Assembly: GCA_022606425.2 (NCBI GenBank)
Contig: JAHDVF020001235.1
Location: forward strand, 1 to 64,000
Direction: 5' to 3'
DNA from: Lepidostoma basale
Lineage: Eukaryota; Arthropoda; Insecta; Trichoptera; Lepidostomatidae
Length of the DNA stretch: 64,000 bases
Shown here: positions 1-64,000 of the stretch, in pieces
How positions within the stretch are numbered: the first letter of the stretch is position 1
How the letters are laid out: each line of letters begins with the position of its first letter
Made by a program: the position numbers and the translations under genes
Notes under the pieces: generated by a model
What the model was told of the DNA's origin: nothing
What the model saw: only the letters and a program-made list of their open reading frames with translations
The model's database searches: none

Positions 1-705
1 TTACGATTCTTTACTATGTATATGTATAAATATAAATAATAAAAACATATTAGACCATTTTATTAATTAAAAATTTAATTGAAATCGTAACGTTTCAAAA
101 TAATTTTAAAATAATATTAATCACTTAAAAGCCAACATAATCTTTTGACTGAAAAAATGTTTTTATAAAAGTCATTAAAAAACCTAGGGTCCCTTTTTAA
201 CGTAAATTTATTTTTTCATCCATTAGAATGGAAAATTATTTTCAGGAATGATATAAAATGAAAACCATTAAATAAAAAATGATTTTACATTGTGTTCGGT
301 GTCGTATTTTTAAGGACACTCGTTTTGTATTTCAATATAACACTTACGAAGTCCGTTTCCCACAATTAGTAAAATTTGTAAAAATTCACACACCAAAGGG
401 AAAGAGCGTTTAGTGCAATTTCGTAATTTTAAATGAAAAAGTTTAAAATATATAAACACTAGACTTTGTTAAATCGATCAGAAAAATGTTTTATTGTTCG
501 ATTTGTGGTATTCAAATAAACGCATTGTTATTGTTTACTTTTGCTTTAGAAAACGAAATTTTTACATTTTAGTTTTATCTAACTTTAAAAAAACGTGTTT
601 TTTATTTATTCATTATAAAATTGTCGTGACCCCTGTTTCGCCAACTAATGTTGAACCCGTAAAAATGAAATAAACAGATTGTGATAGTGTAAAAAAAGTT
701 TCAAA
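1..705. other. AT-rich stretch, nothing recognised
   Basis: Very AT-rich sequence with homopolymer runs. I see no coding signature, SINE box or inverted repeat here. Confidence 0.5.
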
Positions 706-770
706 TTAAACAGTTAATAATGTTGAAGTATCATAGTGTGTCCGCCAAAACAATGGATTGCTGTTTAGTT
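706..770 (+). repeat. Family A element, outer flank fragment
   Basis: The stretch with GTATCATAGTGT followed by CCAAAACAATGGA recurs at about 56786-56826 and, reversed, at 31262-31312. In both of those places it adjoins a family A hammerhead palindrome. Here it stands alone, so it is read as a truncated copy of the same element. Confidence 0.55.
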
Positions 771-1400
771 TGTTAACATTGGATTCATGCGTTGTTTTTC
801 CAAGTATTTATAATTTTTCATATAATTTTTATTACGGTTTGATATATGCATTAAAATAGTTTTCCAAAATCGGTTTCGTTATGTCACCGCTGTTATATAC
901 TTTATAAAAAAATATATTAAAAAATAGGACATGTAAATCTCAAATAACAGTCTGGATTATAACAGGAGAACTAACAAATCTTTCAAAGGTAATGAAAAAT
1001 GCAGTTTATCAAATTAATAAAAAATATTTAATTCAAATGTGGTGTGTCCTTATAAATACGTAAAAAAATGGTTGTTGCGTGATATATAAATAAAGTTTTA
1101 TTTTTACTTTTATATTAAAATTGAAAAATAGAACTTAACAATCTTTACCTGTGAGAGAATAAAATTCTTTAAATAAAAGTGTCCCACCGTAACTCCGACA
1201 TTTAACGGCATTCACGGCGTGATTAAATCGCTTCAAAATGTAAACCGACAGGATAAATTCAAACATTTAGCGAAGTAAAAAACTCTCTAATGACGTATTT
1301 GAAAAGAGCTCTATTAAACGTCGGAAATCATTAATCTAAGCTGACCTTCAGCTTTCAGCCGTTGAGTGAGGCAGGCGGGAAAATTCATCTTTGGAACTTC

Positions 1401-1736
1401 TTAAGAATTCTTCAATTTTAAATTTAAAGTAAGAAAATGAATCGACTGTTTTAAAAATTTAAAAATTATATGAACCAAGTTCGGTCTAAGGTCGATTAGT
1501 CGGGTATAATGCTGTTGGACAATTTCAACGAGGATTCGTGTATCGAAAACACGATGTGAAAACATGACACTTGAAAATGAAGTTTGTATTTTACAATCAA
1601 GAATATCCCTGTAAGGTCTTGGTCTCTGTGAAGGGGAACATTGTTGTAAGATATTTTTAACATTAAATTGCATTTCTTGCCAACAATAATTATCATCCAT
1701 TTGTTCGTAAACCTGACGAAGCTCCGGTAGAAGCAT
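1401..1736 (-). other. Unassigned 111-codon open frame
   Basis: An ATG-to-stop frame on the minus strand (MLLPELRQVYEQMDD...). It is one of the few longer frames here that does not look like a transposon product. I recognise no domain, and the C-terminal third is lysine/leucine-rich and AT-driven. There is no neighbouring exon or promoter evidence. It may be an old transposon piece or chance. Confidence 0.15.
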
Positions 1737-1794
1737 AATCGATTGGTTGTAAATAAAACGGTGTTAAAACATATAATATTGGTATTTTATGATA

Positions 1795-1925
1795 TGTTTA
1801 ATATAATCAAATGATTCTACTGAAATCTCTCGATGGAAGTTCATTCGACACACTGTCGATGCCAACGAGCCTGGCGAAAGCAGTCGTTGTTAAAATAAAG
1901 ACAAAAGTGGAAGTAGTTAAAAAAA
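1795..1925. repeat. Family E element with degenerate hammerhead-like core
   Basis: Family E is a unit running AAATAAAGACAAA, GTGGAAGTAGTTAAAAA, CATCGTTTTATTTAA, then AATGAACTTCCATC. Other copies lie near 11430, 12190, 12937 and 30245. Here the inverted left part (TGGAAGTTCATT) abuts a core at 1855-1884 with GAUG, a CCA/UGG mini-stem, CGAAA and GUC. The core is shorter than canonical CUGANGA, so ribozyme status is uncertain. Confidence 0.5.
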
Positions 1926-1990
1926 ACATTATAAACTGTTAAATTTAAAAACTTTGTTTTATGTATCACAATTGTATTTTTATTTTACGC

Positions 1991-2026
1991 AACAGCTGTT
2001 TTGTCAACCTATGTTGACATCATCAG
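1991..2026 (-). ncRNA. Hammerhead-like motif A1 (minus), core mutated
   Basis: Mirror copy in the left arm: CUGAUGA (2026 down to 2020), the same six-pair stem II, then AAAA instead of GAAA, CAGCUG and GUU. The G12-to-A change should abolish activity, so this looks like a decayed twin. Confidence 0.5.
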
Positions 2027-2042
2027 TTGTTATTTGTAACAC

Positions 2043-2078
2043 CTGATGATGTCAACATAGGTTGACGAAACAGCTGTC
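2043..2078 (+). ncRNA. Hammerhead ribozyme-like motif A1 (plus)
   Basis: CUGAUGA (2043-2049), one extra U, stem II GUCAAC/GUUGAC (2051-2056 with 2061-2066) with AUAG loop, GAAA (2067-2070), palindrome CAGCUG as a loopless stem III, then UC with predicted cleavage after 2078. Stem I is weak (C-G, mismatch, C-G, A-U). The extra base between CUGANGA and stem II departs from the textbook core but recurs in the other families of this window. A loopless palindromic stem III would need a dimer to fold. Confidence 0.65.
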
Positions 2079-2152
2079 GCGTAAAATAAAAATACAACTG
2101 TGATACATAAAACAAAGTTATTTTTTTTATTTAACAGTTTATAACAGTTTAT

Positions 2153-2266
2153 AATCGACGTGCGTGCATGGTGCGATGTATGAATGTGGAGGAAGCCCGA
2201 GAGGTGTGCCAGGACAGGCCAGTGTGGCGATCCATCCTCTCTGCCTACCCTGTTAGTTAGTTAGTT
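2153..2266 (+). mobile_element. RTE-1 LINE, 3'-terminal fragment
   Basis: The frame encodes the RTE-1 C-terminus (MNVEEAREVCQDRPVW then LSAYP) and ends directly in TTAGTTAGTTAGTTA. The usual hairpin before the tail is missing, so the last 20 or so bases of the 3' UTR are deleted. It lies right after palindrome A1. Confidence 0.75.
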
Positions 2267-2711
2267 ACATTGTTTTACTATTTAAAAAAATACATTGTAT
2301 TACTATTTAAAAAAATTCATTGTTTTATTTCATTAACATTTTTAATAATTACCAACTTGAATATTGGTTAATAAATAAAAATTTGTTTCCTTTTTTTTTG
2401 TATTTCAGACAATATTATTTGTAGATAATATAAAAATAATAAACACACATATTCCTGGACAACTCGGTTTATCATTCGAGGAACATTCTGTGTATGTTCT
2501 GAATCCTTCCACATAATACAAGTTTTTATCTCAAATTCGCGTTTATTTTGGCAATTGATATGAATTCTAAAAGGACGTCATTTTGTTTTTCATTTCGAAT
2601 TTTATCTTTATACACGTTTTGTATTTCGTCTTCTTCATTCTGTAAGTCTTATGGTATTTTTGGACGTGATATAAATTTTGATCCTATGGAGAAGACGTCC
2701 AACAATCTATC

Positions 2712-2975
2712 CATCGCTTTTGGTGGTCGTTCTGTTGGTTGACGCCCTTCTGGGATCTCGTGCCTCAGAATCTTGTGAATCCTCGCTGATTCCATCCTCT
2801 TCTCGTGGTCTTTCCAGAATCGTCTTCTCTCTTAACTCCATCTATCATTAATATTGCAAGTTCTACAAATCTCCAGTAAGATTTCCTGACTCTAAGAGCT
2901 CTAGCTACAATAGTGTGCAATGTTTAAATTTCTGCTCTTCTGAAATGTTTCGTACTGACTGAATATATTCTTTTG
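2712..2975 (-). mobile_element. ARADT-family LINE fragment
   Basis: Reads on the minus strand and aligns by eye with the fragments at 5490-5835 (-) and 55205-55550 (+), for example the shared segments for W.DH..RM.. and GRP. Frames are broken. It corresponds to the region after the reverse transcriptase domain, as is usual for 5'-truncated LINEs. Confidence 0.55.
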
Positions 2976-3106
2976 AATTTGTGATATATTAATAATATAT
3001 ATTTTTATAACATCGTTTAATTTATTTTGAGCATTAATGAAACTTAAAAATGTTAGAATAATTTATTCTACATTCGCCATCACTTTGTTTTGTGGATTCA
3101 CATTCA

Positions 3107-3306
3107 AATAACTTTTTGAAAACATTGTATTAACTCAACACTTTTTGCGCTTTTCACAAACATGTTTCGGGACACAAACTTTCCTTCTTCAATGTATTAA
3201 TGGTTTCAAAATTCTTACACTGAAAAAGGGACGTTTGTGTCCCAAAACATGTTTGTGAAAAGCGCAAAAAAGTGTTATGATAATACAATGTTTCCAAAAA
3301 GTTATT
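3107..3306. repeat. Family C palindromic element with two hammerhead-like cores
   Basis: Inverted arms start at AATAACTTTTTG (3107) and end at CAAAAAGTTATT (3306). Inside, the minus core at 3159-3192 reads UUGAAGA-A-GGA...UCCC-GAAA-CAUG-UU. The plus core at 3220-3253 reads CUGAAAA-A-GGGAC...GUCCC-AAAA-CAUG-UU with a five-pair stem II. Both have core substitutions, so they are probably inactive. Confidence 0.65.
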
Positions 3307-3371
3307 CATAACATAACATCTGTCAGATCATGTAAACAATTTTAAACTATTTTTTAAAATGTATCTCTTTA

Positions 3372-3402
3372 CTGAAGAAGGACTTTTTGTCCGAAACATG
3401 TC
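3372..3402 (+). ncRNA. Hammerhead ribozyme-like motif C3
   Basis: CUGAAGA (3372-3378), one extra A, stem II GGAC/GUCC with a UUUUU loop, GAAA (3393-3396), palindrome CAUG, then UC. All catalytic-core positions match the CUGANGA...GAAA consensus except for the extra base before stem II. Stem I pairing is poor. The downstream sequence to about 3530 (TATATACAAAGTATAT, then GAGAAATAAA) is shared with the 12.9 kb and 20.0 kb copies. Confidence 0.6.
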
Positions 3403-4129
3403 TATGTAATTTTATTTTTTTAATAAACGTGTTGTATATACAAAGTATATAAAAAATAAAAAGAGAAATAAACCATCATTACAACACAAAGTTTGGCGTT
3501 TGTAGAAAAAAAGTTATTCAAATTTTAGAATATTTTTTCTGTTATAAATTTTCAGATAATATAAATATATATTGTATATTAATAAATTGGAAATGGTAAA
3601 GTTTTATTCAATATAATACATTTGAATATAGATAAATACAATATATATTTTTAAATATTTAAAAGCATTCTTGCAACACTATCACAAAATACTTATAACT
3701 TCTAAGATATTTAACTCCTGAATTGATTTTTTTACGTGTTGGTATTAGGTTTAGAGTAGTCAAAATTGTAATGCTGGATTTTTAAATATATTGAATTATG
3801 CAAGGAATTAAAAAGCATTTAATTATAATTGTTTGTTGATAATAGCATCTAAAAGCGTCATTAAAAGATGAAACATAGTATTCATATATTTTATTACCTA
3901 GATAAGACGTTATTCTCACTTTGATATTTATTGACAAAACTGTGTTCACTCCTGTTTATCTTCAATTAATGGAATATGTAGGTTAATGGCTTCATTTGAA
4001 ATAAAAGTATTGAACATTTGTGAAGTAAGTGAAATTACATTCCAACAATTGTGCAATTGTCAGGTGCCTTCAGGCGACTTGAGCTCTTTAGTGTAATAAT
4101 ATCTGGGGGTTTATTTATCAACTTCGAAC

Positions 4130-4345
4130 GGTTTGTTTGTGTGTCGGGTGGTGTCAGGAGCACGCGACAGGGGGCGACTCTCGGTCCGTTCCCCAGTCGG
4201 GTCTTGCCCGTAGTTTCTGCTCTTCTCACTTGCAGAAGGAACAAGAAACGGACCGAAATTGCAAGATTGTTCTGCTTTTTGTGACGTCAGCGATGTCGTT
4301 CTAACAGAGACTTCGGGAAATAAATATAACACCACCCCAAGACAA
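4130..4345. other. GC-richer island, no element signature
   Basis: Local GC rise with open frames of 70-77 codons on both strands, which usually reflects composition rather than coding. I recognise none of the peptides. Possible host regulatory DNA. Confidence 0.25.
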
Positions 4346-4445
4346 TAGGAACTAAAATATAGGGCAGTTTATACATGGATATAAATATAGATATTTAACT
4401 TCTATGTTGTTTCTTGAAAAAATCTGTAAAATTTCATTTTAAATA

Positions 4446-4690
4446 ATTAATACGAATGACAACGTCTGGTTTCTAGAAATAATATTGAGAATAACATGTT
4501 TTGACTTTCTAATGCATTATCAAATGACATTAGAAGGTATTATCAAATGACAGGCAGACAAACAGACGTAGAAAGGCATTATCAAATAACATGACAGACA
4601 ACATTAAATATTGTCCAAGAAAGACGAAATATGTCATTACCATAAACTATTATAAAACTTCTAGCAAAGAGACGTTGTCATTTGGATTAA
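4446..4690. repeat. Family G palindromic element (ACGTCTG...TCTAGAA ends)
   Basis: Terminal inverted repeats: ATTAATACGAATGACAACG with TCTGGTTTCTAGAA at the left, and TTCTAGCAAAGAGACGTTGTC at the right (split here for length). The interior has several related pieces of ATTATCAAATGACA and a GACGAAAUAUGUCAUUACC block, which resembles the GAAA-NNNN-UC part of a hammerhead. Other copies: 23135-23260, 34850-35006. Confidence 0.6.
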
Positions 4691-4734
4691 ATATTTCATT
4701 TAATTTAATATATTTTATTATTTTTATACTTTAG

Positions 4735-5168
4735 ATCGCTTAGAAGAGTGTTTGATAAAACCACATAAAATAAACGAGAAATAAGAAAAGAATATAAGGC
4801 AAAAGAATGCGTCCAGTTGAAAATTGAGAAACAGTCACTCAGATTGTTTGGAAATATGGAACGAAAAGATCTGATTAGTATCTGTGATACTTGTATTTAT
4901 TAATCTGATTAAACCATTAAATACAAGTATCACAAATAAAAAAATAAATGGAATAAGGCTGAGAAAAATATGGCACGACCCAATTAATCAATAACTTTAA
5001 GGCAGTCATTTATGAAGCATTTATGAAGCTGGGAAATGGACTGGCGTGCATGTCACGATGTATAAGTGTAAAGAAAGCGCGAGTTATGATAATACAAAAC
5101 CGTATGGAGATCCATTTTCTTACCTATTCCCCACCGCGAATTGACGTGACGGTTAGTAAGTTAGTTTA
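4735..5168 (+). mobile_element. RTE-1 LINE, decayed 3' part
   Basis: Recognisable pieces of the RTE-1 C-terminal region (CGCTTAGAAGAGTGT, then LFGNMERKDL, then ACHVTMYKCKESAS) and a decayed tail GGTTAGTAAGTTAG. A non-RTE block containing an inverted ACAAGTATCAC repeat (about 4890-4930) interrupts it. Many stops; clearly dead. Confidence 0.6.
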
Positions 5169-5249
5169 TGAACAAAGGAGAATTTTTTAATAAGTTTACT
5201 CCATAAATCATTTTTCAATTGTAAATTAAGATTTTTGGAAATAAAATAT

Positions 5250-5356
5250 AGGAAAAAGAGAAGGATGGAGTGCCGCATCAGTAAAAGTGTGACAGTCCAT
5301 TCTTTCTGCCTACCCTTTCGGGGAGACGGCGTGATGATTAGTTAGTTAGTTAGTTA
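5250..5356 (+). mobile_element. SINE-3 (RTE-1 partner), 3' part
   Basis: GAGAAGGATGGAGTGCCGCAT, an AGTGTGACAGTCCATTC block, TCTGCCTACCC, a CCTTTCGGGGAGACGG hairpin and a TTAGTTAGTTAGTTAGTT tail (quoted in parts). The 3' end matches RTE-1 but the upstream part is non-coding and shared only with the other SINE-3 copies. Confidence 0.7.
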
Positions 5357-5489
5357 AATATAGGAAAGAAGAAAAATATTCACAGTAATGTTTAAAGTGC
5401 ATTTAGAAATTTTGTGTTATATTTGCGAAAATAATTTAACCGTTTAATTTAACATTATTATTATTATAGAGCTTGCGATCTGTTTAAGC

Positions 5490-5835
5490 AGGATAACAAT
5501 TTTTTTCCTGTGATGAAGATGACCAGTTTTTTTGCATCTCTTTGGGGGTCGTCCTGATGGTCGACGGCTTTTTGGAATCTCGTGCAACACGATCTTACGA
5601 ACCCTCGCTGGATCCATCCTCTTACTGTGGTCCCTCCAGAATCGTCTTCTTTGCCTACTCCATCTCACTATGTCATCAAGTTTGCAGGATCTGCGAATCT
5701 CTTCTTTGTGTCTTCACCCACGATAGGTCGCAATGTTTTCATTTCTACTGCTCTTAGGAGATGTTTGGTTCTGACAGTGTCTGCTCTTGCTTCGATTCCA
5801 TATATCATTATGGGCCTGTTGCATGGTCATTGAAT
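5490..5835 (-). mobile_element. ARADT-family LINE, C-terminal fragment
   Basis: The minus strand encodes ARADTVRTKHLLR, then VEMKTLRPIV, DDIVRWSRQRRRFW and RMDPARVRK, then PSGRPPKR. This is the arrangement seen after the RT domain in RTE-type LINEs (EMKTLR...DI.RW...RPRGRP). The same family appears, better kept, at 48190-48625. One frame break near the middle; 5' truncated. Confidence 0.7.
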
Positions 5836-5839
5836 AAAC

Positions 5840-6914
5840 ATTACGTTTAAAAAAAATATTGTATATTACTTGTAAATAATTTTGATAAGCGATGACAACC
5901 GTACTAGTCCAACGTCTTTAGATGCTTAAATTGTCAACTATGTAATTAAGATGGTATGAGTGGCCGCAATAATGCATTTATTAGATAAAGCTCGCCAAAT
6001 CGTATCATCAAGTACTTATTTTTGTTCTTAAACTTTATTACTTTCCAAATTTGAAAATTAAAACTCCCATTGTAAAATCCTGAACTCTCCCACGAAAATT
6101 TTTTAAAGCGCACTTTTATAATGCTATTTAAAACAAAAAGATCGTTTTTTCTCAAAATCTGCGCATTTTCAAGATCAAAAACAACATTTTTTTAATTAAG
6201 AAAATATTGCTTTCAACTGAACCACCAAATGTAATGCATTTTAAAACAACAAAAAAACATATTTACTAAAAACCTTCACATTTTTAGGATCAAATGGAAC
6301 ATTTTTAATAAAGAAAATACTGCGTTCAACTAACCAATATCATTATATCTATAAAGTTGCTATTAAAAACTTTCAAACGTTTTTAATACTGAAAATCAGA
6401 TACTTTAATAACAGAGCCAAGAATTTTTAACGCGTAATGTCTAAATATTTAAGTGTAACCATTTCCCAACAGTACCTACTCATTTATGCATTTGCAAATT
6501 TAAAATAATTGGACCGTTTTAACACCATTTTCATTTCAGAGATATAACCCCCCTCTCGCCGAGGGTAGGTACCTAATTGTCCGCCAGCCCTTGGCGGCGA
6601 CCCTTGAAACAGTTTTTCATCCTAATTTCTTCCAATTAATGCGGTTCCCTTTTATCCCGATCTTCTCCGTTACCTTTTGTAAATCTTTAAAAGTACTTTA
6701 AAATATCTCCAATTATCGCTTAGATTAAGTAAACGATTTGCTTTGTTGCGTTACCAGCACGCTTCCCGTTGCATTATTTTGAGAGATTCATTTGTTTCAA
6801 TGCCATACAATTATGCACGTTTATGTGTTCGAGTACTCGTTAATACAAATTGTTCCGTTTCATTTATTTATTTTAAATAATAAACAAATTAACAAGAACT
6901 TATATATTTTTCTA
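5840..6914. other. Unassigned stretch
   Basis: AT-rich with no clear element. There is a small GC patch at 6548-6610 (CCCCCCTCTCGCCGAGGG). Repeated phrases of the type AAGATCAAAAACAACATTTTT at 6170-6310 suggest an old internal duplication. Confidence 0.35.
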
Positions 6915-7095
6915 TGTAACTAACTAACAAACCATCACGCCGTCTCTCCGAAAGGGTAGGCAGAAAGAATGGACTTGTCACACTTTAACCGATGCGGCAC
7001 TCCATCCTTCTCTTTTCGCCCCGCGGGAGACGCGGTGTAATGGGTTGCGAACCTCATCGCCACCAATAGGCATATCCTGCGCACACTTAGATCGT
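6915..7095 (-). mobile_element. SINE-3, near full length
   Basis: On the minus strand: a GAGGTTCGCAACCC segment (close to a pol III B box), GCGTCTCCCGCGGGGCG hairpin-like block, GAGAAGGATGGAGTGCCG, then the RTE-1 type 3' end with CCCTTTCGGAGAGACGG and a (TTAG)n tail. No coding capacity. It is the longest copy with 21550-21730. Confidence 0.7.
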
Positions 7096-7689
7096 ACAAC
7101 ATCCACAAAATAAATCTAAAATAAATCATATAAAATACAATAATATAATATAAAATAACAAAATAAAAATAATTTAACACATAATGTTCGTTTTAGATGG
7201 TGCACATATTGTCTATTTAATTTATGTTCCACGTATCCACCGTTTTTTTTTAATTAATGTAATAAGGCACTTAAAACTAACCAACACCAGCAAGAACAAA
7301 AAATTATATTGAAGAAATTATTCAAATTGTCATTGGAACGAATGAAAAATTTATTTTTACACCTGTAAAAATTCTTTATTTAAACGAAAAAACTTTCTTA
7401 ATTTTAGCATAAAAACAGTATAAACGTATTACGTGTCACAATTATCTATTATAAAGTATGGCAACAACCAAATTCACACAAAACAATTCACTTATACACG
7501 AAATATCTCCAAATTTACGGGAGTACCACATGAACCAAACCAAATTTTCAAAATCTGAACCAGTATGTATTAATACTAAATAATACTAAATACCAAAGAA
7601 AACTCATACAAAACCGAAAAAATACCCAAACATGTTAACAAAATATGATTCCTAAATGCGATTCAGAATTGAATACATCTACAGAAGCG

Positions 7690-7980
7690 GTCATTAATTT
7701 TGAATCTTATCATCATCATTATCCGCCTTGAGTCATCCAGTGCTGAACGTAAGCCTCTCTTCTCGACTTCCACAACTCTCTATCTCTCGCCGCTCTCTGC
7801 CATTGACCTCCTGCCACTCTCTTGGTGTCATCAGACCATCTGGCTTATGGTCTGCCAGGTTTTCTATGGCCGGTTCTCGGTTGCCACTCCAGGGTGCGTC
7901 ATGTCTACCGATCATCCGTTGTCCTTGCTATATGGCCGGGCCAATTCCATTTCAACGAGGCTATTTTGCACGCTATTTTA
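7690..7980 (-). mobile_element. RTE-2-type LINE, 3' fragment
   Basis: Minus frames read IASLKWNWPGHIARTTDD, then LEWQPRTGHRKPGRP, ARWSDD, then W..REERLTF. This is the K.W.GH.AR...GRP..RW.DD pattern of BovB/RTE-type LINEs. The 3' end passes into a (GAT)n run at 7712-7720, a usual simple-repeat tail. Two or more frame breaks. Confidence 0.65.
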
Positions 7981-8034
7981 AATCTTATACTGCACATAAA
8001 ATATTAGTTTTGTGAAAATTACATTCATTTCAAT

Positions 8035-8270
8035 TCTTCTTCTTCTTCAAGTGCCCTGTCAGGTCCCCCTAACGTTGGCGATCACCTCGGCGAACCTGTC
8101 CCTGTCCTGCGCCGCTCGGAACAGCTACTCCACACTTCGGATGCCGGTCCACTCCCTCACGTTTCGCAGCCAGGGCATTTGTCTCCTTCCGGCCCCTCGG
8201 CGTCCCTCAATTTTCCCCTCCAATATCAGTTGGAGAAGGTTGTACTTTTCCCCACGCAGTATATGACTCA
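8035..8270 (-). mobile_element. RTE-3 LINE, 3' fragment
   Basis: Reverse complement of the 3' end of the element at 8330-8860: shared W.GM.....L.RAAQDR..FA..IANV and the TGACA tail leading into (GAA)n. It sits 60 bp from the other copy in opposite orientation. Frames are interrupted. Confidence 0.75.
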
Positions 8271-8329
8271 GATGTGAGATCTTTCATTTCAATTAACCCA
8301 TTTAAATTGTTGGCAGTTCAATCAATATT

Positions 8330-8860
8330 TTCATCTATTACAATCGCGATGAGACCCTTCTTCTGTGACGATAATTTAAATCTTAAACTTCGACAAAGAA
8401 TGATAAAAGCTTACATATGGTCAGCTCTATTATACGGAAGTGAAACATGGACTCTAAAAGTGAACGTAATGAATCGGTTAGAAGCATTCGAAATGTGGAT
8501 ACACAGAAGAATGCTTCGTATACCTTGGACCGAAAAGGTCAGTAACGTCGAAGTACTTAGGAGAGCCGGAGCCAAGAGAGAGCTGTTGTCGAATGTCAAA
8601 GTGAAAAAGGTCTCATATTTGGGTCACGTGCTGCGTGGAGAAAAGTACCGCCTCCTCCGACTTATATTGGAGGGCAAGATAGAGGGAAGACGGGGAGTTG
8701 GCAGAAAACAGATGTCCTGGCTGCGCAACATTAGAGAGTGGACCGGAATGAGGACGGTGGATGACCTGTTTCGGGCAGCGCAGGACAGGGAGGTTTTCGC
8801 CGGAGTGATCGCCAACGTCGGGGGGACCTGACACGGCACAGGAAGAAGAAGATTACAATC
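8330..8860 (+). mobile_element. RTE-3 LINE, C-terminal region open
   Basis: The longest uninterrupted LINE frame in the window (185 codons from 8274; the element itself seems to begin near 8330). Key pieces: SALLYGSETWTL, RRMLRIPWTEKVSN, VLRRAGAKREL, YLGHVLRGEKYRLL and RMRTVDDLFRAAQDRE-like end. This is the region C-terminal to the RT palm, including the LGH/RGEKY segment. No YxDD palm remains, so it cannot work alone. It ends in TGACACGGCACAGGAAGAAG with a (GAA)n tail. The open frame suggests a fairly young insertion. Confidence 0.8.
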
Positions 8861-8911
8861 GCAATGCTTAAATAGATATAATAAATGTATTATTGAATAT
8901 TAATGAAGAAA

Positions 8912-9090
8912 CCGGGTGGTGGTCTAGGGGATAGAACGCTTGGCTCCTGATCCAGGGGACATGGGTTCAAGCCTGGATACGACCAGATTCCTTCTTCATA
9001 ATAATGAGCTATTTTCTGCTCACATTGAAGATTGTAAAATAAATTCTAATATCATTGATGTAAATCCTTGATATTAGTCTATTTTTTTTT
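8912..9090 (+). mobile_element. SINE-2, tRNA-derived
   Basis: Pol III A box TGGTCTAGGGG (8920-8930) and B box GGTTCAAGCC (8964-8973) at normal tRNA spacing, followed by a non-tRNA body (AATAATGAGCTATTTTCTGC) and T-rich end. Near-identical copies are at 50107-50290 (+) and 22885-23010 (-). The acceptor stem does not pair properly and no tRNA 3' end is seen, so it is not a functional tRNA gene. Confidence 0.8.
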
Positions 9091-9129
9091 TAAACTCACT
9101 TTGTTCATTATGTTTATTATTATCGTTGT

Positions 9130-9165
9130 CTTGACGAAGGCTTATAGCCAAACAGAAACATGTTT
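9130..9165 (+). ncRNA. Divergent family C hammerhead-like core
   Basis: C-UUGACGA-A-GGCU UAU AGCC, then AAACA-GAAACAUG-UU. Stem II has four pairs. A five-base duplication-like insert separates stem II from GAAACAUG, so the core is broken. Read as a decayed family C relative. Confidence 0.35.
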
Positions 9166-9169
9166 CCCC

Positions 9170-9853
9170 AGCGTTTATCATTCATGTATTCCTATGTGTA
9201 TTATCATTAACGTTTAATCATATTATGCATATCATGTTTGATTATTGGAACAAACAAAAAATGCTTAAACTCTTATATCAACTTAATTATAACATTTTTA
9301 TTATTTTATCACAGATTTTTACGTATCCATTATGAGGTGTAACCACGAATTCCCGAGAACGCCTGAGACGATAATCTTCCCCAAAGTTTCATCATAAATC
9401 TCCAATCTCTGACAGTGCTATCAGCCAGCAGTTTATAGACCACTGTTCCACGTATCCGGAAGCGCTGAGTTCAGATAAATCGGAGATCTTGCGGAAAAAT
9501 CTTATACATTGCCTGAATCCTTTACGGCTATTAACTAATCTCTGTTGGCTTATCGATTACTATTTCTGGCATCTGCGAATAACTCTTTGGATTATTTTAC
9601 TTTTTGTATGATTTCTACAAGAATACTGTTTTATACGTATTTACAATATCTATACTTAACTCCAAAACTCCTACATGGTCTGATCTTGTTATTTGAATTT
9701 TTTTCGTAATTACTAGTATATTAAACAATTATTTTTCGAATGTAGCTAAAAAGCTTAGGTTCTTGGGTTTAATAAATTCGGGATGTGCGTCCGTCCAGTT
9801 TCAAAATAAAAGAGTAATTATTTGAAACCTATCCATCGTAATCATTTATTCTG
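9170..9853. other. Unassigned stretch
   Basis: No coding or repeat signature recognised; moderately GC-richer between 9345 and 9500. Confidence 0.3.
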
Positions 9854-10368
9854 TAACTAACTAACTAACTAACCATAACGCCGTCTCTCCGAAGGTGTAG
9901 GCAGAAAGAATCGACTGCCACACTTTTCTTTCCTGACATATTCCTCTCGCTTCCTCAACATTCAAACATCGTGTCATGCACGCGCGTCGATTTCTTTGAC
10001 TCCTCACGTGGCCGACATTCAATATTTGATTGTGCCACGTTTTCCTCAGTCTTCCTCTATTTCTAGTTCCATTTACATCGTCACATATAATTTTTTTACC
10101 ATTCTTTCTTCATTCATTCTTTCCATATGTCCAAACCATCTTAATGATCCTTTCATTATTTTGTTCTTTCTCGTAACACCATCATTCGCACCGCATTCAC
10201 TTCTTATATTTTCATTCGACACTCTATCATACACAGAGTATCCGCACATTCGTCTGAGTGATCTCATTTCTTCTGCATTTATTCTACTTTCATCCTTATT
10301 TTGCTAGTTCCATACTTCGCTTCCATACATAAGGGTCGGTAGAAGAACACCATTGTGCACTGCCATAC
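9854..10368 (-). mobile_element. RTE-1 LINE, 3' half kilobase
   Basis: Begins at the 3' tail (CTAACTAACTAAC, reverse complement of (TTAG)n) and runs through LSAYPF, NVEEARGI, VRSQRN, GRPRKTW-like, ERMVKKLYV, SLRWFGHMERM and MRSLRRMCGYSVYDRVSNE to AVHNGVLLPTL near 10368. Frame breaks occur near 9960-10070. 5' truncated at a microsatellite (10372-10402). Confidence 0.8.
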
Positions 10369-10371
10369 TAC

Positions 10372-10402
<31 letters not shown>
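10372..10402. repeat. (ATA)n microsatellite
   Basis: About ten ATA units at the truncated 5' end of the RTE-1 copy. Confidence 0.9.
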
Positions 10403-10403
<1 letters not shown>

Positions 10404-10756
10404 CTGCTGCAAATCTGAAACAATCGATGTAATTATTCGTATTATGGTTGACCGATTCGTTTCAATGAGCTATGATTATCGTGAAAATAAAAATAAGTAT
10501 GCTATTTTTTGTACTATTAAATAGATATGTGTATTGGAAGTGGTATTAATATTAATATATAATATTTCCTGGATCCAGTATTCAAGATCCTTTCTAACAT
10601 TATTAATACACAAAAAACTTCCTTGTCTTAGAAGCATAGAATTGTGCGACATTTTTTGTGGTGTGACATTATTAAATAAAATAATAATTATACTCTTGTA
10701 AAAATTCTATTTAAACCACTTTATTCTTACGTAATAATAATAAAACCAACTTAATA

Positions 10757-10787
10757 CGACGATGCTCCAGCGGGAGCGAAACCGGTT
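10757..10787 (+). ncRNA. Hammerhead ribozyme-like motif D
   Basis: C-GACGA, U, stem II GCUCC/GGAGC (10764-10768 with 10773-10777) around AGCG, GAAA (10778-10781), palindrome CCGG, then UU. One core base (the U of CUGANGA) is missing. Partly complementary arms around TTTAAACCACTTTA (about 10708) and AAGTGGTTTA (about 10804) surround it, as in the other hammerhead palindromes. Confidence 0.5.
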
Positions 10788-10839
10788 GGTGTTAATAACG
10801 AATTAAGTGGTTTATGTACAAATTTTATAAGTGTATTAT

Positions 10840-11425
10840 GATTATATTTAAAACTATTAACCAATAATTACACACCATTCCTACGACAATCCAAAAAACA
10901 TACTTGTATGTTAGTTTTTATAAGCCCAGATGAATACAGTTTATTACATATCAGGTTTTAAACATAATTTTCTCTCTTTGTATATTCATATTTTAATTAA
11001 TATAGGTACTCTAGAACTTTTTTTTTATAACCATGGTACTTAATAATCAGATCCGATTTATGGATAATTAATATTGATGAAGGCGTCCATTTCTCAAAGT
11101 GTTTGTATATAACATGGTATACACGTATGCTGCCTTGCTAGGGCACTATGTAATATCAATTTGATGATTTCACACTATCTAATGCAGTAGCAAGACAAAA
11201 GTTGTAACTCTCAGAAAATGTATTAAAACTTCTTAAAAACAACGGTTTTCATCATTATTTAATATGAAAGTTTTCATTATTCTTAATAAAACTTAAACTT
11301 CATTTGCTGAATATTTGCATATCTGTGTGGAACCTAAAATGAAAAGTTTTCTCACATTATTCGTTTAAATCCGTTATAATTTAGCACGCTTATTAATCTT
11401 AAATTGGTATATTAATTAAATAAAA
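10840..11425. other. Unassigned AT-rich stretch
   Basis: Nothing recognised beyond low-complexity AT tracts. Confidence 0.35.
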
Positions 11426-11560
11426 CGATGTTTTTTAACTACTTCCACTTTTGTCTAAGTGGAAGTAGTTAAAAAACATCGTTTTATTTAATTATTATTT
11501 AAAATGAACTTCCATCAAGAGATTTCAGTAAAACCATTTGATTACCTTAAATCTGTATGT
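11426..11560. repeat. Family E element, tight palindrome
   Basis: TAAATAAAACGATG, TTTTTTAACTACTTCCAC then TTTTGTCTAA, mirrored at once by GTGGAAGTAGTTAAAAAAC and ATCGTTTTATTTAA. Arms are about 38 bp with an 8-10 base loop. It continues with AATGAACTTCCATC as in the 12937 copy. The hammerhead-like block of other E copies is absent, so it may be deleted from the loop. Confidence 0.65.
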
Positions 11561-12189
11561 TATAATTCTTATGAATTTTAATCTTAAAGTGGTAGTATTT
11601 ATAAATTTAATTAACAATTTAACATCACGCTATGAAATTTAACAATAGAATTAAGAAATCAGTTTTTTTTTCATGTATTAATTAATATGGGTGTTAAAAC
11701 CCTTTGATCACGCATAATTCTAGTATCAAAAATTGGTCGAGAAATCCGATTAGTTCATTAAGATTGGATGGCTTAATAACGACGTAACGCGGGGAACAAG
11801 CTAATGGTTAAAATTTCCTTTGCGTCACTCAATTACATTCACACTTTCGCGGCCGCAATCAATCAAGCCGGGAACTGTGTCGGCCATAAATCATTTTGTG
11901 TCCCTAAATCGCCACGTTTTCTTTGGCCGATCCTCTTTGCACGTGCCAAATTCTGAGAATTCAATCGTTCATAAAACTGTGAGTCACGCTAATAAAATAT
12001 AAATTACCGCATTTGAATAAGTAATTGTTAGTATGAGTGTGCCCTCTCGGGTATATTGATTTTATTTTATGCAAAAATGTGGATCTTTCAAGTGAACAAG
12101 GACAACACATGATCTTTGTGTAATGACATTAGAATGTACGAGTATAATACGAATATAAAACAAGTAATATATTATAATACAATAATAAA

Positions 12190-12345
12190 TTAAAATTAAA
12201 TAAAACGATGTTTTTTATAACTACTTCCACATTTGTCTTTATTTCGACAGCGGACGGTTTCACCAGGCTCGTTGGCATCGACCGACTGGTCTGATGCCAG
12301 CGAACCTGGCAAAACCGGTTCCTGTCGAAATAAAGACAATAATAA
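12190..12345. repeat. Family E palindrome with two hammerhead-like cores
   Basis: Arms TGTCTTTATTTCGACAG (12234-12250) and CTGTCGAAATAAAGACA (12322-12338). Between them a plus core at 12291-12321 reads CUGAU, stem GCCAG/CUGGC, AAAA, CCGG, UU, and a minus core at about 12251-12282 reads GUCGAUG, CCA/UGG, GAAA, CCG, UC. The CUGANGA part is shortened in both, so activity is doubtful. A short AAT repeat follows at 12339-12357. Confidence 0.5.
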
Positions 12346-12529
12346 TAATAATAATATATTGGATAATTTATGGAGCGCAATTTTTATGAATTACTCATCT
12401 CAAGGACGCTGTAGAAGATGCTCCGTTTTATCAACTAGATAAAAGTATTAATAATAATAATGATAATAATAACAACAAACATATTTGCACTGCACCTGAC
12501 GTTGTCGATCAGCCCTTCCTGTCAGGACA

Positions 12530-12936
12530 AATGTGGAAGTTTCTTCTATGTTCGCCATACTTTGTGTTGTAGATGTTTTATTTGTCTTTTTCTATTTTAT
12601 ATACTTTGTATATACAACGCTAACTTTAAAAATAAAAAAATATCAGACATGTTTCGGACAACCCTGTCCTTTCTCAGTGATATTATATAGATATTTAAAA
12701 TAATGATAAATTGTTTACAAATATGATCAGTTTTGACCGATGTTATAAGGATTTATTTTGGAACATTTATGCTTTTGATATAACAAATATTATGAATCAA
12801 TTTAAATTTTTAAATAATAATTTTAAGTTCTTATTGGGGTTCAGGTAATTACTTACAACAAAGGATATTTAATTTAAACTTTTTAAAGTTAGTATTGTAT
12901 ATACAAAGTATATAAAAAAGAAAAAGACAAATAAAT
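12530..12936 (-). repeat. Family C element with flanking inverted arms
   Basis: Left arm about 12586-12632 (GTCTTTTTCT, TTTATATACTTTGTATATA, then TAACTTTAAA) is mirrored at 12888-12935 (TTTAAAGTTAG, TATATACAAAGTATATAAAA, then AAAAGAC). The hammerhead core lies just inside the left arm on the minus strand. The order arm, ribozyme, body, inverted arm resembles the inverted pLTR arrangement known for Penelope-like elements; no RT coding is visible in the 200-bp body. Confidence 0.6.
12646..12677 (-). ncRNA. Hammerhead-like motif C5 with good stem I
   Basis: CUGAGAA (12677 to 12671), A, stem II GGAC/GUCC, GAAA, CAUG, UC. The flanks AATATCA (12639-12645 on plus) and TGATATT (12678-12684) pair perfectly, giving a seven-pair stem I exactly where the hammerhead model needs it. 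G8 is replaced by A, which should reduce or kill cleavage. Confidence 0.55.
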
Positions 12937-13040
12937 GTGGAAGTAGTTATGAAAAACATCGTTTTATTTAATAACTATTTAAAATGAACTTCCATCGAGA
13001 TATTTCAGTTAAATCATTTGATTATCATAATATAATTGTG
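12937..13040 (+). repeat. Family E unit
   Basis: AAATGTGGAAGTAGTTATGA, AAAACATCGTTTTATTTAA and AATGAACTTCCATCGAGA as in the 11.4 kb copy. It directly follows the right arm of the family C element, so C and E units are adjacent parts of one element or have inserted into each other. Confidence 0.5.
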
Positions 13041-13136
13041 TTTAATAACAATTCTCCTACAGATCATATAAATCTACGGTTCAAAAAAACTATTGAAAAG
13101 AGATCTCTTATTATTTATTATTATTTTTTACATGTA

Positions 13137-13270
13137 GTTGAATCCCTCTTTACATCATTACAGGGCGAGCCAAATCGAAGTAAAGGGTAAAGCTATTATT
13201 TTGATTCTCGTGATATTGTGATAGGTAGCTAATGTGTTATCATTTTAGTTTCACGTGAATTCTACCTGTT
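13137..13270 (-). mobile_element. SINE-1, 3' half
   Basis: Minus-strand 3' part of SINE-1: GTAGAATTCACGTGA-like, TAGCTACCTATCACA-like, then the ACCCTTTACTTCGATTTGGC and TGTAATGATGTAAAGAGG terminal block. It is mirrored by the plus copy ending at 13670. The tRNA-like head is absent here. Confidence 0.6.
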
Positions 13271-13432
13271 CGATAATATAATATCCTCAACCTCACATAT
13301 CTCTCTTATTCTGGTGTTCCTCACGCGATCTCTCAGTGTCTTGCCTACTATCATCCTCAGTGTCTCCATCTCGGAAGTCCTCAAAACTTGATTAGTCCTT
13401 ACTGTATCTGCCCTTGCTTAGACGCCATACGA
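13271..13432 (-). mobile_element. ARADT-family LINE fragment between two SINE-1 copies
   Basis: Minus strand gives ARADTVRTNQVLRTSEMETLRM-like sequence (split: ADTVRTN, SEMETL, RDRVRNT, IREICEVEDI), matching 48250-48420 (+). No 3' end is present. Its ends abut SINE-1 copies on both sides. Confidence 0.7.
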
Positions 13433-13436
13433 CAAC

Positions 13437-13670
13437 CTTTGTGACCAAGTGGTAAGTGCATTGACTGCCACCCCGAAGGTTCCGGGTTTGATTCCCGGCG
13501 AGAGCAGTGTGATTGTCGCACTGTCTTTGGTCTGGTGTAGAATTCGCGTGACAATAAAATGACGATACTACCTATCACATGTGACGAAAATCACTATGAT
13601 AGCTATAATACCCTTTACATCGATTTGGCTCATGCTGTCGTGATGTAAAGAGCGATTCAACTTAATATTA
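13437..13670 (+). mobile_element. SINE-1, tRNA-derived, near full length
   Basis: A box TGACCAAGTGG (13442-13452) and B box GGTTTGATTCC (13485-13495), then the SINE-1 body (GTGTGATTGTCGCACTGTC, TTTGGTCTGGTGTAGAATTC) and a 3' block CCCTTTACATCGATTTGGC...GATGTAAAGAG that is itself a weak inverted repeat. The head resembles a Leu/Ser-type tRNA by its A box. Copies: 30000-30215, 43845-44065, 47365-47590, 49420-49640. Confidence 0.8.
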
Positions 13671-14690
13671 AATATGTTATTATTAGTAGAAGTTCAATGG
13701 AAATAATAAATATCTGGAACTCAAAAGATAAATTGTAATATCTCACTTTATATCCGTACCTAACGTTAGACCTATCTGAAAAATTGTTAAGCACGAACAC
13801 TATATTTTCCCGGTTATTTTATATTCCACAGGAGTAATTCTAGAAGGCGTATACTCTAGCACATTTTTTCTGTTTAATTAGTGTCATTCCTGGTATAATG
13901 CAAGCGTTGCGTTATGCCCTGATGGATGGCTGTATTGCATGCCGCGGCCCCTGCAGGTACTGTCTTGACCGGGCGATAAGAGAAACGAAAGCGTCACAAT
14001 TCTCGGACACGTTTCACTGAAAGCCCCTACTTTGCCACGATCCAACGCTCGTACGTCTGGTAAAATGACGGACAATTTTCCTAATACAGAGTAAAAATCG
14101 GGCAGGGATGATTCAGTTAATGAAACATAACATAAAAAATATGCACGACTCAAACAATAGAAGATTAAAGTAACTTATTCGTATTTATTTGGATAACATA
14201 AATTATAATTCTGACGGATAGTTGGGCTACAATGTACTAGGCTCTGCCGGAAAGTATGCTTCTATAAAATGTCGTAATGCGCCATGTTGCAATTACACTA
14301 GCAAAATTTCTGCAAAGCCTAACTCTTTAGCATCTACGAGCGGTCTCTTAGACCACGGGTAACGTAACCGATGAAAATACTGCTTGTTTTATTTTTAATT
14401 TATTTAGTTGTACAGTGTCATAGTTAATAGAGAGTGGAAAAGAACTCTAAATTTTGCAATAGAATTGACAGGACGATATATCATAAAGACGTGGAAATTC
14501 AGAATTTAATCTTGATACTAGTGTAGCCCATTAAATCACTGTCTTGAGACTAAGATAACTTGGTTACATACAACGTAATCATATGTATGGAAAAAAACTC
14601 CCAACAACAAAAGTAAACCATTTAGAAAGGGTGTAAAATAATAATAAAATTAAAATGCTTAAGAATTTCCTCACTGTGAATTTGGTAGAT
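13671..14690. other. Unassigned stretch with a GC-richer patch
   Basis: 13884-14153 is GC-richer and holds an 89-codon minus-strand frame (MSRAYFLCYVSLTESS...) that I do not recognise. The rest is AT-rich without signatures. The patch may be host regulatory or exonic DNA. Confidence 0.25.
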
Positions 14691-15872
14691 AGAAGTTTAT
14701 GGGAGAATTGTTGCGTTAATGAAGATATTGTGACAATATAAAATAAACTTTTTCATGCGTTTGGACCTATTTTTAAACACTTTTTCCACTCCGATTGGGG
14801 TACTCCAAAACATGCGTTTTGAACGCATCAACCGCATCTTCGGGTATCGAAATTTGTTTACTACGTTTTTCATGTGCGGGAACAATAAGAAGTCATTGGG
14901 TGCCAAATTAGGTCTGTACGGCGGATGACCCATCAATTCAATGATTGTTACGATGAAGAATTATTCGCCCCTTCTTCGACATTTTCCGAATTTCTCCGAA
15001 GACTTCTGGTAAACAAATGGTCGTGTATCATTCAGAATTGACCATCCTACATTTCTCTAATGCCACTGTCGCCACGTGACGGTATAATGCCGAAGAAACA
15101 GTCAACCATTTACTTCGATTTGCTTTTTCCACGAATAACTTTTGATGGATTTGACTCGATTTGGAAGACCTATACAGTCGATTTCTGTTTGGTTTCGTAA
15201 TCATATTCATAGATCATTAATACGTCACCTATATAGACGTTATATACAGCCTTTAACGTACCTTGAATGCATTTTTTCAACATTTTCCTGCACCAATCGT
15301 CACGATCCTTCTTTTGAACGTTTGTCAGATTATGCGGGATCAAACGCCGTCAATTTTTCTTTAGCCAAATGATCAAGTAAAATCTTATTGATGCTTGTCA
15401 TGCTCATTCTCAAAAATGTCTCAATCTCACGGTATATCACATGACAATCTTGTTTTATCAGTTCACGCACAGCATCGATATTTTCTGGCACAACAACCAA
15501 TTTGGACGACCCAGACGAAATTCGTCCTGGAGTGAACCTATATACCACTATTGAATTCGTTGTACCAGTTTTATACAGTGCTGAAGGATAGTGCTTTATC
15601 TCTTATAATTAAATTCATCGATGTTCTCTTACCTTGATAATCCACGTCGAAAGTTATGAAAAATAATCGCACTAAAATATTCACGAATTAATTCCATTTT
15701 CCCCCGAAATTGACTGTTCAAGTTACTGTAAACAACAAATGGCGCTCAAATGATAAAATGTTATGAATAAGGTTATATTAAAAAATGACAATGTTACCAA
15801 TGAATATATTGGATGGCGCCTGGCAATACTTTATATTGCCGAGGCCAGAAATATAAAAAGCAACCCTCGTAT
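14691..15872 (-). mobile_element. Dead mariner (Tc1/mariner superfamily) transposon
   Basis: Minus-strand pieces in order: helix-turn-helix region (VVVPENIDAVRELIKQD, then REIETFLRMSMTSIN, HLAKEKL), a middle part (YRHVATVALEKCR, VNSE), the second catalytic region IILHRNN where mariners have LHHDNA, and the third LAPNDFLLFPHMKN with its aspartate kept. The 5' inverted repeat is probably the TATACGAGGGTTGCTTTTTA reading inward from 15872, at a TA. No matching repeat is visible near 14690, so the 3' end is lost. Several stops and shifts plus the D-to-N change make it inactive. A mori-like lineage is likely but unproven. Confidence 0.85.
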
Positions 15873-15879
15873 AATTATG

Positions 15880-17155
15880 TTTTATGATGCGTTTTCGCTT
15901 AAGCGAGCAGCTTATTTTATTTATTAAAATGTAACTTACAATATCGACTGGAATAACAATTTTCCGTTCATTTGTAAAAATGTTTTAATATTCTGAAGAG
16001 GATACATACTAAATAAATTGCATTTACATTTGAAGCTGAAGGTCCGGGCTACAATAACATTCAAATAATGTATGACTTTTAAAAAACAAGGGCTCAGTAA
16101 ATTAACGTAGACTGGTTGTGAATTCTTAACGAGTCTCCAGAAGTACATAATTCATCGCTATTTTTCAGTACGAGTGACACTTAAATACAAAATAAATTCT
16201 CTTTTCGTAGAGCAACCGTTATACATATTTAAGGATACATTCTTTTGCTTTTACACTCGCGCTTAACTAAAATATTGAAACTATTGGGTAAGGATCGTCA
16301 CACTGTATAAATAAGTACTTTCCATTATGTTTCCTTTTAAAATGTTTTTTAGTTTTTTCATTTATATATTTTTTTTAATTTTCTTAATCAAATGAAAAAC
16401 ATATCATTTTTAAACAATTAAGTTAATATGGCAGTAAAATAAAATGTTTCAAATTAAACGATTCGAGTAGAAAACAAATGTTAAGGTTTTTTATTACGAT
16501 CAATATGGGAATATCGTGAGTGATGCCTCATTATTGACACCAACTATCTATAACAAAAAGGTCTTTTAAACATCATTTAAGTTCGTAACATACGTTTATT
16601 TAAAATAATTTAAAAATATTTACACGCGATTATTAAAAACTATACAATTTTGAGGTATGTCTACGAGTAATTCAAGTACATAAAAAAGAAATGAGAGGTT
16701 CAAAATATTTCTTTGCAAAAAGAAACATCCAATAATTTTTTCACTGTAAAATGAGTAACAAATTATATTCAGTTAAGGTAAAAAGGGTTGAATTATAATA
16801 ATATTTTCATTTGTATTTATTTTTATTGAAGTGTTCACAAAGTTAGTATAGAATTATCCAGAAAAAGCAAAAGTGTAACCATTAAAACAAAGATACAGAT
16901 ATTCATTATATTGAAACTTAATTAAGCTCAAGAAGGTTTATTCATAACAACAACTTAATCATAACGTTAAAAGCTCTGTGCGCGCGAAGAGAAGGTTCTT
17001 TATCGGATTTAATCTAATATATAAGCAATTATTTATAATAAGTTATTAATTACTCGTAAAATTCTATTAATTATAATATTTGTTAGTATAATACTAACGC
17101 ATTTGCAAAGTAATCACTCAATTACTACGCATGTATATTTATAACTCACGAAGTA
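15880..17155. other. Unassigned AT-rich stretch
   Basis: Only short chance frames. No repeat boxes or element ends recognised. Confidence 0.35.
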
Positions 17156-17161
17156 TAAAGA

Positions 17162-17585
17162 TAAACTTCTTCTTCTTCTTCTTCATCAGCCTACTTCCCG
17201 TCCACTCCTGGACAAAGGCCTCCTCCATTCGCTTCTATGTCACTCTGTCTTGTGCAGACTGCATCCAGGTTATTCCGACGTGTCTGTTCAGATTATCCTT
17301 GCACCGTAGTTGCGGTCGCCCTGCATTTCTCTTTGCCGTCCACGGTCTCCAAGTTAGCAATCTACTTGTCCATTTTTATCTGAGTTTCTGGCTAAGTGAC
17401 CTGCCCATTGCCATTTTAGAGTCGCCACCCGGTGGATGATGTCAGTGACCTTTGTTTTTTCTCTCACCGTATCGTTTCTGACTCTGTCTCTTAGGCTTAT
17501 TCCTAACATGGCTCTTTCCATGGCTCTTTGGGTCACTCGTAGTTTCTCGGTCCTTTGTTTGGACAATAAGTACCAAGGTTTCAGG
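17162..17585 (-). mobile_element. RTE-2 LINE, 3' fragment
   Basis: Minus frame: RTEKLRVTQRAMERAML, GISLRDRVRNDTVREKTK, VTDIIHRVATLKWQWAGHLAR, then after a shift GKQRNAGRPQLR.KDNLNRHVGITWMQSAQ and FVQEWTGS. Typical BovB/RTE C-terminus. The (GAA)n tail is the TTCTTC run at 17166-17184. The frame is nearly intact, so the copy is not very old. Confidence 0.85.
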
Positions 17586-17610
17586 TCGATCGGTTAATTT
17601 ATATCGGCTA

Positions 17611-17677
17611 ACAATATTCACTAGTAATTAGTGTTCAACATATACATTATAATATACGAGTTTTAAGGAGTATGATA
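17611..17677 (+). repeat. Duplicated flank, copy 1
   Basis: ACTAGTAATTAGTGTTCAAC and AATATACGAG recur at 19145-19195. Here it lies 26 bp beyond the 5' end of a minus-strand RTE-2; there it directly follows the 3' tail of a plus-strand RTE-2. Confidence 0.7.
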
Positions 17678-17689
17678 AACTAATACTAT

Positions 17690-18540
17690 TGAATAAGTTA
17701 ATTTTCAGGTTATGTGAATCAGCAAAAATAATTATTTTTAGGTTGCATGTGTAACTGGAATATTAGTCTGAGTTCTTTCCTTCACTAAATAATTTTTCCA
17801 AAACGAATACAATCAACTTAATTTTTACTAACGCTAGTGAGCGTTTTTATATTATTTTTCTCGTGGATAATAAAATACTTCAAGAACTTTCTGGAGTACT
17901 CTTTGTCTGCAAGAATGATTTGAAAATTGCGTGTCATCTTTGTAAGTTGCTGATTCTAAGTGTACCTCTGAGTAATATGTCTAATATATAATCGTATTTT
18001 TCGACTTAAAGCTAAATAAAATAATCTCGTTTTGCTCATGTTATAAATGGGTAAATCCGTAGCAAATATTTATAATTTTATTTCGACGTAATGAGGTTAC
18101 TGTATTCTTAGGTGGAGACATTAAAAGGTACCAGAGGGTGTAATATTTCATTTTATCGTTTAACAAAGGAAAACATTTTTTTGAAAGGTACCTAAAGACA
18201 AAATTGTGAAGTTTTTTAAATGACTTTCACTCTCTGTACTTTTACATATACTTTATGAATATGCCAACCTGTTCAATATTATTTTATGTTGGAACTATTT
18301 TAATTAGAAATATTTATATTATGGTATATTTATTGTATTTTTTCAATTGCAATGATACAAATTTTCCCTGTATGTATAATATTATCTTAATAATAAAATA
18401 TTTTAAGCAGATATGCTAAAAGAAGGATCCTATCGGAATAAAAAATTTTTTTTTTAAATGCGCTCTCAAATAGATCGTAATTTAAGACCATTGATAACGC
18501 AGTCACAAAAGAACGTGTTATTTACACATGTTACTATAAA
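17690..18540. other. Unassigned AT-rich stretch
   Basis: No coding or element signal recognised. Confidence 0.35.
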
Positions 18541-18865
18541 ACAAACTAACCATCACGCAGTATCTCCAAAGGGGTAGGCAGAAATATTGGACTGCTACAC
18601 TTTTCTTTCCTGACATACTTCTCTCGTTCCTCAACATTCATATATCGTGTCATGCACGCACGTCGATTCTCCGACTCCTCGCGCGACCGACATTCAATAT
18701 TTGATTTATTTGATTGCGCCACGTTTTCCTCTGTCTTCCTCTATTTCTAGTTCTATTTATATCTTTAACATACACTTTATAACCATCTTTCTTCACTCAT
18801 TTTTTCCATGTTCAAACAATCTTAATGTTCCTTTCATTATTTTGTTCATAACACTCATTCATCAC
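18541..18865 (-). mobile_element. RTE-1 LINE, 3' fragment
   Basis: 3' tail reduced to ACTAAC, then the hairpin region (TATCTCCAAAGGGGTAGG), ...NVEERE, RVGE, NQIKYI, GRQRKTW-like and KNERI segments toward 18865. Small deletions and stops throughout. Confidence 0.7.
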
Positions 18866-18924
18866 TACTATTTTACCACTAAAAATAGTTCATTTCTACA
18901 AAATATCAATAAAAATAAAATTGA

Positions 18925-19138
18925 AAAGACACACAGAAAAATGGACAAGAAGTCTGCTGACTTGCAGATCGTGGACGGCAAAGAGAAGTGCAGGGCGACC
19001 GCAACTACGGTGGAAGGATGATCTGAACAGACACGTCGGAATAACATGGATGCAGTCTGCACAAGTGACATGGAAGCGAATGGAGGAGGCCTTTGTCCAA
19101 CAGTGGAAAGGAATAGGCTGAGCAAGAAGAAGAAGAAC
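18925..19138 (+). mobile_element. RTE-2 LINE, 3' end
   Basis: Reads TEKWTRSLLTCRSWTAKRSA, GRPQLRWKDDLNRHVGITWM, QSAQVTWKRMEEAFVQQWKG then stop and (GAA)n tail (19126-19138). Same family as 17162-17585 in the opposite direction. Confidence 0.8.
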
Positions 19139-19208
19139 AACATTCACTAGTAATTAGTGTTCAACATATACTCGTACATTTTAATATACGAGGATTTAGG
19201 AATAATGA
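19139..19208 (+). repeat. Duplicated flank, copy 2
   Basis: Second copy of the ACTAGTAATTAGTGTTCAAC block found at 17611-17677, placed directly after the RTE-2 tail. Confidence 0.7.
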
Positions 19209-19867
19209 TTTGAAATCTATATGATGTTACATTTTGTGGGAAGATACAGAAAATGCATCAAAATAAACATTAAATTTCGATGCATACAAGTATGAGTATA
19301 CAAAATTGGATATATTTCACAAATAATACTCAGTTATAATGTATTGTGTTCACTTTATACGATTGCAAATGCAGTCACGCCATCTTGTTTTACAAAGTAA
19401 TCAACGACATTTTAAATGTTGTATTCAAATAAAAACTTATATTCTATATCTAATTATGAATCGATATTTCGTAAACAGAATCGCCTTCTCAGCATGTCTA
19501 ATGGTGATTTAATTAGTAATGCTACCATTTATTTAACTCTAATGTTCAACCACCATCTATTAAAACTCGATTCGAAAATATGTAAAAAACTTATGATGAT
19601 AGTTTATTTGTATTATATTGTTTTTATTCTAGGCAATTTTACCTCATGAATTATTTGTGTGTCTATGTGATTTTTTCATATAATATATAGATATTGTTTT
19701 TCAATTCGTTGTTCATATGTATTTCCTACATCACAACTTCTTGTTTGAGTACATAGTAAATAATACTTTATATGGCGTGACATCCTTTAATCATAAATTT
19801 CTTCAAGTTATCAATATTACATTTTCCTTATATCTTTAACACTATAATAAAGAGTTAAAAAGATATG

Positions 19868-20031
19868 TCTCTTTTCCTTTTTTATATTCTTTGTATAAAC
19901 AACACTTACATTAAAAAAAATGTTATAATATGTATCACTGAAGAAGGACTGGTTGTCCGAAACATGTCTATGTTATTTTAATTTTTTTAATGTAAGTGTT
20001 GTAGATACAAAGTATAAAAAAGAATAAGAGA
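19868..20031. repeat. Family C palindromic element, copy C4
   Basis: Arms of about 50 bp: 19868-19920 (TCTCTTTTCC, TTATATTCTTTGTATAAACA, ACACTTACATTAAAA) and 19982-20031 (mirror). The hammerhead core lies between them, nearer the right arm. Downstream to 20070 it shares ATACAAAGTATGGCGAATAT with the 12.5 kb element (reverse). Confidence 0.7.
19938..19968 (+). ncRNA. Hammerhead ribozyme-like motif C4
   Basis: CUGAAGA (19938-19944), A, stem II GGAC/GUCC around UGGUU, GAAA (19959-19962), CAUG, UC. Every core base fits except the extra A shared by all families here. Stem I is not convincing from adjacent bases. Confidence 0.6.
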
Positions 20032-20079
20032 AATAAAGCATCTACAATACAAAGTATGGCGAATATGGAAGAAAGTTAA

Positions 20080-21370
20080 TAAGATATTTATAAAACCTAT
20101 GAATTTTTCTCGCATAAACATTGACTTAAATTCTTATCAAAAAAATTGTTTCAGATAATAAATTCATGAAAAAGAACAAACGAGCATTAACAAGCAAAAA
20201 CCACTAATTCGAAGTAAGCTCCACTCACCGACAATACCAAGGAAATGTTGATTCTCCAAATTTGAAGAAATCAAAATTTCTGTCAAAAATACCTATAAAA
20301 CCTTTTGCACACTTGATATTTTTAATTGTATTGTTAAACTCTTCATTTTTAAATTCAAAATTCATTTAATCTAAGATACGCAACAATCAAAACAAAAAAA
20401 TATTAGATTTTTTTCAGTAAACGAGTTTTTTTTAATACCCGATTTTAGCAAGTCAATGTCTTTCTAGTCCTCAAGGACTTCTAAATTATAATTTTGTAAG
20501 GTGATTTTTGAACCTAAAATGCCAAACACGATTACAACTTTTTACTGTGATTATTCAACGATATTTACATCATCGTTCAGAGAATAAATCTCTACTTTAT
20601 ATCACATATTATAACTAATATATATGAATGGAGTTAAATTATAAAAGTTGTCATTTTAATTCGCATTATTCATCAAATGTCTAATAGCTCCAAAGACCGC
20701 ACCTTGTTCCGTCGTGTATTTTAAGAAATACGTAACATTCTTTAAATTCAAGCTTTTTTGTGACGTGTAACTCTTTACCTTTTACAACACGTGTTTAAAT
20801 CTGTGAAAATTATATTTTCCTTCTCTTCTCGAGGTAAATCCTAAATATTCCGAACCGATGACAGGACAACATAAATAAAGAAATACCTCCGTTGAAATAT
20901 GATAACGAAGTGATAAAACGTTTTGAATTACAATTAAAACTAAATTACGATGTAATTTGAGTAAATTAAACTCCGCTAAAATTGGATATCCTGTTGTGTT
21001 AGGTAGTGTTTGGGCGCTGTATTTTATTAAAGGGAAAAATGAATTTAATAGCTTTTGTTGTTTCTTCGGTTTCGAATGCGATATTGAGAATATTCGTGCA
21101 CGTTATCCCGGCAGGTCTGCCTGTTGCGTGAGTCTGTCACAGCTGACATTAATTGGTTGGCAGTCTTCTGTTAGGACGGCCACACACCAAACGCCAGGTT
21201 CTGCTTCGTGAAGATATGCCTTACGTAAACCTCTACAGTTTAACATGAATTATAAATATTTCGTTATTAATAGGAATGAAGACGTCTGTTTTCTCATTTC
21301 ATAATGATTTAGACAGGCCTGCCTTAGACTTTTCAAATGTTTAATAATGCTTTAGATAGGTTTTCAATTT
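20080..21370. other. Unassigned stretch
   Basis: AT-rich; 21095-21215 is GC-richer with an 84-codon frame from 20957 that I do not recognise. A weak family G fragment (GAAGACGTCTGTTTTCTCA) lies near 21277. Confidence 0.3.
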
Positions 21371-21371
21371 A

Positions 21372-21535
21372 AAATATTTATTTTTCTTCTCTTCTTCTTC
21401 CTTACTTTTGGTAGACTCGGGAGTCTGTTATTTCAGGCGGGTTCTCTTGAGACGCTGAATTCCAACTTTCTCTCCACCGTTTCGGGGATCTTCCTGGTCG
21501 GCGTTGTCCGTTTGGCGTTCCATGGAGAGCTATAT
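21372..21535 (-). mobile_element. LINE 3' fragment, family unclear
   Basis: Minus strand begins with a Met-Glu-Arg-Gln-Thr-like frame and ends in a (GAA)n run (TTCTTCTCTTCTTCTTCC on plus). Peptide pieces RQTDNADQEDPRNGGE and WNSASQENPPE resemble the extreme C-terminus of RTE-type LINEs. No RT domain. Confidence 0.45.
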
Positions 21536-21549
21536 TTTTCTGTAAAATA

Positions 21550-21730
21550 AAATTAGAAACTAACTAACTAACTAACCATCACGGCGTTTCCCCGAAAAGG
21601 TAGGCAGAAATAATGGACTGCCACACTTTAACCAATGCGGCACTCTATTCTTTTCTTTTCGCCCCCACGAGAGACGCGGTGTGATGGGTTGCGAACCTCA
21701 TCTCCACCAATAGGTATCTCCCGCAAAATT
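21550..21730 (-). mobile_element. SINE-3, near full length
   Basis: Tail CTAACTAACTAAC at 21561-21574 (minus (TTAG)n), CCTTTTCGGGGAAACGCCG hairpin, GAATAGAGTGCCGCATTGG, CGCGTCTCTCGTGGGGGC and B-box-like GGTTCGCAACC (minus, near 21687-21697). Parallel to 6915-7095. Confidence 0.75.
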
Positions 21731-21774
21731 AATATTTTGTATTTAACTACAAAATGGTAATTATATATTAAATC

Positions 21775-21806
21775 AACAAGTTTCGCTCTTACCCAAGCAT
21801 CATCAG
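21775..21806 (-). ncRNA. Hammerhead-like motif F1
   Basis: CUGAUGA (21806 to 21800), U, stem II GCUU/GAGC (one G-U), GAAA, CUUG, UU. The core is intact apart from the extra base; stem III is weak. Confidence 0.5.
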
Positions 21807-21829
21807 GGCAATATATGAACTCATATTGC

Positions 21830-21862
21830 CTAGATGAAGTTTGGGTACAAACGAAACTAGTT
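21830..21862 (+). ncRNA. Hammerhead-like motif F2
   Basis: CUAGAUGA (one inserted A in CUGAUGA), A, stem II GUUUG/CAAAC around GGUA, GAAA (21853-21856), palindrome CUAG, UU. Stem II differs from F1 at several positions on both sides and still pairs. Confidence 0.5.
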
Positions 21863-21889
21863 GGCTTCAATTATAATATCCATTCTGTG

Positions 21890-22880
21890 CTCTAAAACAC
21901 TTTTTCTTTGTTCATATTTTTTGTTTGTTAGTGTGTGATGATAAATTGACCTATTTCAGTTATTACAATTTTAGTTATCAGTTCAACAAAGTTTACCTAA
22001 CAATTTGTCTCCCCTTTGAGAAGAGTTCAGCTTTAGTCGTAAATGTACAAATTATCACAATGTGATACACAAAGTCAACAATGTCAATGGCCATTAAATG
22101 CGCTCTGAGGCCATGAACGAAAAATTAGGTTATTTGTTGCAAAACACCGGTCATGGGACTGTCTTTATTAGCTAATCAGTGCAACAAAGCATTGCAAAAC
22201 AACAGAAGCATTCGAGAGGTCTTAAAAATGTCAAGAGATAAAAAGTCGTTGCGACATTCTGAAGTCAAAAATTTTTCATCCGGTGTGCAAGCAACTTTAC
22301 AGGTAGCCTTCTCGAAGTTGTCGGACACTTAAAATGTTCCATTATTTTATTAGCGAGTGTAAATTAAAAACGGACATTTAAGCTTTTGGGTACTCTATCT
22401 CGGAATGAAGTGATAACACAGAATTCCAACAAAATAAAAATCTAATTATTACTTCAAGCCACCCTTTTAAGTTATCTGAACGATCAACAGTAAATGTTCG
22501 AATAATATATGATTCAATAAAAAAACGCATTTGTTCTATCAAATTCGTTTTGGCATTAAAGAGACAAGGATGATTTTAAGTATTTTATTTAAGTATCGCG
22601 AACTCTTCCGTTACTTTGTGCGTCCCAAATTTTATTAATAATCTTACTTTAATTAAAATTTCTTTTGATTACTATTCGATAAAATATATACAACCAAATT
22701 TTTTTTAAAGATATGAAAAAACTGTTATTAATTATTTGTTTATATATGTATTTTTTTTAATGTGTACTTCGTACATTATATGCCATCAATTATATCCACA
22801 CAAGACGAAGACTGTGTTGTGTGTGTTCTTATATCTAAGTTGTATTTTTTAGAATATATTAATAAGGAATTTAATCATTG
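21890..22880. other. Unassigned stretch
   Basis: No element recognised; 22080-22330 is slightly GC-richer. AT-rich otherwise. Confidence 0.3.
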
Positions 22881-22884
22881 GCAT

Positions 22885-23010
22885 TAAAATAAATTATGCA
22901 ATCTCCAACGTGAACAGAAAATAGCTCATTATTATGAAAAAGGAATCGAGTCGTGTCCAGACTTGAATCCAAGACCCATAGATCATATGCCAAGCGTTCT
23001 GTCTATATTT
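22885..23010 (-). mobile_element. SINE-2, minus-strand copy
   Basis: Reverse of the 8912 and 50107 copies: on minus GAACGCTTGGC, B box region GGATTCAAGTC, GGACACGACTCGATTCC and ATAATGAGCTATTTTCTG. The A-box end is worn and the B box is mutated. Confidence 0.7.
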
Positions 23011-23134
23011 ATATTATATTTTTGTTATTGATTTTAAAGCAAGATTGGCGTAGTTGTTGAAATTAATGAATAAATTAATTTATTGTTTCTTGAACAATGA
23101 TGTAAATCTTCATGTTAAATAATAAGTACAAATA

Positions 23135-23260
23135 AAGACGTCATTTTTCTAGAAGATTTATTATAGTTTATGGGAATGATATGTTTCACATTTCTAAGCC
23201 ATTGTCGGTGTTTGATAATGCCTTCTTCTTTTTCATGTGTCAGGCGTGGTCCCGGCGTCG
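23135..23260 (-). repeat. Family G element fragment
   Basis: GACGTCATTTTTCTAGAAGA then a body with AAGCCATTGTCGGTGTTTG and GATAATGCCTTC, in the order seen at 34850-35006. One end only. Confidence 0.5.
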
Positions 23261-23403
23261 ATTATCACTTGAGAGTATAAATATGTACCTGTCTTGTTAA
23301 GTTCTAAATAGTACCTCGACTCTTCTCAATACGAGTCCAATCTCGTATGTTCCGGAGCCTAGAGATCTGTCTTCGCCCCACACCTCGACGACCCTCGATC
23401 CTC

Positions 23404-23439
23404 AGTGAAGACCATCTCCTTAGAAAGGCGAAACGTGTC
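23404..23439 (+). ncRNA. Hammerhead-like motif G
   Basis: GUGAAGA (23405-23411), then stem CCUU/AAGG around AGA, C, GAAA (23430-23433), CGUG, UC. It is followed by ATTTCCATAAATTAT, which matches the family G body. First core base is G not C and stem II is displaced by extra bases, so it is tentative. Confidence 0.35.
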
Positions 23440-23559
23440 ATTTCCATAAATTATCCTTCAATTTAATTTGTGCTTAACAAAATATTTCTACAGTTTAAGT
23501 AAGAAAGAATTTTCAATCAATTATGAATGTTGTTCTGATTCAAATTTGATTTAGTAACA

Positions 23560-23745
23560 CACGATAGCCCGGCGCCCGCCTAACTCCGCCGGTGATTTGC
23601 GCCGTATGCGCTCGACTCCATGGGGGTCCCAAAGCCGCAGCCAGCACTCAGCCCAAAACTCTAAAGACTAACTTACTTTGTACAAATTTCACGCCGGGAG
23701 CCGCTCTGGAGAGGTGTATTCGTACAGTCTTTGAATTTTGATATT
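23560..23745. other. GC-rich island, no element signature
   Basis: Includes CCCGGCGCCCGCC and GGGAGCCGCTCTGGAG. No convincing open frame or transposon motif. Candidate host regulatory or old exonic DNA. Confidence 0.3.
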
Positions 23746-24359
23746 CAACGTATACACGGAATCTGTACAACGCCTTATGTCACTTATTACCAAATCCACC
23801 TTTGTAGATGGTATTCATTACATATGTAGATTTACCATACGTGTTCCTTGGTGCAATGACTATTTTAATATATCACATTCTTGAGTAAAGAATCCATCAT
23901 AAGAATATTCAACTCTTTTCAATCAAAATTTAATTCATGGTGTAAATCTTATTCTACACCTTTCAGTCCTAATAATTGGTTTGAAGTAGTGGTGCAATAG
24001 ACCTCTGCTTCTGTTTCCGCAACTGCGGAAATTCCGCACGTTTTTTGATATCCGTCTCTGATTCCGTTTCCACAACTATTATAACGGAAATATGAACGGA
24101 ACTTTACGCGCAGGAGAGGTGTTCCAGGCGTTACTTACGAAGAAATTACTAGAAACTTAAGTAATTCTCAAGTGAGTATTTCATCAGTCATACCCTTGAG
24201 TTCTTATGACCACAATAAATCAAGAACAGACGAAACCTGATTCTTTAGAACAATAACAAAACTTGGCAAGAACATTGCGTGATGAATTGAACTCAAGTGC
24301 AACATTTGGAGAAAGGGGACAAATACACAATTGCGACGACACAATTGTGAAGTGTTCCT

Positions 24360-24640
24360 CAACATATTAGCATATATACACTTTCAAAAATTTGTCAGAC
24401 GTGGTGGTCGTAAGAAGGGCGGAATGGGGAATGTTGTATTACAAAAAGCGATCGCTTAACCCAACCAATGACAGGTCATAAGTCCTGTAAACGCCTCGAC
24501 TACCATATTCTGTTTTCAGATAACAATTTACATCTTCGTCTCTATTGAGATAAAATAAATCCTTAAAAATGACTAACCCGCAATGGGTTAAATCCAGTAT
24601 TTGTCTGAAAGTATTTGTATACATTCAAAATGTTGATTAA
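24360..24640 (-). repeat. Family I dispersed repeat
   Basis: Shares, with 41140-41384 (+) and 61272-61698 (palindromic), a unit with AACCCATTGCGGGTTA, TCTCAATAGAGACGAAGATG, GGACTTATGACCTGTCATTG and TACAACATTCCCCATTCC. About 270 bp, no coding. Strand is set relative to the 41 kb copy. Confidence 0.65.
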
Positions 24641-24649
24641 TATACTTAT

Positions 24650-26400
24650 CGTGTAAGTAATGATTTCTTAAATGAGGCTTTTAAAAATATGTTTTTGACT
24701 TCGCTTTAAAATTATTAGTGCAATGGGCTGACAATATTCATAAATAAATTACGCATCTGAAATATTTTATAATAATTAATTACGCATCTACTGAAATTAA
24801 GCATAAGTATGTTTATTTCTTGTACATTTGCTTCCTTAATTATATGTACGTAACATATTTAAACGTAAAGTAAATTTTATTTCGAAATACAAATTGTTCC
24901 TTGAAACCGATATTGGCTCGACGCGTATCTCAGTTTGCTCTTCTAATATGATTCTCCTCAAATGTTTGCGTATTTTAACATTAAAAAAGGGTTTCGTAAA
25001 TAGATTACACTTGTTTACTATTCTCCTGGAAAGCTAACATTTGATTTCAAAATAATTAGCAACATAATCAAAACCTTCATCACATTTTGGTTACCTACGG
25101 TAAATATTTGTAACCTTCCCGAGAGCTCTCTGCGAAATTCCCTCTCTTACGAGTTCCTCGCTTATACTAACAAATTAATGTAATTTATTATAGCCATACT
25201 AGCAGCTAACTGCACTTTGACTAATTAACTGCTAAAATATTCTTATTTGGCGCCTTCCGATACACGTTTGCTGAAGAGTTCATTTCCAATTTTAATCAGA
25301 TTGCTCTGGGGATAATTAAATGAAATCCACTTGACCGAACCAGGGCCGTTTGGAGTAAGTGTTGGGTTACACACCAAAACAATAAATTTTATAAATGTGT
25401 CTATTTTGAACGTTTATGATCACGAAACACTTTGTTATTAATTATACTAATCTTGCATCACGTTTTATTACAGTTTATGGATGTCATTTTCATAGTAATC
25501 TCTCTTACATTAGCATAATTTTGGTTTAAGGCTGCGTGATGTCTTTGAAGAGAAACGTGTATACAAAATAGCTAATAAAGGTCTACAAAAATATTTACCC
25601 AAAGTGAAACGATTTTTTAAAACCTATTAGTATTCAATTAATTTTATTTGTTTTTCGTCACCAGATATTTATTTTTCTCATGGTATTTTTTCAACCGCGG
25701 GTTAATGACTACTAAGCTAGTATAACCTCGGGAAAACTACCTAAAAAATATATTTTGTACGAGGAATCATGCATTATTATTTTTTATTTATATTAGATAA
25801 ATGAATTAAAATGGCAAAAAATTTAGACCTTCAATATATATTGAAAATAAATTATCATTATATAGATATTAGGTGATGAACGTTATATTATATATTTCAT
25901 ATTATTCACAAAATGCGACAAGAAATAAAATACGATTCTAATAAAAATCGGTTTCAAAAGCAATAATTTCTAATCACGTTGAAATAACCAACATAAATAT
26001 ACATTTATTGTAAATCACTACAATAGCCATCTATGTCACAAAAATAACGATCAAAAGTTTATTCACTTTAAGCGAGTAAAAACACTGTGTTTAATATCAA
26101 ATAGTTTTAAAAATGCATTTAATATATATTTATCAGGTCTTAATACTGTGTAAACCTCACTTTTAAAACATTTTAATAGTCATATATAAATGTTTTGTTA
26201 TTTTTACACCTGAATACGAGATGAATCTCCGAAATATGTAGTGTTCATTTATTTTTATGAAAATAGAAATGTATACTGGTTTTACACAGTGTTTTGTTTC
26301 ATTTCAATATTTTCTAAATATTTCATTTGAACAATTACGGTTACATAATCACCTTTCTGAGATAATAATATCGTGTATACATTTTGTATAAACTTGTTAG
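24650..26400. other. Unassigned AT-rich stretch
   Basis: No element ends, boxes or coding recognised in 1.7 kb. A good candidate for single-copy DNA. Confidence 0.35.
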
Positions 26401-26404
26401 TAAT

Positions 26405-27475
26405 ATAATAGAATAGAATTGAAAATTTTTCGAGAAATTAAATCTGTCGCCGATTGTTTAAAACTCCAAGATGACATACACAGTGTCTTGAAATGGAGTA
26501 AAATAAATAAATTGCATTTTAATATATCGAAGTGTTTCATCATGTCCTTTACTAGGGCTCGCACAACGATCTATCACAGTTATACAATGGATGATATACT
26601 ACTGGATAGGACTGTTTCTTCGAAAGATTTGGGAGTTACATTCGATCCCAAATTATCTTTCAGTCTTCATATTACATCAGTATGTAATAGCTCCCAAAAG
26701 ATTTTGGGATTTGTTCTTAGGAATGGAAAGGATTTTAAAAATTCAAAAGTCCTGAAGTTATTGTATAATTCCTTGGTAAGAAGTCGGTTGGAATTTAGTA
26801 CACTGGTGTGGGCACCGCATGAAATAAAATATTGTCTGTTAATCGAGAAGGTACAGAAAAAATTCTTACGATTTCTGTACCTTAAATAGAACGGTTACTA
26901 CCCCTGGCTGTACCCAACTGATTTCTTGCTGGGTATGCTGGACTACCAATCATTGAAAATTAGACGAACTATCCACCTGGGTGTTCACTTTTTCAACTGA
27001 TTCGTGGTCGAATACATAACTCGGATATTTTAAATGACTTGACTTTGTTTGTCCCCGACAATTATCTGCGACAAAGGCAACATAGATTATTTCACCTGCC
27101 ACTGTGTAGAACCAATCTACCTAAGGTAATGCCCGTGGGCAGGGCAATAATACTATTAAACCGCATCTCTTCAGATGTGGACATTTTTCACGATAGTGAG
27201 GCTACCCTCAGAAAGCATCTATCTCTTATGTATTAAATTGCTATTTGCTTCCCTACTTATTGTTCTCGAATATATATATTTTTAATTGTCTTCTGTTTTT
27301 CTTTTTTTCTGACTTGCTCTCATTAGTTTTCTTGTTATATTATTTGTAAATATTATTTTTTTTTATTGTTAATTTTATTTTTGTATATTGTGATTATAAA
27401 CATTTGGATTTGTTATTCTGTAATGTTTATAATTTTTTTAATAAATTGAAATTGAAATTGAATTGAAATTGAATA
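26405..27475 (+). mobile_element. Jockey-like LINE, 3' part of RT ORF and tail
   Basis: The frame 26419-26889 reads SVADCLKLQDDIHSVLKW, NKLHFNISKCFIMSFTR, SKDLGVTFDPKLSFSLHI, KLLYNSLVRSRLEFSTLVWAP and KVQKKFLRFLYLK. This is the stretch after the RT YxDD box in Jockey/CR1-group LINEs (KC.....T, DLGV..D..L.F..HI, LV.S.LE....W.P). After a break, 27039-27236 gives VPDNYLRQRQHRLFHLPLCR, TNLPKVMPVGRAIILLN. The 3' UTR ends in AATTGAAATTGAAATTG repeats (27442-27472). 5' truncated. The same family is at 28490, 37554 and 52756. Confidence 0.85.
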
Positions 27476-27479
27476 GTAC

Positions 27480-28480
27480 AAATAAACCGCAGTGAATTTG
27501 TTAGTTAGTTAGATACATTTTTGTAAACACTCTAGATGAGATCTTAATTATTTGGATTTTCTTTTTAACATGTATTCGAACTGTTTCATATTACATACCA
27601 TCCACAATTGTGTAAAATTAAAAGCTGTATGATAATTATGATGATTAAGTTTAATTTAATGGAAGTTGAGAAGAAATTTCATATAAATAATATTAGAAAT
27701 ACACTGTCACTTTTAAAATTTATTTTATATTGCATAAAATTATTATTTTTATAGCTTTTTGTTTTTTTATTTTTATATGGTGAATACTAAGTTATTAAGC
27801 TTCTAAGTTAATGGAATTCACTATTTAAAATTCTTTTTATATGTCCTTTAAATAGTGCGATTTATTATATATTAAAATGATCAAATATTATAATTTAAAA
27901 ATGTTTTAGTTTTAAGTCAATATTTTCTTTTAATATTTTCTGAATGTCTTATAATTATTTTATGTGCAACTTATCATTTTTTCCAAAATGAGTTTTCTAC
28001 TCATGGGAATACAATAAAACTATTGATTGTTTATAAATAAATTATGGTTAGCCCAGAAAATGAAGGCGTAGTACCAAAACTCTATTATAATAGAAAAAAA
28101 TGGTAGATAAAATAAAACGATTATTTTTCGTTTTTTGTTACACTATATTCACTGAAAGCAAACATTAATGTATATAATATCCGGAATAATGAATTTAGTT
28201 TTATCAATTGCGATTGATGTTCCAAGCCCCCTGCCGTCAGATCTTCCGAAGCTTCAGCCTTGAGCAGCTTGCCGGCCGCCATAATAGATGGCTCCCTCCG
28301 TTTACCCGGCCAATATATCCATTGCCGGCGAAACAAAGTTTTATTTAAAATAAGGAACGCTGTACAATGCGAAGGGGTGGGTGAATTATAGGGTGACCAT
28401 ACAATTTTAACCCCTCCATAGAGATTATTTTTTCTCAAGTTATAGATATAATATCAATAATCCTATCAATACAACATAAT
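27480..28480. other. Unassigned stretch
   Basis: Very AT-rich to 28100. The part 28121-28438 contains a 105-codon minus frame with a GC-richer core (GCCGGCCGCCAT near 28271) that I do not recognise; it could be an old LINE or host fragment. Confidence 0.25.
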
Positions 28481-28489
28481 GTACCATTT

Positions 28490-28865
28490 TGATATTTAAA
28501 AATGTCATTTCATTTTTCAGTTTATTTACTCACTCAAAAGATATTACAAACATAATTACAGTTTAAATCATCTATTAGAGACAGAAAAATAAGAATCATG
28601 AACGCATGAGAGATGGTTTAAATTTAGGAAGACAAGAATATTTTTCCTGTGAACTTACTTTCACTAATATGAAAGACGTCGATCTCCGAGGTACTCTTGT
28701 TCAGCAGACTGATTGCTCTTCCCACCGGCATTATTAGAGGCAGGTTGGTTCTTGCGGCCGGAAGAAAGAACAATCTATGCTGGCGCTGTCGGAGATATCT
28801 GTCGGGAAAAAAAAGACCTCCACCCTCCAGCACGGCTGCCTTTTCAAAATATCCCCTCATTAATC
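28490..28865 (-). mobile_element. Jockey-like LINE, 3' end
   Basis: The minus frame gives MRGYFEKAAVLEGG, FFPDRYLRQRQHRLFFLPA, ARTNLPLIMPVGRAISLLN and DVFHISESKF, matching 27039-27236 and 37690-38055. The 3' UTR extends to about 28500 with a weak T-rich start on plus. Confidence 0.8.
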
Positions 28866-29104
28866 AATTGAAGACTACAGGGGAAAAACAAGGAATGTCA
28901 GTAGAAGGTTAATTTGAATAAATTGAGAATAAAGCTAATCAAAGTCTATATATATTTCTTAGCAATTAGCAATCGATTATCTGGCCAAAGTCGATGACAC
29001 ACATGATTTTTTAATATGAAAATTTTACTGTGGATAGATACGTACAAATGCCGCTAGATGGCATTATTACATTTATTTTGAATTTTAACTGACATTCCTT
29101 GTTT

Positions 29105-29435
29105 TTCCCCTGGAGTCTTCAATTCTTCTTCCTTCTTCTTCTTCGGTGTTATAACCCTCGACGCGTCTTAGTCTTGTCCCAGAAACGTCTTCATCCCGTC
29201 CTGTCTCTGGATTGTCAATCAGCACTCTTTTGGGGAGCTCTAGATCCCGCATGCGGTGCAAGTGCCTTAGCCAGCGCAGTCTATTTATCCTTATAAACTT
29301 GACCACGCTGACGTCCTGGTACAAATCATAGAGCTATGTGTTGTATCTTCTTCTCCACTTCTAACCATGCTTAATGGGTCCGAGGATTTTGTGGAGGATC
29401 TTCCTTTCGAAGCAGTTCAACATTATTTTTATTAT
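29105..29435 (-). mobile_element. LINE C-terminal fragment, fifth RTE-like family
   Basis: Minus frames: LNCFERKILHKILGPIKHG, WRRRYNT, LYQDVSVVKFIRINRLRWLR, HLHRMRDLELPKRVL then a broken RLRRVEGYN and (GAA)n-like GAAGAAGGAAGAAG. The FERK.L..I.GP / I..NRLRW..H..RM pattern is typical of RTE-type LINEs but distinct from RTE-1, -2 and -3. Confidence 0.75.
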
Positions 29436-29669
29436 ACATATAAAATCGAACGTCCCGCAAAAACCAAGATACTTTGCTTTTATACTTAGAGTAAATAAGA
29501 AAGCAGAGGCAACGTTTTCGTTTCGTTAAGTAGCGGTACAAACAGAGTGCATAGTTTTGGTAACTAGTACGGTGAAATTGAAATATTCTTCTTCAAGTTG
29601 GAGAAAAAAATCGGGGTCCTTCGAATCGGTGAATGTTGTGAATATTTTTTTCTAATAATATTTATAAAC

Positions 29670-29822
29670 GACCGTTATGTACAGAAGTGAAGCGTGGAAC
29701 TAACAAAAGAAGGATGAAAGTAGAATAACTGCAGTAAAATGGGATATCTCAGAATAATGTGGCGGTCTATTATTTCAGCGTACCCCTCCGAAGAGACGGC
29801 GTGGTAGTTAGTTAGTTAGCTT
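29670..29822 (+). mobile_element. RTE-1 LINE with internal deletion
   Basis: MYRSEAWN.QKKDESRITAV is joined directly to the 3' end (WRSIISAYPSEET, GTTAGTTAGTTAG). About 300 bp of the normal C-terminal region is missing between the two parts near 29750. Confidence 0.75.
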
Positions 29823-29870
29823 GAACAATTTGTTATGTTCTTCACTCATATTATTGATTTGATTTTTTGT

Positions 29871-29891
29871 TCTCTCTCTCTCTCTCTCTCT
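29871..29891. repeat. (TC)n microsatellite
   Basis: Ten TC units. Confidence 0.95.
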
Positions 29892-29999
29892 TGATTGTTT
29901 AGGTTTTACGAGTAGATTATATAATAGCAGGAAAGTAAAATATGTATTTTTCTAAAAACATATCTCATTTAAATTTTTTTTATTGTATGTATACGACAG

Positions 30000-30215
30000 G
30001 TCGTTTGAACCCAATTACTGTATACAATTTATTATTTAGCTATTATATTGATTCTCGTGACATGTGATAAGTAGCCAATCTATCGCCATTTTATTGTCAC
30101 GTGAATTCTACACCAGACCAAAGACAGTGTGACAATCACACTGCCATCGCCGGGAATCAAACCCGGGACCTTCGGTATGGAAGTCAGAGCTCTTACCACT
30201 CTGCCACGAAGGTCG
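30000..30215 (-). mobile_element. SINE-1, full-length-like copy
   Basis: On minus: A-box region TGGCAGAGTGG (near 30200), B box GGTTTGATTCC (near 30155), GTGTGATTGTCACACTGTC, GTAGAATTCACGTGACAAT, then a 3' end with AATTGGGTTCAAACGACCTG and a TCGTATACATAC end. The 3' end differs from the 13437 copy, so SINE-1 has at least two subfamilies. Confidence 0.8.
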
Positions 30216-30244
30216 TCATATTTATTTAATAAAGTTTTTTTAAA

Positions 30245-30360
30245 GAACTGCTTTCACTTGTGTCCAAATAAAGAAAAAAGTGGGAGCATGAATGTTTTTA
30301 GAAACACCGTTTTATTGAATTATTTTAATTAAAAGATATTTCATTAAAATCATTTGATTT
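30245..30360 (+). repeat. Family E fragment
   Basis: CAAATAAAGAAAAAAGTGGG, AACACCGTTTTATTGAATTA and ATCATTTGATT match the E unit with divergence. No hammerhead-like core. Confidence 0.4.
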
Positions 30361-31261
30361 CATTGAAATTAGTTATATTTTTCATCACATATTTTTTTAT
30401 TCTGCACAACTTTCCACTTTTAAGGATATTATCAAATAAAATCCTTAACTGAACAACTCAAATGGTCCAATTATAAACAAACCGTTTTTTTTGTTAATTT
30501 TATGCTCAGAATGAATATTGTTCTAAAATTCTTTCCTAATATGCAAATTTATGCGTCCACATTAAAAAATGATTTTATTCGGTACCGTGTTATATTATAG
30601 AAATCAACCGAGCTTACTAACTTACTCACGACTCTCAACATCTGTTACAGAAGTCGCTAGCAAATAACACAGTCTCTCCAAAAGAACCAATAAAACTCAA
30701 GTTATATTGATAAATATGTAGATTGCACGATGCTCAAACTGGTATCGATAGGAAAATAAGAATATTCCTTATATTCGTCTCATACTGTGTGATATGTACC
30801 GTATAACTTATGTGAGGCATGGCAACCCCACACGACTCCCAACGTTCAGCGCCGAACATTGTTAGTACACAGAGGAACAGGCGCAAGTAGAGGAGCGGCA
30901 AATTGAATTGATACCGTCGGTTTCCCGCGCACCGAATGGTGATTTGTATGTGAGCGGAGCGAGGACTCGGAATTTATAGATAGTGTTGAGATACGTAATG
31001 AAAGTCATCGCTCTTCCTTCGGCGCTCCTGCTCCGCCCGCCTCGTCTCCGGCGATAAAGACCCAGTCTTTAGAGCAAAAGTTTCGCAATCCGACGATCCT
31101 CACACTATTCCTAAGCTTCTCCAATTTAGCTAACGAATTGTTAGAGTAAAGTTGAATATACAATAAAAAGACGCCTCGCCAGATAAACAGTTTATACAGT
31201 AAACCTTATTTATTTATTTTTTTCATTTTTAACTTTTTTATTAACATAAACTAAATTGTTT
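30360..31261. other. Unassigned stretch with GC-rich island
   Basis: 30815-31110 is GC-rich (ATGGCAACCCCACACGAC, GCGCTCCTGCTCCGCCCGCC). No recognised frame or element. Candidate host regulatory DNA. Confidence 0.3.
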
Positions 31262-31514
31262 CTTAAATAGTCCATTATTTGGCCGAAACACTATGATACC
31301 TTAACATTTTAAACTGTTTAATTAAAAAACTTTGTTTTATGTTTCACAATTGTATTTTGTTTTACGCGACAGCTGTGTCAACCTATGTTGACATCTTCAG
31401 GTGTTACAATTATTATAACACCTAATGATGTCAACATAGGTTGACGAAACAGCTGTCGCGTAAAATAAAATACAATTGTGATACATAAAACAAAGTTATT
31501 TAATTTAACAGTTT
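31262..31514. repeat. Family A palindromic element, copy A2
   Basis: Arms 31312-31400 and 31421-31514 mirror each other (TTTGTTTTATGTTTCACAAT versus ATTGTGATACATAAAACAAA). The outer flank 31262-31312 with GGCCGAAACACTATGATACC is also found at 706 and 56786. Hammerhead-like cores occur on both strands; the minus one (31363-31400) keeps CUGAAGA and stem II but has lost three bases at GAAA. Confidence 0.75.
31422..31457 (+). ncRNA. Hammerhead ribozyme-like motif A2
   Basis: CUAAUGA (G5 to A), U, stem II GUCAAC/GUUGAC with AUAG loop, GAAA (31446-31449), CAGCUG, UC. Near-identical to A1 apart from the G5 change, which should inactivate it. Confidence 0.55.
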
Positions 31515-32067
31515 AATTTGTTTCTAAGATAATGGTTTAGAGAAGTCATATTAAATATTTAATATTGTTGAAAACGTCTGTTTTTCAGAAGTTTTATGAT
31601 TTTAGATGAGAGTTAAATGTTTCGCATTTCATGTTTAATGAATAAATTTCAAAAATCTTAATTCAATATTATTTATGAAGGCATCCAACTGAAGTAGAAC
31701 ATTTATTCCAACGACAACTAGAGTTCAACAAAGTTTGCATAAACGTGTATTTCATAATTGGAAATTTAAAAATACCGCATATTTTCGGTTGATTAAAAAA
31801 AAGATAATATTGAATTGAGATAAAAAAATATATATATAAGGTTTGGACGACCCTTCGTATAAATCACAAAAATCGTGTTTTTGAATGAAGGAACTAAACT
31901 TGTAAGAAAAAATAAGTGATGTTCAATCCAATTACGATCCGGTAAAGATGAAAAATTAAACTGATGCAATAAGCTCGTGTATCGAAGATAATGTTCTGAG
32001 CTAATTGTCGTAAAACATATAAATGATGTAATACTATTTGTAATTGTAATTGTAATAATGATGTATT

Positions 32068-32350
32068 TACTTGATCGTGCCACGTTTTCCCGGTCTTCCT
32101 CTATTTCTGGTTCCATTTACATCATTAACGTATAATTTTTTTACCATTCTTTCTTCATTCATTCTTTCCATATGTCCAAACCATCTTAATGATCCTTTCA
32201 TTATTTTGTTCATGACACCATCATTCGCACCGCATTCACTTCTAATATTTTCATTCGACACTCTATCATACACAGAGTATTCACACATTCGTCTAAGAGA
32301 TCTCATTTCTACTGCATTTATTCTACTTTCATCCTTCTTTTGCCAGTTTA
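32068..32350 (-). mobile_element. RTE-1 LINE internal fragment, no tail
   Basis: Minus frame reads NWQKKDESRINAVEMRSLRR, MCEYSVYDRVSNENIRSECG, GSLRWFGHMERMNEERMVKK, LYVNDVNGTRNRGRPGKRG. It ends abruptly at 32068 before the 3' UTR, so both ends are lost. Nearly open frame. Confidence 0.85.
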
Positions 32351-32359
32351 AAATGTTTA

Positions 32360-32880
32360 AAATCACGTCCGTAAATTCATTATTTTTTTACTTCCGAATG
32401 CAAAGGAAAATGTATTATTTCATATTGTTTCTGCTTTACTATGGAGTAACAAAATTTCATTAACTGATCTCTATTATGAATCTGCATAAATCAAAACATT
32501 ACCAACAGTTGTAATGTTGTTTTGTACTCTTGTGATTCCCCACAATATAGTTAATTCGCCACGTTTGCGTCCAACATTGGGTCACGTAGATTATTCCTCG
32601 TACATACATTCAGGAATTCTGGCCCGGGGCAGAAGGGACGGAGGTCGAACTTGCCAATAAATATGCACTGCGCCCTGTTTGGGCAATGCGTTAGGGAACA
32701 TTATATTCAAACACGTAAAATCATCCCATTCGTGATGTTAGAAACCAAATAAACAAAACCGATAAAATACGTGATATCCGAAGATATACAGAAGATAAAA
32801 TTATAATTGAACTTTAGGAGCTCGCTTCTACGTCGAAAACTGATTCAGCTACACGAGTTTATATCTAGTTTATATATATA
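32360..32880. other. Unassigned stretch
   Basis: No element recognised; GC-richer patch at 32570-32690. Confidence 0.3.
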
Positions 32881-33095
32881 TAGTGCGGCTAGCTACATTT
32901 GCAGTGGTGGTTTCTAACTGCGCTGACTGCGTTTGCAGCTCATATAAGGAATTCATCTAATAAACATTTTGACTTTAGTTCCTTTCTTCTAAATTCGCGT
33001 AATATTTTGATGAATTGGGACTATCTGTCGAACTGGTAATATAGTCAAGCGCAATTCGAGTTATTTTTTACTGCAAATGAAGTCAGACGCAAAAT
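32881..33095. mobile_element. Family J MITE-like element
   Basis: Terminal inverted repeats TGCGGCTAGCTACATTTGCA at the left and TGCAAATGAAGTCAGACGCA at the right. The larger element at 53068-53506 has the same ends and shares the block TTTTTTACTGCAAATGAAGT. Short, non-coding DNA transposon remnant; superfamily unknown. Confidence 0.55.
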
Positions 33096-33169
33096 GGAGG
33101 TAAAATTTTATCTACTGACCTATAGGCCGACATAAGTTAAGGAAGCCGAAATAAACATAGAAATACTTA

Positions 33170-33325
33170 ATTAATTAATTACTAAATGGCAGACATCTTC
33201 AAAGTTGGAAAAACAACAGGGGTGCATGTGATTATAAACCATTGATTCTTGAGAGGTGTACCAGACTAACGTCGTGATCCATCGTTTCTGTCCACCTATT
33301 CGGAGAAACGGCGTAATGATTATTT
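33170..33325 (+). mobile_element. RTE-1 LINE, decayed 3' end
   Basis: GGGGTGCATGTGATTATAAA...GAGAGGTGTACCAGACTAACG, ATCCATCGTTTCTGTCCACC, TATTCGGAGAAACGGCGTAA aligns with the RTE-1 end. The tail is degraded to ATGATTATTTTAG. Confidence 0.6.
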
Positions 33326-33329
33326 TAGA

Positions 33330-34505
33330 AACATAATCTAGTTAGCGTGATAAAATTAAAAATATACATATTTCGATGAATTAAAAATATAAACATATTC
33401 TTCACTAAGTATCTTATATGCGTAAATTCACACAAACCTGTATTATAATTTAATAATGTCCTCTTAAGGTAAAACATATTGTATAATAATACAAAAATCA
33501 CAAGCTTTCTGAAAATGTTAATTTCAAAATATATAAAATAAAATAGAGTACTACAGCATAGTTTGGCAAACCGTGAATAAATTTAGGTATACATTTTAAT
33601 CAAATCTAACATTGAAATTGATTTTTTTATTTAATTAAAAAAGTTCTTTTGTTTTTTAATAATTTAATATTTACGAATTGCCTAAAAATGAGTCCAGCAT
33701 AACTTCAATCGAGTACATTTATAAATATGACGTATCGATTCGTATTTTAATTATTGTGAAAAAAACAATTTGACAGCTTGAGTATATTTACATAACATTT
33801 CGCTAAAAAAACTGTGATGTTAATTTTTTTATATCTTTAAAAGATTGATATCTGTTTTGAAAAAAAAGTTTTTTAATTAATAAAAAGTGTTTTTCAACTT
33901 TAATATTTTGATATAAAATTTTCTGCGGCCAACCAATTTCTTATAACATCAACAAGACTCCATAATGAAATCCTTTGTTCTCCATTCGTGTACTTAATTT
34001 TTTTTTAAACATAACACTCCTCTCTTTTATTTTCGGCAAATTTATTCTACAAACAAAATATGTATATTTCTTCAAGTTCAAGTTCAGAATCCCGTAGATA
34101 AAAGCACCCAAAGTGAATCCTTCGCCAGCGAAACTCCAATCAAAGGGATCCGTGGATCGTCACGCGTGAAGTTGCTATGGAATCCTTCCTTTCCTTTGTG
34201 ATCCTCATTCAGGGTCCTCATTGAGCTCCAAGGGAGTGGACTTCGGGCTCGTTAGCATAACTAGATTGGGTCTTTGGTCTGAATTGCGAAACCATTCTCC
34301 GCGAGAAAGGAACACTTGTAGCACTCCACCCTCAATGAAGGGACCTTCTTTAACGTCTGACAAACAAGCGAAATGAAAGTGTATTATTTCTACATTTGAA
34401 AATGTAAATGACGCTTGTGTGTATTGGTTTTCCCGCAAAAGCGTTATTCACATAATTCGTTTGCAACCTTTGTTCACCTCCATTTAATTTACAAATCAAT
34501 TTTTA
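33330..34505. other. Unassigned stretch
   Basis: AT-rich until 34080; 34085-34340 is GC-richer with a 77-codon minus frame that I do not recognise. Confidence 0.3.
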
Positions 34506-34511
34506 TTTATT

Positions 34512-34815
34512 CTAGGTAAACTTAAAGCGTTAACACTGTGGAATTCCATAATGACAATTTTTCCAAATGTTTTTATTCATAAAAAATAGTCATTATGGAA
34601 TTCTAAGTATCAACGCCTTACGTTTATCTAAAATTAATAATACCGTTACGACTTATAAGGCGAAATTATACAAATCAATCAAAGGTGGGAAAAAAACAGT
34701 GTTTTAATTCATAAAAATATCGTCTTATATTAATTTTAGATAAACTTAAGGCGTTAACACGATGGAACTCCATAATGACGAATTTTTATGAATTAAAACA
34801 CTGTTTTTTCTTCTT
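34512..34815. repeat. Family K palindromic element, three arms
   Basis: Arm 1 (34512-34555, GTAAACTTAAAGCGTTAACA then GGAATTCCATAATGAC) is mirrored by arm 2 (34592-34635). A third, direct copy of arm 1 lies at 34735-34785 (GATAAACTTAAGGCGTTAAC). AACAGTGTTTTAATTCATAA (34696-34715) is mirrored at 34788-34807. A fragment (CAGTGTTAACGCCAAGTTTA) is also at 60414-60435. Confidence 0.65.
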
Positions 34816-34849
34816 TTGTGTTTATTTTAAAACTTTATACTAAATCATT

Positions 34850-35006
34850 AATACGAATGAAAACGTCTGTTTTCTAGAATTTTTTATTATATTTTATGTG
34901 TATGACAAATTTTACCATTCTAAGGCATAATTTGATAATGCCTTGAAGTAATGAAATTAAATAATAAATCTTCTAGAAAACAGACGTTTTTATTCTTATG
35001 AATTAA
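34850..35006. repeat. Family G palindromic MITE-like element
   Basis: Terminal inverted repeats of about 32 bp: TTAATACGAATGAAAACG then TCTGTTTTCTAGAA at the left, and TTCTAGAAAACAGACG then TTTTTATTCTTATGAATTAA at the right. The minus-strand body has GCCUUAGAAUGGUAAAAUUU and GUCAU, a degraded version of the motif G hammerhead-like core. Confidence 0.75.
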
Positions 35007-35009
35007 CCA

Positions 35010-35700
35010 TCTTTATATTTTTATATCATAATAGAACCGGAATTGATATGTATAGTTTTATATGAACATGGAAACAACGTAAAACAATAAAATCATTATT
35101 AATTTTATACGATATTCATAGAATGAGTATAAATTAATATTTTCGCTTTTAATTTGTACGATAAGAATTTTAGTACTGTTTCGTGATTCGCATTCAATCC
35201 TCTTTCCCTACCATCCCAGGGGTAACGCCGGGCATTAAAGACAGAGACGTGATGAGATATATCACTAATTGAAACTTGACCAATACGAATGGCTCCGTAA
35301 CAAATCAACGAAGCGGTTAGGTTTAAACATATTAAAGCTTCAAAGTCGGATACAGTTTCATTTGAAAATCAAATACTGCTCTACGTGACTCGAAATCCAA
35401 TGGACATTGCTTTTTTTACAATTATTTTGCAGATTGTGAGAGTTGATCACATTGAAAAGCGTATATTAAAACATTTAGTTTTATATGGACATTTGATAAC
35501 GCTTAAGATGTGTGAAATATTTCATTACTGTTTATCGATATTTTATATGTAGGTATCTAAATTTCATTTCTTAATAATGATAAAACAATAATAATACGCA
35601 AAAAAGTGTGAATTCTTCAAATAATATTTTAATTTTGTTACATTAAACCAAATATTACATTAAACCAAATCCTTTATAATTTTCGAATTTTTTCAGTTTA
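35010..35700. other. Unassigned stretch
   Basis: No coding or element signal except a weak family G-like phrase near 35488-35525. Confidence 0.3.
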
Positions 35701-35705
35701 ACATG

Positions 35706-35852
35706 TCACGGCGTAATCCTGAGTGCGTGCATGACACGATGTATGAATATTGAGGAAGCGAGAGAAGTATGTCAGGAAAGAACAGTATGGCGGTCCATTC
35801 TTTCTGTCTAACCTTTCGGAGACTCGGCGTAATTATTAGTTAGTTAGTAAAT
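35706..35852 (+). mobile_element. RTE-1 LINE, 3' end
   Basis: ACMTRCMNIEEAREVCQER, TVWRSILSV then TCGGAGACTCGGCGTAATTA and TTAGTTAGTTAG. One base loss changes the stop region. Confidence 0.8.
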
Positions 35853-36215
35853 TTTACTAAATTTATTAATATGTGTGATTTGATATTTTGGAACGTTTAA
35901 TATATGTAGAAATTTTAATTTTAAATGGTAGAATTTTATAATAATAAAATTGATAATATAATAACGCCATTTTTATTAACTGATTTTGTTAATATACTGA
36001 CTCATAAAAACGTCAGAGGGCGCCCCGACACGACATATGGATGTGCACGTTCGCCATGACGTCAGCATGCTTCACGAAAGGGCACGCTACAGTTGTGTTT
36101 CTGACTTTATATACTATTGTTAATATTTCATGTGTCATGTTTAAAATAAGTTTAAATCATTTCTCACTCAACAGTGAATGGAATACCCGCGTATTACTTT
36201 CTTCGTTATTAACAA

Positions 36216-36610
36216 CTAGCTGACCCATCGAACTTCGTACCGCCTCAGAATCAATGTTGTGTTAACTTATTAGTTGAATTAAATTCAGTTATTTATTAAG
36301 TTAGAATGAATACTCAAAATGAATTATGTTCAATAAATGTGCAAAAATCAAATTGAAAAGTATTTTAATTACATTGATATGAATGTAATTCACATGACAG
36401 CAAAGGAGTTGCTTTATTTGAGCGAATGATTCGCATAGCATTGTTGTACTTCTTTCTGTTAAACTATTATTTGCTGGATGAAATGCACTCGGGTCGATTT
36501 TTTCCAATGTTTTAATAGTTATTCTGCTATTCGGGACGGAGACAAATCCAACAAATCAAAGATCATCAAAATCGGTCCAGCCGTCTTGAGTTATACATGG
36601 TGTAACTTAC
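36216..36610. mobile_element. Dispersed arthropod repeat, class unsure
   Basis: AGCTGACCCATCGAACTTCG and ACCGCC near the left, and ATCAAAATCGGTCCAGCCGT then GAGTTATACAT near the right. From memory, this pair of phrases is found together in many insect and spider genomes as one repeat. I see no terminal inverted repeat and cannot name the superfamily. Confidence 0.4.
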
Positions 36611-37021
36611 ACGACTTTGTTGTATATTTATAGATAACATTAAAATTTGTTCTTATTAGAGAGCGACGCAAGAACCGAGATGAACTGTTAATATTTCACT
36701 CATAGTTAAATTTTTTTAAATACCACAATTTTTTTTATATAATTGTTTGCCTGCATACATTTTTTTACATTTTTAATGAAGATTCATTTTAAGTTTTTTT
36801 TTCACTGCTATAAGGCTAATTTTGTGACGCGTCCAGCATAAATTAGGCCAAGTGGTCTGTAATACTAAGTGACCTTTGAAAATGGCCCGAGTGACCGAAA
36901 TGGTACTCCGTCACTTTTTTCATATTTTAAAACAAACGTAAAACACACAAATGCACTATCACATTCTTAGTTACCATTCTATCCCAAGGGTAATTCTTCG
37001 TTTATTTTTTTTAGGTTTGCA

Positions 37022-37155
37022 AACCATCACACCGCGTCTCCCGCGGGGGCGAAAATAGAAGGATGGAGTGCCGCATCGGTTTAAGTGTGGCAGTCCATTT
37101 TTTCTGCCTACCCCTTAGGAGAGACGGAGAGATGGTTAGTTGATAGTTAGTTTAA
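37022..37155 (+). mobile_element. SINE-3, 3' two thirds
   Basis: ACCGCGTCTCCCGCGGGGGC, GAAGGATGGAGTGCCGCATC, GTGTGGCAGTCCATTTTTTC, then CCCCTTAGGAGAGACGG and GGTTAGTTGATAGTTAG. The B-box part upstream is truncated. Confidence 0.75.
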
Positions 37156-37429
37156 AAAATTATCTTAAGTTAAAAAATCGTGACTATAAAAGTGGATAGG
37201 TACCCCAACTGAACATAGCATTATATGATTATATTTTTAAATGTGAATGAATTGAAATATTGGTTTTTCAAACTCAATTTAGAAAAAACAGTGTTTTTAT
37301 TAATTAAGAATAAAATAAAAATGATGTTCGTAGAGCCTTTGGTTTATTAATTTGTGTTTTGTACTTTGTTTGTTTTTACAATAAAAACTAAGTTATTAAT
37401 CTTACTTATTAATCTATACATGGACAAGT

Positions 37430-38825
37430 GAATAGTAGAATTATATGGCATAAACGCTGGTGCGAAAATGAAAGATATGTCCATCAACTGTATGCTATAT
37501 GCAGACGACGCTATTTAAATCAAGAATGTACGAAGTATGCAATTAGTATGATCAAATTAAATTAAATCAAATCAGTTTATTTCATCAACAGAAATTACAA
37601 AATTTATTTTTTAGGCATCTATTGAAAACAGGTAAAATAATATATTATGTATAGTATACTACCAGAAACCCATGAGAGATGGTTCGACATTAGGAAGACA
37701 GGATACTCTCCAGAATTAAGAGTATTTGCCTTCTGAACGTACTTTCACGAACATGAAAGACGTCGATCTCCGAGGAGACTGCGTTCAGCAGACTAATTGC
37801 TCTTCCCACCGGTGTCACCAGAGGCAGATTGGTTCTGGCGGCCGGTAGGTAAAACAATCTGTGCTGTCGCTGTCGGAGATATCTATCGGGGACAAAAAGC
37901 CGAACACCCTCCAGTACAGCCGAGTTCTCGAAGTATTCCCTAATTAATCTAAAGAAATGGGTAATTAGATGTCCATCTCTTCGAATCTGTAGAGAATTGG
38001 TTCCGAACATTCCCAAAAGAAATGCCGTGGGATAGATGCCAAGGATAGCTACCATACTCCCTCAAGTAGAGATACCTCAGATGATCTTGTGATGAATGCG
38101 TCAAAGTCTAAAGTTATGGTAAGTGAAAGGGAATAATGTATGGCGGATTGGAACATAAGTGCGAACGGTGAGAAATCAGAGCAAGTGACCGAATTTATTT
38201 ATCTTTGAAGCATGTTAACAAGAGATGAAAGAATGGAGAAAGATGTCGGAAGAAGGGTCGGAGCTGGAAATAAAATGAATGGTGCACTCATTACCGCAAA
38301 TAGAAATATATCGACGGAAGTAAATATGGCAGTACACAATGGAGTTCTAGTGCCGACCCTTGTATGGAAGTGTGAAGTTTAAAGTAAGCAGAAGAAGGAT
38401 GAATGTAGGATAAATGCCACAGAAATGAAGTAAATAAGAAGAATGTGTGGAAAATAATGTATGATAGAATATCTAATGACGAAGTTATTATAGAAACAAA
38501 TGTAAGGCGGATGAATGCGTGATAAATAAAATTACGAAAGGGTCACTAAGATGGTTTGGACAAATGGAACGAATGGATGAGGGAAGAATGGTTTAAAAGA
38601 AATATACTAGTAGTGTGAATGGAAAAAGAAGTCGTCTAAGGCCAAAAAAGACATGGCATCACCAGATTGAAGTAGAAATAATCGACGAGCGTGCATGTCA
38701 CGATTTGTGAATGTAGAAGAGGCGCGAGAAATATCCCAGGATAGAACAATGTGACTATCCATCCTCTTTGCCTACCCCTCCGGGAAACGGCGTGATGGTT
38801 AGTTAGTTAGTTGGTTAGTTAGTTA
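37430..38825 (+). mobile_element. RTE-1-type LINE with palm motif, split by an insertion
   Basis: The left part (37430-37553) translates to NAGAKMKDMSINCMLYADDA: the reverse-transcriptase YADD box (37498-37509), the only clear RT catalytic motif in the window. After the insertion, 38087-38825 continues with NASKSKVMVSE, SEQVTEFIYL, RDERMEKDVGRRV, VNMAVHNGVLVPTLV, KKDECRINATEMK and the C-terminal RTE-1 region, ending GTTAGTTAGTTGGTTAGTTA. Many stops; an old copy. Confidence 0.8.
37554..38080 (-). mobile_element. Jockey-like LINE nested in RTE-1
   Basis: The minus frame gives YLRQRQHRLFYLPAARTNLP, LVTPVGRAISLLN, DVFHVRESTFRRQ and the upstream IREYFENSAVLEGV and MVAILGIYPTAFLLGMFG. The 3' end, at the left, is AAATTAAATTAAATCAAATC, like the AATTG tail of the 26.4 kb copy. 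ATGATC stands at both edges (37548-37553 and 38081-38086), consistent with a short target-site duplication. Confidence 0.8.
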
Positions 38826-38861
38826 TTAGAATCTTCAAATCGACAACAACAACAACAATAA

Positions 38862-39075
38862 ACCATCACGCCGTTTCCCCGTAGGGGTAGGCAGAGAGAA
38901 TGGACCGCCACACTACTCTATCCTGGCACACCTCTCTAGCTTCCTCCACATTCATACAGCGAGTCATACACGCACGTTGATTATTCCGACTTCTAACATG
39001 ACCAACCTTTAAAATTTGATTAATTTGGTCATGCCATGTTTTCTCTTCTGTTTTCTCGACACAAATCGACCATTT
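38862..39075 (-). mobile_element. RTE-1 LINE, 3' end with altered tail
   Basis: Minus frame: KTWHDQINQILKVGHVRS, RNNQRACMTRCMNVEEAREV, CQDRVVWRSILSAYPYGETA. The tail is (TTG)n, seen as ACAACAACAACAACAATAAA at 38843-38862, instead of (TTAG)n; the same tail type is at 57352-57475, so there is a tail subfamily. Confidence 0.85.
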
Positions 39076-39079
39076 ACAA

Positions 39080-39895
39080 TATTTCATTAAATGGTATTTG
39101 AATGGAATTATGTAAAGAGCTTTTCAACAAAAAAATATAACAATAAAAATAATAAGTAATATGAAAATGTTAAATTCATTTTATTTTCATTTGATAATAT
39201 TTTACTAATATAGATATCTTAAAGAAAGTAGAGAATGGAAAATTAGAAAACGATCCTTTAAAAACTAACTTCTTAATGCAGCTAATCTAGATAAGTTTAA
39301 TCTGGGCGAGGTTTAGAAATCCTTTGATACAAGTCTCCGCTATCTTTCGTCTGCTCGATTTAGCCCAATTTATCAAGACCGGCGCGTACCCGTGGATCCA
39401 CAAAAACTCGACACTAAATCATAATTTCCCGCCATGACGTTACAAGAAGAGTCGAGGGAATTTGAACTTTTAGAATCCTCTGAGCGGAATAAATAAAGTG
39501 ACTCCATCGCCGTATCCATCATCTCGGGACCTCGCTGGAAAGCCACGTGGGAACTTCCCGCTGTATAAATAGTTAGAAACTCCCACTTCGGGTGAGATGA
39601 AACTGTTGGCTAACTCCGCAACTTGCATGGAGAATAAAAATATCAAGCGCTTTCGCTTTCTGCCCGGAAGGGCCCGTAGTACGCTGTATTGGCTTACGTG
39701 CTTGACTCGTGGGGATGTGTGCTCGTGAAAAGTGTTTATCTTGAAAATAGTCATACGCTACTTGAACTAATTCCGTTTACTCACACTCATTCAATTTGAT
39801 ATTTCTTCAAGTTAAGTATACACGGTTTCGTGTTGAAAAAAATACTATTTTATAAATAGCTCTTTATATCATCACAGTGCGAACCAAATCAATGT
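39080..39895. other. Unassigned stretch with GC-richer island
   Basis: 39300-39760 is GC-richer with a 94-codon minus frame (39470-39754) that I do not recognise. A SINE-1 3' terminal block (CTCTTTATATCATCACAGTG, AACCAAATCAATGTAAAG) ends at 39899. Confidence 0.3.
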
Positions 39896-39899
39896 AAAG

Positions 39900-39990
39900 C
39901 AGTGTTCCCCAACCTTTTTACATCTGCGGATCGGTAAAAAATAAATAAATCGCAGACCACTAATACTGAATTAAAAATGGTTAAGTAATA
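39900..39990 (+). mobile_element. hAT-like transposon terminus
   Basis: CAGTGTTCCCCAACCTTTTT followed by CATCTGCGGATCGGT. This start is very like the CAGNG...CCCAACC ends of many hAT-superfamily elements. The second end is not found before the RTE-1 copy at 40100, so the element is truncated or interrupted. Confidence 0.5.
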
Positions 39991-40099
39991 TTATTTATTC
40001 AATCTTATATTGTGACAGATGGACAGAAGTATAACTAACAAATGTGCATATAACAGTCTGATACAATTAAAATTTAACAAAAACAATGGATTTTTTTCA

Positions 40100-40500
40100 G
40101 CATACTAATGTGTGGATACTCTGTGTATGATAGAGTGCCGAATGAAAATATAAGAAGTGAATGCGGCGCGAATGATGGTGTCATGAACAAAATAATGAAA
40201 GGATCATTAAGATGGTTTGGACATATTGAAATAATGAATGAGGAAAGAATGGTAAAAAAATTATATGTTAATGATGTAAATGGAACCAGAAATAGAGGAA
40301 GACCGAGGAAAACGTGGCATGATCAAATAAATCAAATATTGAATGTCGGCCATGTGAGGAGTCAGAGAAATCGACGCGCGTGCATGACACGATGTATGAA
40401 TGTTGAGGAAGTGAGAGAAATATGTCAGGAAAGAAAAGTGTGGCATTCTTTTTCTGCCTACCCCTTCGGGGAGACGGCGTGATGGTTAGTTAGTTAGTTT
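40100..40500 (+). mobile_element. RTE-1 LINE, well-preserved C-terminal region
   Basis: An open frame of 124 codons: MCGYSVYDRVPNENIRSECG, KIMKGSLRWFGHIEIMNEER, GRPRKTWHDQINQILNVGHV, RACMTRCMNVEEVREICQER, WHSFSAYPFGETA. It stops just before CCCCTTCGGGGAGACGGCG and (TTAG)3. It is the best-kept 3' end in the window. No RT palm; 5' truncated. Confidence 0.85.
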
Positions 40501-40506
40501 TACTAA

Positions 40507-40720
40507 TGCATAGAGGAAGACCGAGAAAAACGTGGCACGATCAAATAAATCAAATATTGAATGTCGGCCACGTGAGGAGTCGGAGAAATCTACGTGCGTG
40601 CATGACAAGATGTATGAATGTAGAGGAATCGACAGAAGTATGTCAGGAAAGAAATGTGTGGCAGTCCATTATTTCTGCCTACCCCTTCAGTGAGACGGCG
40701 TGATGGTTAGTTAGTTAGTT
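40507..40720 (+). mobile_element. RTE-1 LINE, second copy in tandem
   Basis: Starts 7 bp after the previous tail with HRGRPRKTWHDQINQILNVG, then RACMTRCMNVEESTEVCQER and IISAYPFSETA and its own (TTAG)3 tail. It differs from the first copy at several residues, so it is a separate insertion or a diverged duplicate. Confidence 0.85.
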
Positions 40721-41139
40721 TTTAAATATTGTATTTATTATTCATATTTGGTTTTATTAAATCAATACGTGCAGTTGAAAGCTTCTGCAAATTACGAGGG
40801 ACGTAAAACAGATATTGTTTCAGTGTTTAATTGGGTTATGCACCGCCACCTACTCGGGAAGTATTATCCTCCAGAGTAGCTATTATTCCTCATAATCACG
40901 GAATCCTCAGAACTTTAATGCTTCCACTTGGATAATATACTAAGAGTTTCTCATTATAATCATACTTAAGGTAACAAAAAGATAGTAAATCTCCTTCCTC
41001 GCGCGACAGATGATGGAGGGGCGCTGACAGTTGGGTTCTTTTTGGGGACCTTCACAGTGTTTAATATACCTATAGTCCTGCAGGAGTACTCAACCGTCGA
41101 TAGCAGTATATCCATACTTTACACGTACAAGGAGGTTAT

Positions 41140-41384
41140 ATTATTATTTTGTTTTGAATGTATACAAGTACTTTGTAGACAAATACTGGATTTTACCCAT
41201 TACGGTTCAATCATTAAGAATTAATTTTATCTCAATAGAGACGTAGATGTAAATTATTTGGAAACAGAATATGATAGTCGAGGCGTTTACAGGACTTATG
41301 ACCTGTCATTGGTTAGGTTAAGCGATCGCTTTATGTAATACAACATTCCCCATTCCGCCTTTCTTACGACCACCACATCTGACA
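41140..41384 (+). repeat. Family I dispersed repeat
   Basis: GAATGTATACAAGTACTTTG, ACTGGATTTTACCCATTACG, CTCAATAGAGACGTAGATGT, TTTACAGGACTTATGACCTG, AACATTCCCCATTCCGCC. Matches 24360-24640 in reverse and the arms of 61272-61698. Ends at the (ATT)n run. Confidence 0.65.

Positions 41385-41438
<54 letters not shown>
41385..41438. repeat. (ATT)n microsatellite, about 18 units
   Basis: Perfect ATT run between family I and the L2/CR1-like LINE. As (AAT)n on the minus strand it is best read as the 3' tail of that LINE. Confidence 0.9.
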
Positions 41439-41439
<1 letters not shown>

Positions 41440-41985
41440 TGATGACTTGTATCGTAAGTGCGCCGTTTTGTAAAATTAATTACTTAAAGGGCGCACTAGG
41501 AAATGACTGACCAAGCAGTGTAGTCTTGTGAAGTTTCTTAAATTTAACGTCACTATCCTCATACTTAATACTAACATGGAGGCTATTCCACGCCAACGGA
41601 TCCGCAACGCTGAAAGCACGATCATAGAAACTTGCTTTATTGGCTCTGTTTGGAAATGTTATGTTGTTTGCACTTGTTTCTGCTGATCGGAGTGAACATT
41701 GCCTTTCCGTTGGCATGGGTGTCACGCAGAGGTCCGATATATATACGCTGGCGCTCTCTGGTGTAGATCCTTAAACACTGTCAAACACACTTTGTATTTT
41801 ACTCGCTCTCAGATTTTAAGCCAGTGAAGGTCCTTCAGGAGCGGCGTAATATGACAGTATTTTTGTTGCCCCATAATCAATCAGGCAGCACCATTGAATA
41901 CGCTTTGTATTCTGCTTAATTGATTATTTGGCAATCCAGCGTACATTCCGTTGCAATTATCTAAACGTGACACTACAAAAGAATT
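41439..41985 (-). mobile_element. L2/CR1-like LINE, C-terminal part
   Basis: The minus strand reads VSRLDNCNGMYAGLPNNQLS, RIQSVFNGAA, YCHITPLLKDLHWLKI.ER, YKVCLTVFKDLHQRAPAYIS, DLCVT, then FYDRAFSVADPLAWNSLHVS and FKKLHKTTL. This is the LDYCN...AGLP / HITPL...LHWLP / AFSVAGP.AWNSLP series of L2/CR1-group LINEs. Two stops are visible. 5' truncated. Confidence 0.85.
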
Positions 41986-42085
41986 TACGAGGACGAGCGT
42001 GCATGTTACGATGATTAAATACGTCAGAATAGAGCAGTGTGGCGGTCCATCATTTTTGCCTACGGATGGTTTTAAAGTTAGTTAC
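41986..42085 (+). mobile_element. RTE-1 LINE, short 3' end
   Basis: GACGAGCGTGCATGTTACGA, GTCAGAATAGAGCAGTGTGG, CGGTCCATCATTTTTGCC, then a shortened end GATGGTTTTAAAGTTAGTTA. Internal deletions. Confidence 0.65.
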
Positions 42086-42089
42086 ACTT

Positions 42090-42924
42090 AAAAACTTGTC
42101 ATGGTTAGATTTACGAAATTTTCTTTCAAAGATTTATACGAGTATTATTCCGTAAATTTTATTTTTACAAAGATTCTACAAATCTTCACCAAATTGTTGA
42201 CGATCATACGCGTACGTACTGCGGCGTAGTGAGATAGAGAAAATGGGCGCTAGATGACAAATTCCTCCCGTGGGTAAGTCGCAGTGCCCTGCGTAACTCA
42301 CGAAACAGACCACATAATTTAATTCCGTGCAAGGACGAAGTCCTACTCACGAAGATAAAAAAAAATTCAGCGTAACGCATTTCCCAGCAATATAAACTTA
42401 CCAAAAATTCTCTTGTAAAAAAACTTCTTACATTTATAAAAAAAAAACTTTTCATTAGCCGGGAAGAGTTTAAGTCAAGAACTTGAAATCACGCAGTAAA
42501 CCGCACATTAAATATTTTAAAACAGAAATACGTATTTTTTCATCATAACAAAGTAGAATTGACATAAACAGTTATACAAGATACCGCGATGCAAAATAAT
42601 ATATGTATAACGAAGAGAGACTTTAGAATTGTTGTTAAGTTTAGTAAGACTGTTGTGACAAAAGCCGACATTGGGCTCGATGGAGGAGTCATCTCGCCAC
42701 TTTTATTACATCCCGGAGCATCAATCTTCTCTTGGCCTAATACACTTTACGTCGCCGCGGAAAAAAAGGAATGAAATTTACGATTGGAATAATTTTCAAA
42801 CAGTTTACAGTTTAATTTGTTTTTCAATTGTTTCACGCTTTCTTTCGGTCGCGTTATAACCATAATTCGGTGCTACCATTCTGCATCTTTTTCATAACCT
42901 TTTTATTCACAATGTTTTTTTTTC
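42090..42924. other. Unassigned stretch
   Basis: GC-richer at 42210-42350 and 42660-42770; short frames on both strands that I do not recognise. Confidence 0.25.
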
Positions 42925-42990
42925 TCCGGCGCTACAATCCTTTGTGGATCTCAGCCTCCTCCAAAAAAACGTTGGTAACGTTGGTTGTTT
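42925..42990 (-). mobile_element. LINE 3'-terminal fragment, tentative
   Basis: TTCTCCGGCGCTACAATCCT and TTGTGGATCTCAGCCTCCTC resemble the reverse of a widespread insect LINE 3' end. Too short to place. Confidence 0.3.
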
Positions 42991-42999
42991 TACGAGGTT

Positions 43000-43719
43000 A
43001 GGTTGTTGGCCTAATGCCCAACTAGGTGGACCAGTGCTTTTCTGTAAGGTTGTTCAATCCCTTAGCTGAGGGTGACCGATTTTGTGGCGCCGAAAATCGC
43101 CAATTGCCCTCTCTCTGATAGCTGTTGCACATCAACGTACGAGTACGTCCAATAAGCCACACCAGGGTTTTCGTGATCATAAACATCACACTTGGACGCC
43201 AGAGAGTTGGACTAGATGGTAGTGTTGCTGTTGTTATGCAACTATGGCGTTTCATGGCATTTACTGGTACACATACCTACCTTTTAGCACGGTATATCCC
43301 CCCACGGCCGAAACCATCCATTCAAATCCCAATTCGAAATGCATTATAAAAATCATATTGATTAGCATATATACTGCTTTTTCATGACATTTTTGTATTA
43401 ATATCCCTGAAACTCGTATCTTTGTTGTTTGCCCATTGTACCTATGTTTACCTTTGTTTTAGCCCATTGTAACAGCGCATTTCGCTATTGCTTAATAAAT
43501 TGTTTCGATTGTATAAATACTATATGTAAACAAAACTAATTGCATCCAGTTTGATGTTATTTCTATTTGCACTCGCTAATTGTACGAACGAAATATCTCA
43601 TTAAATACAACTAAATTTAATCAAAATTTAATTTTCACTAATAAAGTGTTTTCAGGGTATAACAAACATTATTTACATATTTAAACTGGTTTGAAAAAAT
43701 ATAAACAATGCACATTTAT
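43000..43719. other. Unassigned stretch, GC-richer to 43340
   Basis: 43020-43340 has overlapping 70-77-codon frames on both strands. None is recognised. It may be the body of an unknown repeat that ends at the 42925 fragment. Confidence 0.25.
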
Positions 43720-43840
43720 ACTTACTTACTAACCGCCATACTGTTGTATCCAGATAAACTTCTTTAACTTCCTCTATATTCATGCATTGTGACACACATG
43801 CTCGTCGAATTTTTCATAATCAAACTTTTTTCTTATCGTT
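43720..43840 (-). mobile_element. RTE-1 LINE, decayed 3' end
   Basis: ACTTACTTACTAACCGCC, then a deletion, AACTTCCTCTATATTCATGC, ATTGTGACACACATGCTCGT. The hairpin segment is lost. Confidence 0.6.
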
Positions 43841-43844
43841 TCCA

Positions 43845-44065
43845 ATAGGCCGTATGAACCCAATTACTGTATTCAATTGTTTTTTTAGCAATTATATTGA
43901 TTCTCATGACTTGTGATAGATAGCTAATCTATCATCATTTTATTGTCTGTGAATTCTACACTAGACCCAAGACAGTGTAACAATCACATTGACATCGTCG
44001 GGAATCAAACCAGGGACCTTCAGTATGGCAGTCAGAGCTCTTACCACTCTGCCACAAGGTCTTCA
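43845..44065 (-). mobile_element. SINE-1 copy
   Basis: Minus: TGGCAGAGTGGTAAGAGC, GGTCCCTGGTTTGATTCCCG, GTGTAGAATTCACAGACAAT, AATTGGGTTCATACGGCCTA. Same 3' subfamily as the 30 kb copy. Confidence 0.8.
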
Positions 44066-44069
44066 ACAC

Positions 44070-45045
44070 ATTTCTGCCTTTTAGTAACCAGTCCATTGGT
44101 GGTTTTATGGTTCCATTCTATGGTTTATGACTTAAACTGGTTAATTTCATATTTATGCAATTAACGGATAATTGTTTAATCTACAAAAATTTATTTATTA
44201 GCCAAAATCTCTTTCATATATGTTTTGTAGATTATAAACCGGTTTTGATTCTTTATCTGGGATATTTTTATCGCAATCGCCCTGATAAAGTACGGTGTCG
44301 TAAATGGTTCGTTATTTGAATTCATAATAGTTAACATTATTTAAATATCAATGAATAATATAATCAATACTCAATTAATAACCTAAATAATCAACCTATA
44401 TGAAAATACAATCGAAAAGTACAATTAAGATAAAATATGCCACCGCAAAGCAGATCTTAACAATATCAAGGAAAGAAAGGTTTATTTTTATTTGTCATTT
44501 TTTCACAAAATCTTTAAAAAAAATTGTATGCTGTACACAGTAATCGATGTCTTATTCACAATTTATAGTGTGTTTAGTGTTACAAGAAAAAATAAGCGTT
44601 TTATCAATGAACACATTTAATTTTTACTATTTTTTTTGTAGTAGGGATGACCTTAAATATCTTAAAATATTTATTTCATCTTAAAATATTATACTTCTTT
44701 TAACTTAGTTGTCGCGCACATTAGCTGCGATGCTGGAAGGAATTTGTTATTTTATTTCCAACATTTGCTAGAGACATGCCATGCGAAGAGAACAATTTAC
44801 AAGGATAAAATTTGAATCTCGCTTCCGCCACGTGAATGTGACTTACTTGGCACTAAATCCTTCCGCCCTCCGCTGGCGCTGCAGTCGCGGGAACATGGCG
44901 CCCGTGGGCGGAAATTCTCCATTCCGAATCCTCGTTCTCATTCCATGCGAAGCCATATGAAAATGCTGTGAATTTCGTTATTATTATCATTACAAAAGCT
45001 AATTGTCTTCTTCACTTACTACCTCAAGAGCTTTGTAATGAAGAA
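44070..45045. other. Unassigned stretch with GC-rich island
   Basis: 44815-44950 is GC-rich (TCCGCTGGCGCTGCAGTCGC). No coding recognised. AT-rich elsewhere. Confidence 0.3.
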
Positions 45046-45375
45046 AGCTAACTAACTAACTATTACGTCGTTTCCCCGCAGCGGTAGGTAGAGATGATTG
45101 ACCGCCACACTGCTCTTTCTCGAGCTTCATCTACATACATACATCGTAACGCGCTCACTTTTCGGTTTTCTCGACTTCGAATGATTCCGACGAGAAATGT
45201 AAGGCAGATGATTGCATTCTAAGTAAAATTTAAATAGAAACACTTAGATAGTTTGGACATGTGGAACGAAAGCATAAGAGATGTTATAAAAATTGTATAC
45301 AAGCAATGTGAATGGAAAAAGAAGTCAAAAACGTCCAAGAAAAACATGACAAGACCAAATTAATTGATTTGTTAC
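45046..45375 (-). mobile_element. RTE-1 LINE with inverted 5' part (twin-priming structure)
   Basis: 45046-45185 is the RTE-1 3' end on minus (CTAACTAACTA tail, GTTTCCCCGCAGCGGTAGG, through the ...ARSRESRKTE part). The next segment, 45190-45375, is RTE-1 upstream sequence on plus (CDEKCKADDCILSKI-like, FGHVERKHK, CKCSEWKKKSKTSKKNMTRP-like). The 5' part of the element is thus inverted relative to its own 3' part. Confidence 0.7.
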
Positions 45376-45379
45376 TAAA

Positions 45380-45860
45380 AGAAAATGAAGTGTATTAAAA
45401 CTTTTTTGTTATTAATGAATATATCGATTTTGTTAAACCTTAATAAAATGACATTTGAGAAAAGCAAACACGTCAGACACCTAAAATATAATGAACTTTT
45501 TAGAAAACGAAGGTTAAATCAATGTTAATTTTTATATAGAGTTCAATATTATTTACGGAACTTTTAATGTACTTCAACTAGTTAAATTAATTCATTTTAT
45601 GCAAATGCAATTTATTGTTAATAAGAAATTTCTTTCAAGCTTAACTGTATTAAATTAATATTTGTTATCAAGCCTTCTACGTGGCTGGACAGATTAATGG
45701 GAGAAGACTACCTCAACACATTCGAAGTCAAAATATTCTCCCCCATGACGAATGTTACGTTCACCCTTAAGTGAATCACTCAAAAATAATCCGCTTTATA
45801 AAATTACCGTTCAAAACTATTAATAGTTAGTTGATATTACCGTTATATAATATAATAATA
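45380..45860. other. Unassigned stretch
   Basis: AT-rich, nothing recognised. Confidence 0.35.
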
Positions 45861-45866
45861 ATAACC

Positions 45867-45970
45867 AGGATGCAGTCTGCACAGGACAGAGTGACATGGA
45901 AGCGAATGGAGGAGGCCTTTGTCCAGGAGTGGACGGGAATAGGCTAAAGAAGAAGAAGAAGAAGAAGATT
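45867..45970 (+). mobile_element. RTE-2 LINE, 3'-most 100 bp
   Basis: WMQSAQDRVTWKRMEEAFVQ, EWTGIG stop, then AAGAAGAAGAAGAAGAAG tail. The ORF end is intact; everything upstream is missing. Confidence 0.85.
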
Positions 45971-45974
45971 ACCG

Positions 45975-47290
45975 TATAAAACTATGAATAATTAGTTGGT
46001 ATCTAATAGATGGTGTATTTATTATTTACTTAGGATTGTAGAGATTCTGTTTTATTACTAATTGAGATTTTTTTTTAATGATTTAAATTTATATTTTAAC
46101 GAAATGTCAATAATAAATTTTAACGAAATGTCAATAAACTGTTATAAAACTTCTAAAAAACATTTTTTTTATTCGTATTAATAATTATAAATGGAGTTTT
46201 ACATCATGGTTCAAAAAAAATGGCAATACTAGTATAAATTCACAACACAAAGTGAGAATAGCGCTTACAAGAGATTCTAGATTAATACGATATATTTTAG
46301 ATGAATGAATTAATAGAAAGAAGTATTTTATTTATATTCTATATTGATGACAGTTAAGAAGAATAACATTTTGGGTAGTCATCAACCATTGCCATAACTC
46401 ATCTCAGATGTCATTCAATTTGCTTCAGTGCCCTAATAGAAACTTTCATCCAATTCACATTAAATACAGCAATATATTTAGGACCCAGGATCATAAATCA
46501 ACTGAAACTAGCGCTTCCTAGATCCAAAATTTTAGGAAGAGTCGAAACGAGAAAGCACTTAAATTTATGACAGAACAAAACTGTTTGTCATAACTTTGAA
46601 AATGGATCCGTCTTAAAAGCTTCAGCCCCTATAAGCCCCCAATCGTACAACGACTGCGATGTTTATTGAGAAAACATCCATCCATAAAGTAACCAGGGAG
46701 GCCAAGGGACCTTACAAAAGATAATCAAACGCATAGGAAATTTTGAAAGGGGGTCCAAGCCATGTTTGATCGCCCGTTACGATTAAAGCAAAGCTTTCTC
46801 GATTCATGTTTTATCTTGATTTTCAAATTATACAAAGACATACCTGAAGTTTGGCGAAATCTGTATCTGGGAAATTATGATAATCATTTCAAAGGAATTT
46901 ACGATACTTTGAAGATTTAAAAGTTGCAATCGTATGGTTTTTTTTTAATTATTACTGTGAAATAATTTAATAAAAAGCCTTTTGAGAATTTAAAACTTAA
47001 AAACAATTTATTAATTAATATTTTCATATTTTTTCAAATTTCAATTTCATTTTTAAACTTGTAAACTGTTCTAAATAGGATGTTTTTTGTCGAAGCTATT
47101 ATCTAAGTACGAAGCTATGTCGAAGCTATTATATTTAATCTGATATAATTATCATAAATTGGTATTTCCATAAATATTTGTTTTCTTCGACAATCATTAA
47201 AATTTCTCTTCGATGTAACTCATAAAAAATCTTTTTTAATTTAAAAAGAAAAACTTTTTAATACATATTTAGTTGAATTCTACTTGATTT
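45975..47290. other. Unassigned stretch
   Basis: A weak family G piece near 46140-46190 (AAAACTTCTAAAAAACA, ATTCGTATTAATAATT). 46400-46800 is less AT-rich and free of element signatures. Confidence 0.3.
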
Positions 47291-47354
47291 TATGGTTTAG
47301 ACCGGTTTCGACAACTTCTGCTCCACCAAGCTGCCGAAACCGGTCGAAACCATA
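47291..47354. repeat. Family E-like palindrome with GAAACCGGUC cores
   Basis: TATGGTTTAGACCGGTTTCG is mirrored by CGAAACCGGTCGAAACCATA around a 24-base interior with CTTCTGCTCCACCAAGCTG. Each arm contains GAAA-CCGG-UC, the 3' half of a hammerhead core as in motif D. The CUGANGA half is not clear. Confidence 0.4.
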
Positions 47355-47364
47355 ATATTAAGTG

Positions 47365-47590
47365 GAACGGCTATCGTGGCAGAGTTGTATCAGCTATGAC
47401 TGCCATACCGAAGGTCCTGTGTTTGATTCCCGGCGTTGACAGTGTGAAAATAAAAAAATGTAATCTCACGCTGTCTATGGTCTGGTAGAATAAATGTGAC
47501 AAAAAAATAGCGATAGACTAGCTACCTATCACATGTAATGAGACAAAAAATTATATAAAATAATTGGGTTCAAAAAACCTGTTGTGTACA
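47365..47590 (+). mobile_element. SINE-1 copy
   Basis: Head CGTGGCAGAGTTGTATCAG (A box worn), B box GTTTGATTCCC (near 47423), then GTCTATGGTCTGGTAGAAT, TAGCTACCTATCACATG, AATTGGGTTCAAAAAACCTG. An insertion of about 15 bases lies in the middle. Confidence 0.75.
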
Positions 47591-47594
47591 AAAA

Positions 47595-48185
47595 TGTAGA
47601 AAGCAACGGGAAATTTCCACATTAAAAAGAAGGATCAAGTGACATCGCAAGAACCAGCAAAGATTTTAATAGACTTTGCTGCAAAACCAATTCCTGGAAT
47701 ATTTGGTATTAATTTATATTTTATTTTATTATTTACAATGAACTTTCAAGAAATTCCAATTTATTATTACTGTCTTAACCTTTTAAATGCCGGGAGGTAT
47801 GCATATGGCCGGAACCCATAGGCAACTTTTTTTTGATAATTAAAAACTCTTAAATACATATTTTTCGGAAATATGTTTAAAGTACATAATAAAAACTTAC
47901 CATTTAAATGATCCATGCTTCGTTTATGCCTTCGCTTATCGAAAAAATAAAACTTAAATTCTCACAAGACGTCAGGGTTGGCACATAGCTTATCATTATA
48001 AATTAAATCATATACGTCAAATATGAATTTCAACTAACGGGAATTTCTGTAATTCCCAAAAAAAATATTTCTAGAGCGCAAGTGTTTGACGAGTGTCAAC
48101 CCTGCATAGTGCAACGCATTTTTATTGACCAACGAAGCTTTTTTTTAATCAATGTAATATCGATAACTCTTGACAATATGTTGCA
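47595..48185. other. Unassigned stretch
   Basis: Nothing recognised. Confidence 0.3.
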
Positions 48186-48189
48186 TCTT

Positions 48190-48625
48190 ATTATTTCAAC
48201 ATGGTGTCAAGAGATGTAACTATACATTTAAAATATTAGATTATTTAATAATAACATGTGGCGTCGAAGCAAGGGCAGACACAGCAAGGACCAAACAAGA
48301 TTTAAGGACTTCCGAAATGAAGACACTGAGGACGATAGCAGGCAAGACACTGAGAGATCGCGTGAGGAATACCAAAATAAGAGAGGTATGTGAGGTTGAG
48401 GATATTCAAAGATGGAATAGACAGCGAAAAGGGGAATGGTACGGTTATGTTCAACGAATGGACACCACCAGACTCCCCTATATTGGATTGGATAATCAGC
48501 CTCATGGGACTCGTCCTCGTGGAAGACCTCAAAATATGGAAAGACAGCTGGGAATCTACCTCACAGGAGGAGCAAAGCTCTGGAGAACAGACCACATAGT
48601 TCTACAACAAGGAAGAAGAAGATTA
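48190..48625 (+). mobile_element. ARADT-family LINE, C-terminal region with open frame
   Basis: The 159-codon frame (48170-48649) contains GVEARADTARTKQDLRTSEM, KTLRTIAGKTLRDRVRNTKI, REVCEVEDIQRWNRQRKGEW, YGYVQRMDTTRLPYIGLDNQ, GTRPRGRPQNMERQLG, ending with a tail AGGAAGAAGAAGA (48609-48621). It is C-terminal to the RT domain. The frame is open over the whole matched region, so the copy is recent compared with 5490-5835. Confidence 0.8.
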
Positions 48626-48649
48626 TTTAAAAGAGTCAAACTTGGCTAG

Positions 48650-49415
48650 ATATTAAATGTTAAAGTACCGCGTCTAAATACGTCAATTTTGAATGGCCGG
48701 CCTCCCGTTCACGGGATAATAGAACGTCTATAGACGGTTGTGGTATAGAACCAGTTAAATGTTGTAAGTGGTAAAATATGTTATAAAAAATCATATTTCT
48801 TAAAAATTAAATAATCCAATACGTATTTAAGATTAAAGGACAAAGAGTAGGGTGACGCATGGTTATTTACACTCACCACTTCAGCTGTATCTTATTAGAT
48901 AAACAAGCTAAGAACGAACGGACTGGCACCCCGCAAGAAGTCGCCTCTTGTTCCACCACTCTCGGAGCATGCAAATGTTTGCCCGCCTCCAACCCTTTTT
49001 GCCACTCTTGTCAAAATGATACAACAGAACACACATCAACCCTTCTTCTCCCCGTCACTTCGCCGAGAGGGCGCGGGGGGAGGCAGTCGCGGCGACCCTC
49101 GCCACTCGGCGGGTCAAGTGCTCCACTGAGTAGCAGACTGACTGCTGGGGTAACTTATATCCAAAGGGTGAGATTAATGTGGTGTGTTTTCTTATTTTTA
49201 TTCGTTTTAATGGCGGCTTACAAAGTACAACTAAATAAATAATTCAAATGGTACTTGAGACTTGAAAATTAATCTCCAACTTCGCTTTTTGCGAAATAGT
49301 CCAGAGTATATTTTTTTGTAACTGTACTGAAATATTCGTCAAATATTTCAACTATTGATAATATTAATCAATACTTAACTCTTAACAGAATTATTATTAT
49401 TTTGTTTTTTGTTGA
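48650..49415. other. Unassigned stretch with GC-rich island
   Basis: 48900-49160 is GC-rich (GGGCGCGGGGGGAGGCAGTC) and holds a 127-codon plus frame (48859-49242, ...TSPRGRGGRQSRRPSP...). I recognise no domain; the arginine/serine-rich piece may be due to composition. Confidence 0.3.
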
Positions 49416-49419
49416 ATCG

Positions 49420-49640
49420 CTTTTTATATCATCACAGCGCGAGCCAAATCTATGTAAAGGGTATAGCTATCAATTTGATTCTCATGACATGTGATAGGTA
49501 GCTAATCTATCGCCATTTTATTGTCACGTGAATTCTACACCAGACCAAAGACAGTGTGACAATCACACTGCCACCGCCAGGAATCATACCCGGGACCTTC
49601 ATTCATAGCACTGCCACTCGGTCACTAAGGTCTTTGTGGT
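49420..49640 (-). mobile_element. SINE-1 copy, 3' end like the 13.4 kb copy
   Basis: The 3' terminal block TTTTTATATCATCACAGCGC, GAGCCAAATCTATGTAAAGG at 49425-49463, then the body, then CCCGGGTATGATTCC (minus B box, mutated) and the head near 49630. Confidence 0.8.
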
Positions 49641-50106
49641 ATTATGGTAGTCTTTATTAATTAATATTTTCATGGTTTCACTTGTTTATTTTGTTATTTT
49701 ATATCCTCTAATTTCAATTAAATTCTGTTTTTACATTGTGATATTTGTTTGTTCTTTCTTTAAAAAAATCGTTTAAAAATTATATAAAACGTAACAAACA
49801 TTTTTTTAGTAATTTGATAACTTCGTGAAATTCGTTTTTATAATAACAGTATATTCTTTATTGGTTTGAATTTGTATTACATAGATGAGAGACGTTTAAA
49901 AAACCTTTCTAGATAACTTGTGATTTTGAATCTATGGTTTATAGGTTGCCGATTTTAACTCAAATTATAAAGCAACTGCTCTGGAATGCATGGTAATGCA
50001 TTGGCTGATCTGAATAAACTGTGTAAATATTATATTTCGTGATAGTGTGAGTTGCCTCAGGGATGCAATATCAATGTTATGATTCTTTCTTATTCTTTAG
50101 CTTAAT

Positions 50107-50290
50107 CGGGTGGTGGTCTAGGGGATAGAACGCTTGGCTTTTCTGATCCAGGGGACATGGGTTCGAGCCTGGACACGACCCGATTCCTTCTTCGTAATAA
50201 TGAGCTATTTTCTGCTCATATTGAAGATTGTAATATAAATTCTAACACCATTGATTTAAATCATTGGGTTTAGTCTTTTTTTTTTAATTT
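50107..50290 (+). mobile_element. SINE-2, tRNA-derived
   Basis: A box TGGTCTAGGGG (50114-50124), B box GGTTCGAGCC (50160-50169), body AATAATGAGCTATTTTCTGC, T-rich end. The head includes a small TTTT insertion relative to 8912. Confidence 0.85.
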
Positions 50291-50660
50291 TAAAAAATAT
50301 TTTTTTTATGCTTCTCTTCTTATAATGTAATTGCAAACGATCTGGAATTATATATCTGTAATGTTTGTGATTTTTTATCAAAATAAATGACATAAATGAA
50401 ATAAAAGTGAAAAGAATTATTGGAGTACGTGAAAGGTGGAGCTTCGAGCACATCGTAAAAGATTCTGATGAGTTTCATGGATTTTGGTAGTAAGTGTAAT
50501 GAATGTTAAAGAGTAGTTTCCACTTATTGCGCTCAAGCTCGATACAAAAGCATTATGAAATTTTGCTTTATAATCATTTTAAGAAGGAAATGAAAAACAA
50601 CGCTGCTTACATTCCACTTTAATTTGATAAATATCTTTAAAAAATAATAATATTAACCAC

Positions 50661-50691
50661 GACATGTTTTGGAGGTGACCTCCATCCTCAG
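50661..50691 (-). ncRNA. Hammerhead-like motif B1
   Basis: CUGAGGA, U, stem II GGAGG/CCUCC, AAAA (G12 lost), CAUG, UC, then GUGG. Confidence 0.5.
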
Positions 50692-50880
50692 ATGTAAAAA
50701 TATAACTGTTCAATCATATATAATATAAAACTGTTTCTGTGTTAATCAGTCATATATTTACATCTTATTTACACCTTATATTTACACATGTCGTGGTTAA
50801 TATTATTATCTTATAAAGATATTTAATACATTAAAGTGGAACGTAAACAAGGTTGTTTCTTCAATTGCAATTTTACGTTC

Positions 50881-50911
50881 CACCTTTTTCGAGGGTGACC
50901 TCCATCCTCAG
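50881..50911 (-). ncRNA. Hammerhead-like motif B3
   Basis: CUGAGGA, U, stem II GGAGG with CCCUC (slipped pairing), GAAA, AAGGUG instead of CAUGUC. The cleavage-site half is mutated. Confidence 0.4.
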
Positions 50912-50978
50912 GTGTAATTATATAAGTGATTAACACAGAAACAATTACATATTTGATTGAACAGACATATATTTACAC

Positions 50979-51009
50979 CTGAGGATGGAGGTCACCTCCG
51001 AAACATGTC
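50979..51009 (+). ncRNA. Hammerhead ribozyme-like motif B4, best core
   Basis: CUGAGGA (50979-50985), U, stem II GGAGG/CCUCC (50987-50991 with 50995-50999) around UCA, GAAA (51000-51003), palindrome CAUG (51004-51007), UC; predicted cleavage after 51009. Flanks CAC (50976-50978) and GUG (51010-51012) pair as stem I. All invariant positions are kept apart from the extra U. Confidence 0.65.
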
Positions 51010-51081
51010 GTGGTTAATATTATTATTTTATAAAGATATTTAATAAATTAAATTTTCTTCAATTGCAAGTTTACGTTCCAC

Positions 51082-51112
51082 AACATGTTTCAAGGGTGAC
51101 CTCCATCCTCAG
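51082..51112 (-). ncRNA. Hammerhead-like motif B5
   Basis: CUGAGGA, U, GGAGG with CCCUU (weak), GAAA, CAUG, UU, GUGG. Stem I CAC/GUG is kept. Confidence 0.5.
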
Positions 51113-51179
51113 GTGTAAATATGTAACTGATTAACACAGAAACAGTTATATATTTGATTGAAAAGTTATATTTTTACAT

Positions 51180-51206
51180 CTGAGGATGGAGGTTGTCAAA
51201 CATGTC
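51180..51206 (+). ncRNA. Hammerhead-like motif B6, stem II eroded
   Basis: CUGAGGA, U, GGAGGUUGUC, AAA, CAUG, UC, GUGG. The CCUCC strand is lost, so it is inactive. Confidence 0.4.
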
Positions 51207-51269
51207 GTGGTTAATATTATTATTTTTTAAAGATATTAAATGAATTAAAGTGGAACATAAATAGCGTTA

Positions 51270-52005
51270 TTTTCCAATTCCAATGTTATTAAAATTAATT
51301 AACACGTTTCTGAAGAATTGCATGAAGATTCCTGTGTTTTAACAATCTCTTTGTTTAAGTTCTCCGTACGTGTTTTAATGTAAATAATTTAATACGTCAA
51401 TCCTAGAGGATTTCACAGGTCAGTCTTGTCTCGCGGGTGTTTGCACTGAAGAGGACGACAGCGTGACAGATCGTCTCGCTAACAAGCGGATCCTAGTTCA
51501 CGGCCCTCCGCAAACAGAAACAAGAGATTACGGGGACAGGCGACCGTTACCCGGAGATAAAGACCCCATATTCAGGGACCACGATTCCCTGCATCCCTCG
51601 AGTAAACTCAACTAAAATTCTTTAGCTGAATGAAAAATTAAATTGAATATTTTATTCAAGTTAGATTGCGTCGTAGTCTCGGTTGAGTTTACATTGCCGC
51701 TCCGGTGAAACGCTGTAAGGCGGGTGCAAAATGAATGGCGGACTTCCGCACGCGAGATATTTGAGAGCCTCCACCATACTTCATCTGGCTTAATGAAAAA
51801 CAAACATTTTGTGACGCGAGGAGCTTGTATTCATTAAAGCAGTGTTTGCAGAGCAACGTCTAGATTTGAATATGCTTTTCTTGTATTGACGCTCGCGGGA
51901 CGGTGGCTGCCCCGCTGGACCCGTTGTTTATCCATTGATTCCACGCACGTGACAAGGGGTTTTTAATTAAAATATGAAATTTACATACGTATAAAATAAA
52001 CAAGT
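51270..52005. other. Unassigned stretch with GC-richer island
   Basis: 51410-51960 is GC-richer and free of element signatures. Short frames only. Candidate host regulatory DNA. Confidence 0.3.
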
Positions 52006-52009
52006 AAAC

Positions 52010-52560
52010 TAACTAACTAACTAACCATCACACCGTCTCCCCGAAGGGGTAGGCAGAAAGTATGGACTGACACACTTTTCTTTCCTGACATATTTCTCTC
52101 GCTTCCTCAACATTCATACATCGTGTCATGCACGCGCGTCGATTTCTCTGACTCCTCACATGGCCGACATTCAATATTTGATTTATTTGATCGTGCCACG
52201 TTTTCCTCGGTCTTCCTCTATTTCTGGTTCCATTTACATCATTAACATATAATTTTTTTACCATTCTTTCTTCATTCATTCATTCCATATGTCCAAACCA
52301 TCTTAATGATCCTTTCATTATTTTGTTCATGACACCATCATTCGCACCGCATTCACTTCTTATATTTTCATTCGACACTCTATCATACACAGAGTATCCG
52401 CACATTCGTCTAAGAGATCTCATTTCTATTGCATTTATTCTACTTTCATCCTTCTTTTGCCAGTTCCATGCTTCGCTTCCATACATAAGGGTCGGTAGAA
52501 GAACACCATTGTGCACTGCCATTCTAGCTTTTTGGATAGGTTTTTGTTTTAAATTTAATT
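52010..52560 (-). mobile_element. RTE-1 LINE, longest preserved 3' segment
   Basis: Frames 52570-52280 and 52279-52028 together give KPIQKARMAVHNGVLLPTLM, YGSEAWNWQKKDESRINAIE, RSLRRMCGYSVYDRVSNENI, RWFGHME / MNEERMVKKLYVNDVNGTRN, GRPRKTWHDQINQILNVGHV, ACMTRCMNVEEAREICQERK, SILSAYPFGETV. A single codon-level break (TGA region) at 52279 separates them. (TTAG)n tail at 52010-52025. Little decay; a recent insertion, 5' truncated. Confidence 0.9.
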
Positions 52561-52683
52561 TTAAGTGCACTTATAAACAAGTATGCGAGAATATACGTGT
52601 GTGTTAAACTTCTTCAAGAAGTTTAAGTGTAATCAATTATTTAACAACACATATTTTCAAGTGTAATAAATTATTTAGTTTAA

Positions 52684-52755
52684 AAATGGAAAGAAGGATG
52701 GAGTGACGCATCGGTTAAAGTGTGGCAGTCCATTTTTTCTGCCTACCCTTTTGGA
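52684..52755 (+). mobile_element. SINE-3 fragment
   Basis: GAAGGATGGAGTGACGCATC, GTTAAAGTGTGGCAGTCCAT, TTTTTCTGCCTACCCTTTTGG. It ends inside the terminal hairpin, where the Jockey-like fragment begins. Confidence 0.7.
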
Positions 52756-52995
52756 AATACGTCAGCAGACGTTCAGCAGACTAATTGCTCTTCCCACCGG
52801 CGTCACCAGAGGCAAATTGGTTCTGGTGGCCGGAAGGTCAATCTGTGCTGTTGCTGTCGGAGAAATCTACCAGGGACAAAAATACGAACACCCTCTAGCA
52901 CGGCCGAGTTCTCGAAATATCCCCTGATTAATTTAAATAAATGGGTAATGAGATGCCCATCTCTTCGAAGCTGTAAAAAAACGATTCACAAAACG
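52756..52995 (-). mobile_element. Jockey-like LINE, 3' fragment
   Basis: On minus: NYLKRLR-like, NQGIFRELGRARGC-like, FVPGRFLRQQQHRLTFRPPE-like, TNLPLVTPVGRAISLLN. Corresponds to the right part of the 37.6 kb copy. Frame broken by one deletion near 52835. Confidence 0.7.
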
Positions 52996-53067
52996 ATATT
53001 AACATTTTTTTAAACATTATAGTTTATCGACCCTCGATTGTTTTTAATATTTTATATAATCCGTATT

Positions 53068-53506
53068 GTGCGGTTGGCTACATTTGAAGCTTGTATATAT
53101 ATCGCACCGTGGGTGTAAAACCGAAACAAGTGCAAATATACAATTTGGAGATATGGGAGTTTAAAGACTTCATATTGCTTGGAAAAACTGTTTTTTTTTA
53201 ATAAACCAATGATTTTCAGTTTAAAGTTATATACCTATAAACCGAAAATCATTGGTTTATTAAAAAAAAAAACAGTTTTTCCAAGCAATATGAAGTCTTT
53301 AAACTCCCATTTCTCCAAACTGTACAATTGCACTTGTTTCGGTTTTACACGGTGCGACATGTATATTATTTAACCTTATTTCTTTATTTCCGTACATCTA
53401 AATTATGGGTAATATTATTATGAACTGGGGACACTCCATCTGAGCTGCAAATGTAGTCAACCGCAGTTCCAGACCATTTTTTACTACAAATGAAGCGAGC
53501 CGCACA
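53068..53506. mobile_element. Family J MITE-like element with internal long hairpin
   Basis: Ends TGTGCGGTTGGCTACATTTG (left) and CAAATGAAGCGAGCCGCACA (right) are inverted repeats, as in the 32881-33095 copy. The interior is filled by the 120-bp hairpin at 53103-53356. Non-coding. Confidence 0.65.
53103..53356. repeat. Near-perfect 120-bp hairpin
   Basis: The arm 53103-53226 (CGCACCGTGGGTGTAAAACC ... GATTTTCAGTTTAAAG) is the reverse complement of 53235-53356 with only a few mismatches, one 3-base indel and a loop of about 8 bases. Transcribed from either side it would fold into a long double-stranded RNA hairpin. Confidence 0.85.
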
Positions 53507-53509
53507 ATT

Positions 53510-55045
53510 GGGGTTAAGTTCAAAATACTATAAGATTGTGGTCAAAGCAAGTTATCTCAAACACTTACAAATATAATAAGCATGTAACCATGAATTGTGC
53601 TGTATTGTGTAATTTAAGTTAATAATATTGTTTATCCGAAAGATAACTTCGCAATGAAGTTATGACGCGCCCTTGATAAACATTCCACGCCACATTTGGC
53701 GAGAGATTCTTCCGTAAGTACTCGAGAGAATTCTTCCCAAAGAAAATAAAGCAGTCGTTTGGCGGCAATCTAACTTAAATAAACCACTTCCTTTGTATCA
53801 TTCATCATAGAATACAAAAGCGGGGGGTTATTGTGTAGGTATTGCCTGTCTATGAACAGAATCTATTGAAAAAAGTTTCTCCGTATCCTTCGCCCGAACT
53901 TTATTTATTCGCACAACGTACCGACAATCAAAAGGGAAGCCTCGCCTCAGTTCTCTCGCTGTCAAAACAAAACGAACGGTTTATGAAGTTAGCCTTTCGC
54001 TGCGCAAACACTCGCTACCCGGGGCCGGCCGCCATGAGCTGACAAGATAACAAAAATGAACTATTGTGAGTATTACAATATGAGCTTTTACATTATAAAA
54101 ATCCATTAGGCGTCCCCTTAGAAACGAAATCCTCCCGATGCGTTAACCCGTAATTCTCCGATAACATCTTCGGAAGCCGCTGGCTGCGGGCGGCGCTGAG
54201 CTATAAAAGGAAGACGTACTTTAAAACGTTTTGCATAAAAGATTGCAAATGTTTGCGATTTCAAATTCTTTATTACGACCTTTCAGAATGAAATAACACT
54301 CTCAGAAATATCTCTTTGAAGTAAAGGAGAAAAATTATTTTGGTCCTACTCCCGGACCATTTGCGTTTGATAAGTAGCTACTCACACATACGAGTATCTT
54401 TCGTATTTGAAATTTGGAAGACTTTCCGCAGAATATTAAGTAGGTGCCTGGGGTTTATACTTGATAATAAACGATTTAGGTACCGACGTTTCAATTTTGA
54501 AGGTATCCGAGCAAAAACGTATTTTAAAAGAACATTTTCACCCACTACAGGGTACGACGCCGGCAGGGTGGCCTCAAAACTAATTAACTGTGGCCTAACT
54601 ACTTGAAATTTCATTCTTAATTGGAGTCAATATGGATTACCGCAGCGATGTGCGTGTAAGGGCACGTGGGAGGATGTTTACCGAAATCCCTTGTGACATA
54701 ATAAGATACCATTATACATTTTGACCCTTACCAAATAACCTTTCATATTTTACACCTGATGTTTTGCTTTGAAGAGAAGGGTAAAACCTTCAAAAGTTCT
54801 TTTGAGTACTTTTTTGTGTTTATTTTTTAAACTGTGATGATTTTAATATGAGGAAAAAAGAAAAATTAATATTGTTGGTTCTTATTAAATAGAGGAAATA
54901 ATAATTTTTAAATCTTTTCATGTTCAGGTTAAAATATATTTCCAGTGAAAATAATACCTGTTTAAGATAGAAACAAAAGGCTTCAATCGTTATCTTTATT
55001 AAAAAAATAATAATAATTTTCATATGAAGCACTCACTTTGTGGTT
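53510..55045. other. Unassigned, GC-richer 53640-54220
   Basis: No transposon signature from 53640 to 54600. CTATAAAAGGAAG at 54201-54213, preceded by GC-rich GCTGCGGGCGGCGCTGAG, looks like a TATA box, but no coding exon follows that I can defend. 54340-54614 has overlapping frames of 78-88 codons on both strands with no match. Best candidate here for host promoter or conserved non-coding DNA. Confidence 0.3.
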
Positions 55046-55049
55046 AAAC

Positions 55050-55145
55050 ATTTTAAGCTGTATGGTTATTATAATTGATCTAGTTTCGCTTGGACCCAAG
55101 CTTCATCACGGCAATATAATAGTTATTATATTGCCCTGATGTTTT
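55050..55145 (-). repeat. Family F element, partial palindrome
   Basis: GGCAATATAATAGTTATTATATTGCC forms the centre (quoted parts GGCAATATAA / TTATATTGCC). The minus core lies at 55077-55109. The opposite half stops after CCTGATG at 55142. Confidence 0.55.
55077..55109 (-). ncRNA. Hammerhead-like motif F3
   Basis: GUGAUGA (first core base C to G), A, stem II GCUUGG/CCAAGC (six pairs) around GU, GAAA, CUAG. Compared with F2 (GUUUG/CAAAC), stem II changes are compensated on both strands. Confidence 0.5.
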
Positions 55146-55204
55146 TTTTATTTTATATCTATGTGTTTAATAATTTTGTCCTGTAATTTGCATATACTCG
55201 TATA

Positions 55205-55550
55205 TACATACATTTAAACATCTCCTAAGAATAGCAGAAATGAAAACATTGCGACCTATCGTGGATAGAATCCGGATAAAATACATATAAAATAGGATAT
55301 AGGTTACATAAGATAGAATACCGGACGAAGAGATTCGAAGATCCTGCAAAATCGAAGACATAGTGAGATGGAGTATGAAGAGAAGACGATTATGAATGGA
55401 CCACATCGAGTAGTTAGATCTAGCAAGGATTATTAAGATCGTGAAGCATGAGACTCCAAAGATCTGTCGACCATCAGGACGATCACCAAGAAAAGAAAGA
55501 AACGGATCCCAAGATCTACAATAAGGGGAAGAAGAAGAAGAAGACTTTAT
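55205..55550 (+). mobile_element. ARADT-family LINE, decayed C-terminus
   Basis: TSPKNSRNENIATYRG-like start (AGAATAGCAGAAATGAAAAC), then RRFEDPAKSKT-like, ARWSMKRRR-like and CRPSGRSPRKERNGSQ, ending GGGGAAGAAGAAGAAGAAG. Contains an insertion of AT-rich sequence near 55265-55320. Parallel to 5490-5835 in reverse. Confidence 0.65.
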
Positions 55551-55559
55551 CATATTGCT

Positions 55560-55975
55560 AATAATTTGTATAGTTTTTAAAACGTGGAACTAAAAGGGAA
55601 TATTATGAACAGGCTAGCAATCGAAATGTGATTACACCGCAAAATGGTTTGCTTATCTTGGACCAAGATGGTAACGAAATCAGTGGTCTTTCGAAGAGCC
55701 AATAGCGATAGGGAACCGTTGTTGAATATGAAGATTCATAAGATATCATAAATGAGGCATCTGCTGGTTGGAGAGAAATACCGCCTTCGTCAAATGATCA
55801 TAACGGAAAAAAATATACGGTAACCGAGAAGCCAGCTGGAAGCAAACGTCCTGGATGAGCAATAGAAGAGTTTCTACTAGTAATGATACGTAAGAAGTAA
55901 CTGTTCTATATATTGCAGGACAGAAAAGCATTAGATATAGTAACCGCCAACGTCAAGGGATCCTGACACATCATA
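55560..55975 (+). mobile_element. RTE-3 LINE, decayed 3' end
   Basis: WN.KGNIMNRLAIEM, LHRKMVCLSWTKMVTKSVVF, RRANSDREPLLNMKIHK, MRHLLVGEKYRLRQMIITEK and QDRKALDIVTANVKGS align with 8440-8830. Stops throughout; tail CATAAGAAGAATAA. It directly follows another LINE tail. Confidence 0.7.
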
Positions 55976-56044
55976 AGAAGAATAAATTTATCATAAATAG
56001 GCGTATGTGATAAATATTATAAACTGTTAATGAATAAATATTGT

Positions 56045-56095
56045 TTTTTGGATCACAATTGTATTTTATTTTACGCGACAGCTACCTTCAACTAC
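56045..56095 (-). repeat. Family A element, truncated arm
   Basis: GATCACAATTGTATTTTATT, TTACGCGACAGCT is the start of the left arm of A2; it breaks in CAGCTG, the stem III palindrome of the hammerhead core. Confidence 0.6.
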
Positions 56096-56264
56096 CTTCA
56101 ACTTTTGTCACCTTTCCTTTTAATGTAATCTATGTACTTCCTGTTATTGTTTATCGTTTTTAATTTATTACGTTTTATTCGTTTTTGACCCTATACTATG
56201 TGTAATTGTTCCTTCTAATTACTGTTTTATTATTATTATTATTATTTTATTATCAGATTTTCCA

Positions 56265-56518
56265 CTAAAGAAGGTATATGTAAACGGCGTGAACGGAGCT
56301 AGAAATAGAGGAAGGCCGAGGAAAACGTGGCACGATCAAATCAATCAAATATTGTATGTCGGTCACGTGAGGAGTCGGAAAAATCGACGTGCGTGCATGA
56401 CAAGATGTATGAATGTAGAGGAATCGAGAGATGTATGTCAGGACAGAACAGTGTGGCGTTCCATTCTTTCTGCCTACCCCTCCGGGGAGACGGCGTGATG
56501 GTAAGTTAGTTAGTTAGT
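56265..56518 (+). mobile_element. RTE-1 LINE, 3' end with open frame
   Basis: NGARNRGRPRKTWHDQINQI, LYVGHVRSRKNRRACMTRCM, NVEESRDVCQDRTVWRSILS, AYPSGETA, then CCCCTCCGGGGAGACGGCG and (TTAG)3. The terminal hairpin loop is CTCC here rather than CTTC, with the CCCC/GGGG stem kept. Confidence 0.85.
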
Positions 56519-56689
56519 TTATATTTTCTCCTTTGAATAGTAACTAACCGTTCTTTTAATTAAAATATTTAGGTACCTAACTCAATTTCAACAAGAACTT
56601 CAAAATTATATCAAAGAAATTATTCAAATTGACATAGGGACAAATACACAAAGATTCGAAAAATCACGAAAATTTGACATTTGATATAT

Positions 56690-56826
56690 TATTGTCACAC
56701 CTGATGATGTCAACATTGGTTGATGAAACAGCTGTTGCATAAAATAAAATACAATTGTGATACAAAAAACAAAGTATATTCATAAAATGTTAAGGTATCA
56801 TAGTGTTTCGGCCAAAACAATGGACT
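56690..56826 (+). repeat. Family A element, single arm plus flank
   Basis: The plus half of the A element (hammerhead core, AATAAAATACAATTGTGATA, ACAAAGT) followed by the outer flank ATAAAATGTTAAGGTATCAT, AGTGTTTCGGCCAAAACAAT. The mirror arm is absent. Confidence 0.65.
56701..56736 (+). ncRNA. Hammerhead ribozyme-like motif A3
   Basis: CUGAUGA (56701-56707), U, stem II GUCAAC/GUUGAU (one G-U pair) around AUUG, GAAA (56725-56728), CAGCUG, UU. The core is intact; the stem II change C-to-U keeps pairing as G-U. Confidence 0.6.
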
Positions 56827-56864
56827 ATTTGATAAATATTAGACTGCTTCATTTTACAAGTATC

Positions 56865-57222
56865 AATAAATAGGTTTGAAATGATAACCTTGTCTAAGAG
56901 AAGCGCAAAGTAGCAATATTGGGGATCAGTGTAGCGGACAGGGTGACAAAACACCACAATTAGATTCGGAACAGGAGTTTTGGACATCATCGAAAGAGTG
57001 GTAGCGCTTAAATGGCGCTGCCCATGCCATGTCACTCGTAGCTCTGATGATAGATAGACAAAACGACTCCATAGCCGGCGTCCTAGCTCTGTAATCCAAA
57101 ATCTAAGATGTTACTTACTTCGATGAAAGGAAGATATTTAATGACATGTTGCCCAGGATCGACAGACATGGAAACAGATGGAGGAGGCCTATGTCCAATA
57201 GTGGACGGATATGGTCCAATGA
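56865..57222 (+). mobile_element. RTE-2 LINE, decayed 3' part
   Basis: The sequence encodes, in shifting frames, ...GISVADRVTKHHN, TGVLDIIERVVALKWRC, RSSDDR.TKRLHSRRP and QDRQTWKQMEEAYVQ.WTD. It matches 17162-17585 in reverse order and orientation. Deletion near 57090. Confidence 0.7.
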
Positions 57223-57351
57223 TATTGAGGTTTATTTGGAATCAGAGATATGTTAAGACATCACAAAATGTGATCAACACCGAATCCACAAGATTTTCCT
57301 CAGTTTTTTTCTAATTATTCAGTAAATTGCATTTTGTAAGTAATTCATTTT

Positions 57352-57475
57352 TGCATGGCATGACCAAATTAATCAAATTTTAAAGGTTGGTCATGTCAGA
57401 AGCCGGAAGAATCGACGTGCGTGTATGACTCGCTGTATGAATCGGGGAAACGGCGTGATGGTTTGTTGTTGTTGT
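57352..57475 (+). mobile_element. RTE-1 LINE, internally deleted, (GTT)n tail
   Basis: WHDQINQILKVGHVRSRKNR, RACMTRCMNRGNGVMVCCCC-like: the NVEEAREVCQ...PFGE part is deleted between ATGAAT and CGGGGAAACGGCG. Tail GTTTGTTGTTGTTGTT as in 38862-39075. Confidence 0.8.
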
Positions 57476-57479
57476 TCAT

Positions 57480-58595
57480 TTTTGCTGGTTTCCCACGCTT
57501 AATTTCCTCCGGTACATAGAATTGCATAGAACTATCGAGATATGTAAGCCGGTATTGCGCTATTTTAGTCAATGTTTTCCTTGCAACACCACCAACATAA
57601 TTGTTCGCTCTAAGTTTAATCAATCCTCCTCGGCGCGTTTTTTAACTTAGTCGTTTTTTATATAAATACTTTGTGTCCAAGAGGTTAAATTTTGTTGAAA
57701 TAAGTGATTATGTAAAAATGTGAAGCCAATAATTTTAATTGGTGTAATTTTAATGTTGAAATTTTAGCAGCGAAAATAAATAAAATCGTCACTTATATAC
57801 TAAATAAATAAAAATAAAAGGGAAAAAGGGGCAGAGGGAATAGAAACTAAGTACAGAACATAAAACAGAAGTTTAATGAAATTCAGCAACCTCATAGTTT
57901 TACCTTTTTTAATTCGTCTACATCTACAAACGTCTGCAAACACAACCAAATTGTTTGAACAATCTTATTTATTTAAATTAAAATGTTCGTTTAAAGTGCC
58001 ATCTATGGTCGTCAGATTCAAGTTCATAAAAAAAATTTACGAAAGAGTTCATAAAAAGTGCATTATAAAGTATCTTAAAATTAAGTTTAGTCCGGGGGCG
58101 GCGAATATTTTTCATTTTATTTAGTGCTATGTTTTAATTTGACATATGTTTTAATTTGACATAGTCTTTACACTGAGATTTTTGAATTTGAAATTAGAAT
58201 TTAAAATTACTCGAATAATATGTTTTATCGTTTATGGTATGTATCTGCTTTGTTGAAGGTGATGTTTGTGTGCAAGTTTTTCTCTCTGCAAAAAAAAATT
58301 AAGTGAAGAAAACTCTGTCAGCTGTGGAAAATATATCTGACGTTAACAGTTTAGTTAAAATTTACAGGAAATATTAGTTGAGTTCATGGGGCATTTCTTT
58401 TATTGTATATCTACCTTAAAAACAAATCGATTTAATTGCCATTACGGCCTTTTCTTTCTTAACTGTCTAAAATAGTGATTTTCTGTCATCTGTATACGGA
58501 AAAATATTCTTGTATTTTGTGGAATTATTAATAATCGACCTTAAATCTTGCATTCAGTCACCGGCAAACTTTCTAACGGTGACTTGATCAGCACA
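57480..58595. other. Unassigned stretch
   Basis: An 82-codon frame at 57876-58124 and a 75-codon minus frame at 57396-57623 are not recognised. AT-rich. Confidence 0.3.
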
Positions 58596-58599
58596 ATAT

Positions 58600-58675
58600 A
58601 TGAATAGGTCAGTGTATGGGCGAGGCTTAAGACCAGCAGTGGACGTCATCGGCTGTTTAAGTAAGTAAGTTTATC
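58600..58675 (+). mobile_element. RTE-2-like LINE, last 70 bp
   Basis: GTCAGTGTATGGGCGAGGCT, TAAGACCAGCAGTGGACGTC, ATCGGCTG then AAGTAAGTAAGT. This is the EA..QQWT end of an RTE-2-like ORF with a different tail. Confidence 0.55.
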
Positions 58676-58699
58676 GATAGTGCTACATTTCAAATCAAG

Positions 58700-59080
58700 C
58701 CTTAGGCTCCATCAATGTTTGTCTTCAGCCACCGTCTTCTGATTTACAGATTTAATGTTGATACTCACTCCTTTCATATCCTTCCTCTTCCAGCTTGTCC
58801 CCATGCCCAGCTCAGCGTCCGCTGGAAAACTGCCCGGGTCCCGGCAGCGCGGTTGCTTAGCACGCCCGCTTGATTTGTGTATTGTGCAAATCAGTTTGAT
58901 TGTACCGCCACCGTGATTGCAGTAAACAATGTGCAACGCAAATGGCGTCCCAATCGAATAATTGCCGCAGCCGTTTCGGCTTTTCATACATACGTCCTGT
59001 CTCCCAATGGCATCTGATAGCGCCCTGAACCCGACCGTTTGAGATCTCACGCGCTGTCTACTGTATAACAAAATACAAAC
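58700..59080. other. GC-rich island with unassigned frame
   Basis: A 119-codon minus frame (58712-59071, MLYSRQRVRSQTVGFRALSD...) in GC-rich sequence. No domain recognised, and no splice or repeat context. It may be host regulatory DNA with homeodomain-like ATTTGCAT-type sites nearby or an old exon. Confidence 0.25.
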
Positions 59081-59082
59081 GA

Positions 59083-59640
59083 GATTTATTTATTTATTTA
59101 TTGATCATTTACCAAGTACATGGTTTTAATACCTCCCAACTGGGAGGGAGCCTCCCAACCCGTTCTAGGGAGGCATTCCTAGAACTCTATATAATTTCAA
59201 TATATAATATAATTTGCAAATTTAGGGAGCAGTTAAGGGAAGCATCACATATCCTAAAGTGTATAACTTAAAATTAATTGACTTATATATTATACTCGTA
59301 TAACACTATTTAAACACTATATTGTCTTATATAACACTATTTAAACTATTTACTTATTTTTAAAAATTATACTACATTCAAGCCGTCCTTTTTTTAATGT
59401 CTCCGTAGTTACATGTTTTTTGTAATTGTGCATTGTCATTTTTTGTGGGTCGTTTATCGTTTTGTTAATTATGTTATAGAGTTTGGGTCCAAGATAGTAG
59501 AAATGTCTTTGCGCATAAGAAGTTTTAGTTTTTGGTACAAAATGGTTATGTTTGTTGCGTGTGTTGTACGTTTGTTGTGCTTTTAAGTGTCTGTCGGTGT
59601 CCTTGTGGTAGTGCACGACTAAATTTCTTATATATAGTTG
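59083..59640 (-). mobile_element. CR1/Jockey-like LINE, C-terminal end
   Basis: The minus frame 59616-59350 reads KAQQTYNTRNKHNHFVPKTK, TSYAQRHFYYLGPKLYNIIN, KTINDPQKMTMHNYKKHVT. This is the NTR.K......T...Q.SF.Y.G..+YN.L...F...+K..L end typical of these LINEs. The 3' UTR continues to (TTTA)n at 59084-59100, i.e. (TAAA)n tail on minus. A single open frame, 5' truncated. Confidence 0.75.
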
Positions 59641-59897
59641 TATTATGTCCGGTACTTGAAATTAAATGATACTTACTTATGTTAAAACGTTTTTTTTTTA
59701 TTACCGTGGTACCTCTCCATGGATTTACCCTTTCTTCCTTTTAGGCATCTGATGATGAATACTGTCCAAGATGGCGGAGTTTTCAAAGAATTATCTAGAA
59801 GGTTTACACTAATTAATGTTTGTTGATTTCTTAATATATATAATTGGAATAAGAATAACAGTTGTGGAAAACCAAATTACGAGTATATTTATTTAAT

Positions 59898-60195
59898 TAA
59901 GATTGTTTGGACATATGGAAAAAATGAATGAAGAAAGAATGGTAAAAAAAATATGTTAACGATGTAAATGGAACCAGAAATAGAGGAAGACCGAAGAAAA
60001 TGTGGCACGATCAAATAAATCAAATATTGAATGTCGGCCATTTGAGGAGTCAGAGAAATCGACGCGCGTGCATGACAAGATGTATGAATGTTGAGGAATC
60101 GAGAGATATATGTCAGGAAAGAAAAGTATGGCCGTTCATTCTTTCTGCCTACTCCTTCGGGGAGACGGCGTGATGGTTAGTTAGTTAGTTTTTTT
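59898..60195 (+). mobile_element. RTE-1 LINE, 3' end
   Basis: RLFGHMEKMNEERMVKK, then a one-base loss, NVNGTRNRGRPKKMWHDQIN, QILNVGHLRSQRNRRACMTR, CMNVEESRDICQERKVWPFI, LSAYSFGETA, CTCCTTCGGGGAGACGGCG and (TTAG)3 followed by T8. Confidence 0.85.
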
Positions 60196-60199
60196 TATT

Positions 60200-61175
60200 T
60201 AATTAAAAGTTTGGTTTATTTATTTATTACAATACTGCGTTTTTCCGCTTGTAAATTAATTTCCTTTATTTGTTTTGAAGGTTTCACACACAGGGAGAAT
60301 GATATTAACTGTCTTTGTCGTTCTCTTGATAATTCGATTCATGTCGAGAAAAAACGACTCAGAAGTGAAAAAAAAAATTCGATTCATAAAAACTTCGGCC
60401 TTTTTGAATTTCCACAGTGTTAACGCCAAGTTTATTAAAATGAATATTTAATTTTCTTACACAATGCTTATTCTTTTTAATGTTATTAAATCTTAAAATT
60501 TCTTTAAAAAAAATTTAATAAAAAACGAGTAAAATTGAGAAATTATCAAAATGTTGCAGAATCCCTCTAATTTAGTACGAAACACCGCGTATAATTGGAA
60601 TTCTAAAAAAATAAGTTTGAACAGTTAATTACCGACAGCAAATTTTTCTGCAACCTCTATTTTTTCACTTCAATAAATTCCTTCATGGAGCTCCGCGAAT
60701 AAAAATAAATATTTGCCAACCGGGCACCTTCAAGATTCATTTCATCATTTGACTTTCACAGAACTTTGAATGGGTGTCGAAATCGTCGCAGTCAAAGTAT
60801 TGTCATTGCCATTATTTACACACTTACGGCTGTTGTCAACCGCAAATAATGCATTCATTGCGCGTCCGATAGGTACCTCCCAGCGTACCGGCCGGGTGGG
60901 TAGGTACTGTGGAGCAACCACAAAGGCTAACGAGATGCTGGTGGTGGACTCCGAACTCAATTGGAGTTAACGAATATACGGGGCCCTTCACAGCGCTGTA
61001 ATGACTCATTACGCAACCCCAAAAGATAAAAAAAGTTGGAAATATGGATTTTTTAAAAATATATTATATGTTCATCCTATCACCATTCATAATCAAAAGA
61101 CGTATAACATAGTCCGTACATTATAGGGATCTAGTACAATCTCCTATGTGTAAAAAGCTTAAAGTCGACAAAAGT
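60200..61175. other. Unassigned stretch
   Basis: 60400-60440 has a family K fragment. 60760-60990 is GC-richer with 66-71-codon frames on both strands; not recognised. Confidence 0.3.
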
Positions 61176-61179
61176 TAGA

Positions 61180-61256
61180 TAAAAGTAGGATCAATGCTGT
61201 AAAATTGGGATCACTACGAATAATATACGGAATAGCGCTACATGAAAGAATATAAA
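61180..61256 (+). mobile_element. RTE-1 LINE, short internal fragment
   Basis: AAAAGTAGGATCAATGCTGT, GGGATCACTACGAATAATAT, ACGGAATAGCGCTACATGAA aligns with the DESRINAVEMRSLRRMCGYSV region. Both ends missing. Confidence 0.5.
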
Positions 61257-61713
61257 AGGAATAAATACTAGAATCAACTGTATCTCAATAGAGACGAAGA
61301 TGCAAATTGGAAACAGAATATGGTTGATCGAGGTGTTTATAGGACTTATGACCTGTCATTGGTTGGGTTAAGCGTACGCTTTATGTAATACAACATTCCC
61401 CATTCCACCATTTTTCTTATAACCACCATGTCTTACAAATTTTTGGAAGTTGTATATATGTTAATCTGTAAGACCATCCTTTACATGGTAGTTTTTGCAA
61501 TCTACACACTAACGCCATCTATGAAGATTGTATTTGTTACAGGTCATAAGTCCTGTAAACACCTCGATCAACCATATTCTGTTTCCAATTTGCATCTTCG
61601 TCTCTATTGAGATACAATTGATTCTTTGGATTGATAGCCCGCAATGGGTGAAATCCAGTTGTTCGTCTACAAGTATTTGTATACATTCAAAATGTTGTAG
61701 GAATAAATACTAG
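61257..61713. mobile_element. Family I palindromic element with 15-bp direct flanks
   Basis: AGGAATAAATACTAG at 61257-61271 and again at 61699-61713. Inside, arms of about 86 bp (61272-61357 and 61539-61624) are inverted copies of the TATCTCAATAGAGACGAAGA ... GACCTGT block of family I. The plus part is followed by a minus part carrying the other family I end (AACCCATTGCGGGT-like, TTTGTATACATTC). The flanks look like a target-site duplication. Confidence 0.7.
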
Positions 61714-61935
61714 TTTATGTATCAAAATATAGAATCTAATTATAAAATATCTGTCATAATTGACCATATTCATAAAAAATTTGTTTCAACAGTAATTTTG
61801 TATATACAAAAACTAACAAAACACTGATGAGGGTTTGTGTGTCCGAAACATGTTTGTATTTTAATTTTAAAAATAATAAAGAGAGTGTTGTTTACAAAGT
61901 ATTTTAATAAATATTGTTCATTGAATAAATACTAG
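61714..61935 (+). repeat. Family C-type segment closed by a third GAATAAATACTAG
   Basis: Contains motif C6 and TGTATATACAAAAACT, AATAATAAAGAGAGTG typical of family C, and ends at GAATAAATACTAG (61923-61935), a third copy of the flank of the preceding element. Confidence 0.5.
61824..61854 (+). ncRNA. Hammerhead ribozyme-like motif C6
   Basis: CUGAUGA (61824-61830), stem II GGG/UCC (weak, one G-U) around UUUGUGUG, GAAA (61845-61848), CAUG, UU. Stem I ACA (61821-61823) pairs with UGU (61855-61857). Here there is no extra base before stem II, closer to the canonical form. Confidence 0.55.
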
Positions 61936-61939
61936 TTTG

Positions 61940-62268
61940 GTATTTTTTTATCATGAATGAAAAATTATGTACTATAACATTGATAAAATATGTAGGTACT
62001 TCACGAAAAAAACACATCAATAATTTTTCATTATTTAAAGCTTTTTAATATTTCACTTCTTTGAAACAAGCTGAGATTTTAAAATGTAGTAAGCCTACGA
62101 TGGAGTATGCTCTGTCAGGATGTGTGGCACTATACAATGTAATAAAGCGTCATCTTACAATAGCACCAGGAACACTTCTGTCAAGTCTACTACTCTTGGG
62201 TCCATAGGTGTTCTCATAGACCCCGCGAACCCGGACAATGTGACCACTATCATCACCATCAACGTCGT
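61940..62268. other. Unassigned stretch
   Basis: Nothing recognised; slightly GC-richer from 62090. Confidence 0.3.
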
Positions 62269-63008
62269 TTAAGGGGTTAAGTGGGTTTGAAAATTTCAAA
62301 AAATCGGTTATTTTTTTATTATCTTATTAAATAGTACAATATGTTTAAAATATTCTCCTAAAATTTCAAATCGATCCGAGTAAAATTCTAAGAGATAGAC
62401 CCTTCGGAAGTTCCGACCATCAGGCCACGTCAGTACAGCGCTTCGCAGGTATAAACGCGTTTATCTCAAAACTCAAGTCGGTGGACACGATTTCTCGAAA
62501 AGTTATAAAGCGATTTTATTCAAACTTTGCACACATCTTTGAAATAACATTATCTAGTTATTTAACGAAGGTTTTTTTATTTTTTTTATTACAACTATTT
62601 TTTTCAAGCCAATACATCACGAAAATGTGTCCAAAAAATGTGTTTTTTTTGTTCAAATTCTGTCAAAAATTCAAATTTTAATTTAATTTTTTTCCTTCGT
62701 TCAATAACGGATTTATCCATGTACTCGTACTAACGAAAAATTGTTGGTTTTTTTTATTTTAGATGAACCAATATTGAGTTATGATGTCCACGGCAAGAGC
62801 ATTTTTTTTTGAGACGTCAAGGGAGATGAGGTACCAACGCAACGGCTGAGTTTTCAGAATTTTTAAATAAAATGTTCACAAAATACTGTTTAAATATGTA
62901 TCTTTGATATGCTGAATTGCTTAAATAAAATATATGATTGTATATATTTAAAAAAAAAATAGTAAAAATACCCTTTTTTGAACCTCTGAAACCCACCTAA
63001 CCCCTTAA
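62269..63008. mobile_element. TTAA-flanked non-autonomous DNA transposon
   Basis: TTAA (62269-62272), GGGGTTAAGTGGGTTTGAAA ... TTTGAACCTC..AAACCCACCTAACCCC (63001-63004 end), TTAA (63005-63008). The inverted repeat GGGGTTA-GTGGGTTT with about 25 related bases and a TTAA duplication resembles piggyBac-type insertion, though piggyBac ends usually begin CCC. 732 bp, no coding frame beyond 66 codons. Confidence 0.7.
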
Positions 63009-63198
63009 TTGCCAGCGCCATTAAAATGGATTCAACCGAAAAAAGAGGCATCAACTACTCTCAACTGATAGTCAACGTCCGTCGGAAGACCTAACATGAC
63101 TCCGAGAGAAGAAGTACGAACGAACTGTATGTTTTTCCGATTCTTTAAAATGAACTCTTGTCTAAGCAAAAACTCCCATAAAAATGTTATGCAGCTTC

Positions 63199-63714
63199 TA
63201 TAGGGTGTTTTTTTAGATGTTTGATTTTTAAACTAGCAACATTGTTTTCACAGACTGTCAATTTGACAGTTAATAATTGATTTGTAGTAAATACGTTTTG
63301 CCATTTTACTGTCAATAGACTGACGTCAGAACAATGCTTGCAAATTGCGTAAATTTATTTTGAAAATCGTGGTTCGGTTCGCCAAACTTATCGTGCACTA
63401 CATCCATTTTACGGTCGACATAATCATCCATCCGAGCAAGTTATTCGGAAGAACATGGATCGTTTTCACACCTCGTACACTCTAGTGGATAATACGCATC
63501 CACAAAGACGACAACTGTCGAAAAATGGATTTCACGATTGCGCTTCATTCGAGCTAGCCGTGGCGCTCATATACCCAAAATCATATTTAACCAATAATGG
63601 CATAAAATTATCTATTAAATAAAGCCAATATCATAGACATTAACATTATTTTAATGTGTCTTTTTTATTTCATTTTGAATATGTATTGTATACCTCTAAA
63701 AAAAATACCATATA
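63199..63714 (+). mobile_element. Internally deleted Tc1/mariner-like transposon
   Basis: Terminal inverted repeats TATAGGGTGTTTTTTTAGAT and, reversed at the right, TATATGGTATTTTTTTTAGA. Inside (63340-63530) are pieces of the N-terminal DNA-binding region of a transposase: NRGSVRQTYRALHPFYGRHN, HPSEQVIRKNMDRFHTSYTL, VDNTHPQRRQ, read with one or two shifts. The catalytic core is missing, so it is non-autonomous. A further TATATGGTGTTTTTTACATC at 63748 may be the start of a second copy. Confidence 0.7.
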
Positions 63715-63759
63715 GACGACGTTTTCATCAATATTACATGTATTATATGGTGTTTTTTA

Positions 63760-64000
63760 CATCCTTAATTAAGAATGAGTCATTACTCTTTAAATTATTT
63801 TATTTTAATTATCTCTTTAACTGTTTGTTGTGAATGTAAGTATTTTATTAAAAAGGCATATTTACGAGTATGACCGTTAATGTGTATATATAATATTTAC
63901 AATGAGCGTTTTCGGTAAAAAAAATATTATTTTGCCGATATCCCGATACTACCGCACTGATTTACATTTGATAAGTACCACAAAGTTAATAATAATCGTA
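63760..64000. other. Unassigned AT-rich end of window
   Basis: Nothing recognised apart from the possible transposon end at 63748. Confidence 0.3.

Follow-up and report, generated by a model that had tools for sequence, protein, structure and literature searches.

Palindromic repeats of Lepidostoma basale with a hammerhead-like core as probable ends of Penelope-like elements

Hammerheads and terminal repeats in Penelope-like elements

Hammerhead ribozymes were reported in all Penelope-like element (PLE) sequences available at the time of an earlier survey (PMC6155905), and minimal or palindromic stem III helices, together with dimers, have been described for them (PMC6466107, PMC7761336, PMC3088659). 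A 2020 review called the role of minimal hammerheads in PLEs unknown (PMC7761336). According to the description of Adineta vaga Penelope elements, their pseudo-LTRs (pLTRs) can be inverted head-to-head, with palindromes of 18 bp and 38 bp at the junctions; the pLTRs measure 181–218 bp, an optional 31-bp tail occurs on one inverted pLTR, and target-site duplications (TSDs) are 8–10 bp (PMC3846280). Its authors favour self-priming on an antisense template over two-sided priming, and the word ‘hammerhead’ does not occur in the main text of that paper. In the anole PLE Poseidon, as reported, the hammerhead lies at the ORF start with the start codon after G8, at the start of stem II, two reverse transcription start sites lie 3′ of the hammerhead, and both strands are cut and extended in vitro (PMC11167929). 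Cleavage by that hammerhead required protein, RNA reads neither began nor ended at the cleavage site, and hammerhead mutants still inserted in vitro (PMC11167929); insertion may thus be indifferent to cleavage. Here we compare with these systems a group of palindromic repeats from L. basale, found in positions 1 to 64,000 of contig JAHDVF020001235.1 (the window).

A hammerhead-like core shared by the repeat families

The whole window was scanned for CTGANGA, a stem II of at least 4 pairs and GAAA. This strict scan returned nine sites (2043, 3372, 19938, 50979, 56701 and 61824 on the + strand; 51112, 50911 and 21806 on the − strand), compared to a total of 8 across 20 first-order Markov sequences of equal composition (at most 2 per sequence, mean 0.4). 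A looser scorer, which also required the stem III palindrome and took 30 shuffles as its null, returned 10 sites at a score of at least 18 versus 0.17 per shuffled window; at a score of 13 it returned 53 sites versus 29.6 per shuffle, so that noise predominates at that level.

The hammerhead-like core and the stem III palindrome, together with covariation in stems I and II, are common to families A, B, C, D and F and, more weakly, family G. In the better copies of all six, stem III is a loopless palindrome of 6–8 nt. Judged by sequence, the hammerhead reading of the repeats holds, with the CUGANGA...GAAA core, three helices and H17 cleavage position of a type I minimal hammerhead. By our criteria, 6 of the 17 copies tabulated are free of lesions and 11 carry them. 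Family G, a weaker hammerhead family, was absent from the earlier note on this DNA.

That note had proposed one hammerhead core with covarying stem II in several repeat families; the core and the covariation stand, but the letters at several of the sites it named differ. CUGANGA, given there for all sites, is departed from at 5 of the 12: 31422 reads CTAATGA (G5>A), 12677(−) reads CTGAGAA (G8>A), 10757 reads ACGACGA, 55109(−) reads GTGATGA (C3>G), and 21830 reads CTAGATGA, where either C3U4 is lost in register or one base is inserted. The stem II pairs assigned by family are found in A, C, D and, within B, at 50979 and 50691−, but not in B at 51112− and 50911−, where the stem is broken, nor in most of F. 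In that last family GCUUGG/CCAAGC is present at 55109(−) only, while 21831 has GUUUG/CAAAC, its second pair changed from C-G to U-A, and the stem at 21806(−) consists of 4 bp, one of them G-U.

Covariation was measured by swapping 3′ strands among seven families or subfamilies (60 random draws of representatives, 500 permutations each), three of which, C, C-prime and C4, are related subfamilies and therefore not independent. Stem II retained a mean of 25.7 of 28 pairs versus 14.5 when swapped (median fraction of permutations reaching the observed value 0.002, worst 0.008), and the first 3 bp of stem I retained 14.8 of 21 versus 8.2 (median 0.006, worst 0.036). For stem III the values were 19.6 of 21 versus 17.2 (median 0.044, worst 0.32), a weakly informative comparison because its outer bases are common to most families. 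An earlier version of the test with hand-picked, best-kept copies gave 23/24 for stem II, 15.5/18 for stem I and 12/12 for stem III. MAFFT alignments across families did not hold stem II in register. Homodimer prediction for 16 copies placed the entire palindrome in pairing between the two strands for 7, of which only three (A1−, C-prime+ and D+) also retained both stem II hairpins.

A lack of covariance-model hits was among the results that the earlier note listed as refuting its proposal, and for Rfam this result did occur. The Rfam hammerhead models gave no match in the whole window, either at the gathering score or at E ≤ 10, and in searches of four short stretches only A1 matched, to Hammerhead_3 with 14.8 bits against a threshold of 48.5. 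We judge this miss not decisive because we suspect that a closed stem III is needed for a match to the Rfam hammerhead models; such a match is the customary check, and the chemistry of a hammerhead does not require one.

The extra base that the earlier note described as usually present at the start of stem II is indeed present in 16 of the 17 copies, in a register set by hand (T in 10, A in 6, absent at 61824), and creates an ATG in 10 of the 17. This fits the reported start codon of the anole PLE (PMC11167929), whose position we infer to imply an extra base there too.

Table 1. Repeat elements and hammerhead-like motifs in the window (TSD p-values are optimistic; see text)
Feature	Position	Strand	Details
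Family G	1808..1925	.	inverted tail, then CTGTCGA-T-GCCA..TGGC-GAAA at 1853
A1, two-armed palindrome	1940..2129	.	arms 93 nt, 91% complementary, 4-nt spacer; both ends short; TSD not found
Family A, mirror copy of hammerhead	1991..2026	-	G12>A
Family A hammerhead	2043..2078	+	core to H17, lesion-free; stem II GUCAAC/GUUGAC, stem III ACAGCUGU
C-prime mirrored pair	3107..3306	.	3220+, 3157-3192-; lesions in both arms
C1, one-armed family C unit, 199 bp	3309..3507	+	long end; TSD AAAAAGTTATTCA, 13 bp, p 0.0015; hammerhead 3372-3402 lesion-free
Family D	10700..10825	.	hammerhead-like motif at 10756-10787 with C3U4 lost, stem II GCUCC/GGAGC and stem III ACCGGU, flanked by an inverted tail (left) and a tail (right); limits by eye
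Family G mirrored pair	12186..12339	.	12250-12276-, 12296+; degenerate cores; stem III ACCGGT on + arm
C3, two-armed, 392 bp	12541..12932	.	left end long (+39 nt), right short; TSD AAATGTGGAAGT, 12 bp, p 0.0025; hammerhead 12677-, G8>A
C2, two-armed	19867..20073	.	short left end, long right end; TSD AGTTAAWAAGATAT, 14 bp if 1 mismatch is allowed (p 0.004), exact over 7 bp only (p 0.34); hammerhead 19938-19968+ lesion-free
Family F mirrored pair	21706..21930	.	lesions in both copies (21806-, 21831+); palindrome GGCAATATATGAACTCATATTGCC at the junction; limits by eye
A2, two-armed, 254 bp	31264..31517	.	long left end (tail), short right end; TSD TTGTTTCT, exact over 8 bp (p 0.117) or 12 bp if one mismatch is allowed (p 0.019); hammerheads 31422+ (G5>A), 31368-31400- (GAA lost)
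Family B cluster	50586..51281	.	motifs 50691-, 50911-, 50979+, 51112-, 51180+; lesion-free at 50979-51009+ only
Family F, second copy	55021..55167	-	55109-, C3>G; stem II GCUUGG/CCAAGC; candidate TSD TAATAATTTT, 10 bp, p 0.022, at 55011 and 55168
A3, two-armed	56020..56829	.	short left end, long right end; TSD TGATAAATATTA, 12 bp, p 0.003; encloses another repeat, 56276-56520; hammerhead 56701-56736+ lesion-free
C4, one-armed family C unit, 206 bp	61717..61922	+	short end; TSD GAATAAATACTAGTTT, 16 bp, p 0.001; hammerhead 61824-61854 lesion-free, without extra base

Ends, insertions and kinship

The units are ∼200 bp long; some have a single arm, and others form inverted pairs that meet head to head (Table 1). 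Families A and C each have a family-specific 3′ tail of ∼65–105 nt after H17, with two alternative ends ∼40 nt apart. When the tails of five two-armed elements were aligned, four (A2, A3, C2 and C3) had one long and one short end, the 39-nt difference in C3 being counted by eye, and in the fifth, A1, both ends were short and the extra tail was absent. TSDs of 8–16 bp flank six insertions (A2, A3, C1, C2, C3 and C4), and a seventh is a candidate. Exact matches were compared with 2000 random pairs each at 14 hand-set loci, and matches with one mismatch were tried at 12 loci; the resulting p-values are optimistic because the ranges were set by hand after the ends had been seen. The one-mismatch routine undervalues some matches, giving 10 for C4 versus 16 exact, with a null that is equally flawed, and its range for the second family F copy excluded the exact-match candidate. 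Searches at A1 and B found no TSD, and those at D, F and C-prime found nothing significant. C1 is inserted at or near the right end of C-prime, and A1 adjoins the right end of the family G element at 1808..1925.

BLAST between families at E ≤ 0.01 returned only a 34-nt match of B with C2 (E 0.007) and matches of C4 with C, a near-absence that agrees with the earlier view of the families as unrelated outside the ribozyme. Pfam searches with 18 of the 126 ORFs of at least 70 aa gave no match above the cut-off, hence no PLE reverse transcriptase or GIY-YIG endonuclease among those 18.

Probable Penelope-like ends and alternative origins

We consider it likely that the repeats are short, mostly decayed PLE ends, that is, solo or inverted pLTRs mobilised in trans by PLE machinery; they are too short to encode the mobilising protein. 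The link to PLEs drawn in the earlier note is supported here: the hammerhead, the pLTR-like units, the one-sided tail and the TSDs fit published anatomy. Inverted or direct units of ∼200 bp with TSDs are present, two of the six TSD-bearing insertions being one-armed (199 and 206 bp), and the optional 30–40-bp tail at one 3′ end occurs in four of five two-armed elements. Counting against a PLE origin are the absence of a PLE protein from the 18 ORFs searched, the two short ends of A1, TSDs that are longer than in Adineta vaga or not found, the sub-threshold Rfam score, the few predicted homodimers that keep both stem II hairpins, the lesions in 11 of 17 copies and, for the cleavage step, the anole results. 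Like Adineta vaga Penelope as described, the repeats include head-to-head inverted and solo pLTRs of ∼200 bp, junction palindromes, a one-sided optional tail, TSDs and foreign DNA between pLTRs (PMC3846280). In contrast to that element, no ORF was seen in the 18 of 126 scanned, the TSDs are mostly 12–16 rather than 8–10 bp, and the tail is ∼39–45 rather than 31 nt. The reported anole Poseidon is comparable in its hammerhead at the ORF start with the start codon after G8, its two internal reverse transcription starts 3′ of the hammerhead and its optional 30–40-bp tail, but is coding and autonomous (PMC11167929). The minimal PLE hammerheads of Cervera & de la Pena 2014 and Lunse et al. 2017, which cleave as dimers, likewise have, according to papers that cite them, a reduced, palindromic, dimer-dependent stem III (PMC7761336, PMC6466107, PMC8490949).

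The suggestion that a loopless stem III and a mirrored layout are unusual and may define a distinct lineage is not supported, as both were already published for PLEs (PMC3846280, PMC6466107, PMC7761336, PMC3088659). Mirroring as the hallmark of a separate lineage was rejected because head-to-head inverted pLTRs are described for PLEs (PMC3846280); a palindromic layout agrees with known PLE anatomy and does not, alone, mark a new lineage.

Since stem III is a bare palindrome in the better copies, it would close fully only between two RNAs or tandem copies. Tandem transcripts would pair via this palindrome and are predicted to cleave as double hammerheads. A PLE protein acting in trans would cut an AT-rich site, and reverse transcription would start at either of two internal tail sites, leaving short or long ends. 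The mirrored form may result from extension of both cut strands, of which the anole PLE enzyme is capable in vitro, or alternatively from self-priming at the 5′ palindrome, the route put forward for Adineta vaga by its authors. A bolder idea, which we hold to be rather unlikely, is that the stem III palindrome is kept to join two template RNAs in a dimeric PLE complex, priming both cut strands from two outward tails, so that mirrored elements would be footprints of double-hammerhead dimers. Such an arrangement would explain why the arms in A and F are joined immediately 5′ of the ribozyme and why start sites differ at the two ends of four of five two-armed elements, and it requires the palindrome, not cleavage. 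Several families in the window combine one ribozyme with ends of either length and with mirrored joins, which makes it a compact set for questions of PLE insertion.

The next most probable origin is that of animal non-LTR retrozymes, tandem 150–450-bp repeats whose transcripts self-cleave, circularise and get copied by PLE machinery. Retrozymes also consist of small units with type I hammerheads and are reported in insects among others (PMC7229834); the units here are short and AT-rich, and TRF finds a 201-bp period with hammerheads in family B (2.0 copies, 50856–51249). However, unit-length tandem repetition was tested for family B only and was not noticed outside it, the other families reading as one-armed or inverted, and the one-ended tail matches PLE copies. 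Retrozyme hammerheads are described as canonical type I and PLE variants as minimal (PMC7229834), whereas stem III is loopless here, although the weak, palindromic stem III of amphibian retrozymes (PMC7229834) means that this feature alone is not decisive. On balance a retrozyme origin seems improbable to us.

Foldback or MITE-like DNA transposons, with terminal inverted repeats that contain the motif by accident, would account for the many copies that are long near-perfect palindromes, some with TSDs. Yet C1 and C4 are one-armed and still have TSDs, the ends of four of five two-armed elements differ by ∼40 nt, an inequality not expected of ends that are both recognised by a transposase, the TSDs range in length from 8 to 16 bp, and families with little other similarity share the ribozyme core. 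We regard this origin as highly improbable and reject it on account of the one-armed copies with TSDs and the unequal ends. Still less credible is a functional mirrored form in which each strand supplies a ribozyme for symmetric rolling-circle replication, a scheme found in some viroids. Family B does have motifs on both strands, and mirrored pairs also occur in A, C-prime, F and G, but core, GAAA, stem II and palindrome are kept by both arms in none of the seven pairs read (A1, A2, three in B, C-prime and F), the family G pair at 12186–12339 is degenerate too, and this function was rejected on the ground that no pair among those read is intact in both arms. Chance matches in AT-rich palindromic DNA without ribozyme ancestry, which the noise under loose scoring and the absent whole-window Rfam match would allow, seem extremely unlikely given the nine hits of the strict scan, where shuffled sequences average 0.4, and stems I and II that pair far better within families than between them.

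Pattern scans were also run on other sequence collections. Viral contigs gave one match, L001, which is GC-rich by eye and has a 5-bp stem II and a stem III that is not palindromic. Among genome contigs one pattern found no match and another found four loci, three of which (L002, L003 and L005) were judged by eye to be coincidences. The fourth, L004, gave only weak BLAST matches to the window, and its monomer is not predicted to fold as a hammerhead; the pattern that found it required TG after CTGATGA, so it is uninformative on the frequency of the extra base. Filed as an Oscillospiraceae MAG, L004 looks eukaryotic in its first part and contains one minimal hammerhead-like motif with the extra T and ACATGT, in which stem I has 3 bp and stem II is imperfect. 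Within the window itself, a reverse transcriptase fragment lies at 8250–8828, and, in keeping with an insect host, those with an organism name among the 120 relatives listed for it are insects.

Hammerhead motifs and covariation

The hammerhead motifs that the earlier note had read in the window are real. A strict scan, in which a site had to show CTGANGA, four or more stem II pairs and GAAA, returned 9 sites versus 8 in total across 20 shuffled windows (mean 0.4). A looser scorer that also takes in the palindrome returned 10 sites versus 0.17 per shuffle at a score of at least 18, and was dominated by noise at a score of 13 (53 versus 29.6 per shuffle). The covariance models proposed as a check gave no such support: the Rfam hammerhead models had no match in the whole window at gathering score or at E ≤ 10 and, on four short stretches, matched in A1 alone, below threshold (Hammerhead_3, 14.8 bits versus 48.5).

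The claim that a shared core carries a covarying stem II held for the stem itself. When 3′ strands were swapped between 7 (sub)families that are not independent (C, C-prime and C4 are related), with representatives drawn at random, pairing with own versus swapped strands was 25.7/28 versus 14.5 in stem II, 14.8/21 versus 8.2 in stem I (3 bp), and 19.6/21 versus 17.2 in stem III, where the worst draws were not significant; hand-picked representatives gave stronger numbers than random ones. Family F copies differ at the second stem II pair, with C-G in 55109(−) and U-A in 21831. Cross-family BLAST at E ≤ 0.01 returned one 34-nt match between B and C2 (E 0.007), plus C4 with C.

By our criteria, 6 of the 17 tabulated copies are free of lesions (2043, 56701, 50979, 3372, 19938 and 61824), and both one-armed units, C1 and C4, carry such motifs. 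In the other 11, residues C3, U4, G5, G8 or G12 are changed, stem II is broken or the palindrome is gone. G12>A is common to three separate copies, 2026(−), 50691(−) and 3220(+), whose sister copies have a C11.1-G12 CpG at that place, which suggests decay through CpG deamination. An extra base lies between A9 and stem II in 16/17 copies (T in 10, A in 6, with the register set by hand), the copy at 61824 being without it. From PMC11167929, we infer that the anole Penelope-like element (PLE) also has A-U-G spanning A9, an extra base and G10.1. A viroid hammerhead with an extra core nucleotide is described in PMC11014351.

Mirrored units, ends and target-site duplications

Reading the sequence gave seven mirrored pairs (A1, A2, three of the B cluster, C-prime and F), none of which has its core, GAAA, stem II and palindrome intact on both arms. 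In A and F, the two arms meet directly 5′ of the ribozyme, each join being a short palindrome in its own right. Another palindromic family, G (1808-1925, 11409-11540, 12186-12339, 12926-13020, 30261-30356), has a hammerhead-like GCCA..TGGC-GAAA, with ACCGGT in one arm; it is weaker evidence because its core is off consensus (CTGTCGA at 1853), and its pair at 12186-12339 is likewise degenerate.

Tail alignment revealed short and long alternative 3′ ends in families A and C. One long and one short end occur in 4/5 of the two-armed elements scored (A1, A2, A3, C2 and C3): the left end is long and the right short in C3 (difference 39 nt) and A2, the reverse holds in C2 and A3, and both ends are short in A1. 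The C-prime pair has C1 at its right end or close to it.

Exact target-site duplications (TSDs) were sought at 14 loci, with p-values that are optimistic because ranges were hand-set after the element ends had been viewed: they flank C1 (13 bp), C3 (12), C4 (16) and A3 (12) at p 0.001-0.003, with shorter exact matches at C2 (7 bp, p 0.34; 14 bp with one mismatch allowed, p 0.004) and A2 (8 bp, p 0.117; 12 bp with one mismatch, p 0.019), and a 10-bp candidate at F2 (55011 and 55168, p 0.022). The search found nothing at A1 and B and no significant match at D, F and C-prime.

Units, stem III palindromes and degenerate copies outside the 17 tabulated
Feature	Position	Strand	Length or stem III
A1	1940-2129		
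A2	31264-31517		
A3	56020-56829		
B cluster	50586-51281		
C1, one-armed	3309-3507		199 bp
C2	19867-20073		
C3	12541-12932		
C4, one-armed	61717-61922		206 bp
C-prime pair	3107-3306		
D	10700-10825		
F	21706-21930		
F2	55021-55167		
Family A			ACAGCUGU
Families B, C			ACAUGU
Family D, one arm of G			ACCGGU
Family F			ACUAGU
Degenerate A2−	31368-31400	−	
Degenerate C-prime−	3157-3192	−	
Degenerate B5+	51180	+	
Degenerate G copies	1853; 12250-12276; 12296		

Probable relation to Penelope-like elements

At the sequence level, the motif, its covariation, the TSDs at six insertions, the short and long ends and the ~200-bp one-armed and inverted units are established, and on the features tested this setting fits a known kind of element; the earlier note was sound in its observation and right only in part in its interpretation. 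Inverted units, junction palindromes, a one-sided tail and a TSD liken these elements to Penelope as described in PMC3846280, where a typical copy has an ORF flanked by two 218-bp pseudo-LTRs (pLTRs) with an inverted pLTR adjoining, a 9-bp TSD and an optional 31-bp tail on one inverted pLTR; junction palindromes measure 18 and 38 bp, the commonest pLTR join is head-to-head, and solo pLTRs occur. Mirroring and a loopless palindromic stem III, regarded in that note as less usual, are already in print. Two further papers describe hammerheads in all available PLE sequences, usually with helix III absent (PMC6155905), and several hammerheads of eukaryotes whose stem III and loop III are palindromic, with a dimer model for Aedes (PMC3088659). 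Dimer-active PLE hammerheads are cited in PMC6466107 and PMC7761336. Our limited literature search met no account of short palindromic hammerhead pairs in insects, which does not imply absence.

A PLE protein would mobilise the units in trans, the hammerheads might cleave as dimers, and mirrored copies could arise from two-sided priming or, alternatively, from self-priming, the route favoured by the A. vaga authors. Dimer folding predictions were mixed, with the palindrome fully intermolecular in 7/16 copies and both stem II hairpins also kept in 3. According to PMC11167929, the protein of the anole PLE cleaves each of the two strands and extends it, and it starts reverse transcription at a pair of sites that lie 3′ of the hammerhead and delimit the tail. 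A need for hammerhead cleavage is disfavoured because, in that same paper, hammerhead mutants retain insertion in vitro, cleavage requires protein, and no reads start or end at the cleavage site.

Host setting and other repeats

The window is AT-rich (GC 28-37%), and 18 scanned ORFs of its 126 of at least 70 aa gave no Pfam match above cut-off. A reverse-transcriptase-like fragment at 8250-8828, which we take to be LINE-type, has 168 relatives; among the 120 listed, all organism-named ones are insects, Temnothorax, Condylostylus, Pararge, Apolygus and Diabrotica among them.

A dispersed repeat, ATGGGGAATGTTGTATTACA followed by the palindrome AGCGATCGCT or AGCGTACGCT, occurs without a hammerhead core at 24424(+), 41353(−) and 61403(−), and near it lies an inverted repeat (61270-61356/61539-61625, 98% complementary). 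The long palindrome at 53094-53370 (~170 nt, arms 89% identical), in which no hammerhead core was seen, is possibly another transposon type. A three-copy repeat (30101-30207, 43949-44055, 49528-49634) is perhaps a tRNA-derived SINE, since its first copy overlaps a tRNA-like Rfam match (29.2 bits, 30142-30213, minus strand).

Among the matches to pattern scans for relatives are two contigs from outside the window. One, filed as an Oscillospiraceae MAG (L004:618-651), has a minimal hammerhead-like motif that includes ACATGT and the extra T and whose stem I is 3 bp long; the contig's first part is eukaryotic in appearance, and it is likely host contamination. The other, an IMG/VR contig (L001:7575-7607), reads CTGACGA-T-GACCC/GGGTC-GAAA with the same extra T and a non-palindromic stem III, a possible hammerhead that may be a chance match.
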